DNA of 64,000 nucleotides, taken from Blastococcus sp. CT_GayMR20. GTDB lineage: Bacteria > Actinomycetota > Actinomycetes > Mycobacteriales > Geodermatophilaceae. A program made the translations under genes and the position numbers. The stretch spans positions 53,156-117,155 of the forward strand of contig NZ_SPQM01000002.1 of NCBI RefSeq assembly GCF_004570345.1, in the 5' to 3' direction. Shown one piece after another: positions 1 to 64,000 of this stretch; the first letter of the stretch is position 1, and every line of letters starts with the position of its first letter. Under the pieces are notes generated by a model, which was not told where the DNA came from, searched no databases, and worked only from the letters and a program-made list of their open reading frames with translations.

Positions 1-810
1 GTCACCACCCACCCCGCGCTCTCGGGCTGGGGCGACTACGCGCACGACACCTGGGAGCTCTACCACGTCGACACCGACCGGTCGGAGGTGCACGACCTCG
101 CGGCGGAGGAGCCGGACCGGCTGTCGGAGCTCATCGGTCTGTGGTTCTACGAGGCGGGCGTCAACCACGCCTTCCCGCTCGACGACCGCTCCGCCTTGGA
201 GATCATCCTCACGCCCCGGCCGCAGCTCATCCCGCACCGTGACCGCTACGTCTACCGGCCGGGAGCGGCAGAGATCCCGGAGCACATCGCCGTCAATCTG
301 CGGAACCGGGACTTCAGCATCGGAGCCCAGGTAGACCTGGTCGACGGGGCCGCGCAGGGCGTGCTGTTCGCGCACGGCAGCCGCTTCGGCGGGCACGCGC
401 TCTACGTCAAGGACAACCGGCTTCGCTACGTGAACAACTTCGCCGGTGTCGCCGAACAGCGGGTCGAGGCGACCGAGGACCTGCCCACGGGCGAGGACCT
501 GATCCTGTCGGCGAGCTTCGAGAAGTCCGCGGAGGACCCTCCGGGTACCGCGCACGGGACCCTGTCGCTGTTCCACGGTGACCGCAAGGTGGGTGAGGGC
601 ACGATCCGCACCCAGCCCGGCTTCTTCTCCCTGGCGGGCGAAGGGTTGACCGTGGGCCGGGACAGCGGGGAGGCGGTCACCGACGACTACCCCGGCGAGG
701 CGCCGTGGCGGTTCACCGGCGGCACCCTGCACCGGGTCGCCGTCGACGTCTCCGGCACGCCGTACGTCGACCTCGAGCGCGAAGCTGCGGCCATGCTCTC
801 CCGGGAATGA
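1..810 (+). CDS. Arylsulfatase, C-terminal part (5'-truncated by window edge)
   Basis: The reading frame is open from base 1 and ends with TGA at 808-810, so the gene begins upstream of the window; only the last 269 residues are seen. The stretch WELYHVDTDRSEVHDLA at residues 18-34 is the signature of the C-terminal subdomain of arylsulfatases, followed by the usual LWFYEAG segment, and the rest is a beta-rich tail. Family members hydrolyse sulfate esters with a formylglycine residue, but the catalytic N-terminal domain lies outside the window and cannot be checked. A strong hairpin terminator follows directly. Family assignment is firm; substrate unknown. Confidence 0.85.
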   Translation, partial: VTTHPALSGWGDYAHDTWELYHVDTDRSEVHDLAAEEPDRLSELIGLWFYEAGVNHAFPLDDRSALEIILTPRPQLIPHRDRYVYRPGAAEIPEHIAVNLRNRDFSIGAQVDLVDGAAQGVLFAHGSRFGGHALYVKDNRLRYVNNFAGVAEQRVEATEDLPTGEDLILSASFEKSAEDPPGTAHGTLSLFHGDRKVGEGTIRTQPGFFSLAGEGLTVGRDSGEAVTDDYPGEAPWRFTGGTLHRVAVDVSGTPYVDLEREAAAMLSRE

Positions 811-821
811 CCGACGTGCTG

Positions 822-853
822 GGCCCGGCACGGCGCTGTCGCCGTGCCGGGCC
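822..853 (+). terminator. Hairpin terminator after the arylsulfatase
   Basis: A perfect 14-bp stem (822-835 with 840-853) closes on a 4-base loop (CTGT), 12 bases after the arylsulfatase stop codon. No T-run follows, as is common for GC-rich actinobacterial terminators. Confidence 0.75.
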
Positions 854-952
854 GGAAGTGCCGGCCGACGGGCCGTCCCCCAGGTCACGCCAACGGGGCG
901 ATGCGGTTCGCGGCGGGACGGCAGGACAGTGGACACCGGGGGAAGGAGCCTC

Positions 953-1243
953 GTGATGACGACGGCCTACGAGTTCCGCATGGACGGGCGGCTCACCGAG
1001 CAGGCGCGGGAAGCCTTCTGCGACATGCGTATCGAGGAGGAGCCAGCCGGGGTGACTCTCTACGGGGACGTGATCGACGAGTCGCACCTGCTCGGGATCC
1101 TGGCCCAGTGCCGGATGCTGGGTCTCGTCGTGGTCTCCGCCCACCGGGTGCTGCCGCGCGCGGACCACGGCCGAGCCGGCTCGTTACCCCATCCGAGAGA
1201 CACGGTGACTGACCTCTCGACGTATCGGTCGCGACGCCGATGA
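953..1243 (+). CDS. Small conserved protein, paralog of the gene at 4676-4882
   Basis: A protein of about 95 residues with start GTG at 953 or ATG at 956, 5-8 bases after the ribosome binding site GGAAGGA. I do not recognise a named family. Residues 4-70 align with the 68-residue protein on the minus strand at 4676-4882: both share a YEFR/YEVR start, a GRL(T/S)(E/Q)QAR(E/D)AF block, a central V-I-D/H-D/Q-E-x-L-H/L block, and an ending LGL(V/H)VVS. The C-terminal 25 residues are basic, low in complexity and absent from the paralog. The 5' end is also echoed at 13930. Likely a small cytoplasmic protein of unknown function. Confidence 0.65.
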   Translation: MMTTAYEFRMDGRLTEQAREAFCDMRIEEEPAGVTLYGDVIDESHLLGILAQCRMLGLVVVSAHRVLPRADHGRAGSLPHPRDTVTDLSTYRSRRR

Positions 1244-1403
1244 CCGCGTAGGACGCCACGCTCGTCCGGCACACGGAACAGGGGACACCGACTGCCCCGC
1301 TCGGCGGGACGGTCCGAACCGTGACAGCGCGCACTAGGGTCTCGCAAGGCGTCCGTCGGCAACGGTCAGACGTGCGGTGATGCCCCAGGGATGGCGGTCG
1401 GTC

Positions 1404-1973
1404 ATGAGCGGCAAGGTTGTCGTGAACCGGTGTATGTCCCTTGACGGCTTCATCGCCGGTCCCGGGCATTCCATGGACTGGGGGGATGATCGCGCTCTCG
1501 CCGACTTCGTGGCACCGGACGATCTGGCGGAGATCGCCGCGGCCACCGGCGCCATGCTCGTCGGCCGGCGGACGTGGGAGGTAGGCGACCGGATGAAGAC
1601 CGAGAAGCCGGACAGCGTCGACTACCCCTCCTCCGGACCCATGTTCCTCCTCACCCACAGGCCGCTGGAGCCGCCGAACCCGCACGTGACGATCCTCACC
1701 GGCGACATCGGCGAAGCGGTCGCCACGGCCCTGGACGCTGCCGGTGGCAAGAGCCTCGAAATCCTCGGCGCCGACGTGGCCGGCCAGTGTCTGCAGCGGG
1801 GGCTCGTCGACGAGATCCTGGTGTATGTACTGCCGGTCCTGCTCGGCGACGGCATCCGCTTCTCGGCCCCGGGCCTTGCGAGGACAGGCCTGGCACCGAT
1901 CAGCAGCACGCGGTCGGGCGACGCCACCATCCTCCGCTTCCGCGTCCGCAAGCAGTCCGACCAGACGGTCTGA
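1404..1973 (+). CDS. Dihydrofolate reductase / RibD C-terminal-like reductase
   Basis: A 189-residue protein starting at ATG 1404. It has the fold signature of the RibD C-terminal (DHFR-like) family: the N-terminal strand VVVNRCMSLDGFIAG, the MLVGRRTWE segment near residue 54, the PMFLLTHR strand, and an LEILGADVAGQCL nucleotide-binding turn near residue 124, then LVDEILVYVLPVLLGDG. Such proteins use NAD(P)H to reduce small heterocyclic or other substrates; stand-alone members are common in actinobacteria and mostly uncharacterised. No neighbouring gene suggests a role in riboflavin synthesis. Family assignment is good; substrate unknown. Confidence 0.85.
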   Translation: MSGKVVVNRCMSLDGFIAGPGHSMDWGDDRALADFVAPDDLAEIAAATGAMLVGRRTWEVGDRMKTEKPDSVDYPSSGPMFLLTHRPLEPPNPHVTILTGDIGEAVATALDAAGGKSLEILGADVAGQCLQRGLVDEILVYVLPVLLGDGIRFSAPGLARTGLAPISSTRSGDATILRFRVRKQSDQTV

Positions 1974-2176
1974 CAGCGCCGGGTCTCGCGCGCCGGGTCA
2001 CCCGGGCCGACGCACTGTAGGGAGCACTACACGATGCGCGGGGAGCCGCACACGTGCCGCCTTCTGCAGCACGGTCCAGGCCCTGACGCAGTGCCGACTG
2101 CCCCTCGGTCAGGTCACCGGCGTACGACATGCACGGTGCCGACCCTGGGCAGTCGCAGCCGAAGGGACGCACCCCG

Positions 2177-3127
2177 TCAGAAAACGGTGGACCAGTCGTG
2201 CTTCATGCTGACGACGGTCCAGTGGTCCCGCTCAGCCTTCTCCAGCGCCTTCTCGGCGCCCGCCGTGTATGCGAACTCGCGATCGGCATCGTCGTGGAGG
2301 ACGAGCAGGCGCAGGTACGGCTTGTCCACGTGCTGGGTGAAATCGAGCATCGCGGTGTCCCCGTTGGCGTTGCCTGCCGCGAGCAGCGGTCGACGGCCGA
2401 CGCGGCTCCAGATGCGGATGGGCTTCTGCGGCCCGTCGTCCAGGTAGTCCGGCACGGGCGTGTGCCTGATCGTGCCGCCACCGGAGTCGCTGCTGTAGGC
2501 GAGCGCGGCGGTGCTGCCGATCACCCGCTCGCGGGGAACGCCGTAGAGCTCGGCCGTGACGGGTCGCATGAAGTCGCGGCCGCCGCCGGAGGCGATGTAC
2601 GTGGCGAACCCGTGGGCCGCGAGATGGCCGAGCAGTTCGACCATCGGCCGGTAGGCGCACTGCAGGTAGGTCCTGTCGAGGGTGGGATGACGGGCGGTCC
2701 GGAGGAAGGCGTCGGCCTGCGCCTCGAAGTCCTCGACGCTGATCCCGTCGTACGCGGCCAGGATGCCGGCCGCCATGATCGTCACCAGCCGCTCGTCGCC
2801 GGCGTAGTGATCGACCATGACCTGGGACAGCCAGGCGTGGTCGCGTTCACGAGCAGCCTTCCACGGCTGCTGATCGCCGAGCCCGGGATCGGCCTCGGCC
2901 ATCTCCACCAACCGACGGAGGATGAAGTCCAGCTGGATCGGCATGGGCTTCTCGCACCACAGCGTCCCGTCGTTGTCGAACACGGCGACGCGCTGATCGA
3001 CCGGCACCTCCTCGACCGCCCGCGCGACGAAGTCGACGACGGCCCGCCGGGCGGGACCGTCGCGCCAGCTCGTGAGCGCCTGGTCGGGCGGCGCAGACCG
3101 GGCGTCGGGGACGAGGTGGCTGGTCAT
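2177..3127 (-). CDS. HAD-superfamily phosphatase
   Basis: A 316-residue protein with the HAD motif I VAVFDNDGTLW (nucleophile Asp51, acid Asp53), motif II in YIASGGGRDF, a conserved basic region around residue 200, and motif III GNANGDTAM near residue 258. The long alpha-helical cap between motifs I and II, and the length, fit the HAD IB (phosphoserine-phosphatase-like) proteins often annotated as hydrolases of unknown substrate. No signal peptide is seen, so it is probably cytoplasmic. It is a single gene, with the upstream region shared with a decayed GH15 gene. Confidence 0.85.
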   Translation of the reverse strand: MTSHLVPDARSAPPDQALTSWRDGPARRAVVDFVARAVEEVPVDQRVAVFDNDGTLWCEKPMPIQLDFILRRLVEMAEADPGLGDQQPWKAARERDHAWLSQVMVDHYAGDERLVTIMAAGILAAYDGISVEDFEAQADAFLRTARHPTLDRTYLQCAYRPMVELLGHLAAHGFATYIASGGGRDFMRPVTAELYGVPRERVIGSTAALAYSSDSGGGTIRHTPVPDYLDDGPQKPIRIWSRVGRRPLLAAGNANGDTAMLDFTQHVDKPYLRLLVLHDDADREFAYTAGAEKALEKAERDHWTVVSMKHDWSTVF

Positions 3128-3161
3128 GTCCCGACGCTAGGAAGGCTCGTCGACCGGCGGA

Positions 3162-3345
3162 TCACCCCGGAGGGAGGGCTGACGCCGTCGGAGCAGGCCC
3201 CGAACACGCCAGGGAGTCGGACCGGGGGAGACCGAGCCAGTCGACCGAACCGTCCGTGGTGACGAACGCGGCGGTCTGCAGGTCTCCGATGAGCGCGCGA
3301 TCGGCGATGGCGGTCTCGGGCGACACGATCCCCTTCGAGAAGGCG
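3162..3345 (-). pseudogene. N-terminal remnant of a GH15 glucoamylase/trehalase
   Basis: On the minus strand the reading frame encodes SPETAIADRALIGDLQTAA followed by TDGSVDWLGLPRSDSLAC. This matches the highly conserved start of actinobacterial GH15 enzymes (IADYALIGDxxTAALV..DGSIDWLxLPRFDSPACF). After about 40 residues the frame runs into unrelated sequence and stops at 3162, just upstream of the HAD gene, so some 550 residues are missing. The phenylalanine of RFDSP is already replaced. The remnant is almost certainly non-functional. Confidence 0.6.
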
Positions 3346-3529
3346 GCGCGGGTCACCCTCGCGGCGTCATGGTCGAGCCGTCGGTGCAGGAGAACGCCGG
3401 TTCGCTCCGGGACGACCGCCGGCCGACGCAGGCATCGGACGGACCGACCGGCCCGGGCAACGACGCCGGGCGGGATCACCTTGACGGGATGATCCGCCCA
3501 CGCCCCGTTCAGGAGAAGGCTGCCGAGGC

Positions 3530-4021
3530 GTGCACACCGCCCTCGAGGCCCACCTCGGCTCGCGGCAGGTGGCGCGGGTCGTCTACGGCTCGATCATCGG
3601 CCTGACGCTGGTCGTCACGCTGGACGAGCACCCTCCATCGGCCGGCGTCATGACCGCGTGGCTGCTGCTGACCGCCGTCGCGGTCGCACTGGCAGAGCTC
3701 TACAGCGAGGTCGTGGGGGCGGAGACCAGCGAGCGTCATCGCGTCACGCGCCAGCAGCTCGCGCACATGCTCGAGAGTGCCGGCGCGGTCGGGCTCGGCG
3801 TCGGATTCCCCGCGGTCTGGTTCCTGCTCGTGGTCCTGGGGCTGATCGAGATCGACACGGCGTTCGCCATCGCCAAGTGGGGCGGACTCGGGCTGATCGG
3901 CTTCTACGGCTTCTGGGCCGCACGCTTCTCGGGTGCCTCGGTGTCGCGCGCACTGGTGCAGGCAGCGTTGGTCGCGGCCATCGGTGCCGTCGTCATCGCC
4001 GTCAAGGCTCTGCTGCACTGA
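3530..4021 (+). CDS. Small integral membrane protein, four predicted helices
   Basis: A 163-residue protein with GTG start at 3530. Hydrophobic segments are seen at about residues 18-30, 42-60, 85-107 and 113-128, with a last one at 140-158. A charged stretch ETSERHRVTRQQLAHMLESAG lies between helices two and three. I do not recognise a named family; the layout resembles uncharacterised actinobacterial membrane proteins. The gene stands alone, converging on the small minus-strand gene at 4053-4298. Confidence 0.7.
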   Translation: MHTALEAHLGSRQVARVVYGSIIGLTLVVTLDEHPPSAGVMTAWLLLTAVAVALAELYSEVVGAETSERHRVTRQQLAHMLESAGAVGLGVGFPAVWFLLVVLGLIEIDTAFAIAKWGGLGLIGFYGFWAARFSGASVSRALVQAALVAAIGAVVIAVKALLH

Positions 4022-4052
4022 GATCCAGACGGCGCTCCTGTTGCCGTGCGGG

Positions 4053-4298
4053 TCAGTCCACGTCCCCGTGGATGTGCGTCGACACGAAGCGGACGGCGGC
4101 CGCGACGTCGGCGAGCGGTTCCCCGGCGGCGGGAAGGGACAGCGCTCGGGAACAGACGGTGCAGTTGCCCAGGAACCGGTCGCCCGAGTACTCGAACGCG
4201 CCGACGGCGAAGCGCCTGACGGTCACGTTCCCGTCATCGGAGACGTAGGTGCCCGAGAACGCGAGAGCACGTTCGAGCAGTTCGTCGTCGGTGGGCAT
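4053..4298 (-). CDS. Small conserved hypothetical protein
   Basis: An 81-residue protein. The start ATG at 4298 is fixed by a strong ribosome binding site CCAGGAGG ending 5 bases upstream, although the frame stays open much further. It is rich in beta-prone segments (VTVRRFAVGAFEYSGDRF) and carries a CTVC pair at residues 46-49. It ends in THIHGDVD. No family is recognised. It lies downstream on the same strand of the small gene at 4676-4882 and the two LuxR regulators. Confidence 0.65.
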   Translation of the reverse strand: MPTDDELLERALAFSGTYVSDDGNVTVRRFAVGAFEYSGDRFLGNCTVCSRALSLPAAGEPLADVAAAVRFVSTHIHGDVD

Positions 4299-4675
4299 GA
4301 ATCCTCCTGGTGCGCCCAGCCCGCGAGGTGGCGACAGCGGCCCTCTGTTCGGGGGTTCCTTCGTCCCTGAGGTGCTCTCACCCGCGTTGCGCGAGCGCCC
4401 GCCTCCTCCGACGACCGGACGTGTCCCGGGGAACCCCCCGGCCCAGGATGGGCGGGCCCTCAGGACGTCCGACGACCGTTCGATCACGGCAAGGCCTCCC
4501 GCCGGTCGGCACCGCGACTCGCCGGGGAAGCGGGCCTCGCGCACGCGGAGCCCGACGCCCCCGGACACCACCCTGGGCGGCTCACGCGAAAGGCACATCA
4601 GGCGATCTGGCTGATTCCTTCCGGGCGTCAGTTCGAGCGGCCCGGGACCGGGCGCTCCTGTGAAGGAGGGCGACG
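4299..4675. other. Intergenic stretch without a recognised gene
   Basis: I see no convincing coding frame in these 377 bases; the long open frames on both strands have low-complexity Arg/Pro/Ala-rich translations typical of GC-rich noncoding DNA. It may contain the promoter of the gene ending at 4053. Confidence 0.5.
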
Positions 4676-4882
4676 TCAGGGCGCCAGTTGCTGCACCGAT
4701 ACGACATGCAGGCCGAGCGACTGGACCACCGCGAGGAGCTGGTGCAGCTGCTCGTCCTGATGGACCACGCCGGAGATCACCGTCTCGGCCGTCACCTCGG
4801 AGACGTCCATGTCCGCGAACGCGTCCCGCGCCCGCTGGGACAGGCGACCCGTCACGCGGACCTCGTACCGCCGATCCGGCAT
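4676..4882 (-). CDS. Small conserved protein, paralog of the gene at 953-1243
   Basis: A 68-residue protein starting at ATG 4882, preceded by GGAGG seven bases upstream. It aligns over its whole length with residues 4-70 of the protein at 953-1243 (YEVRVTGRLSQRARDAFADM against YEFRMDGRLTEQAREAFCDM). This suggests an intact short family whose members hold one compact alpha/beta domain. It lies 100 bases downstream, on the same strand, of the LuxR gene pair at 4982-10242 and may be cotranscribed with it. Function unknown. Confidence 0.7.
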   Translation of the reverse strand: MPDRRYEVRVTGRLSQRARDAFADMDVSEVTAETVISGVVHQDEQLHQLLAVVQSLGLHVVSVQQLAP

Positions 4883-4981
4883 GGTCGACCTCCGTCGCAG
4901 CGTCCGTGCACGTCACCCAGCGTGCGTCCCACCCTCACGGCGGGCTCGCGGTTCCGCCTCACCCGGCTCAGATGAACCGGC

Positions 4982-7651
4982 TCATCGCACGAGTCCCCGC
5001 TCCCGGGCACGCAGAACTGCCTCGCGGCGGGTGGAGACGCCCAACTTGGCGTAGATCGACCGGATGTGGCTCTTGACGGTGTTGACCGAGACGGTGAACT
5101 CCGCGGCGATCTCGCGGGCGCTCAGCAACGAGGGCAGGAGGGCCAGCACCGCCATCTCGCGTTCGCTGAGCGGCACGGCCACTTCGGAGTCGATCACTGC
5201 GCGCGCAGCGGCCACCCGGGCGACGAAGGATCCCCTGCCGCCATCCCCGATCGCCCGGTCCAGCAGCTGCCGGGTGCACGTCCCCGCCAGGGCGAAAGGC
5301 CGGGCCACGCCCAGTGGTTCGGCCGCGGTGAGCGCAGCCTCGAGGGCTGCCCGGCCGATCTCGAGCTCATCGGCCAGCAGCGCAGCTTCTGCTTCGACGA
5401 GGTGTGCTTCCACGACGGTGTACGGCAGGAGGTTCCTGGCGTCCGGTTCGAGCACCCGGGCGGCGATGGTCCGCGCGCCGTCGTTCCGGCCCGCGGCAGC
5501 CTCCGTCCACGCCTTCATCACCAGGAGCTCGCCAGTGCCGGGGGCCCGCGCGCTGAGCCACCGCACGACCTCGGCCGCGGCACCGCCGTTCCCGCTGACC
5601 AGCGCCACCCGGTGCTCGAGGGAGGCGAGCGCGGCGACCGAGGACGGCGCCGACGGGGTGTCCGCGAACTCGATCCTGGCGGCGCGCATCTCGGCCAGTC
5701 CGGCCGAGCGGTTCCCCTGATCGGCGACGGCGGCCCCGTGTACAGCGTGCAACAGGTACGCCGCCTCCGGGGGCAGCAGGTCCCAGGTGCTGAGTGCCTC
5801 GTCCGACCGGTGGGCCGCCGCTGCCGGGTCGCCCCCCAGCAGGTCGGCGTAGGCGACGAACGCCGCCGGCCCGGCGGACCAGCCCGACGGGTGCCGCCCT
5901 CGGCGGGCTGCTGCAGCCAGGGCCTCCTGGGCTGTCGCCTTCATCGTCGGCAGGTCACCTCGCGCGGCGGCCACCGTGGCGAGGATGTACAGGGTCTGCA
6001 CTTCCAGGTAGCCCAGGTCCTGGTCCCGGGCCAGGCCGAGTGCCCGGTGCAGTTCGAACCGGGCGAAGTCGAAATCTGCGCCGTCCGGATTGCCAAATTC
6101 CGCCGTCCCCTTGCTGGCGTGCCACAGGGCCACGAGGGCCGGCTGGGCTCCCGTCGCTTCGCCGGAGATGCCGGTGGCGGTACCGCCCGGCAGGCCCTGG
6201 GTCGTGGCCAGGAGTTCGGCGCTCGCCCTCAGCATGCCGAGGTCGGCGCTGGGGTTCTCCGGCCAGGCGCTGCGTGCGTTCTGCAGCTCGACCGCCGCAG
6301 CCGGCAGAGCCCGCGCGTCCAGGTGCGTGATGGCTGCCGTGAGGGCCAGCCACGGGTCCGTGGTGCGCGCGCCCGCGCCGACGGCGGCCAGGGCACGCCG
6401 CAGCGGGCCGAGATCGCCACCCAGGAACAGGCCGACCCCGGCGGCACGCAGCAGCGAGGCGATGAGCGCGGGATCGCCGGCGCGCTCGGCATGGCGCAGC
6501 GCGTGGACCGGTTCGTGCTCCTCGAACCACCACCGGGCCGCCAGGGCCTGAAGGCGCCGGAACTCCTCCGGCCGCTGCCGCGCCAGGTCGGCGACCAGGT
6601 AGGAGCGCAGCAGCGAGTGGATGCGGTAGCTCCCGGGGACCGTGCGCTCGACGAGGGGCATCTCCAGCCGCAGCCCGTCGAGCAAGCTGCCGGCATCGGG
6701 CCGGCCGGACAGTTCGGCACCGAGGGCCGCCGGCAGGGGGGAGCAGATGCTCACCACCCGGAGGAAGTTCTGCAGTTCGGCACTCAGGCCGTCGAGGATC
6801 TCGACCGTGAGGTACTCGGCGACCGATCGCTCGTCCCCCGAGAAGTTGGTGAGGAAGGTGGCCGGGTCCTCGCTGCGTCGCAGGGCGAGCGCGGCGAGCC
6901 GGAGTCCGGCCACCCAGCCTTCCGTGCGTGCGTGCAGCACACCGACCTCCGCCGGCGTCAGTCGCAGGCCGGCAGCGTGCAGCAGTGCGGTGGTGTCGTC
7001 GACGGTGAATCGCAGGACGTCGGCCCGCAGCTCGTGCAGCCGGCCCTCGAGCCGGAGCCGCGGGACGGAGATCGGCGGGTCGGTCCGGCTCGCCAGGACG
7101 AGTCTCACCCCGGCGGGCCGGCGGTGGATCAGCCGGGTGAGGTCGCGCAGCACCTCCTGCCCGGTCAGCTCGTGGACGTCGTCGAGAACCAGGCGCACCG
7201 GCGGGTCCAGGCCGTCCAGTGCATCGGCCAGTTCGTCGACGAGGTCCACGGCCCGAGGCCGCTTCGCCAGCTCGGCGATGCGCTCGAGGCCACTGCCGAG
7301 CGAGGCGGAGGGCAGCGACACGAGCGCCGCGATCACCGCCGACCAGAGCCGCCGGGGGTCGTTGTCGTCGCGGTCGAGCGAGAGCCAGGCTGTCTCCGGC
7401 CCACCCGCGCGCACCCAGTCGGTCAGCAGCAGCGTCTTCCCGGAACCGGCCGGCGCGCTGATCACGATGACCTGGTCGGCGGTCGCCACATCGAGGCGTT
7501 CCCGGAGAAGGGGACGCGGCGTGAACTCGGAGGGGAGCTCGGGGACGACCGTCTTGCCGGCCGGCACGCGCAGCGGGACACCGTCTGCCCCAGGTCGGGG
7601 GGACCGGCCGACCTCGTGCGCCCGGTGGTCGGGGCCGACCTGGGTGGTCAC
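4982..7651 (-). CDS. LAL-type (MalT-like) LuxR-family transcriptional regulator
   Basis: An 889-residue regulator. It has a P-loop ATPase/STAND domain near the N-terminus (Walker A APAGSGKT at about residues 66-73, then AWLSLDRDDNDPRR), a VRLVLDDVHEL Walker B near residue 178, a long TPR-like helical middle, and a C-terminal LuxR helix-turn-helix (LSEREMAVLALL..., SVNTVKSHIRSIYAKLGV). The GTG start at 7651 overlaps the TGA of the upstream regulator by four bases (GTGA), so the two are translationally coupled. Family members are ATP- and ligand-gated activators; the inducer here cannot be told from sequence. Confidence 0.92.
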   Translation of the reverse strand: MTTQVGPDHRAHEVGRSPRPGADGVPLRVPAGKTVVPELPSEFTPRPLLRERLDVATADQVIVISAPAGSGKTLLLTDWVRAGGPETAWLSLDRDDNDPRRLWSAVIAALVSLPSASLGSGLERIAELAKRPRAVDLVDELADALDGLDPPVRLVLDDVHELTGQEVLRDLTRLIHRRPAGVRLVLASRTDPPISVPRLRLEGRLHELRADVLRFTVDDTTALLHAAGLRLTPAEVGVLHARTEGWVAGLRLAALALRRSEDPATFLTNFSGDERSVAEYLTVEILDGLSAELQNFLRVVSICSPLPAALGAELSGRPDAGSLLDGLRLEMPLVERTVPGSYRIHSLLRSYLVADLARQRPEEFRRLQALAARWWFEEHEPVHALRHAERAGDPALIASLLRAAGVGLFLGGDLGPLRRALAAVGAGARTTDPWLALTAAITHLDARALPAAAVELQNARSAWPENPSADLGMLRASAELLATTQGLPGGTATGISGEATGAQPALVALWHASKGTAEFGNPDGADFDFARFELHRALGLARDQDLGYLEVQTLYILATVAAARGDLPTMKATAQEALAAAARRGRHPSGWSAGPAAFVAYADLLGGDPAAAAHRSDEALSTWDLLPPEAAYLLHAVHGAAVADQGNRSAGLAEMRAARIEFADTPSAPSSVAALASLEHRVALVSGNGGAAAEVVRWLSARAPGTGELLVMKAWTEAAAGRNDGARTIAARVLEPDARNLLPYTVVEAHLVEAEAALLADELEIGRAALEAALTAAEPLGVARPFALAGTCTRQLLDRAIGDGGRGSFVARVAAARAVIDSEVAVPLSEREMAVLALLPSLLSAREIAAEFTVSVNTVKSHIRSIYAKLGVSTRREAVLRARERGLVR

Positions 7652-10242
7652 GTCAGAAGACCGCGTTCGAGGGCGGTCAGGACAGCGGTGCGGCGGGTGT
7701 TCACCCCGAGCTTGCCGTAGATGGCTCGGACGTGGCTCTTCACCGTGTTGACCGACACCGCCAGGTCGTCGGCGATCTCACCCAGGTTGCTGAGCGAGAC
7801 GAGCTGGGTGAGCACGTCCCTCTCTCGCGCGCTCAGATCCGGTGCCGCGGACTGGCTGACCCGTCGCCGGGCGGCCAGGCAGCGGAACGCGAAGGCATCC
7901 GGATCCCGGACGCCGCCGAGCTGATCGACGAGCAGGACCCGCAGGCCCTGCCCGGCGAAGGCGAAGGGCCGTAGCAGGTCCATCGGCTCGGCCTGCGCGA
8001 GCGCGGCCTGCAAGGCCTGCCGCGCGGCGGGCCGACTGCCCAGGCGGAGGGCGGCCCACGCCTCCACCAGCCAGGCGTCGACGAGGGTGGAGGGCAGGCT
8101 CGGCCGGACGCTGCCGTCCAGCAGCGGTGCGACTGCCGCGCGGGCCGTGACCGCCGACCCGGATGCTGCCGCGGACCATGCCCGCATGAGGCCGAGCTCG
8201 CCGTCGTGGCCGCTGTGGGCGGCCAGCCGCGTGAGCGACGTGGCCGCGGCGACGGGGTAGTCCAGGAGCAGGGCGGCCCGGTGTTCCAGGAGCGCCGCCG
8301 AGGCCCCGACGGGCGCCGGAACGGGTGTCGGGCCCAGTTCGGCCTGGGCCTCCTGCAGTTCGAGGAGTCCGGCGGGCCGGTCCCCGAGGTCGAACAGTGC
8401 GCCCCCGCGTGCGCATCGCAGGGTGAACCGGACGACGGCATCCTGCCCGTCCGGTGCGATCCGCAGTCCGTCGACGGCAGCCTGGAGCGCGCGGCCGGGA
8501 ATCGCGCGGGCCAGGGAGGCCTGCGCCTGCACGGCGTGCGCGGCGGCCGCCCATGGTGAGTCGTGCCAGCCGTGCACCGTCGCCGCTGCGACAGCCGCGT
8601 CCGCGGCCGCCGCTGCGCGGGCCAGATCGCCGGCTACGACTGCGGCCGTGCCGATGAGGCAGAGACACTGGACCTCGAGCAGGCCGAAGTGCTGGTCGCG
8701 GGCCAGCGCGAGGGCCTTCTCCAGGTCCGTGGCAACGCTCGGGGGTCCCGGCGGCCCCCCGGCGGCGGTCGGGAAGATCCGGGCGACGCCCCGCCCTGCG
8801 AGGGCGAGGGCTGCCAGCGCCGTCTCCTCCGGTGTCGCCTCCTGATCGGCCGGCGGACCGCCCAGGCCGGCCAACCGGGCAGTCGCCGCCCTGAAGTGGG
8901 CGAGGTCCTCGTCGTCGGATGCGTCGGTGATGCCGGCGGCCCGTTCGACGTCGACCCTCGCTGAGACGCGGTCGGCGTTGCCGAGGTGGATCTGGGCCCG
9001 CACGAGCGGTAGCCACGGGTCGATGGGGTCGTCCCCCACCTCGACCAGTCGCAGCGTCCGTAGCAGTTCGGTGTGCTCCCCCCGTGCCACCAACTCCGGC
9101 GCCCAGCGGTGCAGCAACGTCGTCAGCAGTGGGCGGTCGCCCGTCTGGGCCGCGTGGCGCAAGGCCTCGACCGGCCGCCTCCGCACTGCCCACCAGGCAG
9201 CGGCCTGCCGGTGCAGTTGCGCCGCCACCGCCGGTCCGTGCCGGTAGAGGTCGGCCGTCAGGTAGGTGCGCATCAGCTCCTGGAACCGGAACTCCGTCCG
9301 GTGGGGACCGGATGCGACGACGAGACCGGTCGAGCGCTCCAGGGCATCCAGGACGTCGGCGGCGTCGGCGCGCCCGGACAGCTCCGCGGCGAGTGCGGTG
9401 GGGATGGGGTCGCTGATGCTCGTGCGCCGGAGAAGGTCGCCGTCTTCGTCGGAGATGTGGGAGAACACCTCGCCGGCGAGGTAGTCGGCCACGGGACGCT
9501 CGTCCCCGGAGAAGGCGTCGAGGAAGTGGTCCGGCGACGGGTGATCGCGCAGCGGCAGGGCCGCGAGCCGGATCCCGGCCGCCCACCCGTCGGTGCGTGC
9601 GTGGAGCACCCCTGCCTGCTCCGCCGTCAGGTGAAGTCCACACCGGTCGGCCAGCGTCACCGTCTCGCCGAGGGAGAAGCTCAGTTGCGCCGTCCGCAGC
9701 TCGCACAACCGCTCCTCGAGGCGCAGCCGCGCCAGGGGGAGGGCCGGGTCGAGCCGGCTCGCGAGCACGAGTCGCACCGTGCTCAGTCGGTCACGCAGGA
9801 GCAGGTGCAGGCCACGGAGCGCCTCGGGGCTTCGGAGGTGGTGGGCGTCGTCGAGAACCAGGCGCACGGGAACGGGCAGCTCTCCGAGTGCATCCAGCAC
9901 CTCGGTCAGGAAGTCGACGCCCACCGTGGTGCGGGGCACGACGAGGCCGTGCAGCCTGCTGTCGGGCGGTACGGCGGGGCAGACGGAGAGTCCGGCGAGG
10001 ACCGAGGTCCACAGGCGCCGGGGATCGTCGTCCTCCTGGTCCAGCGACACCCAGGCGCAGGCGACGTCCGACCCGCGGACCCACTCCGCGAGCAGCAGCG
10101 TCTTCCCGTAGCCGGGTGGGGCGCAGACGAGGGTGAGCGTGCTGCCCAGTCCCCGATCCAACGCGGCGAGCAGCGCCGGACGCGGCACGAACTCCGCCGG
10201 AAGGGCGGGGACAGCCGTCCTGGAGCGCGGGACGTGCACCAC
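7648..10242 (-). CDS. LAL-type LuxR-family transcriptional regulator
   Basis: A regulator of about 864 residues, paralogous to the downstream one. The frame is open for 106 more codons upstream, but the ribosome binding site AGGAGG followed by three GTG codons at 10245, 10242 and 10239, and the conserved VPALPAEFVPRPALL start, favour 10242. Walker A is APPGYGKT at residues 41-48, Walker B is VRLVLDDAHHL near residue 123, and the C-terminal LuxR helix-turn-helix contains SVNTVKSHVRAIYGKLGV. It heads a two-gene operon. Long open frames on the opposite strand are codon-bias shadows. Confidence 0.9.
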   Translation of the reverse strand: MVHVPRSRTAVPALPAEFVPRPALLAALDRGLGSTLTLVCAPPGYGKTLLLAEWVRGSDVACAWVSLDQEDDDPRRLWTSVLAGLSVCPAVPPDSRLHGLVVPRTTVGVDFLTEVLDALGELPVPVRLVLDDAHHLRSPEALRGLHLLLRDRLSTVRLVLASRLDPALPLARLRLEERLCELRTAQLSFSLGETVTLADRCGLHLTAEQAGVLHARTDGWAAGIRLAALPLRDHPSPDHFLDAFSGDERPVADYLAGEVFSHISDEDGDLLRRTSISDPIPTALAAELSGRADAADVLDALERSTGLVVASGPHRTEFRFQELMRTYLTADLYRHGPAVAAQLHRQAAAWWAVRRRPVEALRHAAQTGDRPLLTTLLHRWAPELVARGEHTELLRTLRLVEVGDDPIDPWLPLVRAQIHLGNADRVSARVDVERAAGITDASDDEDLAHFRAATARLAGLGGPPADQEATPEETALAALALAGRGVARIFPTAAGGPPGPPSVATDLEKALALARDQHFGLLEVQCLCLIGTAAVVAGDLARAAAAADAAVAAATVHGWHDSPWAAAAHAVQAQASLARAIPGRALQAAVDGLRIAPDGQDAVVRFTLRCARGGALFDLGDRPAGLLELQEAQAELGPTPVPAPVGASAALLEHRAALLLDYPVAAATSLTRLAAHSGHDGELGLMRAWSAAASGSAVTARAAVAPLLDGSVRPSLPSTLVDAWLVEAWAALRLGSRPAARQALQAALAQAEPMDLLRPFAFAGQGLRVLLVDQLGGVRDPDAFAFRCLAARRRVSQSAAPDLSARERDVLTQLVSLSNLGEIADDLAVSVNTVKSHVRAIYGKLGVNTRRTAVLTALERGLLT

Positions 10243-10618
10243 CACTACCCCTCCTCGCTTCTTGAGAGCGGTACCGGGGCGCTGGCCAGTCCGCGGAACG
10301 GGTGCTCGGGGGACCCGGTCGTACGTCGAGCCGCGGAGCCGACGCGTCCTGAGGATCGGGACGGTGCAAGATCCAGCCTCAGGCTTCTCATTCCTGTCGC
10401 GCGAAACAGAGTCGAAGGTCATGCGCTTGCCGGCCCGGCGTCGGACCTGTCCCGTCGAGGCCTCGGAACCGTCCGGTGCGGCTGGTCTGCACGACGCTAC
10501 CGTTGCGCGGCACGGCCGGACGCGTCTCATCCTGCAGGGGTGATTTCCGGCGCGGATCACGGAGTTCCACCATCTCCGGGTGAGTCCGCGCGTGCGGCGG
10601 TCCTCCTACCGTGACCGC

Positions 10619-11839
10619 ATGGCGACGCCCGTGCCGGCCGATCGGCCCCTGGTCCCGGAACCAGCAGCTCCGGCTGGACCCGGTCCGGCTGCGCGGCCGG
10701 CGGCGGTCGCGGAGGCCGAGGATCGCCTTCGACCGCCCTTCTTCCCCCGGTCGCTGGTGATGCTGCTCGGCGCCGGTGCCGCCGTCCTGGTGCTGAGCGG
10801 CATCCGCGCGACGGCCTGGCTGGTCGGCCCCGTGTTCCTGGCTCTCATCGTGGTCATCGCGCTCTACCCCGTCCAGGGCTGGCTGCGCCGCCATCACTGG
10901 CCGGCCGGGATCGCGACGCTCGTCCTGGTCGTGCTCGTGGTCGGGGTGCTCGCGTCTTTCGCACTGATCGTCGTGGTGTCCCTGGCAGAGCTGGCCGCCC
11001 TCCTGCCGGACTACGCCGACCGGGCCGATCAACTGCTCGGGTCGCTGGCGGGCAGCCTGTCGGGCTTCGGCGTCGAGCCGGCACAACTGGAGGAAGCAGT
11101 CGGTTCGGTCAGTCCGGAGAAGGTGGTCTCCCTCATCGGCGGCGTGCTGGCCGCGCTGTCGGGAACGTTGTCGTCGCTGGTCTTCCTGCTCTGCCTGATG
11201 CTGTTCCTCAGCGTGGACGCGGCGGGCATCGACAGGCGACTTGCTGCCGTCGCTGTCGACCGACCGCAACTCGAGACCGCCTTGCGCTCCTTCGCGCACG
11301 GCACCCGGAGCTATCTCCTGGTCTCCACGGTGTTCGGGCTCATCGTGGGGGTGCTCGACGCGGTGGTGCTGGCGATCATCGGCGTGCCGTTGCCGCTGCT
11401 GTGGGGGGTCCTGAGCTTCATGACCAACTACATCCCCAACGTCGGGTTCATCATCGGGCTGGTCCCGCCCGCGCTCCTCGCCCTGCTGACGCTGGGGCTG
11501 CCCGAGATGTTCCTGGTGATCGCCGTCTACAGCGTGCTCAACTTCGTCATCCAGTCGTTGATCCAACCTCACTACGTAGGGGACTCCGTCGGCCTGGCGA
11601 TGACGACGACGTTCGTGGCCCTGGTCTTCTGGGCGTGGCTGCTCGGGCCGTCGGGAGCGTTGCTGGCGATCCCGCTGACCCTGCTGGTGAAGGCACTGCT
11701 CGTCGACGTCGATCCGGCGGCGCGCTGGGCGACGGCGCTCGCCGGGAGCCTGGCGTCGGAACCGAGGGAACCGCGGCGACACCGCGTCTTCCGCAAGGAC
11801 GTCCCCAGAGCTGCGGCGGCGGAAGCGACGGCAGCCTGA
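10619..11839 (+). CDS. AI-2E family transporter / PerM-like permease
   Basis: A 406-residue membrane protein starting at ATG 10619. A proline/alanine-rich cytoplasmic N-terminus is followed by two helices (residues 43-82), a further helix at about 100-125, a soluble amphipathic region with LPDYADRADQLL, and a C-terminal block of four to five helices. That block includes the characteristic FMTNYIPNVGFIIGLVPPALLAL motif near residue 270 and the ending IQSLIQPHYVGDSVGL...LVFWAWLLGP...LAIPLT. This is the family layout of AI-2E/PerM exporters, whose real substrates are mostly unknown. It is divergent from the LuxR pair. Confidence 0.9.
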   Translation: MATPVPADRPLVPEPAAPAGPGPAARPAAVAEAEDRLRPPFFPRSLVMLLGAGAAVLVLSGIRATAWLVGPVFLALIVVIALYPVQGWLRRHHWPAGIATLVLVVLVVGVLASFALIVVVSLAELAALLPDYADRADQLLGSLAGSLSGFGVEPAQLEEAVGSVSPEKVVSLIGGVLAALSGTLSSLVFLLCLMLFLSVDAAGIDRRLAAVAVDRPQLETALRSFAHGTRSYLLVSTVFGLIVGVLDAVVLAIIGVPLPLLWGVLSFMTNYIPNVGFIIGLVPPALLALLTLGLPEMFLVIAVYSVLNFVIQSLIQPHYVGDSVGLAMTTTFVALVFWAWLLGPSGALLAIPLTLLVKALLVDVDPAARWATALAGSLASEPREPRRHRVFRKDVPRAAAAEATAA

Positions 11840-12049
11840 CGGACGCGCCGACCCCGGTCATGTTCACCCCGCCCGGAGGAGGCCGCCGCGAGCGGCGGGA
11901 GCGATCCTCGAGGTCGCGACGCGGTGGCTCGGCGGCCGGCTGCTGACCCCCACCGCCCGAGCCATGCCTTCCGGATGAGGGCCACGGCCGCCGCACGGGC
12001 TTCACTGCATCCACCCGCTTCCTCGATCGATCCGCAGGGAGGAGATGGA

Positions 12050-12217
12050 GTGACCTGGCTGCTTCTGACCGGTGCCGGGCTCGTGGCCGAGACGGTGGTC
12101 ATCGTGGCGCTGGGACGCACGGCGACCGCCCGGTACGACGCCGGGGCGCCGGTTCGTCGGTCCACCCAGGCGACGCTCTCGGAAGGGATCGCCGCCGGTC
12201 GGGCCGCAGCCGACTGA
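12050..12217 (+). CDS. Small membrane protein
   Basis: A 55-residue protein. The GTG start at 12050 follows a strong ribosome binding site (GGGAGGAG, about 12037-12044). It begins with one hydrophobic helix (TWLLLTGAGLVAETVVIVALG) and ends with a polar, Ala/Arg-rich tail. No family is recognised. It is convergent with the DUF6069-like gene at 12275. Confidence 0.5.
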   Translation: MTWLLLTGAGLVAETVVIVALGRTATARYDAGAPVRRSTQATLSEGIAAGRAAAD

Positions 12218-12274
12218 CTGCGACGGGTGTCTGCGGTGGCACGGCCACCGTCCGGAGGGACCGACAGGGCACCG

Positions 12275-12754
12275 TCACATGGCGGTCGCTGTGCCCGTGG
12301 ACCGTGGACCGGGGGAGACCGTCCTGGCCAGGACCGAGGACACCAGGCTCAACACGCACAGCCCGATGACCAGGTTCAGCAGGGCGGTTGCCAGCCGGCC
12401 ACCGAGTGTCCCGTCCGCTGCGAAGGGGAGCACGACGCCGAGGACGGTGGCCAGACCGACCATCCAGCCGAAGAACGACCGCGGTCGCGGCGTGGTCAGA
12501 GCGAGCAGGTGGCCGACGCCCGTGGCCACGAGGGCCAGTGCGGCCGCGGTGACCGCGTACCGCAGGGCGAAGGAGTCGCCGACGGGCAGCAGTGGCGGCT
12601 GGACCATCGGCAGGCCGAAGACGTCCTCGACGATGATGACGCCGACGAAAGCGACGAGGGCCGCGACCACGGCGGTCGCGGCGCCGCCGGCCCACAGCCG
12701 CCCTGCCTCGACGCGCGTCCGGCCAGGCCGTGCCTGCCCTGATGTGGGGACCAC
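12275..12754 (-). CDS. DUF6069-like four-helix membrane protein
   Basis: A 159-residue protein with four predicted membrane helices (about residues 20-45, 67-87, 92-112 and 122-143). The pattern RLWAGGAATAVVAALVAFVG...VTAAALALVATGVGHLL...NLVIGLCVLSLVSSV is that of the DUF6069 proteins common in actinobacteria. The cytoplasmic tail is short and Ser/Thr rich. Function unknown. It lies downstream of the SHOCT gene on the same strand. Confidence 0.7.
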   Translation of the reverse strand: MVPTSGQARPGRTRVEAGRLWAGGAATAVVAALVAFVGVIIVEDVFGLPMVQPPLLPVGDSFALRYAVTAAALALVATGVGHLLALTTPRPRSFFGWMVGLATVLGVVLPFAADGTLGGRLATALLNLVIGLCVLSLVSSVLARTVSPGPRSTGTATAM

Positions 12755-12870
12755 GTGGTCTCCCTCTCAGGTGTCGACGGATCAAGGGCAAGCGGTCGCC
12801 CGACGAGGGGCCCGCCCTCCTCGGGCGAAGAGAGCGAGCACCCGCGCCGGGGCGGAAGCTGCCGCCCGAC

Positions 12871-13140
12871 TCATCCGCCGAGGATCTTCGCCTTCTCCGT
12901 GGCGAACTCGTCCTCGGTGAGGACGCCCTGGGCCTTGAGATCGCCCAGGACCTTCAGCTGCTGCAGCGTGTCCGTGGTCGACGGGGCCGACCTCTGCTGC
13001 GGAACCGGCTGTGGCTCCTCGACGGCCTGCTCCTGCGCGCCCCAACGGGCCGCCTGCCGGTGCTGTACGCGACCGCTCACGGCGGTCGCGGTGCCGGCGA
13101 CGACGGCGGTTCGTGCGGCCATCCGCAGCAATCTGGGCAT
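12871..13140 (-). CDS. SHOCT-domain small protein
   Basis: An 89-residue protein starting at ATG 13140. The N-terminus is basic and weakly hydrophobic (PRLLRMAARTAVVAGTATAV), the middle is Gln/Pro rich, and the C-terminus is a typical SHOCT motif (LQQLKVLGDLKAQGVLTEDEFATEKAKILGG; residues about 58-89), a short oligomerisation or targeting module. Its start lies one base after the stop of the DUF6325 gene, so the two are cotranscribed. SHOCT and DUF6325 pairs are frequent in actinobacteria; their joint role is unknown. Confidence 0.85.
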   Translation of the reverse strand: MPRLLRMAARTAVVAGTATAVSGRVQHRQAARWGAQEQAVEEPQPVPQQRSAPSTTDTLQQLKVLGDLKAQGVLTEDEFATEKAKILGG

Positions 13141-13141
13141 G

Positions 13142-13624
13142 TCAGGCTCCTGACGGGGTTGCTGCGACGGGCTGCCGGGATTCCGGTACCTCGGTGGCTT
13201 CGAGTGCATCGAGGGCGTCCATGACGTCCTGGGCCGGGATGCGCGCACTGGCGATCAGTTCGCCGCCGGATTCCCGCGCCGCTGCGACGAAGGGCACGGC
13301 CCAGGTGTTCTCGTAGACGATCAGGACGGCGAGCGTGCCCGGCAGCATGGTCTCCGCGGCATCGCGCATGTCGTCCTCGGTCAGCAGACCCGAACGGACC
13401 CAGGCGAGTCCTGCGAAGCCGCCGACCTGCTCCACGTCGTCGCCGATGTCGAGGGCGTAGATGCCGCCGTCGTCCGTCTTGCCCACGACCAGGACGTCGT
13501 ACAGCGTGACGATGCCCTTGTCCACGAGATCGAGCAGCGCCTGGGCCGCGCCGCCGGTGAGCCGTTCGGCCGAGAATTCGATCAGCACGAAGTCGATGGG
13601 GCCGTGCACGTCTGCCGTGGTCAT
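13142..13624 (-). CDS. DUF6325 family protein
   Basis: A 160-residue protein starting at ATG 13624. The sequence GPIDFVLIEFSAERLTGGAAQALLDLVDKGIVTLYDVLVVGK near the N-terminus and LPGTLAVLIVYENTWAVPFV in the second half are the hallmarks of DUF6325, related to a DUF1269/TM-free general-stress-type fold. No membrane segment is seen. It is the first gene of a two-gene operon with the SHOCT protein, separated by one base. The proteins are often annotated as stress-associated, but no biochemical role is established. Confidence 0.85.
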   Translation of the reverse strand: MTTADVHGPIDFVLIEFSAERLTGGAAQALLDLVDKGIVTLYDVLVVGKTDDGGIYALDIGDDVEQVGGFAGLAWVRSGLLTEDDMRDAAETMLPGTLAVLIVYENTWAVPFVAAARESGGELIASARIPAQDVMDALDALEATEVPESRQPVAATPSGA

Positions 13625-13929
13625 CCTTGCTCTCCTCTCCCTCTGACGGAGGCGTCCTCCGACGCCAGCCGTTGCACCGTCACGCCGATCTGGCAGGTCG
13701 TCCTGACCGACCCGTCCGCGCCAGCATCCGGTCGCTGGGCCGCGACGTCGTCGCCCGAGCCGGGTGAACCGCCCCCACCGCCGGCCCGTTCCCCGGTCGT
13801 CGGGGAGCGCCCCGGGATGCCGGTGACGGGCTGGGGGACCGATCGAGGGCACGGCGGCTCATGCCCGCCGGACGATGCCCCGCCGCAGGTGTCGCAGGAC
13901 CGTCGGTACCGGGGGAAAGGAGCCCGGCG
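13625..13929. other. Intergenic stretch between divergent small genes
   Basis: No convincing gene is seen. It should hold the divergent promoters of the DUF6325 operon (minus) and the small gene at 13930 (plus). The last 25 bases (GGGGGAAAGGAGCC and flanks) closely resemble the leader of the small gene at 953. Confidence 0.5.
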
Positions 13930-14118
13930 ATGACGACGAGCCTGTACGAGTTCCGGACGAGATGGTCGAGGCTCCCGTCGCCGCGCGTGACGACAGCCGG
14001 CTGGACGCCGGCCCACAGCGCGGCCGCACGATTCCTCGGTGAGTGCTTCGCCGCCGGCGCGGTGCTCGGCACCGTGACCGAGCTGGCCCGGCCCGTGTGG
14101 GGGCAGCGCCGTGGCTGA
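13930..14118 (+). CDS. Short frame sharing the 5' end of the 953-1243 family, probably degenerate
   Basis: A 62-residue frame with ATG at 13930 behind GGGGGAAAGGAG. The leader and the first eight codons (MTTSLYEF against MTTAYEF) match the gene at 953-1243, but after that the sequence diverges completely and the C-terminal LGLxVVS block is missing. It could be a decayed third family member or a chimeric small gene. It overlaps the next gene by eight bases. Confidence 0.35.
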   Translation: MTTSLYEFRTRWSRLPSPRVTTAGWTPAHSAAARFLGECFAAGAVLGTVTELARPVWGQRRG

Positions 14119-14338
14119 CGACCTGGCGATCCTCGACCGCCGCATCACCGACGCACTGGCCGCACTGCGTTGCGCCCGCGCTGTCGTGGAGTGCTCGGCG
14201 AACAGCACGACGCGGTGGCACGAGGACATGGCGCAGCGCGTGCTCGACGGACTCCTCGACCAGCGCCCGCGGGCCCAGATGAAGCAGCAGGCCACCGTGC
14301 TGGCCGAAGCGATCGTCGGATCACGGTCCGGCGGCTAG
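14111..14338 (+). CDS. Small helical hypothetical protein
   Basis: A 75-residue protein with GTG start at 14111. It is predicted to be mostly alpha-helical (LAILDRRITDALAALRCARAVVE...DMAQRVLDGLLDQ...QATVLAEAIVG) and has no membrane segment. The start overlaps the preceding short frame, suggesting coupled translation. No family is recognised. Confidence 0.5.
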   Translation: MADDLAILDRRITDALAALRCARAVVECSANSTTRWHEDMAQRVLDGLLDQRPRAQMKQQATVLAEAIVGSRSGG

Positions 14339-14442
14339 CCGCCACCGCGCATCGGGTGGCGACCGCCAGGGCCCCGCGGCGCGCTGGTCGAGTGCCCCGG
14401 CCGGTCGCTGCGTCGCACGCCTGGGGGAATGAGCGGGGACGC

Positions 14443-16725
14443 TCAGGCGTCGAGCAGACCCAGGACGCGGGCCCGGGCGACGGCGGCGTCGCGCGAGTGG
14501 ACCCCGAGCTTCCGGTACATCGACCACACCTGCGCCTTGACGGTGTGACGGGACAGGAACAGCCGATCCGCGATGCCGGCCACGGTCAGGTGGGTGAGCA
14601 GGAGGGGCAGGATGCGCAGCTCGGCGGACGTGAGGGTCGAGCTCCCGGTGCCGGCTGCCTGCAGCGCTCCCGCCCGGTGGCGCAGGTCGTTCGCCTGGTC
14701 GACCAGCGTGCCGAGACGAGGACGTCGTCGCAGCACGGCCTCGGCATCCCGGATGAGGTGTCGGGCACCGTTCGCGTCTCCGACGCCGATCGACACCTCG
14801 GCCATCTCGAGGAGGGCGCTGACCGCGAACCACGGGACCGCGTGGGAGAGAAGGGGGCGGATCCGGTGGGCCTCCCCGAGGTGGGCCTTCGCCAGCCGTA
14901 CCTCTCCCCGGTGCTGTGCCACCCGTGCCGCCATCGTGAAGACGACGATGCTGGTGCCGTGCGACTCGGTCCGCGCGCTGCGCGTGACCGCCAGCGCCCG
15001 TGCCGCGAGGACCTCCGCCTCGGCCCAGTCCCCGCGTCCTACCGCGAGCATCGCGCGGTAGGAGAGGACGGCGGACAACAGCGGGGTCCGCAGCGTCCCG
15101 TCGGTGAGTTCCGTCGCGTCGGCGAATCGCTCCTCGGCGGCGCCTGCGTCGCCCAGGAAGAGGTTCGCCACCCCGCTGAGGAAGACCCGCATCGGGTACT
15201 CGGTGTCCGACGACGACCCGGCCGCGCGGACGAGCCCCGCTGCGTCGTCGGCGTCTCGCCGCATCTGTTCCAGGCCGTCGCGGCACATGATGGCCCGCGT
15301 CGTGGTCAGCACCATGCCGAACGCGCCGTCCCCGCCCCCGGCAGTGATCCGGTCGGACCAGCGTTCCGCCTGATCCGCCCAGCGGTCCGCGGCAGCGGGC
15401 CGGCCGGTGAGCGCGCAGATGTAGGCGGCCCGGGCAGCCATCGCCGGATGTCGCTCGACCGCCTGCCGCGCATCCACCCAGTCGAACCAGCTCATGAGGG
15501 TCGACCAGCGACCCGACGCGTACATCGGTGTGCTCAGGGCGATCGCGATGCGTGCGACGCGGTCGACGTCCTCGGCGCTCTGGGCGTGGTGGAGGGCCGT
15601 CTCGAGCTGTCCGTCGGCCTCGAACCAGTCGGCCGCCCGGCGGAGGAGGGCCGGTGCCTGCTCGGGGCCGCTCCGGTCCAGCCGGGTGCGGAGCAGATCC
15701 CGGAACAGCGGGTGGTAGCGGTACCACTCGCCCCGGCCGTCGAGGGGGACGAGGAAGAGGTTGTCCTGCCGGAGTCGATCGAGGACAGCCGCGGAATCCC
15801 TTCGCCCGAGCACGGCGTCGCACAACGGCGCGGACAGCCGATCGACCACCGCGGTCCCGGTCAGGAAGGAGAGGTCGTCCGGAGACAGCCCGGCGAGGAC
15901 CTCGGTCTGCAGGTAGGCCGCGACATGCCACTCGCCGTGGTCGCGCAGGGGTAGGGCGGTCGCTGCCGGGGTCCGGGAGAGGGCGGCCAGGTAGAGCCCG
16001 GCCGCCCATCCTTCGCTGCGCCGCGCCAGCTGCGCGATCTCCTCGTCGGGGAGATCGGCTCCGGCCGCCCGCAACAACGAACGGGCACCGTGCTCGGTGA
16101 AGGCCAGATCGTCCACCCCGATCTCCACCGTCCGACCCTGAGCGCGTTGCCGGGCGATCGGCACCGGCATGCTCCGCCCCGCCAGGGCGATCCGGCTGGC
16201 ACCGCGAACATGACCGACGAGCGTCACGAGCGCGTCGAGCGAGGGGCCGTCGAGAAGATGGTGCACGTCGTCCAGGACCAGGACGACGGGGCGCGGGACG
16301 ACCGACAGCGCCGCTCCCAGCCGGGGGACCACCGTTCCCGGGACGGAGGCTCCGGCCGAGCGCAGCGCGTCGAAGACCTCGCCGGGCAGCGGACTCACGC
16401 GGTCGAGGGCCACGGCGACATGGGTGAGGAGAACGATCGGGTCGTTGTCCCGCGGATCGAGCGACAACCAGGCGAAGGGCCGGTCGTCGGCCTCGGCCCA
16501 CAGGGTGAGGAGCGTGGTCTTGCCGTACCCGGCGGGTGCGTGGACGACGACGGTCGGCGCCGTCCCGGCGGCCCGCAGACGGGCCAGGAGTTGCGGCCGG
16601 GGAACCACACCCGGACGGCTGGTCGGCCGGTACAGCTTCGACTCCAGGATCTCCACGGGTAGACCACCGGGTCGAGCCGTGGGCAGCCTGAGCACCGCTC
16701 CTCCGCCATGGGGCTGTGCGGGCAT
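14443..16725 (-). CDS. LAL-type LuxR-family transcriptional regulator
   Basis: A 760-residue regulator. The ATG start at 16725, behind a GAGGTG site and just before VLRLPTARPGG and the conserved VEILESKLYRPTSRPGVVPRPQLL, is preferred over the much longer open frame. Walker A is APAGYGKT at residues 63-70; the PVVLVLDDVHHL Walker B lies near residue 150. The middle is TPR-like. The C-terminus is a LuxR helix-turn-helix (LTSAELRILPLL...LSRHTVKAQVWSMYRKLGVHSRDAAV). This is the third large ATP-binding LuxR regulator within 12 kb; its neighbours give no clear target pathway. Confidence 0.9.
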   Translation of the reverse strand: MPAQPHGGGAVLRLPTARPGGLPVEILESKLYRPTSRPGVVPRPQLLARLRAAGTAPTVVVHAPAGYGKTTLLTLWAEADDRPFAWLSLDPRDNDPIVLLTHVAVALDRVSPLPGEVFDALRSAGASVPGTVVPRLGAALSVVPRPVVLVLDDVHHLLDGPSLDALVTLVGHVRGASRIALAGRSMPVPIARQRAQGRTVEIGVDDLAFTEHGARSLLRAAGADLPDEEIAQLARRSEGWAAGLYLAALSRTPAATALPLRDHGEWHVAAYLQTEVLAGLSPDDLSFLTGTAVVDRLSAPLCDAVLGRRDSAAVLDRLRQDNLFLVPLDGRGEWYRYHPLFRDLLRTRLDRSGPEQAPALLRRAADWFEADGQLETALHHAQSAEDVDRVARIAIALSTPMYASGRWSTLMSWFDWVDARQAVERHPAMAARAAYICALTGRPAAADRWADQAERWSDRITAGGGDGAFGMVLTTTRAIMCRDGLEQMRRDADDAAGLVRAAGSSSDTEYPMRVFLSGVANLFLGDAGAAEERFADATELTDGTLRTPLLSAVLSYRAMLAVGRGDWAEAEVLAARALAVTRSARTESHGTSIVVFTMAARVAQHRGEVRLAKAHLGEAHRIRPLLSHAVPWFAVSALLEMAEVSIGVGDANGARHLIRDAEAVLRRRPRLGTLVDQANDLRHRAGALQAAGTGSSTLTSAELRILPLLLTHLTVAGIADRLFLSRHTVKAQVWSMYRKLGVHSRDAAVARARVLGLLDA

Positions 16726-16992
16726 CGGCACCTCGGGTCGCGGGACAGCTGACGCCAACGTAGCGACCAGAACGGTGGGCTGGCATGAAATTGTCCTCGA
16801 CGGTGATCCGGGGTCTCCCTCATGCAGGGCGGCGCGAACGCCCTCCGGATCCTCATCCGCGGGTGATGCACCACCCGAGCCCGATGAGCAGAGTTCCGTG
16901 GGGTCCCCGCGCGTCCAGGTGGAGGCTCCACGGTGCTCGGGGCGCACCCCCGCGCACGCGGGGGAACGCTGGTCCAACCGAGGGAGGGCTCG

Positions 16993-17079
16993 ATGAAGAT
17001 CGCCGGCATGGTCATCGGAGTGGTTGTCGCAGCTGGAGGGGCCGTGGCATTGATCCGGCGGAACGCACATCACCGCTGA
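16993..17079 (+). CDS. 28-residue single-helix membrane peptide
   Basis: A very short frame: ATG at 16993, six bases after the strong ribosome binding site AGGGAGGG, stop TGA at 17077-17079. The peptide is MKIAGMVIGVVVAAGGAVAL followed by IRRNAHHR: a lysine, one hydrophobic helix of about 18 residues with GxxxG-like small residues, and a basic tail. It follows the divergent LuxR gene and precedes a decayed amidotransferase gene. The good ribosome binding site and membrane-peptide composition support it; no homolog is known to me. Confidence 0.5.
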   Translation: MKIAGMVIGVVVAAGGAVALIRRNAHHR

Positions 17080-17080
17080 T

Positions 17081-17930
17081 CGCAAGCGGCCGGGGCCGGG
17101 CGAGTACTCAGGGGCGCCGGTCCTGCTCGAGGAGCTGCTGTACAAGCCCACGAACTCGCTGGTGGTGCAGAGCCTGCACTCCCAGTTGGGCGCCGAGACC
17201 ACCAACGGGGACGGTTTCGGCGTCGGCTGGTACGGCACCAGCGAGCAGCCCGGCGTGTTCCGCAGCACCGAGCCGGCGTGGAACGACCGCAACCTCCGTG
17301 AGCTCGCCGGGCAGATCAGGTCCCCCAGGGTGCTCGCGCACATCCGGGCATCCACCGGGTCGCCGGTCCAGCAGACGAACTGCCATCCGTTCCGCCACGG
17401 CCGCTGGCTGTGGATGCACAACGGCTACATCGACGGATTGCGCACCGTGCGACGGGACCTGGCCATGGAGGTCGACCCCGAGCTCTTCCCGGACATCGAG
17501 GGCACGACCGACACCGAGCTCCTCTTCTTTCCTCGCCCTGACATACGGGCTCCAGGCCGATCCCCCCGCGGCGGTGGCCCGGGCGGTCGGATTCGTCGAG
17601 GCGACCGGTCGGCGCCGCGGGGTGGAGTTCCCGATCCAGATGACCGTGGTGACGACGGACGGGGAGACCACGTGGGCCTTCCGCTACTCCAGCGAGGGTC
17701 GGTCGCGGTCCCTCTTCCACAGTGTCGACGTGTCGACGCTGCGCCAGCAGTACCCCGACAACCCACTGCTCCACCAGGCCTCGGACGACGCCCGCTTGAT
17801 CGTCTCCGAACCCCTCGGAGACCTCCGCGGAGCCTGGCGCGAGGTGCCGGAGTCCGCCTGCGTCACGATCAGCGGCGGTCGGGACGAGCTCCGGCCCTTC
17901 GTGCCGACGGTTCCGTCGTTGGCGGCCTGA
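17081..17930 (+). pseudogene. Class II glutamine amidotransferase, broken (no catalytic Cys, frameshift)
   Basis: Translation from about 17100 gives EYSGAPVLLEELLYKPTNS, TNGDGFGVGWYG, VLAHIRASTG, NCHPFRHGRWLWMHNGYIDG and DTELLFF. This is the YafJ-type N-terminal-nucleophile amidotransferase, whose protein normally starts MCRWLAYSG with Cys2 as nucleophile. Here the first six residues, including that cysteine, are replaced by unrelated sequence. A one-base shift at about 17530 (run TTTCC) moves the rest (LALTYGLQADPP ... AFRYSSEGRSRSLFHS ... ISGGRDELRPFVPTVPSLAA) into the next frame. With both lesions the gene is very probably dead. Confidence 0.85.
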
Positions 17931-18228
17931 GCCGCCCGTCACGGCCAGCCCGACGGCGCCCAGTCTCGGGTGGTTCGCCGTGACGTCCCCCGCTCGTCCC
18001 ACCTGCGAAGCAGTGAGCCAGATCGATGTCACGGGGGGCGGACGCCCTGCTGAGCTGCACGACGTCCTGGCACCGGACGGCGTCCGGCTCGTCCTGGCGA
18101 GGGCGGACGCCGATGTGCGTCGGACACCCGACCACGAGGCACGCGTTCCGTACTCGGGGACGGCGACCGGTTCCGAGCGTTCGCGACGCCGTGGAGAGAC
18201 TGCATCGGACGCGGGTCGCCGAGCCCGT

Positions 18229-18675
18229 TCAGGCCCGCGGCTCGGCGGCCGCTGACGCGCCGGTCCGCGACGCCCGGTGCGCCAGCGCCCGGATGCCGAG
18301 AAGTGCGGGGGGCGCGAGCAGCACGATCGGGACGATCGCCAGCACCGCGACCTTCAGGCCCCCGTCGCCGAGGAGTGCCCACACGGCGGCGCCGATGGCG
18401 AGCAGCCACACCCCGGCGTAGGCGCAGTGCACCCACGCGGGCGGACCTCCGTCAGTCGGCCCGCGCCGCAGCCGGCTCCGCAGCGCTACGAAGAAGGCCG
18501 TGCCGGCGACGACGGCGACTGTCACTACCTGGAGGAGGACCGAGCCGATCAGCGGATCACGCTCGTTGGCGTTCGCGGCCGTGGCCACGAAGAGTCCGGC
18601 GCAGAGCCCGAAGACGCACGCCTGAACCCAGGGCGGCCGCTTCGTCAGGTAGGCCGCGAGCAGGGCCAAGAGCAT
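18229..18675 (-). CDS. Small integral membrane protein, four helices
   Basis: A 148-residue protein starting at ATG 18675. Predicted helices lie at about residues 1-12 and 17-33, 41-63, 82-101 and 107-127, with a polar RSRLRRGPTDGGPP loop in the centre. No family is recognised. It lies downstream of the Nramp-like gene on the same strand, 165 bases away. Confidence 0.6.
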   Translation of the reverse strand: MLLALLAAYLTKRPPWVQACVFGLCAGLFVATAANANERDPLIGSVLLQVVTVAVVAGTAFFVALRSRLRRGPTDGGPPAWVHCAYAGVWLLAIGAAVWALLGDGGLKVAVLAIVPIVLLAPPALLGIRALAHRASRTGASAAAEPRA

Positions 18676-18839
18676 CGGGTCTCTCCCTCGGTCCGCCGGA
18701 GGCCGCCAGTGTCGCGCCCCTCCGGCGTGCCCGCGTCACCCGGCCGAGGTGAGGAGCTCCCCGGGAACCCCCCGCATCAGCTGCCCCTGCGAGCTCCACC
18801 CTCGACGACTGGCATGCCGCGCGCCGAGCCCCGACACGG

Positions 18840-20294
18840 TCACTCGCCGAAGAGGGTGCCGATCTGGTCGCGGAAGGTCAGCGCCGACAGCGTGCCGAAG
18901 AGCAGGATCGACCAGATGAGCACTCCCAGCCGCACCCCGCGGACCCGGATGGGCGCAGGCAGGATCTTGCGATTGATGAGGATCAGCAGCCCCGAGTACA
19001 GGAACATCATGAAGCCGCCGACGACGGCCGAGATGACCAGCAGCACGATCGGCTGGGCGAAGCCGGCGAGCAGGACGACGATCCCGATGGCAACCAGGCC
19101 CCAGACGAGCGAGGCGTAGATCTTGCTCTCGTTCCCCTGCCGGGCGTACGAGGTCTTGATGACGTCGGCAGCGAGCCGGCTGGTGTAGTCCACGATGCCC
19201 AGCGCCGCGGCGAACAGGGCGAAGGCACCGATCGCCCAGAAGAAGTACTGGAACCAGGACCCGACCCGCTCGCCGAGCACCTCGCCCTCGGTCTCGATGA
19301 AGCTGATGTCGCTGGCGAGGTCGTCGCGCCCGAAGACGGTGGAATAGGCGAGCAGCGAGGTGAACAGGATCGTGACGAACGTGATCAGCACGAAGGTCGT
19401 GAGCTGCTCCATGTTGGCGAACCGCCACCAGCCCCGCCAGCGCCGGAGATTCTCCTTGGTCGGCTCGAAGACGTACCCCGTGCTCGGCACCGCCTCCGGC
19501 TCCCCGGTGATCGGGCTGACCAGCCTCGGGACGTAGGAACCCATCCCGAAGCCCTTGTCGCGGATCCAGTTCGCCTGGACCAGGTTCTGGCCACCACCGC
19601 CACCGGCGAAGGCCAGGGCACCCAGCAGCAGGGCGAAGCCGAGCTCCTCGGCTGGGATCGTCGCCCGGGTCACGACCTGGGGGACGTCGCTCCACGCCGA
19701 TGCCCCGATCGCCACGACGGCGGCGACGACGAAGAGGATGAGGACCGCCGCGACCTTCAGCATCTGCGCCCGCTCGAGCGCCACGTAGACGACGGGAGCG
19801 AGGGTCAGGATCAGCCCGATGGTCATCAGCATGCCGATGGCGATCCATCGCGGTTCGCCGCCGAAGAGGTACGTGACCAGCGTCGCCGAGCTGGTGGCCC
19901 ACCCCGGCCACAGGTTCGCGAAGTAGGTGAGCAGCGCGAAGACGAGACCCCAGTGCCGCCAGTACCGACTGAACCCGGTCAGCGCGGTTTCGCCGGTCGC
20001 GAGCGTGTACCGCTCGATCTCCATGTTGAGGAAGAACTGGGTGACCAGGCCGACCAGCGCCGCCCAGACGAACACCAGCCCGACCTGCGAGGCGATGTAC
20101 GGGTAGAGGATGAACTCACCCGACGCGAGTCCGACACCGGCCGCGATGATGCCCGGACCCACCAGGCGCCAGAACCGCTGCGGCTCCGGGGGCATCTCCC
20201 GGACCTCCGGGGCGGGCAGGAAGCGGGTGGGGAACGCAGCTGCGACACCCGTCGACCGGTCGTGTCCGGACACCGCACCGTGCGAGCTGGCCAC
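18840..20294 (-). CDS. Nramp-family-like divalent metal or solute transporter
   Basis: A 484-residue protein with GTG start at 20294 behind AGAGG. About eleven hydrophobic helices follow a short cytoplasmic N-terminus. The fold signature RLVGPGIIAAGVGLASGEF, FFLNMEIERYTLATGET and the distribution of helices match the Nramp superfamily. However, the classical metal-binding motif DPGN of helix 1 is replaced by ASGE, and the MPH motif of helix 6 is replaced by a glycine-rich GGGGGQN. Members with these changes form a separate subgroup whose substrate is not established, so manganese or iron transport should not be assumed. Confidence 0.8.
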   Translation of the reverse strand: MASSHGAVSGHDRSTGVAAAFPTRFLPAPEVREMPPEPQRFWRLVGPGIIAAGVGLASGEFILYPYIASQVGLVFVWAALVGLVTQFFLNMEIERYTLATGETALTGFSRYWRHWGLVFALLTYFANLWPGWATSSATLVTYLFGGEPRWIAIGMLMTIGLILTLAPVVYVALERAQMLKVAAVLILFVVAAVVAIGASAWSDVPQVVTRATIPAEELGFALLLGALAFAGGGGGQNLVQANWIRDKGFGMGSYVPRLVSPITGEPEAVPSTGYVFEPTKENLRRWRGWWRFANMEQLTTFVLITFVTILFTSLLAYSTVFGRDDLASDISFIETEGEVLGERVGSWFQYFFWAIGAFALFAAALGIVDYTSRLAADVIKTSYARQGNESKIYASLVWGLVAIGIVVLLAGFAQPIVLLVISAVVGGFMMFLYSGLLILINRKILPAPIRVRGVRLGVLIWSILLFGTLSALTFRDQIGTLFGE

Positions 20295-20486
20295 TGCATC
20301 CTCTTCCTCGCGGCCGCCGGCAGGCGTGCAGCCAGCCGCGATGCTCTTGGCTGCGAAAGATCCACTGTGCTCCGGGGTCGCGACTTCTGCGAACCGGCGA
20401 ACGGGCGCCGCATCCGCACCGTTGCGTGGACCTGCCGTGCACGATGGCGACGGCTGACTCGACAGCGCTTGCTCCTGGGGGACGCA

Positions 20487-20975
20487 ATGCAGGAGCCGAT
20501 GACGTGCGAAACCCTGATCGATGCCTTGCGTCAGCGAATGCGCAAGGACATCGCCCGGATGAAGCGATGGCGCTTCTTCCATCGCGGCCTGGGCATCGTC
20601 GGCACCCTCGTTCTCATACTCGGTCCGCTGCTCGTGGCGAACGGTCTGGTTCGGGCGGAGACCACGACAGGTCAGATCCTGCTCAGCTCCGTGGCTGTGG
20701 CGGGTGCTCTGGTGACGACGTTCAAGCCCTTCCTCCACCGTCGGAAGCGACGCAACGACATGAACACGATGCGCGCACTCCATGATCAGTTCTGCGCCGA
20801 ACTGGTAGCCGCCAAAGGAGAGCGGGCTCAGCTCCGAACCTTCGCCACATATGCGACGAGCTTCGCTGCTGTCTATCGAGCCCGCGGGGACAACTTGGTG
20901 GACGCCGAACTGGAGCGCGAGGTCATGAACACCAAGGCGGCAGTGGCCGGTGACGATGACCGGACCGACAGATGA
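20487..20975 (+). CDS. Two-helix membrane protein of unknown function
   Basis: A 162-residue protein starting at ATG 20487. A basic N-terminal helix (MRKDIARMKRWRFFHRG) leads into two membrane helices (about residues 33-51 and 59-77), followed by a long charged cytoplasmic helix region. The layout resembles SLATT/DUF4231-type two-helix proteins, but I cannot assign a family. Its codon use is less GC-biased than its neighbours'. It is the last chromosomal gene before the integrated element. Confidence 0.55.
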   Translation: MQEPMTCETLIDALRQRMRKDIARMKRWRFFHRGLGIVGTLVLILGPLLVANGLVRAETTTGQILLSSVAVAGALVTTFKPFLHRRKRRNDMNTMRALHDQFCAELVAAKGERAQLRTFATYATSFAAVYRARGDNLVDAELEREVMNTKAAVAGDDDRTDR

Positions 20976-21020
20976 TCATCCGCGGGTCGAGGCTCAGCCC
21001 AGCTCGCGCGGTCACACGGT

Positions 21021-21063
21021 GTGGGGCGGGTGGGGCTCGAACCCACGACCCAGGGATTATGAG
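21021..21063. repeat. attL: left copy of the 43-bp tRNA-Met attachment core
   Basis: It is identical over 43 bases to 61503-61545 and corresponds to the anticodon loop through the 3' end of the tRNA. It stops being tRNA-like after GATTATGAG, where the intact gene continues TCCCATGC. It is the displaced chromosomal 3' end of the tRNA gene. Confidence 0.9.
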
Positions 21064-21171
21064 ATATCTCAGGGCGTGTCGCTGACCTGCCCGTATATCG
21101 ACAAAATGGCTGCTGACCTGGGATTTCAACGCTAACCGTCGTTGACTCCCGACGGTGCGATACGGACGTTC

Positions 21172-21201
21172 TGTGGGCGTCGTGTGGGCGCGGTGTGGGC
21201 G
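21172..21201 (+). repeat. Three 11-bp-phased TGTGGGCG repeats, candidate integrase arm sites
   Basis: TGTGGGCG occurs at 21172, 21183 and 21194, exactly one helical turn (11 bp) apart, about 109 bases inside the left core. Two more copies with the same phasing flank the right core at 61425 and 61436. In the circular form they would flank the core as arm-type integrase sites. Confidence 0.65.
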
Positions 21202-21333
21202 CGGTGGGTGTGTGGGGCTCGATGCCGGGAGGGTGATGGGAGGCTTGTCCACACCCCGGTGCTCGTGCGCATTACCGGAGCTCTTGCAGTCGAAGAGCTG
21301 GCGTCATACCTGCCAGTTGGCTACTCTCAGCGT

Positions 21334-21687
21334 ATGGCGACGATGGGGCTCACGACGCGACGCGATACCGAAAGGTGGGCTGGCAATCTGCTGCGCAGCG
21401 CCCGCGCCAAGAAGAGCGTCTCGCAGGCCCAACTGGCGGAGTTGGCCGGAGTTCCCCGCTCCACCGTGGAACGGATCGAGGCCGGCACCCGGCAGCCCTC
21501 GCTGATCACGCTCAGCAAGCTGCTCGCGGCGATCGACCTGGAGATGCGCATTCGGCTGGAGGACTACGACAACCACGACGACATCCTGGACACCACCTAC
21601 GCCGCGATGCCCCCCGATCAGCAAGCGGCCACCGACGCACGTCACGAGGCGCTGGTCGATGCCTTTTCCGCCGCCGGAAAGCAGTGA
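21334..21687 (+). CDS. XRE-family helix-turn-helix regulator / antitoxin-like
   Basis: A 117-residue protein starting at ATG 21334. A clear XRE/Cro helix-turn-helix occupies residues 20-65 (LLRSARAKKSVSQAQLAELA, VPRSTVERIEAGTRQPSL), followed by LEMRIRLEDYD, as seen in HipB-like and AbiEi-independent antitoxins. A possible -10 element (TACTCT) lies only 12-17 bases upstream, so the mRNA may be nearly leaderless. The stop overlaps the GTG start of the nucleotidyltransferase gene (GTGA), so the two act as a unit. Confidence 0.8.
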   Translation: MATMGLTTRRDTERWAGNLLRSARAKKSVSQAQLAELAGVPRSTVERIEAGTRQPSLITLSKLLAAIDLEMRIRLEDYDNHDDILDTTYAAMPPDQQAATDARHEALVDAFSAAGKQ

Positions 21688-22316
21688 CCGGCCCCGAGGC
21701 AGCCAGCGTAGAGCCGTTCGACGCCGCGCCCATCCTGAGCAGTCTCGAGCGCCACGGCGTGGAGTACGTCGTGGTAGGTGGCTTCGCTGCGGTCGTCCAT
21801 GGGGCCACCCGGCCCACCCGCGACATCGACATCACCCCCGCTACCACTCCGGAGAACCTGGACCGGCTGGCCGCAGCACTGCGCGAGCTTGATGCGCGCA
21901 TTCGCACCGACGCCGAGCCGGACGGGCTGCCGTTCAGCACCTCGGGCGAGTCCCTGGCTGGTCAGCGGGTGCTGAATCTGCAGACCCGCCACGGCGAGCT
22001 CGACCTGACCATTCGCCCGGCCGCATTCAGGGGCGGCTACGACGACCTGACGCCTGGCGCTAGCCGCCGCATTATCGGTGGTGTCGAGGTGCTCGTTGCA
22101 GCGCTCCAGGACGTCATCCGCTCCAAGGAGACCGCGGCACGCCGGAAGGACCAAGAGGCATTGCCCGAGCTGTACCGGCTGGCCGGAGCAACACACCGGC
22201 CTCGGGCCGCCCAGCCACCGTCGGAGACCACGCCGGCGAACCCGCCGCTCAGCGGTGCCGAGCGCATCACCGCAGCACGGCAGCGTGCCGCCCAACGCCG
22301 GCCCGACCAGACCTGA
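21684..22316 (+). CDS. Nucleotidyltransferase (AbiEii-like or DUF6036-type), putative toxin
   Basis: A 210-residue protein with GTG start at 21684. The N-terminal half has the minimal nucleotidyltransferase signature: EYVVVGGFAAVVHGATRPTRDIDI, with Gly-Gly near residue 31 and the Asp-x-Asp pair near residue 47, then LNLQTRHGELDL as the third carboxylate. The C-terminal part (LQDVIRSKETAARRKDQEALPEL) is typical of AbiEii-like and related proteins coded next to a regulator. It overlaps the XRE gene by four bases. A toxin-antitoxin or phage-defence role is inferred from family and layout only. Confidence 0.75.
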   Translation: MTGPEAASVEPFDAAPILSSLERHGVEYVVVGGFAAVVHGATRPTRDIDITPATTPENLDRLAAALRELDARIRTDAEPDGLPFSTSGESLAGQRVLNLQTRHGELDLTIRPAAFRGGYDDLTPGASRRIIGGVEVLVAALQDVIRSKETAARRKDQEALPELYRLAGATHRPRAAQPPSETTPANPPLSGAERITAARQRAAQRRPDQT

Positions 22317-22655
22317 CCCGAGCGATGAAGGTCCGTGGCCGCTGAGCCCTTATCAGCAGGCCCTCCAGTTTTCCTCCAGTTTGCCGGCGGGGACGCGTTC
22401 CAGGGCAGGGCGGACCGCGACCTTCTCTCGTCGCCGGCCGATGCTTCTGCGGCGTGGCAGCCCACTGGCGGTCCTCGACCGTTGCCAACGGTGTTGCACC
22501 GCGGTCCTCGGGGCGGGCACAGGAGCACCCTTTGGGCCACGCTGCGCGTGGCGCCGGCTGCGCCGTCGTCAAAGTCCGCCTGCGGCGGGCCTGTGCCTGT
22601 CGTCCCCGACCCGTCCGGCAGCTCAGCGTAGGGACCTCCCGCGCCGTTTCCTCCC

Positions 22656-22717
22656 GACCGGACCAAGATCCTTCCGCCCTTCGGGCGCTCCGCTGCGAAA
22701 GCAGTCTTGGTCCGGTC
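22656..22717. repeat. 13-bp perfect inverted repeat with 36-base internal region
   Basis: GACCGGACCAAGA at 22656-22668 is exactly complementary to 22705-22717. The internal part contains a second small hairpin (CGCCCTTCGGGCG). It lies in a stretch without an intact gene; it could be a terminator, a structured RNA or a nick/replication site. Confidence 0.5.
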
Positions 22718-22814
22718 GTCCCCCGCCGTCGCTCCCGGCCCCTGAGCAGAGCTCTGTGCCGGACGGGCCGGGGGAATGGGTGGCAGGACACCCGTTCCGT
22801 AGCTCCTCCCGTAC

Positions 22815-23105
22815 CAGCTTCGGCTCCCGTTCCGTGAGTAGCTCGGCGTAGTTGCCCGGGCGGCCGCAGTCCTCCGGTGGGCAGGCGCCATGGCCGCTGA
22901 CGCAGCCGACGGCCTTGCCGACCGGTCCGAGCACCTCGACATCGTGTCCAACCGTCGCCGAAGTCGTGCACCGCGGCGACAGGACGCGGACAGTCGGATC
23001 CTTCGCTCGTCGGTCTCGCCTTGCTCGTCCCAGTCGTCGACCGACAACGAGTCGACCACCGAGTCCATGCAAAACGGGTGCACGTGCGGAGTCGGTCCAG
23101 TCGAG
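22815..23105 (-). pseudogene. Decayed pRiA4b ORF-3-like plasmid protein
   Basis: Three minus-strand frames carry consecutive pieces of one protein: HPFCMDSVVDSLSVDDWDEQ (from about 23095), VAAVHDFGDGWT (about 22985) and HDVEVLGPVGKAV ... GHGACPPEDCGRPGNYAELL (about 22955-22850). In order they reproduce the core of the plasmid pRiA4b ORF-3-like family, including the diagnostic ACPPEDxGGPxGY motif. At least two frameshifts separate them. Such genes are common on actinobacterial plasmids and integrative elements. Confidence 0.65.
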
Positions 23106-23253
23106 CACGAGCTGCAGCGCGGCCGAACTGGAGGAAAACAGGAGATCGCGCCTGCACTGTCACCAATCGGAGGAGAACGGCGCCTGTATAGGGCAGGACG
23201 TCCCTCGATGGGCGCGGGGTGTGGGAAGCGGACGCCGAACGAGGAGGGTGACA

Positions 23254-23527
23254 TGGGCGATGACCGACATCGACGGCACGACCTGCTGGGCGGCGGCGAC
23301 TGGCTGCTGCTGGCCGAGGCGCCGGGCTGCTGCCCGTCGGGCGCAGCACCATCGACGCCCTCATCGAGGCCGGCGAGATGCATCCGGTGCGGTCCGGAGG
23401 CGACTGTCCCGTCTTCCGCGCCGAGCGTGAACGCAAAGTTCGCCGCCCGAAGACGCCCGAACCGGTTCCGCCCCGGTCGTCGGCACGCAAGCGGCCGAGC
23501 ACGGACCAGGCCGACCGTTGGAGCTGA
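23254..23527 (+). pseudogene. Frameshifted helix-turn-helix (excisionase-like) gene
   Basis: One plus-strand frame gives DLLGGGDWLLLAEA and the next continues GLLPVGRSTIDALIEAGEMHPVRSGG, after a one-base loss near 23325. Together they form a MerR/excisionase-type winged helix (LLLAEAxRLLPVGRSTIDALI). The tail is Lys/Arg/Pro rich and ends in TGA at 23525-23527, six bases before the intact excisionase-like gene. Confidence 0.5.
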
Positions 23528-23533
23528 CCGGCC

Positions 23534-23782
23534 GTGACCGCTGACAACGCCCCCACCGCGGCGTCCGAGCTGCTGACTCTGGAGGAGACGGCGGCCCTGC
23601 TGCGCACCCCGGCGGCCACGCTGCGCTACTGGCGGCACCTCGGGACCGGGCCGGACGGCTTCCGCCTCGGCCGGCGCGTCCTGTATCGGCGCGAGGACGT
23701 GGACCGCTGGGTGGCCGAACGGCAGCAGGCGGAGCTGCGGCACCGACCGAGCGGGGCGCCAGGACACAAGCCGGCGTTGTGA
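23534..23782 (+). CDS. Excisionase-like MerR/HTH_17 DNA-binding protein
   Basis: An 82-residue protein with GTG start at 23534. The whole protein is a compact winged helix: LLTLEETAALLRTPAATLRYW, then GPDGFRLGRRVLYRREDVDRWV, the standard excisionase/HTH_17 pattern of actinobacterial integrative elements. It likely binds near an att site to direct excision or acts as a small regulator. It lies 37 kb from the integrase in the integrated form; in the circular form the gap closes to about 2.6 kb. Confidence 0.8.
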   Translation: MTADNAPTAASELLTLEETAALLRTPAATLRYWRHLGTGPDGFRLGRRVLYRREDVDRWVAERQQAELRHRPSGAPGHKPAL

Positions 23783-23957
23783 ACACACGTCTTTCTTCCA
23801 CAGGCACCCCGCGGCGGTGCCTACCCGGTGTTGAACTGGGCGACGCTGTCAGGCGTGGAACTTGCTCGTCCGACCGGGGCGCGGCCGGTCGTTTTGGCAG
23901 CCGGCCTGGGAGCGCCGTTCGTCCCGGCCACCATCGTGGATGAGGGGTAGGAATGCC

Positions 23958-24434
23958 GTGATCTACCAGCCACGGGGTGGAGATCTCGATCCGGTCGACC
24001 TCGAGAACGCGCTGCTGCGCGCCGCATTCGGCGACTACGCCGACGAGGCCGCGATCCTGCTTCTGATCAACTTCGGCCACTGGCTGCCGCAGCTGCAAGC
24101 CGCCGGGCTGATCACTGTCGTGGAGGAGGCCGAGGGGATGTGGGCGCGGATCGACTGGCCCGAACTGGATGCGGAGCTGTGCGCCGGACGCCTGCTGGGA
24201 AGCAGCGGTGAACTGCGGGTGCTGCACGCGGCCGCGAGCGTCGCCGACGGTCGCCCCGTCGACCTCGGCGACCTCGCCGGGGGCCTTGACCGCCGGGCGC
24301 TCGTCCTCGTGCTCGCCGCGATCGCACATGCCGCCGGAAGCCACGAACACCGCCGCGTCAGCTTCGATGACGACGGCGTTCCTTACCCCGGCGAGCAAGT
24401 GCCGCCGCTGGTGGCGTGGCCTACACGCGAGTGA
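23958..24434 (+). CDS. Hypothetical protein of the element
   Basis: A 158-residue protein. GTG at 23958 behind GGGGTAGGA is the best start. The sequence is acidic and mixed alpha/beta (LDPVDLENALLRAAFGDYADEA, GLITVVEEAEGMWARIDWPELD, RRVSFDDDGVPYPGEQVPPLV), soluble, with no motif I can name. Proteins of this kind occur next to excisionase genes on actinobacterial elements. Its end overlaps the 3' end of a possible minus-strand gene. Confidence 0.5.
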   Translation: MIYQPRGGDLDPVDLENALLRAAFGDYADEAAILLLINFGHWLPQLQAAGLITVVEEAEGMWARIDWPELDAELCAGRLLGSSGELRVLHAAASVADGRPVDLGDLAGGLDRRALVLVLAAIAHAAGSHEHRRVSFDDDGVPYPGEQVPPLVAWPTRE

Positions 24435-24822
24435 GGCGGGAACGGTCTACGTCGCACCGATCAGCAGCGCGCTCCTGAAAGGGCAAGCACCTCAGCACCC
24501 GTGTGCACGTCGCCGGTCGTTCGCCCAGTCCGGCGGCTGCGCGGGCACCGCCCACGCACGCGCGGCGTCGTCCGCCGTTGCCGTGCCGCAGAACCAGGAG
24601 AGCGCCAGGTAGCTGCTCCGTCGGGACCCAGGCCAGCAGTGGCTTCCAGAGTGCCTCCAGGAAGGTCAGGGCCACGGCCACCAGCACGTTCCGTGCCGTG
24701 GCCGCGCCGCGTCCCAGCGCCACGATGCTCGCCACGGCCACGGCCACGGCCACGGCGCAGGCACACCCGGCGACGACGAAGCCGGCCCGCGCCGCGCGGA
24801 TTTGCCACGGTCGGCGAGGCAT
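24421..24822 (-). CDS. Possible single-helix membrane protein
   Basis: A frame of 133 residues from ATG 24822. One strongly hydrophobic segment (GFVVAGCACAVAVAVAVASIVAL), encoded in part by a GCCACG hexamer repeat at about 24731-24755, is followed by a second weaker helix (LVAVALTFLEALWKPLLAWV) and a basic, low-complexity tail. The opposite strand is also open. Support is limited; it may not be expressed. Confidence 0.35.
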   Translation of the reverse strand: MPRRPWQIRAARAGFVVAGCACAVAVAVAVASIVALGRGAATARNVLVAVALTFLEALWKPLLAWVPTEQLPGALLVLRHGNGGRRRACVGGARAAAGLGERPATCTRVLRCLPFQERAADRCDVDRSRLTRV

Positions 24823-24889
24823 GGTGCTCGTGAGCTCGCGAGCCGTACTACGACAGCCGCCCTGCGCGCCGCCGCTGCAGAGCAGCCCG

Positions 24890-25100
24890 TCCGTGAACGT
24901 CCATCGTGTTGAAGACGACGGGGTCGTCGACAGTAGATCCCTTGAGGTCCGCTCCGACTTCGATGATTTCACCCGCGGGTTCGTGCCCGAGGCGGTCGCG
25001 CCGACGGGCGGCACGTCACCCCACCCGATGTACATCCCGTCGGCCCCGCAGATGCCGCTCGCACGCATGCGGATCAGGCGTCCTTGGGCCCGGCCGTCGG
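24890..25100 (-). pseudogene. Fragment of a zinc-dependent (MDR) alcohol dehydrogenase
   Basis: Minus-strand frames encode [18 protein letters not shown] and, in the next frame, [19 protein letters not shown] with [14 protein letters not shown]. These are the conserved first about 75 residues of the medium-chain alcohol dehydrogenase fold (catalytic Cys in [11 protein letters not shown]-x-AGEI-x-EVG), split by a frameshift. The catalytic and NAD domains beyond are gone. It sits between element backbone genes and the broken GMC oxidoreductase. Confidence 0.6.
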
Positions 25101-25244
25101 CTTGTCCGTCGTTCCACTGGTCGCCGATGGCGATCGCGTGCAAGATCGACCGTAGCGACGCCGAGAAGCGAGGACCCTGGCCGAATGGCCCGGCGTATTC
25201 GTCGTGGAGGACGGAGCTCCCGAGACCCGTTGGAGGGATCCGCC

Positions 25245-26793
25245 GTGGAGGACGAGTACGACTACATCATCGTGGGAGCCGGCGCCGCGGGGTGCGTGCT
25301 GGCGAACCGCCTGAGCGAGAACCCCGCCACCAAGGTGCTCCTCGTCGAGGCGGGCGGTTCGGTTCTCGACCCGATGGTCAGGATCCCCAAGGGCCTGTAC
25401 TTCCTGCTCGGCGGAGGCAAGTACGCGTACAGCTACCAGACGTTGCCGGCCGGCCCCAACAAGACGGTCGAGCACTGGATCCGCGGCAAGCTGCTCGGCG
25501 GCTCGACGTCCATCAACGGGATGCAGTATCACCGCGGCGACGCCTGGTTCTGGGACGAGCTGGAGCGGCGAGGCAACGACGGCTGGGGCTGGACGCACAT
25601 GTCGCGCGTCTTCCGCGAGATCGAGGACCACGAGCTGGGCGCCACCGCCACCCGGGGCTCCGGGGGCCGGATGCACATCCACGTCAACCGCCGGCACGAC
25701 GGAGCTCACGGCGATGCTTCTCGAGGCCGCCGTCGCCACCGGCCTGAAGCACGTCGAGGACGTCAACGAGCCCGGAGCCGAAGAGCGCGTCGGCTTCGTG
25801 CCGAACATGATCCGCAAGGGCCTGCGGGAGAGCTCCGACACCGCCTTCCTGAAGCCCGTGCGCAACCGCAAGAACCTGACCGTCGCGACGAAGACGCCCG
25901 TCGGCTATGTGCTCTTCGACGGGAAGCGCGCCCGCGGCGTCCGGTTGCGCGACCGGGGAAAGCTGCGTGACGTGCAGGCTCGGCGTGAGGTCATCCTCTC
26001 GGCCGGCGGGATCGCGAGCCCGCTCCTCCTCGAACGTTCCGGTGTCGGCAACCCCGAGGTGCTGGGCCGGGTCGGCGTGCCCGTCCTCGCAGAAAGCCCG
26101 CAGGTCGGGGAGCGCATTCTCGAGCAGCGCATGCTCGGGTACCAGGCGAAGCTGTCGAAGGACCTGGGCTTCAACAGGCGGATAGGCACGTTCTCGCGGC
26201 AGATGTTCGAGGGGGCGAAGTACCTGCTCTCCCGCTCGGGCATCGTCGCGACCGGCGCCTACGAGCTCGTGGCGTTCCACAAGTCGTCGCCCGAGGCGCC
26301 CACGGCCGATCTCATCTCGTTCATCAACCCGCTCTCGTTCGACCTGACGGCGGAGAAGCTGGGGCCGGCGAAGCACCCGGGCTTCCAGATCAACGGGCAG
26401 CTGGCGCACCCCACCACCGCGAGCTCGGTGCACATCACCGACGTCGATGCCGACGCGCCGCCGGTCATCGACGCGCGATACCTCGAGACGGAGTACGACC
26501 GGTCCGCGATGCCGAAGCTGATCGACTGGGCGCGCAAGGCCGCCGCCCAGTCACCCCTCGCCGACGTCATCAGCGAGGAGGAGATACCCGGGCCCGACGT
26601 CACGACGCCAGAGCAGCTCATCGCGAGCTCGTGGATGAATCCGCACGTCTACCACGCGACCGGCTCGGCGGGGATGGGCGTGGCCGACGACGACGTGGTC
26701 GACGCCTCGGTGTTCCCGCTCCAGCCGGGAAACACCGCCGGCCCGACGGTCGCGATGGCCTGGCGCGCGGCGGACAAGATCCTCGAGGGGTGA
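25245..26793 (+). pseudogene. GMC-family oxidoreductase, one-base frameshift
   Basis: GTG at 25245 follows GGAGG. The first frame gives [17 protein letters not shown] (FAD-binding GxGxxG), LLVEAGG and [13 protein letters not shown], up to residue about 152. An extra G at about 25698-25702 (CACGACGGAGCTC) then shifts the frame. The second frame continues [14 protein letters not shown] ... REVILSAGGIASPLLLERSG and ends VDASVFPLQPGNTAGPTVAMAWRAADKIL. The C-terminus also lacks about ten residues usually found between the catalytic HATG region and VDAS. Family members oxidise alcohols with FAD; this copy is probably inactive unless the base call is wrong. Confidence 0.8.
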
Positions 26794-26858
26794 GAACAGC
26801 CTGAGCCGGTCGTCCGGAGTGTCAGGAGGAAGGAGGCGCGTCGATCCGAAGCGGCTCG

Positions 26859-26909
26859 TAGCACATGGGCTCGCTGCTGCAGGTCGACGGTGGATATCTC
26901 GCACGGTGA
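26859..26909 (+). pseudogene. C-terminal scrap of a short-chain dehydrogenase
   Basis: The last codons before TGA at 26907 read GSLLQVDGGYLAR, the almost invariant end of SDR enzymes (G-x-x-x-x-VDGG-x-x-A/x). The preceding sequence in frame has a stop codon and no SDR features, so only the tail remains. Confidence 0.4.
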
Positions 26910-27003
26910 ACGTCGGTCACCGGAATCCACCGAGAAATCGACGTGCGGGCGGCAGTCGGCCCTGGCAGATATGAGCCGCTCGTCCATCTTTACAGGAGGC
27001 GAC

Positions 27004-27891
27004 ATGGCGCAGGCCGCGACCCCAAACAGGCGATTGATGCCGGCGGCGTTCTTCGGGCATGGCAATCCGATGAACGCTCTGGAGGTCAACCGCTACACCG
27101 CGGCGTGGCAGGCGTTCGGGAAGGCTGTGCCCCGGCCGCGCGCTATCCTGGTGGTCAGCGCGCACTGGTACATCAATGCGACCGCGGTGACCGCGATGCC
27201 CCGACCCCGGACCATCCACGACTTCTACGGCTTCCCCCAGGAGTTGTTCGAGGTGCAGTATCCGGCGCCCGGGCTGCCGGAGTTGGCCGACGAGGTCAGC
27301 GACGTCGTGCACCCGACCTGGGTCGGAGCTGACGCCGATAGCTGGGGCATCGACCACGGCACCTGGTCGGTCCTGGTGCACGCCTTCCCCGACGCGTCGA
27401 TCCCGGTCGTGCAACTGTCGATCAACGCGGCCAAGGGCTTCGACCACCACCTCGAGCTCGGCCGGAAGCTGGCCCCGCTGCGGGAGCGCGGGGTGCTGAT
27501 CGTGGCCAGCGGCAACGTCGTGCACAACCTGCGCGGGATGAACTGGAAGCTGGCCGACCACGGCTTCGACTGGGCGCAGCGGTTCGACGAGGACGCCAAG
27601 CAGCGCATGCTCACCGACCCGACCGAGTTCGCCACGCTGGATGCGCACTCGGACTACCGCAACGCCGTCCCCACTCCGGATCACTTCATCCCGGCGCTGT
27701 ACCTGGCCGGCCTGGCCGGTGCTGCCGGAACCGACGGCCACGACGGCACCAACGTGCTCATCGACGGCTACGCCTACGGGTCCTTGTCGATGACCGCGTA
27801 CACGCTCGGCATGGACTGCTCGCCCGCCACCGGCGACGAAGGCGCCCCGCTACCGCCGGCAGCTACCCCGCCGGACGAGTCCAACATCTGA
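27004..27891 (+). CDS. Class III extradiol dioxygenase family (LigB/DODA type)
   Basis: A 295-residue protein; ATG 27004 follows ACAGGAGG by six bases. The metal ligands of the YgiD/DODA family are visible: the first His in FFGHGNPMN (residue 19), a second in VVSAHWYINA, a third in SGNVVHNLRG, and the active-site GIDHGTWSVL. Homologs are zinc- or iron-dependent aromatic-ring dioxygenases. A second family member lies at 53916-54827, but the two are not close copies. The gene converges on the alcohol dehydrogenase gene and probably belongs to aromatic catabolism. Confidence 0.85.
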   Translation: MAQAATPNRRLMPAAFFGHGNPMNALEVNRYTAAWQAFGKAVPRPRAILVVSAHWYINATAVTAMPRPRTIHDFYGFPQELFEVQYPAPGLPELADEVSDVVHPTWVGADADSWGIDHGTWSVLVHAFPDASIPVVQLSINAAKGFDHHLELGRKLAPLRERGVLIVASGNVVHNLRGMNWKLADHGFDWAQRFDEDAKQRMLTDPTEFATLDAHSDYRNAVPTPDHFIPALYLAGLAGAAGTDGHDGTNVLIDGYAYGSLSMTAYTLGMDCSPATGDEGAPLPPAATPPDESNI

Positions 27892-27928
27892 CCGGGCGGT
27901 CACCGCGACGTCGTCTCGGTCGCCCCCG

Positions 27929-29050
27929 TCAGCCGATCCGGATGATGGGCTTGACCACGGCGCCGGACTCGGCGTCGGCGGCCGCCTGGTTGATCTGGTC
28001 GAAGTCGTAGAAACGGACCAGCCGGTCGAACGGGAACCGGCCCTGCATGTACAGGTCGAGCAGTTGCGGGACGAATACGTCGGAAACGCTGTCGCCTTCC
28101 ACGACCCCCATCAGCGCCTTGCAGCTCTGCATGAACGCATTGGCCGGCAGCTGGATCATCGCGTCCGGCTTCGACGCACCCAGGATCGCCGCCTTGCCCC
28201 GCTGGCGCAGCGCCTCCACCGCCTGCCCGATGAGCGCGGGCACGCCGGTGGTGTCCAGGGCGTAGTCGACGCCGCCGCCGGTGATGCGCTTGATCTCGGC
28301 GACGGCGTCCTGCTCACCTCCGTTCACCACATGTGTCGCGCCCAGCTCGATGGCCAGGTCGAGCCGTTCGGGCACCAGGTCGACGGCGATGATCGTGGTG
28401 GCGCCGGCGACCCGGGCGGCCATCACCGCGCTCAGGCCGACCGCGCCGGCGCCCATCACCGCGAAGCTGTCGCCGACGCCCACCCGCAGCGCCCGCAGCA
28501 CCGTGCCGGCGCCGGTCTGGATGCCGCAGCCCAGCGGTCCGAGCAGCTCCAGCGGCGCGTCGTCGCGGACCTTGACGGTGTTGCGCTCGTTCGTGATCGC
28601 GTAGGTGGCGAACGAGGACTGGCCGAAGAACCGGTCGTGCAGCGTGCCGTTCCCGTCGGCCAGCCGGAGTGCGTGCGAGCCGTCGGGGCGCTGCCCGGCG
28701 AAGTTGATGTCGTTGAAGTTGGCGCAGCTGGCCGGCGACCCATCCAGGCACGGTCGGCAGCGACCGCAGGGCAGGAAGCTGACGGCGACGTGGTCGCCCG
28801 GCGCCACCTTCTCCACCGCTGCGCCCACCGCTTCGACCACGCCGGCGCCCTCGTGGCCGAGGACCACCGGCAGCGGCACCGGGTAGACCTGGTCGCGGAC
28901 CACGACGTCGGTGTGGCACAGGCCGGTGGCGACGATCCGCACCAGCACTTCGTCGTCGCGCGGCGGTTCGAGCAGGGCGGGGGCGAGTTCGAACCGTCCC
29001 TTCTCCCGGACGACGGCGGCGGTGATCTCCCGAGTGGTCGTGGCGGTCAT
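27929..29050 (-). CDS. Zinc-dependent aryl-alcohol dehydrogenase (MDR, class III-like)
   Basis: A 373-residue enzyme. It has the catalytic zinc ligands in TGLCHTD (Cys43) and GHEGAGVVEAVG (His66), the structural zinc motif CGRCRPC near residue 95, and the NAD-binding GAGAVGLSAVMAARVAGA near residue 198. The FNDINFAGQRPDGSHAL insertion after the structural site is typical of benzyl-alcohol (XylB-like) dehydrogenases, and oxidation of an aromatic alcohol to the aldehyde is the likely role. It lies ten bases after the metallo-beta-lactamase-fold gene on the same strand, so the two form an operon. Confidence 0.9.
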   Translation of the reverse strand: MTATTTREITAAVVREKGRFELAPALLEPPRDDEVLVRIVATGLCHTDVVVRDQVYPVPLPVVLGHEGAGVVEAVGAAVEKVAPGDHVAVSFLPCGRCRPCLDGSPASCANFNDINFAGQRPDGSHALRLADGNGTLHDRFFGQSSFATYAITNERNTVKVRDDAPLELLGPLGCGIQTGAGTVLRALRVGVGDSFAVMGAGAVGLSAVMAARVAGATTIIAVDLVPERLDLAIELGATHVVNGGEQDAVAEIKRITGGGVDYALDTTGVPALIGQAVEALRQRGKAAILGASKPDAMIQLPANAFMQSCKALMGVVEGDSVSDVFVPQLLDLYMQGRFPFDRLVRFYDFDQINQAAADAESGAVVKPIIRIG

Positions 29051-29060
29051 CGGGTGCCGC

Positions 29061-30038
29061 TCAGCGGTACTCGAACATGGCCCAGGCGACCATCTCGGCG
29101 TTGGGCGGAGTGGCGTAGTCGAAGCCGTACAACTGGCCGTACTTCGGCCGCAGTGCCTCGGTGGCCTCGCGGGACACCGTCCCGAAGAAGTTGGCCAGGA
29201 AGGCGGTGTGTGCGCTTTCCGACGGGTCGGCGAAGTCGGAGAAGGGGTGCGCCGCCATCGCCTGGCCGATGGCCTCCTTCATGTCGGCGAGGAAGGAGAA
29301 CTCGAAGTCGATGTTCTCGCGGGTCCCCACGTTGCCGTGGCTGCCGGACAAATGATCCCAGCCCAGGTCGTAGATCTGCCGGAGGTTGTCCTCGTGCCAG
29401 TGGAAGCGCTCGTTGCCGGCGAACTTCCAGAACGGCGGCTGGTCGGGATTGATCAGGTCCGAGGAGTGGATGATCCGCTCGTCGGCGAGCAGCCAGGCGG
29501 AATGGTCGTCGGTGTGCGCGGCGAACTCGAACCCGTGCACCTCCACCGTGAGCCCCTCGAAGTCGAACTGCCCACGCGGCCAGTCCAGAACCTCGGTCGG
29601 CGGAGGGAACGAGCTGTGGCTCAGGTCCATCACCCGGGCGGTCTTCTCACTGCCGATGATCCGCAGGCTCCGGCCCTGCTGCTCGGCGGCGCCGACGTAC
29701 TGGCCGATGTCGCCGATGTGGTCGGCGTGGTAGTGCGGGTAGACGACCGTGGTGATCGGCTTGTCGGTGACCGAGGCGATGCCCTGGACGATGCTGTCGT
29801 AGACACCCTCCAGGGTGTCCATGACCAACACGCCCTGATCGCCGACGTAGAAGACGGTGCCGTAGTTGAACGACTGCACCCAGTACGACCGCTCCGTCAG
29901 CCGCTGCAGCACGTAGGGCTGGGTCATGTTCCGCCGGTACAGGTCGCCGATCTTCACCCCGGGCTGCAGCACCTCCTCCGCCGACGGCTCGACGTAGGTC
30001 GCGCCTACGGTGGACGGAGGAGATGACTGGTCGGCCAT
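29061..30038 (-). CDS. Metallo-beta-lactamase-fold hydrolase
   Basis: A 325-residue protein with the metal motif HYHADHIGD near residue 101-109, a further ligand in FEFAAHTDDHSAW (about residue 175), Asp in IHSSDLINPD and His in LSGSHGNVG. It lacks a signal peptide and is likely cytoplasmic. It is the first gene of a two-gene operon with the aryl-alcohol dehydrogenase; the pair may handle a lactone, ester or thioester intermediate. The substrate is not deducible. Confidence 0.88.
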   Translation of the reverse strand: MADQSSPPSTVGATYVEPSAEEVLQPGVKIGDLYRRNMTQPYVLQRLTERSYWVQSFNYGTVFYVGDQGVLVMDTLEGVYDSIVQGIASVTDKPITTVVYPHYHADHIGDIGQYVGAAEQQGRSLRIIGSEKTARVMDLSHSSFPPPTEVLDWPRGQFDFEGLTVEVHGFEFAAHTDDHSAWLLADERIIHSSDLINPDQPPFWKFAGNERFHWHEDNLRQIYDLGWDHLSGSHGNVGTRENIDFEFSFLADMKEAIGQAMAAHPFSDFADPSESAHTAFLANFFGTVSREATEALRPKYGQLYGFDYATPPNAEMVAWAMFEYR

Positions 30039-30325
30039 GGCGAACTCCCGTAGGTGGTCTTCGGGAGCCGGAACCTCCGGTCGCCCCGGATCAGTGTCTG
30101 GTCAGTATTCGAGCCAGCACGCAGGTCCGCGAGTCGAGCTCGCGACCGATAGCCCCGGCCACCGCACCCGGAGCCATCAGGGCTGCGTGGGGATCGTTAT
30201 CCGTGCCTTGAGCACCGGCCAAAGTCGGTGGTCAAGGGTCAGCAGGGGTCAGCACCCTCAAGGCACGGGAGCGGCGCCGAAGCCGCGCTGAGCTGCGCAG
30301 ATGGACATACGGGCTGGTCAGAATG

Positions 30326-30441
30326 TGGAGCGGGTGACCGGGATCGAACCGGCATGGCCAGCTTGGAAGGCTGGGGCTACTGAGCGCCATTTCCGCTGGT
30401 CGGAGCGTTCCTTGCTTCATGCCGTGCCTTCTGCGTGCCTC
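30326..30441. repeat. tRNA-Gly(TCC) 3'-half plus arm sites: relic attachment region A
   Basis: The first 45 bases, read on the minus strand, are a tRNA-Gly(TCC) 3' half (loop CTTCCAA, T-arm GGTTCGATCC, end CCCGCTCCA). The following 70 bases keep the blocks TTTCCGCTGGTCG and GCCGTGCCTTC at exactly the same spacing as in region B at 51646-51761. GTGCCT occurs at 30424 and 30435, phased by 11 bp as expected of integrase arm sites. No 5' tRNA half is present, so this is not a functional tRNA. Confidence 0.7.
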
Positions 30442-30928
30442 TCGGCCGAATCGAGGCCACCTTCCCACGCACCACGGTGCATACCTGCGTGGTGCGCCTG
30501 ATCCGAGCTTCGATGCGGTTCGTGGCCTGTCAGGACCGCAGGAAGATGGCCGCGGCGCTCAAGCCGATCGACACCGCGCCCACGGCCGAGGCTGCGGAGA
30601 CCGCGCTGCTGGAGTTCGCCGAGTTCGACATCGGCAAGCGGAACAAGGCCACGGTGGCGACCTGGCAGAGCGCCTGGGAGCGGTTCATCCCGTTCCTGGC
30701 GTTCCCACCCGAGGTCCGCAAGATCATCTACACGTCGAACGTGATCGAGTCGCTGAACTACCAGCTCCGCAAGATCATCAAGAACCGGGGGCACCTTCCC
30801 GCGACAACGCGCTGATCAAACCGCTCTGACTGGCCATCCGCAATATCGAGGACAAGCGCGCCCCGGGAACGGGCCAAGGAGCACCGCGCAACAGCCGCAA
30901 GGTCCCCGACAAGCTCGTCGAGAGCTAA
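30435..30928 (+). pseudogene. IS256-family (mutator) transposase remnant
   Basis: The frame 30435-30815 encodes TTVHTCVVRLIRASMRFVAC, RRKMAAALKPIDTAP and AWERFIPFLAFPPEVRKIIYTSNVIESLNYQLRK, the C-terminal third of IS256-type transposases including the conserved glutamate of the DDE triad (in NVIESLNYQLRK). The N-terminal two thirds are missing. A shift after KNRGHLP and an internal stop precede the tail LAIRNIEDKRA ... VPDKLVES, ending at 30928. No terminal inverted repeats are apparent. It begins inside relic attachment region A. Confidence 0.8.
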
Positions 30929-31080
30929 GCAGCTGGTTCATTGCCGCCGTGCCCTGGCTACTCCGCCGACCCGGTCCAGACTGTCCATGAAGGCCACCCG
31001 ATTCCTGGACGCGTCGCAAACGTCAAAGGGTCAGGCGGTGGCCGCCAAGCTGCGCGGCGGCCTCGCTGACTGCTCACGCG

Positions 31081-32277
31081 CTACGCCGGTGCGTCGGACA
31101 ACACCACAGAACTCACGTGCTCGGCGATCGCCAACGACGATGTTGCCGCCGGCGAGGGCGCGTTGCGCACGAACGTGACCGGCCCGCGCTGACTGATCCA
31201 GAAGTCATCGACCAGCGTTCCGTCCCTGCGGACGGCTTGGGCGCGCACGCCGGCGGGGGCCGGTTGCAGGTCGGTGAGGGTCAGTTCCGGCAGGTAGCGT
31301 CGTGCCTGACGCAGGAAGTACCGCTTGCTGACCGAGCCCAGCAGCTCGCGAGCACCGGTGCGCCAGTGCTGCCGAGCCATCGCGCGAAACCCCGCGTACG
31401 TCAGCGTCTCCGCCAGGTCGGGCAGTGAGACGTCGCGCCTGCGATACCCCTCCAACGCCAGCGCGAGGACCGCATTCGGTCCGACGTCCACGCCACCGTC
31501 GATGCGCCGGGTCAGATGGATGCCGAGGAAGGGATAGCGCGGGTCCGGTACGGGATAGATCAGGCCGCGCACGAGATCCGCCCGGTCGGTCCGCAGTCGG
31601 TAGTATTCACCCCGAAAGGGCACGATCTGCGGGTCGGGGTCATCGCCGGTGCGGCGTGCGAGCCGTGCCGACTGCAGCCCGGCGCAGACGATGACGCGGT
31701 CACCGATGAGGTCGCCGCCGGTGGTTTCGACGGAAGGTCGCGGCGCATCGGCGATGATGTTCTGCACCTCGCAACCCAGCCTGATCTCCACGCCGGCGAG
31801 TTCGAGTTCTGCCGCGAGTGCGCGGCTCACCGCGGCGTAGTCGACGATGGCCGTGGACGGCGAGTGCAGCGCGGCAATCCCCGCGGCGTGCGGTTCAATC
31901 TCGCGAAGTTCTGCCGCGCTCACCGTCCGGACGTCGGCGACGCCGTTCTCCTTTGCCCGTCGCTCGATCTCGGCGAGGCGGGTGAGTTCGGACGGATCCA
32001 CCGCTACAACGAGCTTTCCGGCATCCTGGAACGGGACGCCCTGCTCGAGGCAATACCGCTTCATGAGCTCGATTCCCCGCCGACAGAGGCGAGCCTTCAT
32101 CGACCCCGGTTGGTAGTACAAGCCGGCATGCATGACCCCACTGTTGTGGCCGGTCTGGTGATGGGCTACCTCCAGCTCCTTGTCCAGCACCACCACGGTG
32201 TTCGACGGATCGCTGCGCACGAGCTGCCGAGCCACAGCGAGACCGATGATCCCGCCGCCGACCACGACGTACTTCAT
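31081..32277 (-). CDS. lhgO: L-2-hydroxyglutarate oxidase-like FAD enzyme (LhgO family)
   Basis: A 398-residue flavoprotein from ATG 32277. It shows the FAD-binding N-terminus MKYVVVGGGIIGLAVARQLV, the family motif HHQTGHNSGVMHAGLYYQPGSMKA (residues 39-62), DAGKLVVAVDP, and IPFRGEYYRL-like VPFRGEYYRL near residue 240 with YPVPDPRYPFLGIHLTRR. Family members oxidise L-2-hydroxyglutarate to 2-oxoglutarate with FAD; a different 2-hydroxyacid is possible here. It is the last gene of an operon ribBA - iron alcohol dehydrogenase - aldehyde dehydrogenase - lhgO, which suggests oxidation of an alcohol through an aldehyde to an acid. Confidence 0.85.
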   Translation of the reverse strand: MKYVVVGGGIIGLAVARQLVRSDPSNTVVVLDKELEVAHHQTGHNSGVMHAGLYYQPGSMKARLCRRGIELMKRYCLEQGVPFQDAGKLVVAVDPSELTRLAEIERRAKENGVADVRTVSAAELREIEPHAAGIAALHSPSTAIVDYAAVSRALAAELELAGVEIRLGCEVQNIIADAPRPSVETTGGDLIGDRVIVCAGLQSARLARRTGDDPDPQIVPFRGEYYRLRTDRADLVRGLIYPVPDPRYPFLGIHLTRRIDGGVDVGPNAVLALALEGYRRRDVSLPDLAETLTYAGFRAMARQHWRTGARELLGSVSKRYFLRQARRYLPELTLTDLQPAPAGVRAQAVRRDGTLVDDFWISQRGPVTFVRNAPSPAATSSLAIAEHVSSVVLSDAPA

Positions 32278-32317
32278 CGCGGGTCCGTCCCTCCTCCGCT
32301 CACGCCCGCTGAGCAGG

Positions 32318-33778
32318 TCACGGCAGAACTCCGTGTGCGATCGCCGCCGTCTTGGTCTTGGTGTAGTAGCGCAGCGCGTCCAGGCCCTGCTCCTTGAACG
32401 AGGAGCCCGACTGCTTGAACCCTCCGAAGGGCTGGTGGACATCCCATCCCGACGTCGGCAAGTTGACCGAGACCTGTCCGGTGTCGACCTCGTCGATGAA
32501 CCGGTGAGCTGCGTGCAGGTCAGCTGTGAAGATTGCCGCCGACAAGCCGTAGTCGGATTCGTTGACCAGCGCGACCGCGTGGTCGAGATCGGCGGCGCGC
32601 ACCACGGCGATGACTGGGCCGAAGACCTCCTGGCGCCAGATCGTCATCTCTGGCGTGACGTCGCCGAGCACTGTGGGATTGACGAAGCAGCCGTGCTTTC
32701 GGTCGTCGTCCGTCGGCGCATCGCCGCCGGTGAGCACCGTCGCGCCCTGCGACTGTGCCTCATGCACGAAGCGCAGAACCGATGCCTGGTGGTCTCTGTG
32801 CACCACCGGACCCATCACGGCACCGCGTGCACCGTCGCCCGGACGGTAGGTGGCGGCGGCAGACACCAGGCGTTCGACCAGAAGGTCATGGACGTCGCTG
32901 TGCGCGATCACGCGACTGGTCGCGGTGCAGCGTTGACCCGCTTGCGCGAAGGCAGCGGCCGCGATGGTTTTGACGGCGAGATCGAGATCGGCATCAGGCA
33001 TGACGACCGAGGCGTTCTTGCCGCCCATCTCGGCTTGAAACCGCACCGTCCGCCCGGCGAGCGCGCGCTGCAGCGCGAAGCCGGTCCGGGTTGAGCCGGT
33101 GAAGGTGACGGCGGCGATCCGGTCGTCGGCCAGCACCGCGCTGCCCACGACCTCGTTGGCCGCGTTGACGGTGTTCAGGACGCCGGCCGGCAGGCCGGCG
33201 TCGTGCAGAGCGCGCGCCAGGTGCTGCATGGACAGCGGAGTCTCCGGCGACGGCTTGACGACGACGGTGTTCCCGGTGACCAGCGCCGGCGAGATCTTGC
33301 GCGCCGGGGTCAGCAGCGGATCGTTCCACGGCGTGATCGCGACGATCACGCCGATCGGCTCGCGACGGGTGAGCACGAAGGCGTTCGGGCGGGCGTCGTC
33401 GAGGAGATCACCAAAGGGCAGCCGCGCGATGCCGGCGTAGTAGTCCAGGAAGTCGGCGCTCTTGATCACCTCCACACGCGCCTCGGCCAGCGTCTTTCCG
33501 TTCTCCCGGGTGATGTCCGCCGCGATCGACTCCGAGCGTTCCCGCAACAGGTCGGCGGCCCGGGAGAGAAAAACACCTCGGTCGATGGCCGACGTCCGCC
33601 GCCAGCCGGGAAAGGCCTTCACCGCCGCGTCCACCACCTCCGCAGCCTGCGCCTCCGTCGCCATGGGGTAGACACCCACGACATCGCGCTGGTCGGCCGG
33701 GTTCAGATTCGGCTGGGGAGAACCGTCCCCGTTCTGGGACCACGTGCCGTCGACCAGGTTATCGATCAGGGCCGTCAT
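32318..33778 (-). CDS. NAD(P)-dependent aldehyde dehydrogenase
   Basis: A 486-residue enzyme of normal family length. Seen are ITPWNDPLLTPARKISPAL (nucleotide binding), VVKPSPETP, VTFTGSTRTG near residue 230, the general base in AEMGGKNASVV, the catalytic cysteine in AQAGQRCTATS near residue 286, and EVFGPVIAV. The short C-terminus with FGGFKQSGSSFKEQG is typical. Its ATG overlaps the TGA of the upstream iron-containing alcohol dehydrogenase gene (ATGA), so the alcohol and aldehyde steps are translationally coupled. The substrate is unknown; relatives act on succinate semialdehyde, 2,5-dioxovalerate and similar compounds. Confidence 0.9.
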   Translation of the reverse strand: MTALIDNLVDGTWSQNGDGSPQPNLNPADQRDVVGVYPMATEAQAAEVVDAAVKAFPGWRRTSAIDRGVFLSRAADLLRERSESIAADITRENGKTLAEARVEVIKSADFLDYYAGIARLPFGDLLDDARPNAFVLTRREPIGVIVAITPWNDPLLTPARKISPALVTGNTVVVKPSPETPLSMQHLARALHDAGLPAGVLNTVNAANEVVGSAVLADDRIAAVTFTGSTRTGFALQRALAGRTVRFQAEMGGKNASVVMPDADLDLAVKTIAAAAFAQAGQRCTATSRVIAHSDVHDLLVERLVSAAATYRPGDGARGAVMGPVVHRDHQASVLRFVHEAQSQGATVLTGGDAPTDDDRKHGCFVNPTVLGDVTPEMTIWRQEVFGPVIAVVRAADLDHAVALVNESDYGLSAAIFTADLHAAHRFIDEVDTGQVSVNLPTSGWDVHQPFGGFKQSGSSFKEQGLDALRYYTKTKTAAIAHGVLP

Positions 33779-34989
33779 GCGTTCGACTCCTCGAGGTACA
33801 GGTGCTTCGGGTCGGCGGCTGCCAGATCGCCGGTGTGCAGCGCCTGGAGCAGCCGGGTGAGGGGGGCGTGGTGGAAGGGCACCGGGTTGTTCGCGCGGGG
33901 ATAGCGTTCGATGCACTCGGTCGCCATGTCGGTCAGTTGTGTGGCTTGGATCCCGACAGCGCCGAGCGAGGTTGGGAGTCCCACCTGCGCGGCGAGCTCG
34001 GCGACCCAGTCCGCCGCGTCCAGGAGCCGCGCCGACCGGCCACCAGTCAGGGCAAGGGCGAGATCCTCGACGCCGTCGATGTCTGCGACCGCGTTGTAGG
34101 CGAGGCAGTAGGGGAGGGCCAGTCCGCAGGTCACTCCGTGCGGCAACGGCGCGCGGTTGGCGATCGTGTAGGCCAGCGAATGTCCTAGGACCACACCCGC
34201 GTTGAGCGCGAGGCCGGCCAGGTGCGCCCCGTAGAGGGTGGCGCGCCGGGCCGGCACGTCTGATCCGTCGGCCACCGCCCGCGGCAGCGCATCCCGCAGC
34301 AGGGCGACGGCGCGCAGGCTCGCCTCCACCGACAGGGCGCTGCGGTTCGTCGAGAGGAAGGCCTCGACGGCATGCGCGAGCGCGTCCATCCCGGTGGACG
34401 CCGTCACCCCTGCCGGTAGGCCGCGCACCAGCTCGGCATCCAGAACGGCGAGGGTGGGGACGAGGGCGCGATGGCTGGAGATGACCTTCCGCCCGTCCTC
34501 GGAAAGCATCGCGACGCGGGTCACCTCCGCGCCGGTGCCGGTCGTGGTGGGCACGAGGGCCAGCGGCAGCACGGTGCGGCCCGGCATGTCGATGCCCAGA
34601 CACTCCCGGACCTCGGTGCCGGAGCCGAGAGCCATCGCGACGATCTTGGCGACGTCCATCGCACTTCCGCCACCGACGCCGACGATGGCCGCTGCGCCGA
34701 GCCCGCGGGCGAATTCCGTGGCGCGCTCGGCGGTGTCCACCGTCGGCTCGCCCTCGATGTCGGCGAAGACGTGGGCGACCAGGCCGGCGGCGGCCACGCT
34801 GTTCAGGACAGGATCGGCCACACCGAAGTTCACGACGGCGCGGTCGGCGATCACCGCCACCGCTCCGTCCGCCACACCCCATGTCCGCAGTGCGTCACCC
34901 AACCGCGCAGCGCTGCCGTCCCCGACCAACACCTGCCGGGGCGAGAGGTAGTCCCGCGAGTCCTCGACAAGCAGGGATGCTGACGTCAT
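33775..34989 (-). CDS. Iron-containing alcohol dehydrogenase
   Basis: A 404-residue protein of the group III alcohol dehydrogenase family: VGVGGGSAMDVAKIVA near residue 110 (NAD binding), PTTTGTGAEVT near residue 147, and metal ligands in GMDALAHAVEAF, VVLGHSLAY and PLPHGVTCGLALP. Its C-terminus is slightly longer than usual (DLAAADPKHLYLEESNA). It reduces or oxidises a small alcohol or 2-hydroxyacid, linked to the aldehyde dehydrogenase downstream by a four-base overlap. It is the second gene of the ribBA operon. Confidence 0.9.
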   Translation of the reverse strand: MTSASLLVEDSRDYLSPRQVLVGDGSAARLGDALRTWGVADGAVAVIADRAVVNFGVADPVLNSVAAAGLVAHVFADIEGEPTVDTAERATEFARGLGAAAIVGVGGGSAMDVAKIVAMALGSGTEVRECLGIDMPGRTVLPLALVPTTTGTGAEVTRVAMLSEDGRKVISSHRALVPTLAVLDAELVRGLPAGVTASTGMDALAHAVEAFLSTNRSALSVEASLRAVALLRDALPRAVADGSDVPARRATLYGAHLAGLALNAGVVLGHSLAYTIANRAPLPHGVTCGLALPYCLAYNAVADIDGVEDLALALTGGRSARLLDAADWVAELAAQVGLPTSLGAVGIQATQLTDMATECIERYPRANNPVPFHHAPLTRLLQALHTGDLAAADPKHLYLEESNA

Positions 34990-35017
34990 CGCGCGATCCT
35001 CTTCGTGGAGAGCCGGT

Positions 35018-36301
35018 TCATACGATGTCCTTCTCTTCCTGTGTCAGGTGTCCCAGGCGGAGCTGTTTGGTCTGCATGTAGTGCAGGTTCTCCGGGCGCC
35101 GCGGCATCACGAGCGGAATACGGTCCAGACCGTCCGGCAGGTAGGCACGGATTCCGGCGAGCTTGTCGGGATTGTTGGTCATGAGTTGACCGGCCCGGAC
35201 GCCCAGGTCCCGCAGGATCTGACCGGCGATGCCGTACGTGCGGCCGTCGACCGGGTGCCCCAGGTGCAGGTTCGCCTCGACCGTGTCGTAGCCACGGTCC
35301 TGCAGCGAATACGCCTTGATCTTCTCCGCCAGGCCGATGCCTCGTCCCTCCTGACCGCGCAGGTAGACGATGACACCGCGACGGAGCTCGGCAACCCGGC
35401 GCATCGCGAACTGCAACTGGTCGCCGCAGTCGCAGCGCAGCGAGCCGAAGACCTCGCCGGTGACGCACTCGGACTGAACGCGGATCGGAACGTCCTGCCC
35501 GGACGGCTCACCCATGACCAGCGCGAGGTGCTCGACCCCGTCAACCAGCGAGCGGTAGGAGTGCGCGGTGAAGGTGCCGAACTCGGTCGGCATCTGCGCC
35601 GTCGCCACCTTCTCGACCAGCGTCTCGCGGAGCCAGCGGTACTGGATGAGGTCCTCGATGCTGATCATGCAGAGGCCGCTCTTCTCGGCGAGCGTCCGAA
35701 GCTCCGGCCGCCTGGCCATGGCGCCGTTGGAACCCACGACCTCGGACAGCACGGCAGCCGGCTGGACCCCGGCTGCACGCGCCAGATCAACCGCCGCCTC
35801 GGTGTGGCCCGGCCGGCACAGGACTCCTCCGGGCTGGTACCGCAGAGGGAAGACGTGTCCCGGACGAACGAAATCCTGGGCCGTGCTGCGGGGATCGGCG
35901 AGGTGCTTGATCGTGGCGGCGCGATCCGCCGCCGAGATGCCGGTGGTCGTGCCGTGCCGGAAGTCGACGGACACGGTGTACGCAGTGCCGCGGGGGTCCT
36001 CGTTGCGCAGCACCATCGGAGGCAGTGCGAGCTCGTCCAGGCGGGGACCGTCGACTGCGACGCACAGCACGCCACTGGTCAGTCGAACCATGTCGGCGAC
36101 GAGCTCAGGAGTGACCAGCTCGGCGGCGGCGATGAGGTCGCCCTCATTCTCCCGATCATCGCCGTCGCACACGATCACCATCTCCCCGCGACGGATGGCG
36201 CTCACGGCTGCCTCGACCGCTAGGGCGCTCGCCAGCTGCGCCGGGACCTCGGCTGGGCCATGCTCCGCGACGGGACGGATCGCGTGCACCCGGCCCGTCA
36301 T
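35018..36301 (-). CDS. ribBA: Bifunctional riboflavin enzyme RibBA (DHBP synthase / GTP cyclohydrolase II)
   Basis: A 427-residue fusion. The N-terminal DHBP synthase domain has the metal/phosphate motif DGDDRENEGDLI (about residues 46-57), TAYTVSVDFRHGTTTGISA and RPGHVFPLRYQPGGVLCRPGHTEA. The C-terminal GTP cyclohydrolase II domain has RVQSECVTGEVFGS-LRCDCGDQL with three zinc cysteines, YLRGQEGRGIGL and MTNNPDKL. Both active sites appear complete. It makes the two precursors at the start of riboflavin synthesis, but no other rib gene is nearby. It heads a catabolic operon with an activator-type dyad upstream, so it probably raises flavin supply during induction. Confidence 0.92.
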   Translation of the reverse strand: MTGRVHAIRPVAEHGPAEVPAQLASALAVEAAVSAIRRGEMVIVCDGDDRENEGDLIAAAELVTPELVADMVRLTSGVLCVAVDGPRLDELALPPMVLRNEDPRGTAYTVSVDFRHGTTTGISAADRAATIKHLADPRSTAQDFVRPGHVFPLRYQPGGVLCRPGHTEAAVDLARAAGVQPAAVLSEVVGSNGAMARRPELRTLAEKSGLCMISIEDLIQYRWLRETLVEKVATAQMPTEFGTFTAHSYRSLVDGVEHLALVMGEPSGQDVPIRVQSECVTGEVFGSLRCDCGDQLQFAMRRVAELRRGVIVYLRGQEGRGIGLAEKIKAYSLQDRGYDTVEANLHLGHPVDGRTYGIAGQILRDLGVRAGQLMTNNPDKLAGIRAYLPDGLDRIPLVMPRRPENLHYMQTKQLRLGHLTQEEKDIV

Positions 36302-36383
36302 GGGGTGTGTCCTGTCATCGCGGCTTCTCCCTACGTGCGTGTGGTGCATGTCTGGAGTCTGCAAACGGCGAACGCGGCAACGG

Positions 36384-36400
36384 TGTCGCAGAACGCGACG
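36384..36400. promoter_or_regulatory. Putative activator site upstream of the ribBA operon
   Basis: TGTCGCAGAACGCGACG fits the pattern TGTNNC-N5-GNNACR found also at 38452, 38582 and 47497. It lies 83 bases upstream of the ribBA start (36301) and is the likely site of the AcoR-like regulator encoded next door. Confidence 0.6.
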
Positions 36401-36582
36401 CGTCTGTTTCAGTTCCGGTCCTTGCGATCGGCCAGCTGGGCCCCGTGGCGCGGCTGATCCCTCGGACTGCTTGTCGGTCGGGTGGCACACGCACCGTGCG
36501 ACGAGTGAACGAGCACTGCAGGGAGGAGGCCGTGCTCGTTCGCCGGGACTGGTGAAGCGGACAGGCTTGGTCGCCGGGCCGG

Positions 36583-38388
36583 TCAGTACGCAGTCGAGCC
36601 GAGGTCGACGCCGTAGGCGCGGGTCTTGCGATACAGGGTCGCTCGCGAGATTCCCAGTGTCTCGGCCGCTTCCGACTTGTTGCCGTTGCTGCGCCGCACG
36701 GCAGCGAGGATTGCGTCGCACTCGATCTGTTCCAAGAGCGTCAGACGGCGCCGCGGTGCGCGTCCGCGGAGTTCTTCCGGCAGATCCGTCGCACGGATGT
36801 CTCCGATGGGCCGAGCGAGGAGCACCCGCCGGACGATGTTCTCTAGCTCGCGCACGTTAGCGGGATAGTCGAAGCGGCTGAGCGTCTGAACCGCATCTGC
36901 CTGCCACCTTGGCGGGTCGCCCGGCGCATGCCGTTGCGTCAGTGCTGCGAGCAGCGCCGGTAGGTCGTCGAGGCGGTCACGCAGCGACGGGACGGCGACA
37001 TTGATGACCGACAGCCGGTCGCTGAGTTCGCGATGCGGACCGGTGAGGTCGTCGACGGCAGACACGGTGCCGATCAAACGAGCGCCGCCCTCCACAGCTG
37101 CGTCCATGAGCCCGCACAGCGCCCGGACCACCACGCTCTCCAGGGCGTCGATCCTGCGAAGCACGACGATGCGGTCCGGAGATGCCATCGCCGCGCGCAC
37201 GCCGGTGAGCCACGCCGCAGCACCCTCCAGCGGCTGGAGCGTGGCGTCGCAGACGGTCAGTCGCCCCCCTCGGTCATCCTCGGCGAACAGCGCTCTGACG
37301 AGCGCCAGCTTGCCCGTGCCGGGGGGTCCCACGACGAGCATCGGCGCCTGGTTGTGCGTGACTCGCTGGGCCTGTGAGCAGGCCTGCCGCCAGGCAGGAC
37401 TGTTGCCCGCGAGGCCCGCGAGGGGTGTCCGGCCAGTGGTGGGTGGGGTGATGACGCGAGCCTGCGGCGTCGCTATCCCGGCGGGGATCTCGACGACCGC
37501 GCCGATCGGGACGCCGCCGTCCTCCACGGTGCTGCAGTGAACCCGAACCAGCCGACCGCTCCTGAGCGGCATGTCGATCTCGATGGTGCTCGCGGTGCGG
37601 ATCGCTCGTGAGGCGTGCTCCCACAACAGGGCCTGCTCGATCTCGTCGGTGATCCGGTCGGCTGCCGGATTCTTGATGATGACCTGGTCGTTGAGCACTA
37701 CCACCGGGTGGTTGCTGCGCTTGTGCACCTGCAGGAATCGCTCGAGAAGCAGCCGCTCCTTCCGTGAGCTCCCCAGATACAGGCGACGCTCGATCTCGTG
37801 AGCCGTCTCCAGCGCGAAGGGCAACAGGAGGCTGTTGGTGTCCTCGACCCGGCAGGTCATGTTGAGCACGCCCACGAGGCGGCGGGAGATCGGGTGCCGG
37901 ATGGGCACGCCGACGCAGGCGAACGGGTGAAAGGCATCGGTGAAATGCTCCGCACCGATGATCTGCACGGGCTTGAGCTCCTCGAGCACCGTGCCGATGC
38001 CGTTGGTCCCGGCGATGCCTTCGTCCAGCAGCCAGCCACGATCGCTACCGGAGGTATCCAGGAGCTTCGCCAGCCCCTCGTCTCCGGTCCAGCGGTCCAC
38101 CACGACGCCGGTGCGGTCGGCGACCAGGAGCCCGGTTGCGGTTCCGGCGAGTTGTTCGGCGCGCTTGCTGAGAACGCCTCGGGCGACACGTGCCAGGACG
38201 CCGTCCCGGTTGACTGATCCTGCCTCGGGCTGCGCCGCCACGTCCGGGCTGAGCCCGTTCATGACACATCGTCGCCAGGAGCCGGCGATCTCTGGCCGCA
38301 AGGTCTGCGTCTCCGAGAAGTCGCCCGTGTCGAGCAGATGCTCTCGCATGCGAAGCAGAACGGCGGATGGCGCAGCGACCGTCGTCAT
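36583..38388 (-). CDS. AcoR-like GAF / AAA / Fis-type transcriptional activator
   Basis: A 601-residue regulator. The N-terminal part (residues 30-210) is a GAF sensor of the AcoR type (RPEIAGSWRRCVMNGL, WLLDEGIAGTNGIGTVL, AEHFTDAFHPFACVGVPI). The central AAA-like domain keeps a Walker A (VVGPPGTGKLALVRALF, about residue 350) but lacks the GAFTGA loop needed to contact sigma-54. The C-terminus is a Fis-type helix-turn-helix (AVRRSNGNKSEAAETLGISRATLYRKTRAYG). Actinobacteria lack sigma-54, so it likely works with a sigma-70-type polymerase, as other actinobacterial AcoR relatives do. It sits between the ribBA operon and the divergent ABC operon. Confidence 0.88.
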   Translation of the reverse strand: MTTVAAPSAVLLRMREHLLDTGDFSETQTLRPEIAGSWRRCVMNGLSPDVAAQPEAGSVNRDGVLARVARGVLSKRAEQLAGTATGLLVADRTGVVVDRWTGDEGLAKLLDTSGSDRGWLLDEGIAGTNGIGTVLEELKPVQIIGAEHFTDAFHPFACVGVPIRHPISRRLVGVLNMTCRVEDTNSLLLPFALETAHEIERRLYLGSSRKERLLLERFLQVHKRSNHPVVVLNDQVIIKNPAADRITDEIEQALLWEHASRAIRTASTIEIDMPLRSGRLVRVHCSTVEDGGVPIGAVVEIPAGIATPQARVITPPTTGRTPLAGLAGNSPAWRQACSQAQRVTHNQAPMLVVGPPGTGKLALVRALFAEDDRGGRLTVCDATLQPLEGAAAWLTGVRAAMASPDRIVVLRRIDALESVVVRALCGLMDAAVEGGARLIGTVSAVDDLTGPHRELSDRLSVINVAVPSLRDRLDDLPALLAALTQRHAPGDPPRWQADAVQTLSRFDYPANVRELENIVRRVLLARPIGDIRATDLPEELRGRAPRRRLTLLEQIECDAILAAVRRSNGNKSEAAETLGISRATLYRKTRAYGVDLGSTAY

Positions 38389-38407
38389 GCATTCTCCTTG
38401 AGGCGAG

Positions 38408-38426
38408 AATCACGTTTTGCGTGATT
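38408..38426. promoter_or_regulatory. Inverted repeat next to the regulator start
   Basis: AATCACG-TTTTG-CGTGATT is a perfect 7-bp dyad with 5-base spacer, 20 bases upstream of the regulator ATG (38388). Its position suggests autoregulation of the activator gene or binding of a second factor. Confidence 0.5.
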
Positions 38427-38451
38427 ATGAGGCCATCCACAGGGCGCGCAG

Positions 38452-38468
38452 TGTTGCAGCTTGAAACA
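38452..38468. promoter_or_regulatory. Putative activator site 1 in the regulator/ABC intergenic region
   Basis: TGTTGCAGCTTGAAACA fits TGTNNC-N5-GNNACA exactly and is an imperfect dyad. It lies between the divergent regulator and substrate-binding-protein genes, 223 bases upstream of the latter. Confidence 0.6.
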
Positions 38469-38581
38469 CGCAGGTCACCGGCTGGCCGCGCGTTGGACAT
38501 CCGTCCGTGGGCATCGATCGGACAGCAGGGGTGCTTGCGGCCCGCGGGGATACCTGCCGTGCTCACGAACTGAGACGGGCA

Positions 38582-38598
38582 TGTCGCAAGAAGCAACA
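38582..38598. promoter_or_regulatory. Putative activator site 2 in the regulator/ABC intergenic region
   Basis: TGTCGCAAGAAGCAACA fits TGTNNC-N5-GNNACA exactly. It lies 77 bases upstream of the ABC substrate-binding protein start (38675), a usual distance for an upstream activating site. Confidence 0.6.
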
Positions 38599-38674
38599 AC
38601 CCGTCACGGCCATCTCCCAGAGAGTTCTCCCCCAGCGCAGATGGCGCCCGGAGAACGTCTCCTTGGAGGAATCA

Positions 38675-39826
38675 GTGGGTAACAGACGCCCAGTGCGGCG
38701 CGCCGCACTTGTCACGGGGGTGGCCGGCGTTCTGGCCTTCACCGTGGCCTGCAGCCCGTCGACGGCGAATTCGACAGACGATGCCGCCGCCGACAACAGC
38801 ACGAAGATCGACGAGTTCCTGCTGCCGCCCGGGGATGCGGAGAGCTTCGCAGCCGAGCCGGGCACTCCCGTCACCGCACCTATCCAGGGCGGCACGGTCT
38901 CGCTGCCCTACACCCACGTGCTGCCGCTGCCAGACGGTCCGATCGGGGATCCGAACAAGACCTATACCTTCTGCTTCTCGCAGGCGCTGACCGGCTCGAC
39001 CTGGGCGGTCGCCCAGCAGGAGAGCGTCATGATCGAGGCCGCGCGTCACCCCAACGTGGAGGTGTTGTACTACAACACCAACAACGACCCGTTGAAGCAG
39101 GTCGCCGACCTCGAGAGCTGTCTGGCCCAGAAGGTGGACGCGTTCCTCATCTGGCCGCACTCGGTCGAACCGTTGACGCCGGAGATCGAGAAGCTGAACC
39201 AGGCCGGGCAGGTCGTCATCGGCATGGAGCGCACCGTCGCCACCCGCGACTATGACACCTGGATCTACCTCGACCACCGCAAGGCCACCGCCGACATGGC
39301 CGAGGCGATCGGCGAGCAGCTCGGCGGCAAGGGCACGGTCGTGGAAACCGACGGCGCCCTCGGGTCCTCACCGCAGATCCTGTGGCGCACCCTCCTGGCG
39401 CAGAACCTCAGGGAGAAGTACCCCGACATCAAGGTCGAGTACACCGCTCCGACCGACTACAGCCGCGGCCAGGGCTACAAGGTTGCACTCGACTTCCTCC
39501 AGTCCCGTCAGGGGGAGGAGATCGATGCCTGGTTCACGCAGTACAGCGAAATCGGGTTCGGCGTGGCGCAGGCCCTGGAGGACTACGACCGCACCGACAT
39601 CCCGCACTTCACGGTGGTCGACGGCAAGGTCGCCACGCAGGCGGCGATCGACGGCACGTTCTTCGCCATCTCTCCATGGACGCCGATCCACGGGGACGTC
39701 GCATTGCGGGCGGCGATCTACCACCTGACCGGCGAGGAGGTCCCGCACGACTTGGCGCTGGGGCAGCCGCCGCTCATCACCCCCGAGACGGCTCCGGAGG
39801 AGCTGCAGCGGACCTGGCCGGGCTGA
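38675..39826 (+). CDS. ABC transporter sugar-type substrate-binding lipoprotein
   Basis: A 383-residue protein; GTG at 38675 follows TTGGAGGA. The N-terminus is a lipoprotein signal (RRPVRRAALVTGVAGVLAFTVACSPS, lipobox cysteine at residue 27) with a Ser/Asp linker. The mature part is a periplasmic-binding-protein type 1 fold (YTFCFSQALTGSTWAVAQQESVMIEAARHP, LIWPHSVEPLTPEIEKLNQAG, GTVVETDGALGSSPQ), as in ribose/xylose/rhamnose-type binding proteins. It delivers an unknown sugar-like ligand to the permease/ATPase encoded at 42139-44777. A strong hairpin follows. Confidence 0.88.
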   Translation: MGNRRPVRRAALVTGVAGVLAFTVACSPSTANSTDDAAADNSTKIDEFLLPPGDAESFAAEPGTPVTAPIQGGTVSLPYTHVLPLPDGPIGDPNKTYTFCFSQALTGSTWAVAQQESVMIEAARHPNVEVLYYNTNNDPLKQVADLESCLAQKVDAFLIWPHSVEPLTPEIEKLNQAGQVVIGMERTVATRDYDTWIYLDHRKATADMAEAIGEQLGGKGTVVETDGALGSSPQILWRTLLAQNLREKYPDIKVEYTAPTDYSRGQGYKVALDFLQSRQGEEIDAWFTQYSEIGFGVAQALEDYDRTDIPHFTVVDGKVATQAAIDGTFFAISPWTPIHGDVALRAAIYHLTGEEVPHDLALGQPPLITPETAPEELQRTWPG

Positions 39827-39860
39827 CCCCTCAGAGGTAGCCGCGGACCGGATCGACCGC

Positions 39861-39896
39861 GGGATGTGGGAGGCGACTACCCGCCTCCCACATCCC
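39861..39896 (+). terminator. Perfect 15-bp hairpin between binding protein and dehydrogenase genes
   Basis: 39861-39875 pairs completely with 39882-39896 around the loop ACTACC. It lies 35 bases after the binding-protein stop and 41 before the next start. It probably acts as a partial terminator or mRNA stabiliser that keeps the binding protein more abundant than the downstream products. Confidence 0.65.
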
Positions 39897-39936
39897 GCCA
39901 CCACTCCCGGCAGGCGTCAGGACAGAAGGATCCACC

Positions 39937-40497
39937 ATGACCGTAGACAACCTTCAGCTCGACCGGCCGCCCCTGGGTGGCTCTCAGGGTGTCCGATTCA
40001 GCCCTGTACAGCACAACGTGTTGGACGCTCTCGCCGACGCGCTCGTCCCGCCGGGCGGCGGTTTCCCCGCCCCCAGCGAGGTCGACGTGGCCGGCTTCGT
40101 CGCCCGCTACACCACGCCCACGGGGCAACTGCCCCGGTGGTACCCCTACCTGGCCGAGGACGACCTCAAGGCCCGGCTGGACGCGCTGTCGGCCCAGGCC
40201 GATGACCCGGTGGCGACGCTGACCGCGCTGGAGCAGGACGACCCCGCCTTCTTCACCGCCCTGCGCGACGTCGTCTACCTCGGCTATTACAGCCGCCCGG
40301 CGGTGACCCGGGCCATCAACGCGACCGTCCCGGCGGCCCGCGACTATCGCAACACCCCGCAGCCCTACGGCTACCTCGACGGGCTCGAGGAGTGGGACTC
40401 CGAACTGTTCAGCAGGGTGCGGGGCAGTTTCCTGGCGACCACTGAGGTGAAGCCCCTCGACCGCCTGCCCAACTTCGAGGAAGCGAGCGAGAACTGA
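39937..40497 (+). CDS. Small subunit of an FAD-dependent sugar dehydrogenase (gluconate 2-dehydrogenase subunit 3-like)
   Basis: A 186-residue protein. The pattern FSPVQHNVLDALADALVPPGGGFPAPSEVDV, then YLGYYSRPAVTRAIN and PYGYLDG, fits the gluconate 2-dehydrogenase subunit 3 family, the chaperone-like small subunit that accompanies GMC-type dehydrogenases. The usual Tat signal is absent, so unlike classical members it likely stays in the cytoplasm with its partner. Its TGA overlaps the ATG of the catalytic subunit by one base (TGATG), which supports a stoichiometric complex. Confidence 0.8.
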   Translation: MTVDNLQLDRPPLGGSQGVRFSPVQHNVLDALADALVPPGGGFPAPSEVDVAGFVARYTTPTGQLPRWYPYLAEDDLKARLDALSAQADDPVATLTALEQDDPAFFTALRDVVYLGYYSRPAVTRAINATVPAARDYRNTPQPYGYLDGLEEWDSELFSRVRGSFLATTEVKPLDRLPNFEEASEN

Positions 40498-42158
40498 TGG
40501 CCAGCTACAGCGAGACCGACGTCCTGGTCATCGGAGCAGGCGCCGGCGGCGCGGCGGTGAGCAAGCGGCTCAGCGACGCCGGCATCAAGGTAACCTGCCT
40601 GGAGCAGGGTGACTGGGTGCACCCGCTAGAGCACCCGCACTTCCACTCGGAATGGGAGATCGAGAAACGGCGCGGGTGGTCACACGACCCAAACGTTCGC
40701 CGGCTCCCCGAGGACTACCCGACCACGGGCAACACCCCACCGCTGATGTACAACGCGGTCGGCGGCTCGGCGATCATCTACGCCGGAGCCTGGCCGCGGT
40801 TCAAGCCGGTCGACTTCCGGCGCGGCACCGAGCACGGCCTCGAGGGAACGATCGACTGGCCGATCAGCTACGAGGACCTCGAGCCGTTCTACGCCATCAA
40901 CGACGCCGAGGTGGGCGTGGCCCGCCGACCGGGTGACCCGGGCAACCCGGCCCGGCTGCCCGGCTGGGGCCCGGCCATCCCGCCCGGCAAGGTGGGCAAC
41001 CGCCTGGCGCGCGCGTTCGACACCCTTGGCTGGCACTGGTGGCCGGCCGACCACTCGATCCTGACCCGACCCAAGGACAACCGGCTGGCCTGCAACGCCT
41101 GCGGCCCCTGCCTGGCCGGCTGCCCTCGCCACTCCATCGCCACCCCGGACGTCACGTACTGGCCCAAGGCACTGAGCAACGGTGTCGACCTGCGCACCAA
41201 CGCACGTGTGGAGCGCATCAACGTGGACAAGGGGCGTGCGACGGGGGCCACGTACATCGACCGCCGCACCGGCCAACGCTCCGAGGTGCGAGCCAAGATC
41301 GTGGTGCTGTCCGCCAACGGCGTCGGCACGCCGCGGCTGCTGCTGATGTCGGGACAGGCCGGTTACCCGGACGGGCTGGCCAACTCCAGTGGCCTCGTAG
41401 GAACCCATCTGATGTTCCACGCCTGGGCCTTCGAAGACTTCTGGTTCGACGAACCCATCGAAGGCTACAAGGCCCAGGAGGCTGCGGTCCTGTACAGCCA
41501 GGAGTTCTACAACAGCGATCCCGACCGCGGCTTCGTCAACGGGTTCTCCATCCAGGTCGGGCGCTCCTCCGGGGCTGCGCACAGCGCGCTCGGCGCCAAC
41601 AGCGGAAACCTGGCCCCCTGGGGCGCAAGCCACCGCGAGTTCTTCAACACCCACTTCGGCAGTCATCTCCTGGTCTACATCCAGGGCGAGGACCTGCCGA
41701 TCGCGACCAACCGGGTGACCCTGGACTCGACGGTCACCGACTCCAGCGGCCTGCCCGCGGCGCACGTCAACTACGAGCTACACGAGAACGACCGGCGGCT
41801 GCTCGCGTACGGCCGCGAACGGGCCCGGGAGGCGGCGGCTGTGGCCGGAGGGCTCATCGACTCCTCGAGCAGCGGCAGCGGCGGCGACGACTTCCCGCAA
41901 CCGGGCTGGCACCTGATGGGGACCGCGCGGATGGGCAACACGCCCGAGGACTCGGTGACCAACAAGTTCAACCAGACCTGGGACGTCCCGAACCTGTTCA
42001 TCGCCGACGGCAGTTCGCTGCCCACCAGCGCCGCCGTCAACCCGACAAGCACGCTGCAGGCGGTCGCCGTCCGGTGCGCGGAGTACATCAAGGACAACCA
42101 CGCCGAGATCCTCGGCCAGAAGACCACGCCCCGGAACGATGAACTCCCGGCCGGTTGA
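40497..42158 (+). CDS. GMC oxidoreductase, large subunit with cysteine-rich cluster motif
   Basis: A 553-residue FAD enzyme. The N-terminal VLVIGAGAGGAAVSKRL binds FAD; GGSAIIYAGAWPRF and WPISYEDLEPFY follow; the C-terminus has the catalytic His in GWHLMGTARMG and the Asn/His of the NPTSTLQAVAVR end. Residues 199-209 read CNACGPCLAGC, the cysteine cluster seen in FAD-dependent glucose-dehydrogenase-type enzymes, where a 3Fe-4S centre passes electrons on. It probably oxidises the sugar or polyol imported by the neighbouring ABC system. Its end overlaps the ATPase gene by 20 bases. Confidence 0.88.
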   Translation: MASYSETDVLVIGAGAGGAAVSKRLSDAGIKVTCLEQGDWVHPLEHPHFHSEWEIEKRRGWSHDPNVRRLPEDYPTTGNTPPLMYNAVGGSAIIYAGAWPRFKPVDFRRGTEHGLEGTIDWPISYEDLEPFYAINDAEVGVARRPGDPGNPARLPGWGPAIPPGKVGNRLARAFDTLGWHWWPADHSILTRPKDNRLACNACGPCLAGCPRHSIATPDVTYWPKALSNGVDLRTNARVERINVDKGRATGATYIDRRTGQRSEVRAKIVVLSANGVGTPRLLLMSGQAGYPDGLANSSGLVGTHLMFHAWAFEDFWFDEPIEGYKAQEAAVLYSQEFYNSDPDRGFVNGFSIQVGRSSGAAHSALGANSGNLAPWGASHREFFNTHFGSHLLVYIQGEDLPIATNRVTLDSTVTDSSGLPAAHVNYELHENDRRLLAYGRERAREAAAVAGGLIDSSSSGSGGDDFPQPGWHLMGTARMGNTPEDSVTNKFNQTWDVPNLFIADGSSLPTSAAVNPTSTLQAVAVRCAEYIKDNHAEILGQKTTPRNDELPAG

Positions 42159-43692
42159 CGCACACGCCGTGGCCCCGGTTCCCCCGGCCACGGCGGCGGC
42201 GCCGCTGCTGACGCTCACCCAGATCAGCAAGCGGTTTCCAGGGGTCAACGCGCTCACCCGCGTGGACCTCGAGCTGAGCGCCGGCCGCTCGCACGCTCTG
42301 GTGGGGGAGAACGGGGCAGGTAAGTCGACCCTGATCAAAGTCATCGCGGGGTCCATGGCACCGGACGAAGGGGAGATCCGGATCGACGGCCTGCCGGTGC
42401 ACCTGCGCACCCCGGCCGAGGCACGCCGGCACGGCATCAGCCTGATCCCGCAGGAGCTCTCACTGGCAGGCGACCGCAGCGTCGCGGAGAACATCTACAT
42501 GGGCCACCTGCCGCGGCGGGCCGGCCTGGTGAACCGCCGAGAGTTGCTCAAGCGGACCAGCGAGCTGCTGGACCGCCTGGGTGTGTCGATCGACCCGCGT
42601 ACGCCATTGGCGTCACATCCACCAGCGGTGCGCCAGATGGTGATGATCGCCCGGGGCATCGCCTTGCGCGGCCGGCTGTTCATCCTGGATGAGCCGACCG
42701 CAGCGCTGACCGACCCGGAGATCGAGCGCCTCTTCGCGGTGTTGTCGGAGCTCAAGGCGAACGGTGCTGCGCTGCTGTACGTCAGCCACCGGCTGCCCGA
42801 ACTCGCGCAGATCGCCGACGACATCACCGTGCTGCGCGACGGGCACGTCGTCGGGCACATGCCGGCCAAGGAGGCCACCGAGGACGCCCTGGTCCGCGCC
42901 ATGGTGGGTCGGCCGGTGGAGCGATTCTTCGACACCCGGAGCGCGCACCACGTCGACAAGAAGGTGGTCCTGTCGGTCAACGATCTGGGCCGTGACGGGG
43001 TGTTCTCGAACGTCAGTTTCGACGTGCACAGCGGGGAGGTCCTGGGAATCGCCGGCCTGATGGGTGCCGGACGCACCGAGGTGGCACGCGCGATCTTCGG
43101 TCTGGACCGGCTGCACCACGGCACCATCCGCATTGACGGCCGTCCGGTCACGACGCGTTCGCCGCGCAAGGCCATCAACGCCGGCTTGGCCCTGGTGCCG
43201 GAGGAGCGCAAGGAGCAGGGCCTCGTGCTCGGCTTCTCGATCGCCGACAACATCAGCCTTCCGCACTTGCGGGCGATGTCGACGGCGCTGTTCCTGCGAC
43301 GGCGGCGCCTGCGGTCCTACAGCAAGCAGGCCAGTGACGCGGTCGGGGTGAAGGCGCCCAGCACGAGCACCCTGGTCCGCAACCTGTCGGGAGGCAACCA
43401 GCAGAAGGTGATCCTGGCCCGGTGGCTGGCGAAGCAGCCGCGGGTCTACATCCTCGACGAACCGACCAGGGGTATCGACGTCGGTGCGAAGGCAGAGATC
43501 TACCAGCAGATCGGACGACTCGCCGACCACGGGGCAGCCGTCCTCGTCATCTCCTCCGAACTGCCCGAGCTGCTCGGCATATGCGACCGCATCCTCGTGA
43601 TGCGACACGGCCGGAGCGTCGGAGAGCTCGATGCAGCAACCGCCACCGAGGAATCGGTCCTCGAACTCGCGATGGGAACTCAGGGATCATGA
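42139..43692 (+). CDS. Sugar ABC transporter, double ATP-binding protein (RbsA/MglA-like)
   Basis: A 517-residue protein with two ABC domains. Domain 1: Walker A GENGAGKST near residue 56, LSxG-like region HPPAVRQMVMIARGIAL (degenerate signature), Walker B LFILDEPTAALTD. Domain 2: GLMGAGRTE (degenerate Walker A), signature LSGGNQQK near residue 416 and VYILDEPTRGIDVGAK. This asymmetric pair is standard for the ribose/galactose importer class. It overlaps the GMC gene upstream and the permease gene downstream (ATGA). Confidence 0.92.
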   Translation: MNSRPVDAHAVAPVPPATAAAPLLTLTQISKRFPGVNALTRVDLELSAGRSHALVGENGAGKSTLIKVIAGSMAPDEGEIRIDGLPVHLRTPAEARRHGISLIPQELSLAGDRSVAENIYMGHLPRRAGLVNRRELLKRTSELLDRLGVSIDPRTPLASHPPAVRQMVMIARGIALRGRLFILDEPTAALTDPEIERLFAVLSELKANGAALLYVSHRLPELAQIADDITVLRDGHVVGHMPAKEATEDALVRAMVGRPVERFFDTRSAHHVDKKVVLSVNDLGRDGVFSNVSFDVHSGEVLGIAGLMGAGRTEVARAIFGLDRLHHGTIRIDGRPVTTRSPRKAINAGLALVPEERKEQGLVLGFSIADNISLPHLRAMSTALFLRRRRLRSYSKQASDAVGVKAPSTSTLVRNLSGGNQQKVILARWLAKQPRVYILDEPTRGIDVGAKAEIYQQIGRLADHGAAVLVISSELPELLGICDRILVMRHGRSVGELDAATATEESVLELAMGTQGS

Positions 43693-44777
43693 CAGCGATC
43701 GATACCCCGGCCACCACCTCACCGACGTCGCCCGCCGCCCGGTCGGATCGCACCTCTCCGTTCGCCACGGCGCGGAAGCTGTTCGCGACGAGCGGCATGG
43801 TGCCCGCGCTCGTCGTACTGGTCATCGCCGGGTCGCTGCTCTCCCCGGCATTCCTGACCTCGACCAACCTATCCAACGTCCTGCGACTGTCGGCCGTGCT
43901 GGGGCTCCTCGCGATCGGACAGACCTTCGTCGTGCTGTCCGGCGGTGGCGGCATCGACCTGTCCGTCGCCTCGGTCGCTGCCGCCGCGGCGGTCGTCGGC
44001 GCGGCATTCCAGTCCTACGGGCCGGCTGCGGTCATCGTCGCCAGCCTCGCGACCGGTGTCTTCTTCGGCCTGGTCAACGGTCTCGGGGTCACCACCGCCG
44101 GGTTGCAGCCGTTCATCGTCACGCTCGCCACCTTGACCATAGGTCGCGGAGTCGCGTTTCAGCTCACCAACGCCCGACCGGTCTACATTGAGACGGCCAA
44201 TCTGTCCTTCCTGTCCACGGGCACGATCGGCCCCATTGCGGTCCCCATCGTCATCTTCGTGGTGACCGCCGTCCTGGGACAGGTCGCCCTGTCCCGAACG
44301 GTCCTGGGGCGCAACCTGTACGCCGTGGGAGGCAACGAGGACGCCGCCTTCGGGTCGGGTATCAACGTGCGCGCCTACCGCCTGGGCGTCTACGTGATCA
44401 GCGGGCTCCTCGCCGGGATGGCGGGGGTGCTGGGCATGGCTCAGCTGAACACCGCAGACCCGAACTTCGCCAACGGCTACGAGCTCAGCGCCATCGCAGC
44501 GGTCGTCGTGGGAGGCGCGCTGCTCTCTGGCGGACGCGGGTCGATCGTCGGGGCCTGCGTGGGCGTGCTGATCATCGCCCTGGTGTCCAACCTGCTCAAC
44601 CTGCTCAACGTCAACCCGTGGACCAACCTGATGGTCACCGGCGTCATCATCATCGTGGTGGTGGCGCTGAACCGCCAGCAGAGCGACACCGGTCCCGATC
44701 GCCGGCTCTGGAAAGGCGCACCGCTGTACGTGGCGTTGCTGCTCGGTGCCATCCTCCTCTTCGGCTACTTCGGCTGA
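43689..44777 (+). CDS. Sugar ABC transporter permease (RbsC-like)
   Basis: A 362-residue membrane protein with eight to ten helices. The family motifs NLSNVLRLSAVLGLLAIGQTFVVLSGGGGIDLSVASV and QPFIVTLATLTIGRG, GRNLYAVGGNEDAAFGSGI and AIAAVVVGGALLSGGRGSIVG are those of BPD_transp_2 permeases for ribose- or xylose-type sugars. The start overlaps the ATPase stop by four bases. A cytoplasmic 30-residue Thr/Ser/Pro-rich N-terminus is present. Confidence 0.92.
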   Translation: MTAIDTPATTSPTSPAARSDRTSPFATARKLFATSGMVPALVVLVIAGSLLSPAFLTSTNLSNVLRLSAVLGLLAIGQTFVVLSGGGGIDLSVASVAAAAAVVGAAFQSYGPAAVIVASLATGVFFGLVNGLGVTTAGLQPFIVTLATLTIGRGVAFQLTNARPVYIETANLSFLSTGTIGPIAVPIVIFVVTAVLGQVALSRTVLGRNLYAVGGNEDAAFGSGINVRAYRLGVYVISGLLAGMAGVLGMAQLNTADPNFANGYELSAIAAVVVGGALLSGGRGSIVGACVGVLIIALVSNLLNLLNVNPWTNLMVTGVIIIVVVALNRQQSDTGPDRRLWKGAPLYVALLLGAILLFGYFG

Positions 44778-44785
44778 GCCGCCCG

Positions 44786-45226
44786 ATGAATGAGATCCAG
44801 CGTCCGGCCACCATCGGGCACGTCGTCGCGCAACGCGTCGTCGCGGCGGCCGTTGCCGCCGCGGAGGACCTCGATGTTAGGGCCTGCGTGGCGGTCGTGG
44901 ACAGCAGCGCGCATCTGCTGGCCTTCGTGCGGATGGACGGCGCGCCCCTGCTGTCCCAGCAGATGGCCGAGAACAAGGCCTACACCGTGGCGGCGTTCAA
45001 CGGAGTGCCCACGCACGAGTGGTGGGAGCGGATTGCCGACGACCCGGCGCTGGTCCACGGCTTGCCGCAGACGGAGCGGATGGTGCTCTTCGCCGGAGGC
45101 GTGCCGATCACCCACCGCCGCCGCATGGTCGGCGCGGTGGGGGTCTCCGGGGGCAGTGCGGAGCAGGACCGCACGATCGCCGAGGCGGCGTCGTGCGCCG
45201 CCCCGGCGGCCGGGTCCGGGCGCTGA
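44786..45226 (+). CDS. GlcG/HbpS-family (DUF336) protein
   Basis: A 146-residue protein starting at ATG 44786, eight bases after the permease. The pattern IGHVVAQRVVAAAVAAAEDL, VAVVDSSAHLLAFVRMDGAP and GGVPITHRRRMVGAVGVSGGSAEQD is that of the GlcG/HbpS family, small octameric proteins found in catabolic operons (glycolate, sugar, diol) and able to bind haem or cobalamin in a few cases. No signal peptide is present. Its role here is unknown. Confidence 0.85.
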   Translation: MNEIQRPATIGHVVAQRVVAAAVAAAEDLDVRACVAVVDSSAHLLAFVRMDGAPLLSQQMAENKAYTVAAFNGVPTHEWWERIADDPALVHGLPQTERMVLFAGGVPITHRRRMVGAVGVSGGSAEQDRTIAEAASCAAPAAGSGR

Positions 45227-45227
45227 C

Positions 45228-46175
45228 GTGGCGCGGGCGGAACCGGCCCTCACGCTGGCGCGCTTCGTTGGTCCCGGTTCCGACCGGGCACGCGTGGGGG
45301 CCGTCGTGGTCGACGACGTGTTCCCGCTGGCGGTGGGCGGTCTCGCTGAACTGCTGCACCTGTCGGCGACGGACATCCGCGCCCTGGTCACCGAAGCGTG
45401 CGCCGCCGGTCCGGGGGAGCCCGCCTCCGCCCAGCAGTGGCTGCCTCCCGTCGAAGGGGTCATGGAGGTGTGGGCGGCGGGAGTCACCTACGCCCGGTCC
45501 CTGGACGCCCGGGTCGAGGAGAGCCAGCGCGGCTCCGTCTACGAGCAGGTCTACCTCAGCGAACGGCCGGAGCTGTTCTTCAAAGCTGTGCCCTGGCGAG
45601 TCGTCAGCGACGGGGAGCCTGTCGCCGTCCGGGCCGACTCCTGGTCCTCGGCCCCCGAACCAGAGCTGGCGGTCCTCACCAACGCCGCCGGGGAGGTGAT
45701 GGGGTACACGGTCTGCAACGACGTCAGCTCCCGGAGCATCGAAGGCGAAAACCCGCTGTACCTGCCGCAGGCAAAGGTGTATGCGGGGAGCTGCGCGGTC
45801 GGCGCCCTGATCACCCCGTGGTGGGAGGTGCCGAACCCTTACGACCTGCAGATCGTGATGACGATCCACCGCGACGGCATGCCGGTGTTCTCGGGAAGCA
45901 CGAGCACTGCGCTGCTCAGGCGCCGTATCGAGGACCTGGTGGCCTGGCTCTACGCCGAGCAGGACTTTCCCGACGGTGCGGTCCTATCGACCGGCACTGC
46001 GCTGGTTCCCGACCTCAGCCTCACGCTGAGCGCTGGCGACCGGGTAGAGATCACCATCCCTGGCGTGGGCAGGCTCGACAACCCCGTCGTCGAGGGCAAA
46101 CGTGCGATGTCGTGGCTCATCCCTGGGCAGCACCGGTCCTCCCCGGAGGGCGTATGGCCACCATCACGTCGTTGA
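45228..46175 (+). CDS. Fumarylacetoacetate hydrolase (FAH) family enzyme
   Basis: A 315-residue protein; the GTG at 45228 lies two bases after the preceding stop. The C-terminal FAH domain shows the metal-binding glutamates in [13 protein letters not shown], then [35 protein letters not shown] and [21 protein letters not shown]. The family hydrolyses or decarboxylates 2,4-dioxo acids. Next to an L-fuconate-dehydratase-like gene, a 2,4-diketo-3-deoxy-sugar acid hydrolase is the most likely role. Its end overlaps the next gene by 22 bases. Confidence 0.88.
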
Positions 46176-47464
46176 CCGCTCTGGACGTCCGGTTCCCCAC
46201 GTCGTTGCAATTGGACGGCTCGGATGCGATGAACCCGGACCCGGACTACTCCGCGGCATACGTAGTTCTCACGACCGACGCGGACGACGGCCACAGCGGC
46301 CATGCCCTGGCCTTCACCATCGGCCGCGGCAACGACGTGCAGGTCGCCGCGGTCGCTGCCCTAGCCCCCCTCGTGCAGGGACAGCCGGTGCCCGGGACCG
46401 CGGCCGAGCTCAGCGACTTCACCCGGAGGCTGAGCCACGATTCGCAGCTGCGGTGGCTCGGCCCCGAGAAGGGGGTCATGCACATGGCCGTGGGGGCGGT
46501 CGTCAATGCGTCGTTCGACCTGGTGGCCAAGCGGGCCGGCCAACCGCTCTGGCAGTACCTGGCCGACCTAAGCCCACAAGACCTAGTGACATTGGTGGAC
46601 TTCCGGTACCTACGTGACGCGCTGAGGGAGTCGGAGGCGCTGGACCTGCTGGTGGCGGCCCGGCCTGGTCTCGACGCACGTCGGGACCGGCTGCTGCGTG
46701 AGGGTTACCCGGCGTACACCACCAGCCCGGGATGGCTCGGGTACTCCGACGCGAAGCTGGCCGCGCTGGCGACGCAGGCTGTTGCGCAGGGCTTCACCCT
46801 GATCAAGCTGAAGGTCGGGGCGGATCTGGCCGACGACCTGCGCCGGTTCGAGACGGCCAGGGCGGCGGTGGGTCCGGGCATCCGGATCGCGGCCGACGCC
46901 AACCAGCGATGGGACGTCGGCGACGCGGTCCGGTGGATCCGGGAGCTCGCCCGCTTCGACCCGTTTTGGATCGAGGAGCCGACCAGCCCGGACGACGTGC
47001 TCGGCCACGCGACCATCCGGGCCGCGGTGGCGCCGGTGAAGGTGGCCACGGGCGAGCACGTCCACAACCGGGTGATGTTCAAGCAACTCCTGCAGGCCTC
47101 GGCCATCGACGTGCTCCAGCTGGACGCCACGCGGGTCGGCGGCGTGCCCGAGAACATCGCGATCCTCCTGCTCGCGGCCAAGTTCGGTGTCCCGGTCTGC
47201 CCGCACGCCGGAGGAGTCGGGCTCTGCGAGCTCGTCCAGCACCTGGCGATGTTCGACTTCCTCGCCGTGAGCGGGCGTCTCGACGACCGCATGCTGGAGT
47301 ACGTCGACCATCTGCATGAGCATTTCGTCGAGCCGGTACGGGTCCGCAACGGCCGCTACCTGGCGCCACTGCGGCCCGGCTTCAGCGCAGAGATGGTCCC
47401 TGACTCGCTGTCCCGCTACGCGTTCCCTGACGGGCGCGTCTGGACCCCGAGCGCCGACGGATAA
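46154..47464 (+). CDS. Enolase-superfamily sugar acid dehydratase (L-fuconate dehydratase-like)
   Basis: A 436-residue protein from ATG 46154 (GGAGGGCG upstream). It matches FucD-type enolase-superfamily enzymes over the full length: [28 protein letters not shown] at the N-terminus, the Lys pair in TLIKLKVG near residue 219, metal ligands in [19 protein letters not shown] and ATGEHVHNR, and the His base in CPHAGGVGL. Dehydration of L-fuconate (or a similar deoxy-sugar acid) to the 2-keto-3-deoxy acid is expected. It ends the long transporter-dehydrogenase operon. Confidence 0.88.
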
Positions 47465-47496
47465 CGACGCGCGGACGGGTGCTTCTGACACAGAAC

Positions 47497-47513
47497 CGTC
47501 GCAACCTGCAACA
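47497..47513. promoter_or_regulatory. Putative activator site upstream of the monooxygenase gene
   Basis: On the minus strand the sequence is TGTTGCAGGTTGCGACG, matching TGTNNC-N5-GNNACR like the sites at 36384, 38452 and 38582. It lies 89 bases upstream of the luciferase-like monooxygenase start (47602). Confidence 0.6.
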
Positions 47514-47518
47514 CCTCC

Positions 47519-47557
47519 GGCCGTTGCGGAGCACCAAAAATGGCCGTTGCGGAGCAC
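47519..47557 (+). repeat. 16-bp direct repeat in the monooxygenase promoter region
   Basis: GGCCGTTGCGGAGCAC occurs twice, at 47519-47534 and 47542-47557, with 23-bp periodicity (about two helical turns). It lies 45-83 bases upstream of the monooxygenase start and could bind a second regulator. Confidence 0.5.
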
Positions 47558-47601
47558 TACGAATTCTGCCGAAGAACAGCCGCTCACAGGAGGGAAAGCA
47601 C

Positions 47602-48681
47602 ATGCGTCTTGGGATGTTCATCCAGCCGGGACACTTTCCGGAGTACAGCTACAAGGCCGGCTACGACTACGACCTCGAACAGATCAAGCTCCTGGATGAG
47701 CTCGGCTATGACGAGGTGTGGCTAGGCGAGCATTTCACGAGCCGGTACGAAAACAACCCCGCACCGGATCTGCTGATCGCGCAGGCGATCCGCGAGACCA
47801 CGAACATCAAGCTCGCCGTGGGTGCACACGCGCTGCCCTACCACCACCCCATGGAGCTGGCCTGTCGCGTCGCAGCCCTCGACCACCTCTCCGAGGGGCG
47901 CATTCTGATGGGGGCAGGCTCGGGCGCGATCCCCTCGGACTGGAACGCCTTCTGCGTGGACGGCATGAGCGGCCAGCACCGCGAGATGGCCCGAGAGTCT
48001 CTGGAGATCATCCAGCGGCTCTGGACCGACAAGACCCCGTGGAAGTACGAGGGCAAGTTCTGGACCGTGGAGCGGATCGCCGACGACTGGGGTGCCGAGG
48101 GGGGCCTCGGCTGGCACATGTACCCCTATCAGGAGCCGCACCCGCCGATCGCATTCGCCGGGTTCAGCGAGCGTTCCGGCAGCCTGAAGATCGCGGGCAT
48201 GAAGGGCTACATCCCCATGTCGCTGTCGATGAACGAGCGCTACATGGCCAGCCACTGGGAGGCGGTCGAGGAGGGTGCCGAGATCGGCGGGCGGGTGGCC
48301 GACCGCAAGGACTGGCGGGTCGTCAAGGAGGTCTTCGTAGCGGACACCGACGCTGAAGCGCGCAAGTACGCCGTCGACGGTGCGCTCGGCCGCTACTACA
48401 GCGAGTACATGCTGCCCCTCTACCGGCAGTTCGGTTTCCTGGGGCACCTCAAGCACGACGACTCGGTCGACGACGCCGACGTCGACGTCGAGTACCTGTA
48501 CGAGCACCAGTGGGCAATCGGTTCGGTGGACACCGTCACCGAGAAGCTCACCAGCCTGCACGACGCCTGCGGAGGTTTCGAGACCCTCCTCATCCTCGGG
48601 CTGCACTACGCCGCCGACCCCGAGCCGTGGAACAACTCGCTGCGTCTGCTGAAGCAGAAAGTCGCGCCACAGATCAGCTGA
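47602..48681 (+). CDS. Luciferase-like flavin-dependent monooxygenase
   Basis: A 359-residue protein; the ATG at 47602 follows GGAGGG. It shows the LLM pattern: IKLLDELGYDEVWLGEHF, IKLAVGAHALPYHHPMELACRVAALDHLSEGRILMGAGSG (residues about 76-115), and ESLEIIQRLWTD. It resembles limonene- and alkanal-type class C flavin monooxygenases that use FMNH2 supplied by a separate reductase; such a reductase is coded 75 bases downstream. Likely substrates are cyclic ketones, terpenes or similar; none is proven. Confidence 0.88.
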   Translation: MRLGMFIQPGHFPEYSYKAGYDYDLEQIKLLDELGYDEVWLGEHFTSRYENNPAPDLLIAQAIRETTNIKLAVGAHALPYHHPMELACRVAALDHLSEGRILMGAGSGAIPSDWNAFCVDGMSGQHREMARESLEIIQRLWTDKTPWKYEGKFWTVERIADDWGAEGGLGWHMYPYQEPHPPIAFAGFSERSGSLKIAGMKGYIPMSLSMNERYMASHWEAVEEGAEIGGRVADRKDWRVVKEVFVADTDAEARKYAVDGALGRYYSEYMLPLYRQFGFLGHLKHDDSVDDADVDVEYLYEHQWAIGSVDTVTEKLTSLHDACGGFETLLILGLHYAADPEPWNNSLRLLKQKVAPQIS

Positions 48682-48696
48682 TCCAAGATCGCTCCG

Positions 48697-48724
48697 GGCG
48701 GGGCTCGTGCAACACCGCCCCGCC
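48697..48724 (+). terminator. Hairpin between monooxygenase and flavin reductase genes
   Basis: GGCGGGGC (48697-48704) pairs with GCCCCGCC (48717-48724) around a 12-base loop, 15 bases after the monooxygenase stop. It may be a partial terminator. Confidence 0.5.
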
Positions 48725-48756
48725 TGGGCGACTGGACCATGGAAGAGGAGACAGGA

Positions 48757-49281
48757 ATGCATGCAACGGACGGCGGCGGCAGGTCGGTTACCGAGGGGGT
48801 GGACCCGGGGAATTTTCGCGAGGCGCTGAGTCGGTTCCCCAGCGGCGTGACCCTGGTCACCACCAGGGATCCATCCGGACGACCGCACGGCTACACCGCG
48901 AGTGCATTCGCCTCCGTCTCCGCGGCCCCTCCACTCGTGCTGACCTGTCTCGACGTCGGTGCCCGCTGTCACGACGTGTTCGCGGCCACGGAAAGGTTTG
49001 GTATCGCGATCCTTCGGCCCGATCACTGGGACCTCGCGCGCCGCTTCGCGTCGAAGATCGAGGACAAGTTCGATGACACCTTCGTCGCGGACCCGTTCGG
49101 GATCTTCCGGGTTCCCGACGCCCTCGCCTATCTGGCCTGTGAGACCTATCAGCGGTTGCCGGCCGGCGATCACACCATCCTCATCGGACGGGTGGTAGCA
49201 GCCGAGGTGGCGGACGGGGATCCCGCGGTCTTCTTCGGGCGCAACCTGCGCCACCTGCGGGAGCAGGTCGCCGATGCCTAA
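48757..49281 (+). CDS. Flavin reductase (HpaC/NtaB-like)
   Basis: A 174-residue protein. ATG 48757 follows GAGGAGACAG; the ATG at 48739 has no ribosome binding site. The family pattern is clear: FREALSRFPSGVTLVTT, GYTASAFASVSAAPPLVLTCLD, FGIAILRPDHWDLARRFA and ACETYQRLPAGDHTILIGRVVAAE. It reduces FMN or FAD with NAD(P)H and supplies the monooxygenase encoded upstream, the usual two-component arrangement. It overlaps the next gene by eight bases. Confidence 0.9.
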   Translation: MHATDGGGRSVTEGVDPGNFREALSRFPSGVTLVTTRDPSGRPHGYTASAFASVSAAPPLVLTCLDVGARCHDVFAATERFGIAILRPDHWDLARRFASKIEDKFDDTFVADPFGIFRVPDALAYLACETYQRLPAGDHTILIGRVVAAEVADGDPAVFFGRNLRHLREQVADA

Positions 49282-50491
49282 CAGGCATCCCGACCTTTCC
49301 GGCGCGTCCCAGCAGATCGTCCTGAATCCGCAGGCGCAGGTCGTGCTGGACATGTTCGCCGCAGATCCCGAGGTTGAGGCCGACAGCGGTGTCCCAGTGC
49401 ACGTCGCGGCACGGCGTACCCATCTCCGGTCGGTGGAGTGGGTGTCCGGGACGGGAGAGCACGTCGCCGAGGTCATCGACCTCGCCGTCCCTGGCGACGG
49501 CGGCCCGGTCCCGATCCGGATCTACCGACCACAGGGCGCCCGCCCCGGCGCCCTCATGTACCTGCACGGGGGCGGCTGGGTCGTCGGCGGCATCGAATCC
49601 TTCGACGCCGCCTGCCGCGCACTGGCCAATCGATGCCGCCTTCCGGTCGTGAGCGTCGACTACCGCCTAGCCCCGGAGCACCCGTTTCCGGCCGCGATCT
49701 CCGACTGCGTTGCCGTTGCCGAGTGGATCTCCTCGGGCGGTGGCGAGCTGCACGGAGTGCGCGGCCCTCTGGTCGTCGCCGGGGACAGCGCAGGCGGTCA
49801 CCTGGCGAGCCTGGTCGCATTCGCCGCCCGTGACGGCGGAGGATCGCCGTCGATCGAGGCCCTGGTGCTCGTCTATCCGATCATCGACGCGACCATGAGC
49901 TCGGAGTCCTTCCGGCGCTACGCCAACGGATACTTCCTCACCGCAGACACCATGCGCTGGTACTGGAGCAGTTTCCTCGGCGCGCGGTACGGATCGGTGG
50001 ACTCGGACTTCTCGCCGGCGCATCGGACCGATGTGAGCGGCCTCCCGCGGACCCTGGTGATCACCGCGGAACATGATGTGCTGCGGGATGAGGGGGAGGC
50101 CTGGGCCGCACGCCTGGGGGAAGCGGGGGTGGATGTCACGCTGCACCGATTCCCAGGCATGATCCACGGATTCTTCCGCTTCGATCGGGTGTGCTCCGCA
50201 GCGGGGGAGGCCTACGACCTGATCGGAAGGTTCGCTTGCGAGCGGCCCCGCGCCACATCGGCACGAGCTCGGGCCATGTCCAGGCTTGCAGGCCGCGTGT
50301 ACCTGGAACGCGGCAAGCCGGTGTCGGTATTGCTGAGCTGGACGGGAAAAGGGCCGCGCAACGTGCTGATCCGCCGCGCGGACGGAACGGAGGTCGTGCG
50401 CCCCTTCCGCGGTCTCCGGCGGCCGCCCGAGGCTGTGACAGCGCCCGAAGATGTGACAGGGATCGATACCGACGGGCGAGCACCGTCATGA
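49274..50491 (+). CDS. Alpha/beta hydrolase, hormone-sensitive-lipase family
   Basis: A 405-residue protein. The HSL signature is complete: MYLHGGGWVVG oxyanion motif near residue 96, SVDYRLAPEHPFPA, nucleophile elbow GDSAGG near residue 175, and the catalytic Asp/His in TAEHDVLRDEG and GMIHGFFRF. About 75 extra C-terminal residues (PVSVLLSWTGKGPRNVLIRR and following) form an added domain of unknown role. It probably hydrolyses an ester produced by the monooxygenase. Its stop overlaps the start of the next gene. Confidence 0.9.
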   Translation: MPNRHPDLSGASQQIVLNPQAQVVLDMFAADPEVEADSGVPVHVAARRTHLRSVEWVSGTGEHVAEVIDLAVPGDGGPVPIRIYRPQGARPGALMYLHGGGWVVGGIESFDAACRALANRCRLPVVSVDYRLAPEHPFPAAISDCVAVAEWISSGGGELHGVRGPLVVAGDSAGGHLASLVAFAARDGGGSPSIEALVLVYPIIDATMSSESFRRYANGYFLTADTMRWYWSSFLGARYGSVDSDFSPAHRTDVSGLPRTLVITAEHDVLRDEGEAWAARLGEAGVDVTLHRFPGMIHGFFRFDRVCSAAGEAYDLIGRFACERPRATSARARAMSRLAGRVYLERGKPVSVLLSWTGKGPRNVLIRRADGTEVVRPFRGLRRPPEAVTAPEDVTGIDTDGRAPS

Positions 50492-51393
50492 CGGCGCCCG
50501 TGCCTGTGCACCCGGAACCCCCACGTGGGTTCCGTGGCGTCGCCGTCTCGACCCAGGACGGAGTGATTCACGCGGTCGTGGGCGGTAGCGGACCCGCGGT
50601 CGTGCTCCTGCACGGTTGGCCGCAGACCTGGTGGGTGTGGCGACATGTCATGCTCGGCCTCGCCGAGAGTCACACCGTCCTTGCGCCCAACCTGCGCGGA
50701 GTCGGAGGATCAACCATCACCGCGGGGGGATACGACAAGAAGACTATGGCGGACGACATCGCGACTCTCGTGCTCACCCTCGGGCATGAGCGAGCTGCCG
50801 TCGTCGGACACGATATCGGTGGCCAGGTCGCCTATGCCTGTGCCGCGCAGTATCCGGAGCTGGTCAGTCACTTAGTCATCATGTCGGCGCAGGTGCCGGA
50901 CGCGACGTGCTTGGACTACCGGCTGTTCGGCGCGCAGCCGTGGAAGTGGTGGTGGGCCCTTCACATGGTCGAGGACGTCGCCGACCGGCTCATCGGGGAC
51001 AACCTGGCCTTTTACATCGACCACCGCATCGATCGGCACGATCCCGGTACCAACTACGACACCTCCTCCATCGGCGCGTTCGACCGTGGTGTCTACGTGC
51101 GGGCCTATGCCGCACCCGGCGCACTGACCGCCACCTTGGAGTGGTACCGGCAGTTCCCCATCGACATGGTGGACAACGAGCGGTTCTTCGCGAGTGGCCC
51201 GCTCACGATTCCGTACCTCGCCCTCGCGGATGCAGCTACACACGCGGAGATGTCGCGCCAGGCGAGCCGGATCGCGGTCCGGCCGCGAGTTCTGCGTGTC
51301 CAGCCCAGTGGGCACTGGATCCCTGAACAGCAACCGGCCGCGGTGCTGATGCATTTTCGGGAATTCGTTACGACGTCGATTGCGGCGGGCTGA
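50488..51393 (+). CDS. Alpha/beta hydrolase, epoxide hydrolase / haloacetate dehalogenase-like
   Basis: A 301-residue protein. The oxyanion motif is LLHGWPQTWWVW near residue 40, the nucleophile is the Asp of VVGHDIGGQVA near residue 112 (Asp, not Ser, as in epoxide hydrolases and dehalogenases), and the C-terminal His is in VQPSGHWIPEQQP. The cap contains FGAQPWKWWWALHMVED. It hydrolyses an epoxide, a halide or similar. It is the last gene of the monooxygenase-esterase operon and overlaps its neighbour by four bases (ATGA). Confidence 0.88.
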   Translation: MTAPVPVHPEPPRGFRGVAVSTQDGVIHAVVGGSGPAVVLLHGWPQTWWVWRHVMLGLAESHTVLAPNLRGVGGSTITAGGYDKKTMADDIATLVLTLGHERAAVVGHDIGGQVAYACAAQYPELVSHLVIMSAQVPDATCLDYRLFGAQPWKWWWALHMVEDVADRLIGDNLAFYIDHRIDRHDPGTNYDTSSIGAFDRGVYVRAYAAPGALTATLEWYRQFPIDMVDNERFFASGPLTIPYLALADAATHAEMSRQASRIAVRPRVLRVQPSGHWIPEQQPAAVLMHFREFVTTSIAAG

Positions 51394-51645
51394 CCGGCCA
51401 GCGGCATCCGCCAGGGGCGGCGTCGGCCCAACGCCCTCACGCCGTAACTCAATCGTCTCTGGCCGTCGCCGGATCCGTCATCGACCGCTTGACGGACCAG
51501 CGCACCGACCGTGAACTGGGCCGAGGCGCCGTTCGGATGCATCAGGCCCGGTCGGAGCCTTGCTATTTGTCGTGGGCGTCGACCAAGACCGCGCCGGCCA
51601 GGCGCTGCAGCGCCGCGGTTGGGAAAGTGTCCCGCGACACCGCGG

Positions 51646-51761
51646 TGGAGCGGGTGACGGGAATCGAACCCGCACAGTCAGCTTGGAAGGGTGGGTTCCT
51701 TGAGCAGTGTTTCCGCTGGTCGATGGGGAATCAGGTCGAGGCCGTGCCTTCCGATTGCCTC
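51646..51761. repeat. tRNA-Gly(TCC) 3'-half plus arm sites: relic attachment region B
   Basis: It aligns without gaps to region A at 30326-30441 over about 116 bases. The first 45 bases are on the minus strand a tRNA-Gly(TCC) 3' half (CTTCCAAGCTGA, GGTTCGATTCCCG, CCCGCTCCA); the 5' stem partner is missing. Then follow TTTCCGCTGGTCG and GCCGTGCCTTC, and a GTGCCT/TTGCCT pair phased by 11 bp at 51744 and 51755. Same orientation as region A. The rest of the 418-base gap 51394-51811 shows no gene. Confidence 0.7.
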
Positions 51762-51811
51762 AGCGCCGGCGCTCTGGCGGCGGCGAGAGGGCACTTGGTC
51801 GTAGTGGACGC

Positions 51812-52912
51812 TTACGGGGCTCCGCCTGGGCCTTCGGTCGTCTCGCGGGCAGTTCGTCCGGTCGCGGCGGGCCGAGCGAGGGCCTGCCGGACAGCGGGGA
51901 GGACCTCGGTGGCCAGCAGCTCGATCGACTGCGCCGTGGCGGCGAAGGGCAGGCCACCGAGGCCGATCTGGGCGAGGAAGCGGTCGTGGCCGAGGAGTTC
52001 GTGCTCCCAGAGGATCTTGTCCACGATCTCGGCCGGGCTGCCGGCGAACAGCGCGCCGCGCGGTCCGGCCCACTCCTCGAACGCCTCCCGCGGCAACGCG
52101 TGCCCGCGGGCGCTGGGCATGTTGTCGCTGATGTAGCTGGAGTAGTACGGGTAGAAGGTCTCCCGCGCCCCTTGGGAGGTCGGCTCGGCGTAGAAGTGAC
52201 TGGTCACGCCGATGCGGGTGCTGCCCGGGTCGACGCCGTGCTGGGTGGCTGTGCGCCGGTAGAGCTCGGCGAGCGGTGCGAACCGGGCCGGCGCGCCGAG
52301 GATGGCCAGGTACAGCGGCAGACCGTGGCGGCCGGTCCGGACGACGCTGGCCGGCGTCCCGCCGACGGCGACCCACACGGGCAGCTGCTTCTGGACCGGC
52401 CGCGGGTAGACCCCGGCGTCCTGCAGCGGAGGGCGGTGCCGCCCGGACCAGGTCGCTTTCTCGTGCCGGTTGAGCTGCAGGAGCAGTTCGAGCTTCTCGT
52501 CGAACAGGGAGTCGTAGTCGGCGAGGTCGTGGCCGAACAGCGGGAAGGACTCGGTGTAGGCGCCGCGGCCGGCGGCGATCTCGGCGCGGCCGCCGGAGAG
52601 GAGGTCGAGGGCGGTGAAGTCCTCGAACACCTTCACCGGATCGGCCGTGGACAGCACGGTGACGGTGCTCGTGAGTCGGATGTGTGACGTGGCCTGCGCG
52701 ATCGCGGCGAGCACGACGGGCGGTGAGGCGATGGCGAAGTCGGGGCGGTGGTGCTCCCCGACACCGAACACGTCGAGCCCTGCCTGGTCGGCGAGGACGG
52801 CGAGGTCGATGAACTCGCGCAGCCGCACGGCCGGGTCCAGCGGGCGGCCGGTGGCGGGATCGGCGGTGATCTCGCCGAAGGTGAACAACCCGATCTCGAA
52901 AGGCGACGTCAT
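51812..52912 (-). CDS. Luciferase-like flavin-dependent oxidoreductase
   Basis: A 366-residue LLM protein: FEIGLFTFGEITADPATGRP at the N-terminus, FGVGEHHRPDFAIASPPVVLAAIAQATSHIRLTSTVTVLSTADPVKVFEDFTALDLLSGGRAEIAAGRGAYTES-type core (residues about 49-120), and VAVGGTPASVVRTG. It is not a close copy of the LLM at 47602. It is the last gene of a minus-strand operon with a QorB-like reductase and a dioxygenase-family protein. FMN- or F420-dependence cannot be distinguished here. Confidence 0.88.
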   Translation of the reverse strand: MTSPFEIGLFTFGEITADPATGRPLDPAVRLREFIDLAVLADQAGLDVFGVGEHHRPDFAIASPPVVLAAIAQATSHIRLTSTVTVLSTADPVKVFEDFTALDLLSGGRAEIAAGRGAYTESFPLFGHDLADYDSLFDEKLELLLQLNRHEKATWSGRHRPPLQDAGVYPRPVQKQLPVWVAVGGTPASVVRTGRHGLPLYLAILGAPARFAPLAELYRRTATQHGVDPGSTRIGVTSHFYAEPTSQGARETFYPYYSSYISDNMPSARGHALPREAFEEWAGPRGALFAGSPAEIVDKILWEHELLGHDRFLAQIGLGGLPFAATAQSIELLATEVLPAVRQALARPAATGRTARETTEGPGGAP

Positions 52913-52972
52913 GGGAGCTCCGTGGCGGACGGGCTCCAGGGCTCCGGTATCGGAACCCTGGAGCGGGCGGGA

Positions 52973-53836
52973 TCAGGCGCGCAGGCGGGCGACGGCCGCC
53001 GTGACGGCGTCGGTCAGCGAGGTCGGAGCGCGGCCAATGAGCTTGTCCAAGTCGTTGCCCTCGACGTAGAGCTCGCCGTCGGCCGCACCGCGGTCGCCGT
53101 CGGCGTAGACCGCGGCGACCGGCTCGGGCAGGCCGGCGTCGACCAGGATGCGGGTGTACTGCTCGACCGGCACGTCGGTGTAGGTCACGTCCTGCCCGGT
53201 GGCCGCGGACACCGCCGCCGCGAGCTCGGGCATGGCAAACGGCTCGCCGCCGAGCTCGTACACCGCGCCCTCGTGCCCGTCGGTGGTGAGCACGGCGGCG
53301 GCGGCCTCGGCGTAGTCGGCACGGGTGGCGGCGCTGACCTGGCCGGTGCCGGCGGAGCCGACGATGCCGTGCTGCAGGTAGGTGGGCAGCTGGTCGGTGT
53401 AGTTGTCGGTGTACCAGCCGTTGCGCAGCAGCACGTGCGGCACGCCGGACTCGGCGAGGGCCTGCTCGGTGCCGCGGTGCTCGTCCGCGAGCAGCAGGGT
53501 CGAGGTGTCGGCGCGGGTGAGGCTGGTGTAGGCGATCAGGCCCACGCCGGTGTCCTTCGCGGCGGTGATCGCGTTGCGGTGCTGCGGCAGGCGCTGGCCG
53601 ACCTCGCTGCTGCTGACCAGCAGCACCTGCTTCGCTCCGGCGAATGCGGCGCGGAGCGAGGCCGGGTCGGTGTAGTCGGCGCGCCGGACGGTGACGCCGC
53701 GCTGCTGGAGGTCGGTGAGGGTGTCGATGCGGCGACCGGTGGCGACGATCTGCTCGGCGGGGACGCCGCGGGCCAGCAGGCCCTCCACGGCCAGGCGGCC
53801 GAGGTGGCCGGTGGCGCCGGTGACGATGATGGACAT
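52973..53836 (-). CDS. NmrA-type NAD(P)H oxidoreductase (QorB-like)
   Basis: A 287-residue extended-SDR protein: dinucleotide motif VTGATGHLGRLAVEGLLARG at residues 5-24, VRRADYTDPASLRAAFAGAKQVLLVSSSEVG, RNGWYTDNY, and YELGGEPFAMPELAAAVS. This matches quinone oxidoreductase 2 (QorB)/NmrA-like proteins. It may reduce a quinone or ketone formed by the neighbouring oxygenases, or act as a redox sensor. Upstream and downstream genes on the same strand are 79 and 60 bases away. Confidence 0.88.
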   Translation of the reverse strand: MSIIVTGATGHLGRLAVEGLLARGVPAEQIVATGRRIDTLTDLQQRGVTVRRADYTDPASLRAAFAGAKQVLLVSSSEVGQRLPQHRNAITAAKDTGVGLIAYTSLTRADTSTLLLADEHRGTEQALAESGVPHVLLRNGWYTDNYTDQLPTYLQHGIVGSAGTGQVSAATRADYAEAAAAVLTTDGHEGAVYELGGEPFAMPELAAAVSAATGQDVTYTDVPVEQYTRILVDAGLPEPVAAVYADGDRGAADGELYVEGNDLDKLIGRAPTSLTDAVTAAVARLRA

Positions 53837-53915
53837 GGGGTGTGCTCCTTCGGTGGGGGTGTGGGGCCGCCGTGGGACCTGCTGGGCGGCGGCGTGCTGG
53901 TGGAGTCCGGGCCGC

Positions 53916-54827
53916 TCACGCGGCCTGGAAGGAGCGCCGGGAGAAGCCGACGGAGTAGCCGTCGACGGTCGTCACCACCGGGGCGGTGGGATCGGTGGAG
54001 GCGCCCAGGGTGACGAACAGCGGGGTGAAGTGCTCCACCGTGGGGTGGGCGTAGGGCATGCCCGGCGCGGCGGTGCGGAAGCGGGCCAGCTCGTCGACCG
54101 CGCCGCGGGCCAGGGCGTCGGCCGCCCAGGTGTCGAAGTCGGCCGACCAGCCGGGCACCGTGTTCTCGGTGAACATCTCCCGGGTGAGGAACGGCAGGCC
54201 GTGGGTCATGTGGCCCGAGCCGACGACGAGCACGCCCTGTTCGCGCAGCGGGCGCAGCCGCTCGCCGAGGGAGAGGAGGGCGTCGGGGTCGTCGGTGGGC
54301 AGGCTCAGCTGCAGTACCGGGACGTCGGCACCGGGGTACATGATCTTCAGCGGTACCCAGGCGCCGTGGTCGAGGCCGCGCCGGGTGTGCTCGTGCACGT
54401 GCTCGGTGTCCGGCATCAGGCCGGTCACCTGACGGGCCAGGTCGCCGGCGTCGGGGGTGTCGTAGCGGAACGTGTAGTAGAGCGGGTAGAACCCGCCGAA
54501 GTCGTAGACGAGTTCGTCGGGCCGGGCGGCGCTGACCGACAGCGGCGCGGACTCCCAGTGCGCCGAGACGACCACGATCGCCTTCGGCTTGGGCAGGTCG
54601 CGGGCCCAGGTGTGCAGCGGGGAGAGCCACTGGTCGTCCTCGAAGGGCAGCGGTCCGCCGCCGTGGCTCAGGTAGAGGCTGGGCAGCGGCCCGTCTGCCG
54701 GCGTCCAGAGCCGGTGCGGCTGCTCGGCCTCGAGGGACTCGGCGCGGCGCAGGTGGACGGCGAAGGGGTGCGCGGCCGGGATCCGGGCGTCGGCGACGGC
54801 GGTCGTGGTGGGAACGGGCGCGCTCAT
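53916..54827 (-). CDS. Class III extradiol dioxygenase family (DODA type)
   Basis: A 303-residue protein. Metal ligands: His in LYLSHGGGPLPF (about residue 55), His in VVVSAHWESAPL, then GLDHGAWVPL and VVGSGHMTHGLP, and the YSVGFSRRSFQ end. It is the second dioxygenase-family protein of the element, distinct from the one at 27004. It heads the minus-strand operon with the QorB-like and LLM genes. Confidence 0.87.
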   Translation of the reverse strand: MSAPVPTTTAVADARIPAAHPFAVHLRRAESLEAEQPHRLWTPADGPLPSLYLSHGGGPLPFEDDQWLSPLHTWARDLPKPKAIVVVSAHWESAPLSVSAARPDELVYDFGGFYPLYYTFRYDTPDAGDLARQVTGLMPDTEHVHEHTRRGLDHGAWVPLKIMYPGADVPVLQLSLPTDDPDALLSLGERLRPLREQGVLVVGSGHMTHGLPFLTREMFTENTVPGWSADFDTWAADALARGAVDELARFRTAAPGMPYAHPTVEHFTPLFVTLGASTDPTAPVVTTVDGYSVGFSRRSFQAA

Positions 54828-55013
54828 GCGGGCTCCTCGGTGGCCGTGGCGGGTGGGTCGAGTTGGGGGTCAGGGGAGCGACCGGTGTGGAGCCATCGCA
54901 TGGTGCGGGCTTCCGGGCGGCCCTTGTGTCAGGCGCCGACGGGCTGGGGCGGCGAGGACCTGGCCGGCCCGCGCCGCCCCACCCGCTGTGGTGACCCCGT
55001 GAGGGGGCGGTCG

Positions 55014-55592
55014 TCAGGAGATGACCGCGAACCCGCCGGTCCAGGCGATCTTCTCGCCGGCAGCCAGGGTCAGCTGCAGGAAGCCGAGCGCCTCGAGCTC
55101 CCGGGCGCGACGCAGCGAGCCGGCGTCGATCGCGCGCAGGCCGCCGGCGGTGACGATCCCGGCCAGCAGCGACTTGGCGTCGGCGTCGTCCCCGGCGATC
55201 AGCACGGTCGTGGGCTGCTGCCCTCCGACGCTGCCGGAGGCCAGAGTGGCGGCGAAGGTGGTGTTGAACGCCTTGACCACGCGCGACTGCGGCAGTGCGC
55301 CAGCGATCTCGGCGGCGGCGGAGCCGTCGGCCGGGACGACCAGGGAGTCGAAGGTCGCGAAGTCCAGCGGGTTGGTGATGTCGACGACGACCTTGCCGGC
55401 CAACTGCTCGCCGCGCGTAGCAACGATGTCGGTGACCGCGCCGTAGGGGACGGCGAGGACGACGACGTCGCCGGTGACCGACTTCTCGGTGTCGTTCTCC
55501 CCGATCACCTCGAGCTGGTTGCCGCTCTTGCTGACGATGCCGGCGATGGCCTGTCCCATGTTGCCGGTACCGATGATGCTCACGCGTGCCAT
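55014..55592 (-). CDS. NADPH/F420-type reductase (NAD-binding, F420-dependent NADP oxidoreductase-like)
   Basis: A 192-residue Rossmann protein: start ATG 55592 behind GGAGG; MARVSIIGTGNMGQAIAG, VVVLAVPYGAV, VVDITNPLDF, VVKAFNTTFAATLASG and AIDAGSLRRARELEALGFLQL. This is the small F420:NADP oxidoreductase / YwnB-like reductase family common in actinobacteria. It is divergent from the MarR gene, and the intergenic region holds two perfect TTGT-N4-ACAA palindromes, so it is very likely repressed by MarR. Confidence 0.87.
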   Translation of the reverse strand: MARVSIIGTGNMGQAIAGIVSKSGNQLEVIGENDTEKSVTGDVVVLAVPYGAVTDIVATRGEQLAGKVVVDITNPLDFATFDSLVVPADGSAAAEIAGALPQSRVVKAFNTTFAATLASGSVGGQQPTTVLIAGDDADAKSLLAGIVTAGGLRAIDAGSLRRARELEALGFLQLTLAAGEKIAWTGGFAVIS

Positions 55593-55614
55593 AACGTCCT
55601 CCAGGGATGATTGG

Positions 55615-55661
55615 TTGTTGCTACAACGTTCGTGCTGGGTAGAGCGAACTTGTTGCGACAA
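55615..55661. promoter_or_regulatory. Two TTGT-N4-ACAA palindromes, putative MarR operators
   Basis: TTGTTGCTACAA (55615-55626) and TTGTTGCGACAA (55650-55661) are nearly identical dyads with centres 35 bp apart, in the 86-bp gap between the divergent reductase and marR genes. Confidence 0.7.
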
Positions 55662-55678
55662 CCATTCCGACCAACGAT

Positions 55679-56212
55679 GTGACCGTGGACACCCCGTGGC
55701 TCGACCGGCGCCAGCTGCGCTCCTGGATCCGTCTTCGTGGCGTGCTGGAGCTGCTGCCCGCCGTTCTCGACGCGCAGCTGCGCCGGGACGCCGACCTGAC
55801 CGAATTCGAGTATCACGTCCTGGCGATGCTCTCCGAGGCGCCCGGCCGGACCCTGCGGATGACGGAGCTGGCCCGGCAGACCAACGCCACGCTGCCCCGG
55901 CTCTCCCACGTGGTGAGCCGCCTGGAGGCCCGGGAACTCCTGGCGCGCTGCGCCTGTCCGGAGGACCGGCGGGCGACCAACGCACGCCTCACCGAGGCGG
56001 GATGGGCCAAGCTGCAGGAGGCGGCCCCCGGCCACGTGATCAACGTTCGGCAGCACGTCATCGACGCGCTCACCGACGAGCAGATCGACCAGCTCGCCAC
56101 CATCGGCGACGCGCTGCTCGCCCGGCTCGACCCCACCGGGTCGATGGCCGCGACCTACACCCGTTACGACCATCCCGAAGACGGGGTCGAGGGGCAGGCT
56201 GCCGCCGGCTGA
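55679..56212 (+). CDS. MarR-family transcriptional regulator
   Basis: A 177-residue protein from GTG 55679. The winged helix is clear: LTEFEYHVLAMLSEAPGRTLRMTELARQTNATLPRLSHVVSRLEARELLARCACPEDRRATNARLTEAGWAKL (residues about 38-115), with dimerisation helices at both ends. The C-terminal 20 residues are acidic and extended. It likely represses the divergent reductase gene and itself through the two palindromes between them; a phenolic or quinone inducer would be typical. Confidence 0.9.
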   Translation: MTVDTPWLDRRQLRSWIRLRGVLELLPAVLDAQLRRDADLTEFEYHVLAMLSEAPGRTLRMTELARQTNATLPRLSHVVSRLEARELLARCACPEDRRATNARLTEAGWAKLQEAAPGHVINVRQHVIDALTDEQIDQLATIGDALLARLDPTGSMAATYTRYDHPEDGVEGQAAAG

Positions 56213-56397
56213 CGGCTGGAGGGAGTCGAGCGCGAGGACGCGCGCGGTCATTTGCGGATCGTCTCCGCCGACCCGCACGTGCAGCCGGAGCTGGAGTTCA
56301 GCCATTCTCGATCATGCGGCCGAGGGCCGAAAGCACCTATCGTCTGCTCTCAAGCGCTTACTAAAGAACGGCACGAATGCTACCTTCAGAGGTAGTT

Positions 56398-56420
56398 GGG
56401 GCCCCGCTTCGCGGGGCCCC
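56398..56420 (+). terminator. Perfect 10-bp GC hairpin
   Basis: GGGGCCCCGC-TTC-GCGGGGCCCC. It lies between marR and the relaxase gene, and may be a terminator. A second small dyad (CTACC-TTCAGA-GGTAG) lies just upstream, so this region is also a candidate oriT. Confidence 0.6.
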
Positions 56421-56458
56421 GCCGGCGTTTCTAGGGGTGACTCATTGGTCATTGTCGG

Positions 56459-59400
56459 GTGGCGTTGAATATGCACGGCGGAATGAAGATCTATGCCGGC
56501 GCACCTGCGGCTGCCCGGCACTACGTGGAGGCCGACCGCGGCCGGGCGGATGACTACTACCTCTCCGAGGGCACCGGCCTCGCCCGCCGCTACACCGTCA
56601 CCGACGGTCGGGTGGCCGAGTTGGCGCCGCTGACCGGGGACACCTACGAGACCTGGGTGGCCGGCCGAGACTCGGAGACGGGCGAGCCGCGGGGGCAGCT
56701 GCGCGGCGACGAGCACGCCGTTCGGTTCGTCGAGGTGGTGGTCAACGGCCCGAAGACCTGGTCACTGGCCGCCGCGTTGCACCCGGACATCGCCCTCGCG
56801 TACGAGGCGGCTCAGGACCGCGCCGCCGGGCAGATCATCGGCTGGCTCTCGCAGCACGCCACCACCCGCGTGGGACCGCGGGGCGGGCAGGTGCAGGTAG
56901 CGCTGGAGGTGCTGGAGGCGGCGACGGTGCGGCACTACACCTCCCGGGCGAACGATCCCCACTGGCATCTGCACCTGCAGCTGCTGTCCCGGGTGTTCGC
57001 CGCCGGGAAATGGCGCGGGCTGCACACCGTTGGGGTCCGCGACTTCCTGGGCGCGATCAACGGGATCGGGCACGCCGCGATGGCGTGTGACCCGGAATTG
57101 AACGCCGCCTTCGCCCGGAACGGCTACCGAAAGGACGGTACTGGAGAAATACTGGAGCTTGTCGAGTACACGGGGCCGTTCAGCGCGCGGCACGCGCAGA
57201 TCGCCCGGAATGTGGACCGCTACGAACGGGAATGGACCGCAGCACATCCTGGTGAATCCCCCGGCCCTGCGTTGCGGCGGGCCTGGGATGCCCGGGCGTG
57301 GGCGGACGGCCGCCCGGACAAGGTTACTGCCCAGCCTGGGGTCGGGTTGGAGGAACGCTGGCGGGCCGAGCTGTCCGCCCTCGGCTACCGCGACCCGGGC
57401 AGGCCGGTCGACCTGGCTCCCACCCCGGTCGGGGCCCTCGATCGAGAACAGCTGGTGCAGCGCGCGCTGGCCCGGCTCGCGGCCGGGCGGTCGGCGTGGA
57501 ACGCCGCCGACGTCCGCGGTGAGGCCGAGCGGCTGATCGCCGCGGGCGGGGTCGTCGCCGACGCCGGGGTGCGCATCGAGCTGGCCGAAGACCTCACCGC
57601 CCGCGCCCTGCAGCGCTGCCTGCCCTTGCTGGACCGCGACGGGGTGCCCGAGCACATCCGCGCCTGGACCTCGCAGACGGTGCTCGACGTCGAAGCGGAC
57701 CTGACCACCCGGCTCGCCGCGCGTGCCGTATCGGACACCGACCTGGTACTCCCGGTCGAGCGCGCGGCCGCCGCCGGCCGGCTGGATGCCGGCCAAGCCG
57801 CGGCGGTCGCCTCGCTCGCCGGCGACCGGCCCCTGGTGGTGGTCGAGGGCGCCGCCGGGGCGGGCAAGACCACCACGCTGGCCGCCACCCGCGACCTGCT
57901 CGAGGCGCGGGGCCGCCGGCTGGTGGTGGTGACCCCCACACGGAAGGCGGCCAAGGTGGCCGCCGGCGAGCTGGGGACGGCCGCCGGATCGGCCGCGTCC
58001 CTGGCCTTCGGGCACGGCTGGCGCTGGAACGACGAGGGGCGTTGGACCCGGCTCGCCGTCGGCGAGGACGATCCGGCGACCGGCCGGGTCTACGCCGGGC
58101 CGAGCGAGGCCGCGCGGCTGCGGTCCGGCGATCTGCTGCTGGTGGATGAGGCCGGCATGGTCGATCAGGACACCGCCCGCGCCCTGCTGACTGTCGCCGA
58201 CGAGTGCCAGGTCCGGGTGGCGCTGCTCGGCGACCGGCACCAGCTGTCCGCGGTCGGCCGCGGCGGCGTCCTGGACCTCGCCGCCGACGCAGTCGACCCT
58301 GCGGCGCACCTGACCCTCGACGGGGTGCACCGCTTCACCCGAACCGAACAGGAGGGCCGCACAACACCCGACACCGGCTACGCCGAGCTGACCCTGGCCA
58401 TGCGCACCGGCGAGGACCCCGGCACCGTCTTCGACGCCCTCCTCGCCCGCGGCGAGATCAAGCTGCACCCCGACGCCGCCGCGCGGCAGGACACGCTGGC
58501 CACCGCCGCCGCCGCCTCGTCATATGCCGCAGGCCGCCGGGTGGCCGTGGTGGTGGACACCCGCGACCAGGCCGCCGAACTCAACAACGCCATCCGCGAA
58601 CGGCTGGTCACCGCCGGCCGGGTCGATGACCGGACGCTGGCCGTCACCGGCGCCGGCGAGCGGATCGGCGCCGGGGACCGGATCGCCACCCGCCGCAACG
58701 ACCGCCACCTCGACGTCGCCAATCGCGACGTCTGGGTCGTCACCGCGGTCGGCCGCCGCGGCGGGCTGCTCGTCACCCCTGCCGTCACCCCCACCGGGAC
58801 CGTCCCCGGGAACGGGTCCGGCGGTGTCACCCCGGCCGGCCCAGGGATCCGGGTACTGCCCGCGGACTACGTCACCGAACACGTCGAGCTCGCCTACGCC
58901 ACCACCGCGTACGGCGTGCAGGGCGACACTGTTACGGCGTCGCACGTGGTGATAGGTGAGCAGACCGGCGCCTCCTCCTGCTACGTCGGGATGACCCGCG
59001 GCCGAACCGCGAACACCGCCCACCTCGTCGCCACCGACGCCGACGAGGCGCGGGAGCAGTGGGTCGCCGTGTTCGCCCGGGATCGGGCCGACCTCGGCCC
59101 CGCCCACGCCGCCGGGCTCGCCGCCCGGGAGGTCGCCCGCTACGCGCCATCCCGGCCGCTGGATCAGGCGGTTGCCGACCTGCACGTGGCGTGGACGGCA
59201 GAGCAGCGCTGCCTCGACCGGCTCGCCCTCGCCACGTCGCGCCGCGACCTCTTCCGCTCGATAGCCGCGCTCGAGGTCGACCGCGCCGACCGGCTCACCG
59301 CCCTGGAGGTCACCTCGGAGCAGACGGCCACCGCGGTCGCCCATGCCCAGCAGCGTGCCGACGACAGCGCCGCCGCCATCGCGGTCCAGGCCGCTCGCCT

Positions 59401-60112
59401 CCGAAACAGGCTGCTCACCGCCTGGGACGTCCAGCGCGAGGAAGCTCGGGAAGCCGCGCAGGCCGTGCTCAATGGCCCGGGCCGTCTCGGGTTCCGGCGG
59501 GCGGCCGTCGCCCGTGCCGCCGAGCAGCTCGCCGACTGGGCCGACACCTGGCAGCCCTACTTCCCGGCGATGCCCACCGACCCCCGTGGGCTCGCCACCC
59601 TCGCCGTCTCGGCCGACGACCGCGCGCGCTTGCGGGCCGCATTCGACGACCACGCCCGGCGCCACGCCGAGTCGGCCCGCCCCGAGCACAGGCGGCTAAC
59701 CGCCGAAGTCGATCTCGCCCAGACGGCTCACGGCCGCGCCCGGAGGGAGCTGGTGCAGGCCCGCCGACAGCGCGACGACCGGCGTGCACGCCTCGACGCG
59801 ATCGGCCATCCCTTCGACCCGGACGCGCACGTGGCCGACGCCGAGCGGGACGTCGCCGCCACCGAGCAACAGCTCGCCGTCGTCCGGACACGCGTCGCGC
59901 AGCTGCGGGCCGAGCCGGCCCTGCACAGCCAGCCGGCGGATCTCCTCACCCGGGAGCGCGCGCGCTGGCGTGCCCGGCACGACGCCGAAGACCATCGAGC
60001 CCGGACGGACAATCCACATATCCGATCTGGACTTGGCACCCCACCACCGGACCTCAAGCCGATCTCACTCCTCGCGCCGCACCCCGACACCGGCCCGGGT
60101 GTCGGGCGGTGA
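56459..60112 (+). CDS. MobF-type relaxase-helicase (TrwC/TraA-like)
   Basis: A 1217-residue protein; GTG 56459 or ATG 56471 are possible starts. The N-terminal relaxase domain has catalytic tyrosines in DDYYLSEGTGLARRY (about residues 31-46) and the metal histidine triad in PHWHLHLQ (about 167-173). A superfamily 1 helicase follows: Walker A EGAAGAGKTTT (about residue 463), Walker B LLLVDEAGMV, and YGVQGDTVTASHVV. The last about 300 residues are a charged coiled-coil region. It nicks oriT and unwinds the transferred strand in the cell. No coupling protein or type IV secretion gene accompanies it. Confidence 0.92.
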   Translation: MALNMHGGMKIYAGAPAAARHYVEADRGRADDYYLSEGTGLARRYTVTDGRVAELAPLTGDTYETWVAGRDSETGEPRGQLRGDEHAVRFVEVVVNGPKTWSLAAALHPDIALAYEAAQDRAAGQIIGWLSQHATTRVGPRGGQVQVALEVLEAATVRHYTSRANDPHWHLHLQLLSRVFAAGKWRGLHTVGVRDFLGAINGIGHAAMACDPELNAAFARNGYRKDGTGEILELVEYTGPFSARHAQIARNVDRYEREWTAAHPGESPGPALRRAWDARAWADGRPDKVTAQPGVGLEERWRAELSALGYRDPGRPVDLAPTPVGALDREQLVQRALARLAAGRSAWNAADVRGEAERLIAAGGVVADAGVRIELAEDLTARALQRCLPLLDRDGVPEHIRAWTSQTVLDVEADLTTRLAARAVSDTDLVLPVERAAAAGRLDAGQAAAVASLAGDRPLVVVEGAAGAGKTTTLAATRDLLEARGRRLVVVTPTRKAAKVAAGELGTAAGSAASLAFGHGWRWNDEGRWTRLAVGEDDPATGRVYAGPSEAARLRSGDLLLVDEAGMVDQDTARALLTVADECQVRVALLGDRHQLSAVGRGGVLDLAADAVDPAAHLTLDGVHRFTRTEQEGRTTPDTGYAELTLAMRTGEDPGTVFDALLARGEIKLHPDAAARQDTLATAAAASSYAAGRRVAVVVDTRDQAAELNNAIRERLVTAGRVDDRTLAVTGAGERIGAGDRIATRRNDRHLDVANRDVWVVTAVGRRGGLLVTPAVTPTGTVPGNGSGGVTPAGPGIRVLPADYVTEHVELAYATTAYGVQGDTVTASHVVIGEQTGASSCYVGMTRGRTANTAHLVATDADEAREQWVAVFARDRADLGPAHAAGLAAREVARYAPSRPLDQAVADLHVAWTAEQRCLDRLALATSRRDLFRSIAALEVDRADRLTALEVTSEQTATAVAHAQQRADDSAAAIAVQAARLRNRLLTAWDVQREEAREAAQAVLNGPGRLGFRRAAVARAAEQLADWADTWQPYFPAMPTDPRGLATLAVSADDRARLRAAFDDHARRHAESARPEHRRLTAEVDLAQTAHGRARRELVQARRQRDDRRARLDAIGHPFDPDAHVADAERDVAATEQQLAVVRTRVAQLRAEPALHSQPADLLTRERARWRARHDAEDHRARTDNPHIRSGLGTPPPDLKPISLLAPHPDTGPGVGR

Positions 60113-60304
60113 ACCTCGGCCACCCCCGGGAATCGACCTCGCTGCAAGGGGTGCGAGCGGATGTGCGTGCCCCGCCGGGCAAGCGCGGCAGGAGGCGAGC
60201 CCGGACACGTGCGGGAGATCGGGCGGCGAGGACTCGCATTGCCCGATGTGAGGCCCCTTCCGGCAGCAAGCCCTCCTGTCTGTAGTCGATACCCACAGTC
60301 CCCA

Positions 60305-60339
60305 TTGACGCAGGGATATCTTGTGGGCACTGTCCTCGC
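60305..60339 (+). promoter_or_regulatory. Possible integrase promoter with an embedded arm-like motif
   Basis: TTGACG at 60305-60310 and CACTGT 17 bases later could form a -35/-10 pair just before the integrase ATG (60340). Between them TGTGGGCA (60322-60329) differs from the arm repeat TGTGGGCG by one base, so integrase may affect its own transcription. Confidence 0.4.
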
Positions 60340-61488
60340 ATGGCGGGCTCCATTTCCACGATCGTGATCAGCGACGGTACGAAGCGCTACCGCGCGCGGT
60401 ACCGCGACGCCGGCGGGCGGCAGCACGAGAAGCGCTGCAAGCGCAAGGTCGACGCCCAGCACTGGCTCGACGAGCAGACCGCGGCGCTGGTCACGCAGAC
60501 GTGGACGGCGCCAGAGCGCGGCCGCATCACGGTCGAGGCGTGGGCGGAGCAGTGGCTGGCCGCCCAGACCGGGCTGAAGCCGAGCACTCTCTACCGCTAT
60601 CGCTCGCTGCTGCGCTCGCAGATCCTGCCGCGCTGGAGTCAGCACCGGCTGGCCGACGTCACCCACGGCGACGTCGCCGCGTGGGTGGCCGAGATGGCCG
60701 AGAAGCTTGCGCCGGCCAGTGTGCGTCAGGCACACCGGGTCCTCGCGCTCATCCTGACCCTGGCGGTGCGCGACGGGCGCATCCCGCGCAACCCGGCCAC
60801 CGGCGTCCCGTTGCCGCGGGCGCGGCGTGCCGAGCCCCGGTTCCTCACCCGTGAGCAGGTGGAGCGGCTTGCAGAGGCAGCGGGGGAGCACGGCGACGTC
60901 GTCCGCCTGTTGGCCTACACCGGGCTGCGCTTCGGTGAGATGGCCGCTCTCCGGGTACGCCGCGTCGACTTTCTCCGCAAGCGGCTTGTCGTCGCGGAAA
61001 GCGCCACCGAGGTCGGTGGCACCGTCCAGTACGGCAGCCCGAAGACCCACCAGCAGCGAACTGTGCCGATCCCAGGAACTCTCGTCGAACCGCTGGCGAG
61101 GCGGTGCGAGAGCAAGGGGCCGGACGACCTCGTCCTCACCTCGCCCGAGGGCGCGGTACTGCGCTCCGGCAACTTCCGACGGCGGATCTTCGACCCCGCG
61201 GCCGAGACTGCGGGTCTTCCGGATCTCAGCCCGCACGACCTCCGGCACACCGCCGCCAGCCTTCTCGTGGCGAGCGGGGCCAACGTCAAAGCGGTCCAGC
61301 GCATGCTCGGTCATGCCTCGGCGGCGATGACCCTCGACGTCTACTCCGGGCTCTTCGACGACGAGCTCGGCGCCCTCGCCGAACGCATGGACGCCGCCCA
61401 CGACGCCCACATCACGGAGCGTCGTGTGGGCGTCTTGTGGGCGCGAGGCAAGATCGGCGAATTCGATGCTGCCCCTGCAAGCGTCTGA
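60340..61488 (+). CDS. int: Tyrosine recombinase integrase
   Basis: A 382-residue integrase. An N-terminal arm-binding domain (KRYRARYRDAGGRQHEKRCKRK) precedes a SAM-like core-binding domain (residues about 65-150). The catalytic domain has Arg in AYTGLRFGEMAALR (about residue 195), Lys in YGSPKTHQQRTVP, the HDLRHTAASLL box with His and Arg, LGHASAAMT, and the nucleophile Tyr in TLDVYSGLF (about residue 333). It ends 15 bases before the right attachment core in the tRNA-Met gene, the classic position. Two arm-like repeats overlap its last codons. Confidence 0.95.
   Translation: MAGSISTIVISDGTKRYRARYRDAGGRQHEKRCKRKVDAQHWLDEQTAALVTQTWTAPERGRITVEAWAEQWLAAQTGLKPSTLYRYRSLLRSQILPRWSQHRLADVTHGDVAAWVAEMAEKLAPASVRQAHRVLALILTLAVRDGRIPRNPATGVPLPRARRAEPRFLTREQVERLAEAAGEHGDVVRLLAYTGLRFGEMAALRVRRVDFLRKRLVVAESATEVGGTVQYGSPKTHQQRTVPIPGTLVEPLARRCESKGPDDLVLTSPEGAVLRSGNFRRRIFDPAAETAGLPDLSPHDLRHTAASLLVASGANVKAVQRMLGHASAAMTLDVYSGLFDDELGALAERMDAAHDAHITERRVGVLWARGKIGEFDAAPASV
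61425..61443 (+). repeat. Two 11-bp-phased TGTGGGCG repeats inside the 3' end of int
   Basis: TGTGGGCG at 61425 and 61436, 11 bp apart, 60 bases left of the right core. They match the three copies at 21172-21201 and likely form the second integrase-binding arm. Confidence 0.65.
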
Positions 61489-61502
61489 GCAGCCAATACG
61501 TC

Positions 61503-61545
61503 GGTGGGGCGGGTGGGGCTCGAACCCACGACCCAGGGATTATGA
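61503..61545. repeat. attR: right copy of the 43-bp attachment core
   Basis: Identical to 21021-21063. It forms the 3' half of the intact tRNA-Met gene, so integration restored the tRNA. Confidence 0.9.
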
Positions 61546-61577
61546 GTCCCATGCTCTGACCAGCTGAGCTACCGCCC
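61504..61577 (-). tRNA. tRNA-Met (anticodon CAT)
   Basis: On the minus strand it folds as a complete cloverleaf: acceptor GGGGCGG with CCGCCCC and discriminator A, D-arm GCTCAGCTGGTCAGAGC, anticodon arm TGGGA-CTCATAA-TCCCT with anticodon CAT, and T-arm GTGGGTTCGAGCCCCAC. CCA is not encoded. It could be the elongator tRNA-Met or an Ile2-type tRNA modified at C34; sequence alone does not decide. Its 3' half is the attachment site of the element. Confidence 0.93.
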
Positions 61578-61784
61578 CGTCAGCCGCCAGCCTGCCAGAC
61601 CCAGGGTCCGGCTCGGAGGGTAGTCCGAGCGCAGATCCGCCGCCGGTGAAGCGGCCCTGCGCGGTCTCTGTGACCTGACGTGCGCTTTGTTATCTCGCCG
61701 TGACATTCGGCGGAGGGCGCCGTACTTTCGATCCCGGTCCGGCCGCGTTCCTGCTCTCGAACCCGAGGGCTTCGGGCGGACCCC

Positions 61785-61935
61785 GCCGAACCGCGCCGCC
61801 TGATGGTCGCGCGGACCGGGGACCCATCGATCCCCTGGGGTGAATCGCGCCTGCGTTCGGGGACGCAGCGCGCGTAGGGCGACTTCCGGCCCGAACCCGT
61901 CAGCTAACTCGGTAGGCGGTCGCGAAGAACGGAGA
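61785..61935 (+). ncRNA. c-di-AMP riboswitch (ydaO/yuaA type)
   Basis: The leader contains the conserved ydaO blocks: GGGGACCCA ... GGGGTGAATC near 61816-61847, and CCCGAACCCGTCAGCTAAC followed by CGGTAGGCGG at about 61891-61921, with a GC-rich internal hairpin between. The order and spacing are those of actinobacterial c-di-AMP riboswitches that control cell-wall hydrolases. It ends just before the ribosome binding site of the M23 peptidase gene. The 5' boundary is approximate. Confidence 0.8.
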
Positions 61936-61944
61936 CGCGTCGCC

Positions 61945-63177
61945 TTGGCGACCCTGCACCAGACCGAGCTCAGCCATGCCCGACCGCATTTCCAGCGCCC
62001 TCCCCGCCGGCGCCTCCGCCGCCTGACCCTCGTCGCGGGCCTGACCGCAGCCGCCCTCTTCAGCACCCCGACCGCCGCCGCAGCACCGGGCGACGGCACC
62101 GTCGAGGACGCCCAGTCCGCCCACGACGCGGCCGCCGCCGAGGTCGCCGCCATCACGGCCCGCGTCACCGAGGCCGAGGAGACGCTGCAGCGGATGACGA
62201 TCGAGGCCGAGGCGGCCAGCGGCGAGGCGCTCACCGCGCACGCCGCGCTCGCCGCAGCCCAGGCCGACGCCCAGGCGGCCGCCGACGAGCTGGCTGCCGT
62301 CCGGGGCGCCGTGGACGAGACGCAGGACGAGGTCTCGACCATCGGCCGGGAGGCCTACATGGGCGGCGACGACACATTCGGCGACGTCGCCCTCCTCCTG
62401 GACGCCGACAGCCCCGCCGAACTGCTGCAGCAGGCGGCCACCCTCGAGGTGCTCGGGGACGAGCGCACCGAGCAGCTCGAGCAGCTTCAGGACGTCGAGG
62501 CGCAGGAGGCGAATGCCGACCGGGCCGCCAAGGCCGCGGTGGCCGAGCGCGACCGGCTGTTCGCCACGGCCGCGGAGGCCGAGGCGGCAGCCAACGCCCA
62601 CCTCGCCGCCGCCCAGGGCACCTTCGACGCCGTCGCCGCCGAGAAGGCCGCCCTCGACGCGCAGCTCAAGGAGGCGGAGATCCGTCTCCTGACCCTCCGC
62701 GGCGCGACGAACCCGGCCGCCTCATGGGCCACCCAGCAGGCCGCCGCGACCGCCAGCACGATCTCCGCGGCGGGGAGCGCGGTCGCCCCGACCAGCGGCC
62801 GGGTCACCTCCTGCTACGGCGCCCGCTGGGGCACCCTGCACGCCGGCATCGACATCGCCGCACCGATCGGCACCCCGATCTATGCCCCGGAGGGCGGGGT
62901 CGTCGTCGCGGCAGGTCCGGCGAGCGGCTTCGGACTCGCCGTCGCCGTCCGGCACGGCGACGGCACCATCACCCTCTACGGCCACGTGAACCAGATGTTC
63001 GTGTCCATGGGCCAGACCGTGACGACGGGTCAGCAGATCGCCGAGGTGGGCAACCGGGGTCAGTCGACCGGTCCGCACCTGCACTTCGAGGTGCACACCG
63101 GTGGGCTGTACGTGAACCGTGGGAACCCCGTGCCGTGGCTGACCGCCCGGGGCATCTCCCTCGGCGGGGGCTGCTGA
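61945..63177 (+). CDS. Secreted M23-family peptidase (cell-wall endopeptidase) with coiled coil
   Basis: A 410-residue protein; TTG 61945, nine bases after GGAGA, is the likely start. A signal peptide (RRRLRRLTLVAGLTAAALFSTPTAAAAP) is followed by a long Ala/Glu coiled coil (residues about 55-275). The C-terminal M23 domain has the zinc motif GTLHAGIDIAAPIGTPIYAPEGGVV and the HLHFEVHTGG box, with His and Asp ligands intact. Such proteins cut peptidoglycan cross-bridges or activate other amidases. The c-di-AMP riboswitch upstream links its expression to cell-wall and osmotic control. Confidence 0.9.
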   Translation: MATLHQTELSHARPHFQRPPRRRLRRLTLVAGLTAAALFSTPTAAAAPGDGTVEDAQSAHDAAAAEVAAITARVTEAEETLQRMTIEAEAASGEALTAHAALAAAQADAQAAADELAAVRGAVDETQDEVSTIGREAYMGGDDTFGDVALLLDADSPAELLQQAATLEVLGDERTEQLEQLQDVEAQEANADRAAKAAVAERDRLFATAAEAEAAANAHLAAAQGTFDAVAAEKAALDAQLKEAEIRLLTLRGATNPAASWATQQAAATASTISAAGSAVAPTSGRVTSCYGARWGTLHAGIDIAAPIGTPIYAPEGGVVVAAGPASGFGLAVAVRHGDGTITLYGHVNQMFVSMGQTVTTGQQIAEVGNRGQSTGPHLHFEVHTGGLYVNRGNPVPWLTARGISLGGGC

Positions 63178-63209
63178 GCGCCGTCCGCCGTACCGGCGAG
63201 GATGACCCG

Positions 63210-63872
63210 GTGAGGACGGCGGAGGACGGCGTGTGGTTGCGGGCCGCCGTCCTCGGGCTGCTCCTGACCGCCGCGACCGTGCTCGCCGCGACGCTCGGGC
63301 TGCCGCGGGTCGACGCCGTCCGGACATGGGTGGACGGGGCGGGGGGAGCGGCGTGGACCGGGATGGTCCTCGGCGTGGCGCTCGTACTGATGGCGCCCGT
63401 GCCCCGGACGGCGGTCTCGGTGCTCGTCGGCGTCGTCCTCGGCTTCGGTCCCGGGCTCGCGCTCGCCCTCGCCGGAGGCCTGCTCGCCGGGCTCGCCTCC
63501 TTCGGGCTGAGCAGGACCCTGGGCCGGGCGGCCGCGACCCGGCTGGGCGGTCGCCGGCTGGCCCGCGTGGACGAGCTCGTGACCGAGCGCGGGTTCGTCG
63601 CCGTGCTCGCCGGGCGGCTGCTGCCCGTGATGCCGTTCGTCGTCCTCAGCTACGGCGCGGGGCTCACGGCGATCCGATGGGCGCCCTACGCGCTGGCGAC
63701 CGCCCTCGGCCTGGTGCCCAGCACGGTCGTGCAGGTGGGCATCGGGGCGTCGGCGGGGGTGCTCGCCGAGCGGGCCGGCGTCCTCACCCTCGTGTCCGGC
63801 GCCGTCGCCGTCCTGCTGCTGGGTGGCTGGGCGCTGCTGGCGTGGCGCCGGCGGGAGCCCGCGGCGTCCTAG
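63210..63872 (+). CDS. VTT/TVP38-type (DedA-like) membrane protein
   Basis: A 220-residue protein with GTG start at 63210. It has six hydrophobic segments and the VTT-domain signature: GVVLGFGPGLALALAGGLLAGLASFGLSRTLGRAA, then AVLAGRLLPVMPFVVLSYGAGLTAI and LGLVPSTVVQVGIGASAG. Family members act as lipid scramblases or are involved in membrane homeostasis. It follows the peptidase gene by 32 bases and may be cotranscribed. Confidence 0.88.
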   Translation: MRTAEDGVWLRAAVLGLLLTAATVLAATLGLPRVDAVRTWVDGAGGAAWTGMVLGVALVLMAPVPRTAVSVLVGVVLGFGPGLALALAGGLLAGLASFGLSRTLGRAAATRLGGRRLARVDELVTERGFVAVLAGRLLPVMPFVVLSYGAGLTAIRWAPYALATALGLVPSTVVQVGIGASAGVLAERAGVLTLVSGAVAVLLLGGWALLAWRRREPAAS

Positions 63873-63873
63873 C

Positions 63874-64000
63874 TGTACTGGTCGGACACGTTGGTGCAGG
63901 GCCTCTGGTCGAGGCAGAGCTTGATGTGAGGAGGGACCTCCGGGTTCGGTTTGGGAGCCGCCAAGCACCCAGCCAGACCCCAGGAGGTCCCTCGTGGTTC
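63874..64000 (+). mobile_element. Possible left end of an insertion sequence (IS481-like), cut by window edge
   Basis: After the VTT gene stop the sequence TGTACTGGTCGGACACG could be a terminal inverted repeat. It is followed about 110 bases later by a strong ribosome binding site and GTG GTT C at 63994, which would begin a protein with Met-Val-(His), as IS481-type transposases do. The rest lies outside the window, so this is tentative. Confidence 0.3.

Follow-up and report, generated by a model that had tools for sequence, protein, structure and literature searches.

The 64-kb window analysed here, by which we mean the whole stretch of DNA, includes some 40 kb bounded on both sides by the 3' end of a tRNA-Met gene, and the question is whether everything between these bounds is one acquired element. 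A preliminary description had proposed that it is. The host is a soil or stone actinobacterium.

ARAGORN predicts a single tRNA in the window, a tRNA-Met(CAT), and a repeat search of the window returned an exact 43-bp pair at 21021-21063 and 61504-61546, which extends from the 3' end of this gene through its anticodon loop. A simple arithmetic estimate puts the chance of such a match in 64 kb at about 1e-14. The repeat had already been described with its left copy correctly placed, the right copy having been put one base too low at 61503-61545. The integrase gene ends 14 bp before tRNA-Met. In a related genome, G001, similarity to the window runs from exactly 21021 (94% identity) to exactly 61546 (91%), with 43-bp copies at both corresponding positions; under looser scoring the right-hand alignment extends past 61546 to 61613. 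The ends at 21021 and 61546 are independently supported because the G001 element similarity stops at exactly these points, and by sequence comparison the repeat is real and marks the true ends of the element. The earlier placing of the element ends is therefore upheld, and the tRNA-Met 3' end as attachment site is borne out by the repeat, the intact tRNA and the G001 ends. Related tRNA-Met elements matching at both ends measure 33.3 kb in G001, 14.4 kb in G032 and about 10.9 kb in G026.

Features of the window, with the basis of each assignment and the nearest relatives
Feature	Position	Strand	Basis and relatives
attL, 43-bp copy of tRNA-Met 3' half	21021-21063	+	Exact repeat; 94% G001 similarity starts here
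HTH_3 protein, antitoxin-like	21334-21687	+	Pfam; NCBIfam HipB-type below cut-off; 95% identical in G001 Met element
Nucleotidyltransferase, weak DUF6036/AbiEii type	21684-22316	+	Pfam; 96% identical in G001
Conserved non-coding hairpin element, ~330 bp	22511-22838	+	Comparison with relatives' copies
xis-like HTH_17 protein	23534-23782	+	Pfam; 63% identical proteins in G001 and G032 Met elements
Protein without Pfam family	23958-24434	+	Similar DNA at two further G001 places, 76-77%
Left cargo: GMC oxidoreductase fragment, LigB-type dioxygenase, zinc alcohol dehydrogenase, metallo-beta-lactamase-fold protein	25714-30038		Pfam
Relic arm A of tRNA-Gly element	30197-30324	+	81-92% identity to sequence adjoining relatives' tRNA-Gly(TCC)
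Left tRNA-Gly attachment core	30325-30370	+	Repeat pair, G001 comparison
Integrase-less catabolic cassette, 21,363 bp	30328-51690		99.14% identical to G001 1332856-1354298
Mutator-family transposase, C-terminal fragment	30435-30815	+	Pfam, model positions 241-358 of 379
Cassette genes: L-2-hydroxyglutarate oxidase, aldehyde dehydrogenase, iron alcohol dehydrogenase, RibBA, HTH_8 activator	31081-38388	-	
Cassette genes: sugar-type ABC transporter (binding protein, ATPase, permease), GMC oxidoreductase with Gluconate_2-dh3-type partner, HbpS-like	within 38720-51393	+	
Cassette genes: FAA hydrolase, sugar-acid-type dehydratase, luciferase-like monooxygenase, flavin reductase, two alpha/beta hydrolases	within 38720-51393	+	
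Right tRNA-Gly attachment core	51645-51690	+	Repeat pair, G001 comparison
Relic arm Y of tRNA-Gly element, about the last 20 integrase codons	51691-51789	-	79% over 146 bp to G001 1404130 onward
Right cargo: luciferase-like monooxygenase, NmrA-like, LigB, F420-type oxidoreductase, MarR	51812-56212		Pfam
MobF (TrwC) relaxase-helicase, 1213 aa	56471-60112	+	Pfam, NCBIfam; 87% identical protein in G001
Tyrosine integrase, 382 aa	60340-61488	+	Pfam integrase domain; 98% identical protein in G001
tRNA-Met(CAT), intact, attachment site	61503-61578	-	ARAGORN; Rfam agrees
c-di-AMP riboswitch before M23 peptidase gene, chromosomal right flank	61774-61933	+	Rfam, Pfam

An empty site joining 20,975 and 61,546, which the preliminary description had looked to related genomes to provide, was found in none of 17 tRNA-Met loci, and in none of them does the sequence of 1-20975 adjoin tRNA-Met. 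These loci (14 together with those of G001, G024 and G026) were chosen from search matches, several through integrase or flank similarity, rather than at random, and most cover 15-20 kb of the 3' side, some less. The G034 contig examined has no complete tRNA-Met. It is possible, if on balance doubtful, that 1-20975 itself belongs to a more extended tandem accretion at tRNA-Met, the left boundary not being chromosome. The failure of the left flank to adjoin tRNA-Met elsewhere is consistent with this, as are several Met cores across about 187 kb of G001, a second core 4.7 kb from tRNA-Met in G023 and a degenerate one at 4.6 kb in G029. However, 1-21020 contains no further Met core of at least 25 bp, and several left-flank genes match one stretch on contig 14 of G028, whereas the tRNA-Met match of that genome is on contig 5.

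The integrase gene adjoining the intact tRNA, the xis-like gene and the MobF relaxase gene between the repeats, all noticed before, were each recovered by Pfam. The relaxase combines a TrwC relaxase with a helicase domain and also exceeds the NCBIfam MobF cut-off (score 113, cut-off 100); the xis-like protein is below the NCBIfam excisionase cut-off (20.3 against 28.8). The residues that we take to be the catalytic motifs of the relaxase and the integrase read intact in both. A Pfam scan (E<=0.001) of all 33 genes called by a purpose-written script in 21.3-61.5 kb found no VirD4, VirB4 or FtsK-type proteins. An integrative and conjugative element (ICE) was rejected since the scan gave no type IV secretion genes, and an actinobacterial ICE (AICE) since it gave no FtsK/TraB-type translocase. 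The element has its own integrase with att repeats at the integration site and its own relaxase, and Pfam detects no mating-pore or coupling proteins; the backbone of 21021-61546 reads as an integrative mobilisable element (IME). The earlier view of it as mobilisable rather than conjugative agrees with a relaxase present and no transfer apparatus among the 33 genes. Relatives of the relaxase on plasmids are distant, all 320 records being below 60% identity and none covering 80%.

The left module begins with an HTH_3 gene and a nucleotidyltransferase gene that form a toxin-antitoxin-like pair, followed by the hairpin element. The fold of the hairpin has a z-score of -4.2 as RNA and -4.5 as DNA (100 shuffles each). 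It lies 7-40 kb before a relaxase gene in 10 of 13 cases, the other three having no relaxase within reach, where the limit of 45 kb was set after the distances were known; 16 of 26 relaxases have no detected hairpin. In all six relatives' copies checked an ArdC-like gene follows, which is missing in the window. One copy, L189, has retained no more than 12 of the 15 pairs, and in it the left arm forms 14 pairs with the right arm of the window's hairpin against 12 with its own, which counts against hairpin conservation; stem registers were picked for maximum pairing, and the shuffles in the pairing control had equal freedom. Rfam has no family for the hairpin, plasmid sequences gave no DNA match, and in a set of 396 genomes taken from the phylum G001 alone gave a match (E<=1e-10). 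The hairpin could belong to a leading region near oriT or act as a single-strand promoter.

The missing ArdC-like gene, together with the cargo GMC oxidoreductase gene, which by Pfam lacks its N-terminal part, could indicate that the IME has become a relic, fixed in place and no longer mobile. We think this unlikely, since the integrase and the relaxase both read intact and the former shares 98% identity with its G001 counterpart. The right cargo matches G032 from 1550577 onward, in pieces, at 81-89%.

A second repeat pair, tRNA-Gly-like, is present at 30325 and 51645 and was absent from the preliminary description. These attachment cores are of the tRNA-Gly(TCC) type. The cassette that they flank aligns to G001 with 184 mismatches and no gaps, and the similarity stops inside the tRNA-Gly core on either side, the outer flanks being unrelated. 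The G001 copy is located in a tandem tRNA-Gly array, outside the tRNA-Met element of that genome; G001 1290001-1590000 contains seven Gly-core copies in one orientation plus an intact tRNA-Gly. With attachment sites at either end and neither integrase nor transfer genes, the cassette resembles the cis-mobilisable elements (CIMEs). No Gly integrase gene was found within the window; the search of the G001 array for one used a profile of Met-type integrases, which may miss some. Its two genomic locations suggest that the cassette may be mobilised alongside an adjacent element or through an integrase acting in trans. The earlier proposal of catabolic cargo holds.

Sequence like arm A adjoins tRNA-Gly(TCC) in eight of the ten relatives' loci retrieved for this arm, the remaining two having no intact tRNA. 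Arm Y and G001 1404130 onward have a common integrase C-terminus, the Gly integrase gene of G001 being at 1404213-1405442. The cassette sits in a relic tRNA-Gly attachment site, with arm A to the left and arm Y, bearing the end of a Gly integrase, to the right. Its mismatches to G001 are unevenly spread (8 across the first 8 kb, 169 across the following 8 kb and 7 across the final 5.4 kb), so the cassette was probably touched by later homologous recombination.

Identity to G001 falls into three levels, 71-72% in the right chromosomal flank, 91-94% at the IME ends and 99.1% in the cassette, and therefore the three have different histories. The proposal of one acquired element holds for its ends, its mobilisable nature and its catabolic cargo, but the 21.4-kb catabolic core is a separate unit with its own tRNA-Gly ends. 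The whole was not acquired at once as one unit, because the cassette is 99.1% identical to another G001 locus and the element ends only 91-94%. A single acquisition event was rejected as the full account on these identities and the separate G001 locus. The whole 40.5 kb may still have been assembled elsewhere and have arrived at tRNA-Met in a single step, which would make the Gly cores old scars. The intact outer ends, integrase and relaxase fit such an arrival, and an earlier insertion of the cassette in a donor is compatible with it; the position of the G001 cassette outside the Met element, at an identity far above that of the element ends, makes it rather improbable. That homologous recombination or transposition brought the cassette to both genomes, with the Gly cores incidental, is very improbable. 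The mosaic divergent patch at 38.3-46.3 kb suggests homologous exchange and a transposase fragment lies at the left edge, but at either side similarity begins and ends within one and the same tRNA-Gly core, beyond which the flanks are unrelated, and the transposase is only a 126-aa fragment. The idea that the Met element gained a Gly element by recombination through a common MobF backbone was also considered and rejected, as the G001 Gly region examined has no such relaxase.

The locus is most probably a composite, a tRNA-Met IME (21021-61546) containing a tRNA-Gly cassette (30328-51690). The sequences compared show directly the two pairs of ends, the modules, the arms of the relic site and the second genomic location; the recombination, excision and transfer, with their order and direction, are proposed as follows. 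The outer IME would have inserted into the tRNA-Met 3' end by its own integrase, and its MobF relaxase would allow it to exploit the conjugation machine of another element. The IME would already have contained a Gly attachment site, in which ends A and Y of a decayed Gly element abutted. The cassette would have entered by a crossover within the tRNA-Gly core, most likely in the anticodon loop, with the Gly integrase supplied in trans. The IME would then carry the cassette between cells, and a Gly integrase would move it into the tRNA-Gly array of the recipient. This history does not account for an entry route of the IME cargo at 25.7-30.0 and 51.8-56.2 kb.

One catabolic cassette, which appears to have moved recently, is thus caught in two positions, one inside a tRNA-Met IME and the other within a tandem tRNA-Gly array. 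Its copies are near-identical, in genomes that share only 71-72% identity over the flanking chromosome compared. The two positions make the docking of integrase-less cargo into a mobilisable element directly testable. More speculatively, MobF IMEs of Geodermatophilaceae might be shuttles for integrase-less cassettes, which would be housed in long tRNA-Gly arrays, dock into Gly sites of tRNA-Met IMEs by means of tRNA-Gly integrases provided in trans, pass between species and leave the IME again for the next array; the hairpin would be a transfer origin, or a single-strand promoter for an ArdC-type anti-restriction gene on entry. The evidence points to a multi-copy MobF element family with a conserved hairpin module in Geodermatophilaceae, of which no description was found in the literature searched. 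A search on mobile elements of this family of bacteria gave unrelated work only, with post-2018 literature little covered.

Several known systems resemble parts of this locus, as far as the portions of each source used here describe them. AICEs of actinobacteria are likewise modular and use a tRNA 3' end and a tyrosine integrase, but they employ an FtsK/TraB-type protein and a replication initiator, neither of which was found here (PMC3218068). The ssrA islands of Dehalococcoides are similar in being tandem at one RNA gene, in carrying catabolic genes and in some cases lacking an integration module (PMC3146451); they use a serine recombinase and tmRNA, whereas here there are tyrosine integrases, two tRNA systems and nesting. 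Frpo single-strand promoters (PMC11541004) are structured non-coding elements of similar size to the hairpin, which in relatives also lies just before an anti-restriction-type gene. The window lacks the gene after the hairpin, and the likeness is one of description. Vibrio ICEs and IMEs and MOBF plasmids are reported in PMC12824646, in the parts of which used here no MobF IME was seen. According to the sections of PMC5704250 drawn on, the canonical IMEs known as of 2017 included none with a MobF relaxase and just one from Actinobacteria. The canonical IMEs described there share with the present element an integrase, a tRNA attachment site, their own relaxase, no mating apparatus found and tandem accretion; the present element differs from them in its MobF relaxase and actinobacterial host. 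The CIMEs of the same source (PMC5704250) are like the cassette in being flanked by attachment cores and having no integrase or transfer gene, but the cassette is nested in an element whose tRNA specificity differs from its own, not placed beside one that shares it.

The 43-bp exact repeat has its right copy inside tRNA-Met(CAT) and stops at the anticodon loop of that tRNA. The anticodon loop is the customary crossover place for tyrosine integrases. The integrase gene ends 14 bp from the tRNA, and a MobF relaxase and a xis-like gene are found in the window. The preliminary description of a tRNA-Met repeat, an adjacent integrase, the relaxase and a xis-like gene is borne out by the repeat and tRNA coordinates and by domain matches; its left repeat copy was placed correctly, its right copy one base off.

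Coordinates of features in and around the element at tRNA-Met (the Met element)
Feature	Position in window	Strand	Remark
Large LuxR-type regulators with AAA domains	4982-10245; 14443-16656		left flank
Left tRNA-Met repeat	21021-21063		43 bp
Hairpin	22511-22838		330 bp; non-coding by our gene calls
Metallo-beta-lactamase-fold cargo gene	28950-30086		
Arm A	30197-30324		relic flank of tRNA-Gly element
Left tRNA-Gly core	30325		3' half of tRNA-Gly(TCC)
Cassette, left part	30328-38327		8 mismatches to G001
Cassette, middle	38328-46327		169 mismatches to G001
Cassette, right part	46328-51690		7 mismatches to G001
Right tRNA-Gly core	51645		3' half of tRNA-Gly(TCC)
Arm Y	51691-51789		relic flank of tRNA-Gly element
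Right tRNA-Met repeat	61504-61546		43 bp
tRNA-Met(CAT)	61503-61578	minus	
c-di-AMP riboswitch	61774-61933		ahead of M23 peptidase gene, right flank

The nearest genome to the window, G001 (one contig, 4,875,340 bp), carries a 33.3-kb element between two copies of the tRNA-Met core. Its left end matches the window at 94% from 21021 on and its right end at 91% up to 61546; its middle is unlike that of the window. The similarity begins and stops at these positions, which are the true ends of the Met element. Smaller relatives with matching ends occur at tRNA-Met in genomes G032 (14.4 kb, its relaxase reading in pieces) and G026 (about 10.9 kb). By these three comparisons the backbone comprises the relaxase, the integrase, the xis-like gene and an HTH/nucleotidyltransferase pair, the pair being common to the window and G001, with exchangeable cargo between. 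Relatives of the integrase with a named source belong to Blastococcus (94%), Modestobacter and Geodermatophilus, so that the host very probably belongs to Geodermatophilaceae. The metallo-beta-lactamase-fold gene has a relative of about 80-81% in G024 (stretch L164, 7510-8561), about 5 kb from tRNA-Met.

The right flank, with its c-di-AMP riboswitch and M23 peptidase gene, is chromosomal. Of 17 tRNA-Met loci compared, 14 match it past the tRNA (>500 bp, 69-77%), a tally taken from our reading of the alignment rows in which the exceptions are loci cut short or divergent. An empty tRNA-Met site, for which the preliminary description proposed a comparison with relatives, was not found, since window 1-20975 has no significant match beside the tRNA on its 3' side in these 17 loci (14 relatives' loci plus G001, G024 and G026). 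Several genes of this left flank match one stretch of contig 14 of G028, whose tRNA-Met match is on contig 5. The left flank also encodes large LuxR-type regulators.

The catabolic cassette inside the Met element has a different history. Window 30325-51767 aligns at 99% to G001 1332856-1354298, far from the G001 Met element. The similarity begins in the left tRNA-Gly core and ends in the right one, with unrelated outer flanks, and these attachment cores are evidently the cassette ends. Seven more Gly cores in the same orientation lie in G001 1290001-1590000, two of them flanking the cassette copy, and the intact tRNA-Gly is at 1467167-1467239. The cores form a tandem array of about 164 kb (1303077-1467239, stretches L042-L050), in which unit lengths range from 8 to 63 kb. 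Sequence like arm A directly adjoins tRNA-Gly in 8 of the 10 relatives' loci fetched for it, and arm Y matches the left end of a G001 Gly element, integrase C-terminus included (79%, 146 bp). The arms are oriented toward each other with the cassette between, the arrangement found at the junction of a circle or of a tandem array. By these matches the landing site of the cassette can be identified as a Gly attachment site.

Cut to the cores, the cassette (21,363 bp) differs from G001 by 184 mismatches and no gaps; the mismatches are uneven, and changed codons in called genes are 110 synonymous and 55 nonsynonymous. This pattern argues that the cassette was shared very recently between the two genomes, one copy probably being altered later in its middle through homologous recombination. 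The middle is a patch of 2.1% divergence within an otherwise nearly identical cassette, which suggests exchange with a third copy. Among 112 family genomes, with two candidates scored in each, only G001 matched the whole block, the others among the matches listed being about 1.2 kb or less. For one cassette protein G001 is at 98% and the next-nearest relative at 83% (best 120 of 7061 hits). No integrase was found among all called cassette genes. These include a sugar-type ABC transporter, a GMC oxidoreductase and partner, a sugar-acid-type dehydratase, FAA hydrolase, alcohol and aldehyde dehydrogenases, a luciferase-like monooxygenase, flavin reductase, hydrolases and an activator; L-2-hydroxyglutarate oxidase (NCBIfam) and RibBA exceed their cut-offs. 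The cassette probably encodes an oxidative pathway for a sugar or sugar acid with its own flavin supply.

The hairpin in the left module is about 90-94% identical across 22 fetched copies, and its fold beats 100 shuffles (z -4.2 as RNA, -4.5 as DNA). In two divergent copies from G091 the inner stem retains 14 of 15 pairs despite differences in both arms. Among 20,000 trials with shuffled arms, 1 and 2 reached that level, and the best pairing of every arm is with its own partner. A G077 copy retains 12 pairs, its best pairing not being with its own partner. Thirteen long matches occur in 7 of 17 near-complete genomes, and for ten of them a MobF relaxase lies 7-40 kb downstream on the same strand; with placement at random, the mean was 0.28 such pairs and the maximum 4 (20,000 trials, length of one contig assumed). 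The hairpin has no Rfam family, and no genome other than G001 matched in a 396-genome phylum sample (E<=1e-10). It is multi-copy in several Geodermatophilaceae genomes, being seen in G001, G018, G022, G024, G088 and others.

ArdC-type genes lie close to transfer origins. An ArdC-like reading frame lies directly 3' of the hairpin in all six relatives' copies checked (two in G001, and G018, G022, G052 and G088), in pieces in G052; the ArdcN domain itself was scored on one of these frames, which also has an integrase domain. The window has no ArdC-like match after the hairpin. Two long neighbouring integrase-domain frames immediately follow the hairpin in G001 stretches L015 (7678-12337) and L058, the first of the two frames being fused to an ArdC N-terminal domain.

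Anti-restriction genes and single-strand promoters are described in leading regions (PMC11541004). According to a 2017 review, no canonical integrative mobilizable element with a MobF relaxase was known (PMC5704250). MobF relaxases are mentioned as common in predicted Mycolicibacterium plasmids (PMC8190616) and as employed in a search for actinobacterial ICEs (PMC3218068). Tandem accretion and CIMEs are already described (PMC5704250, PMC3146451).
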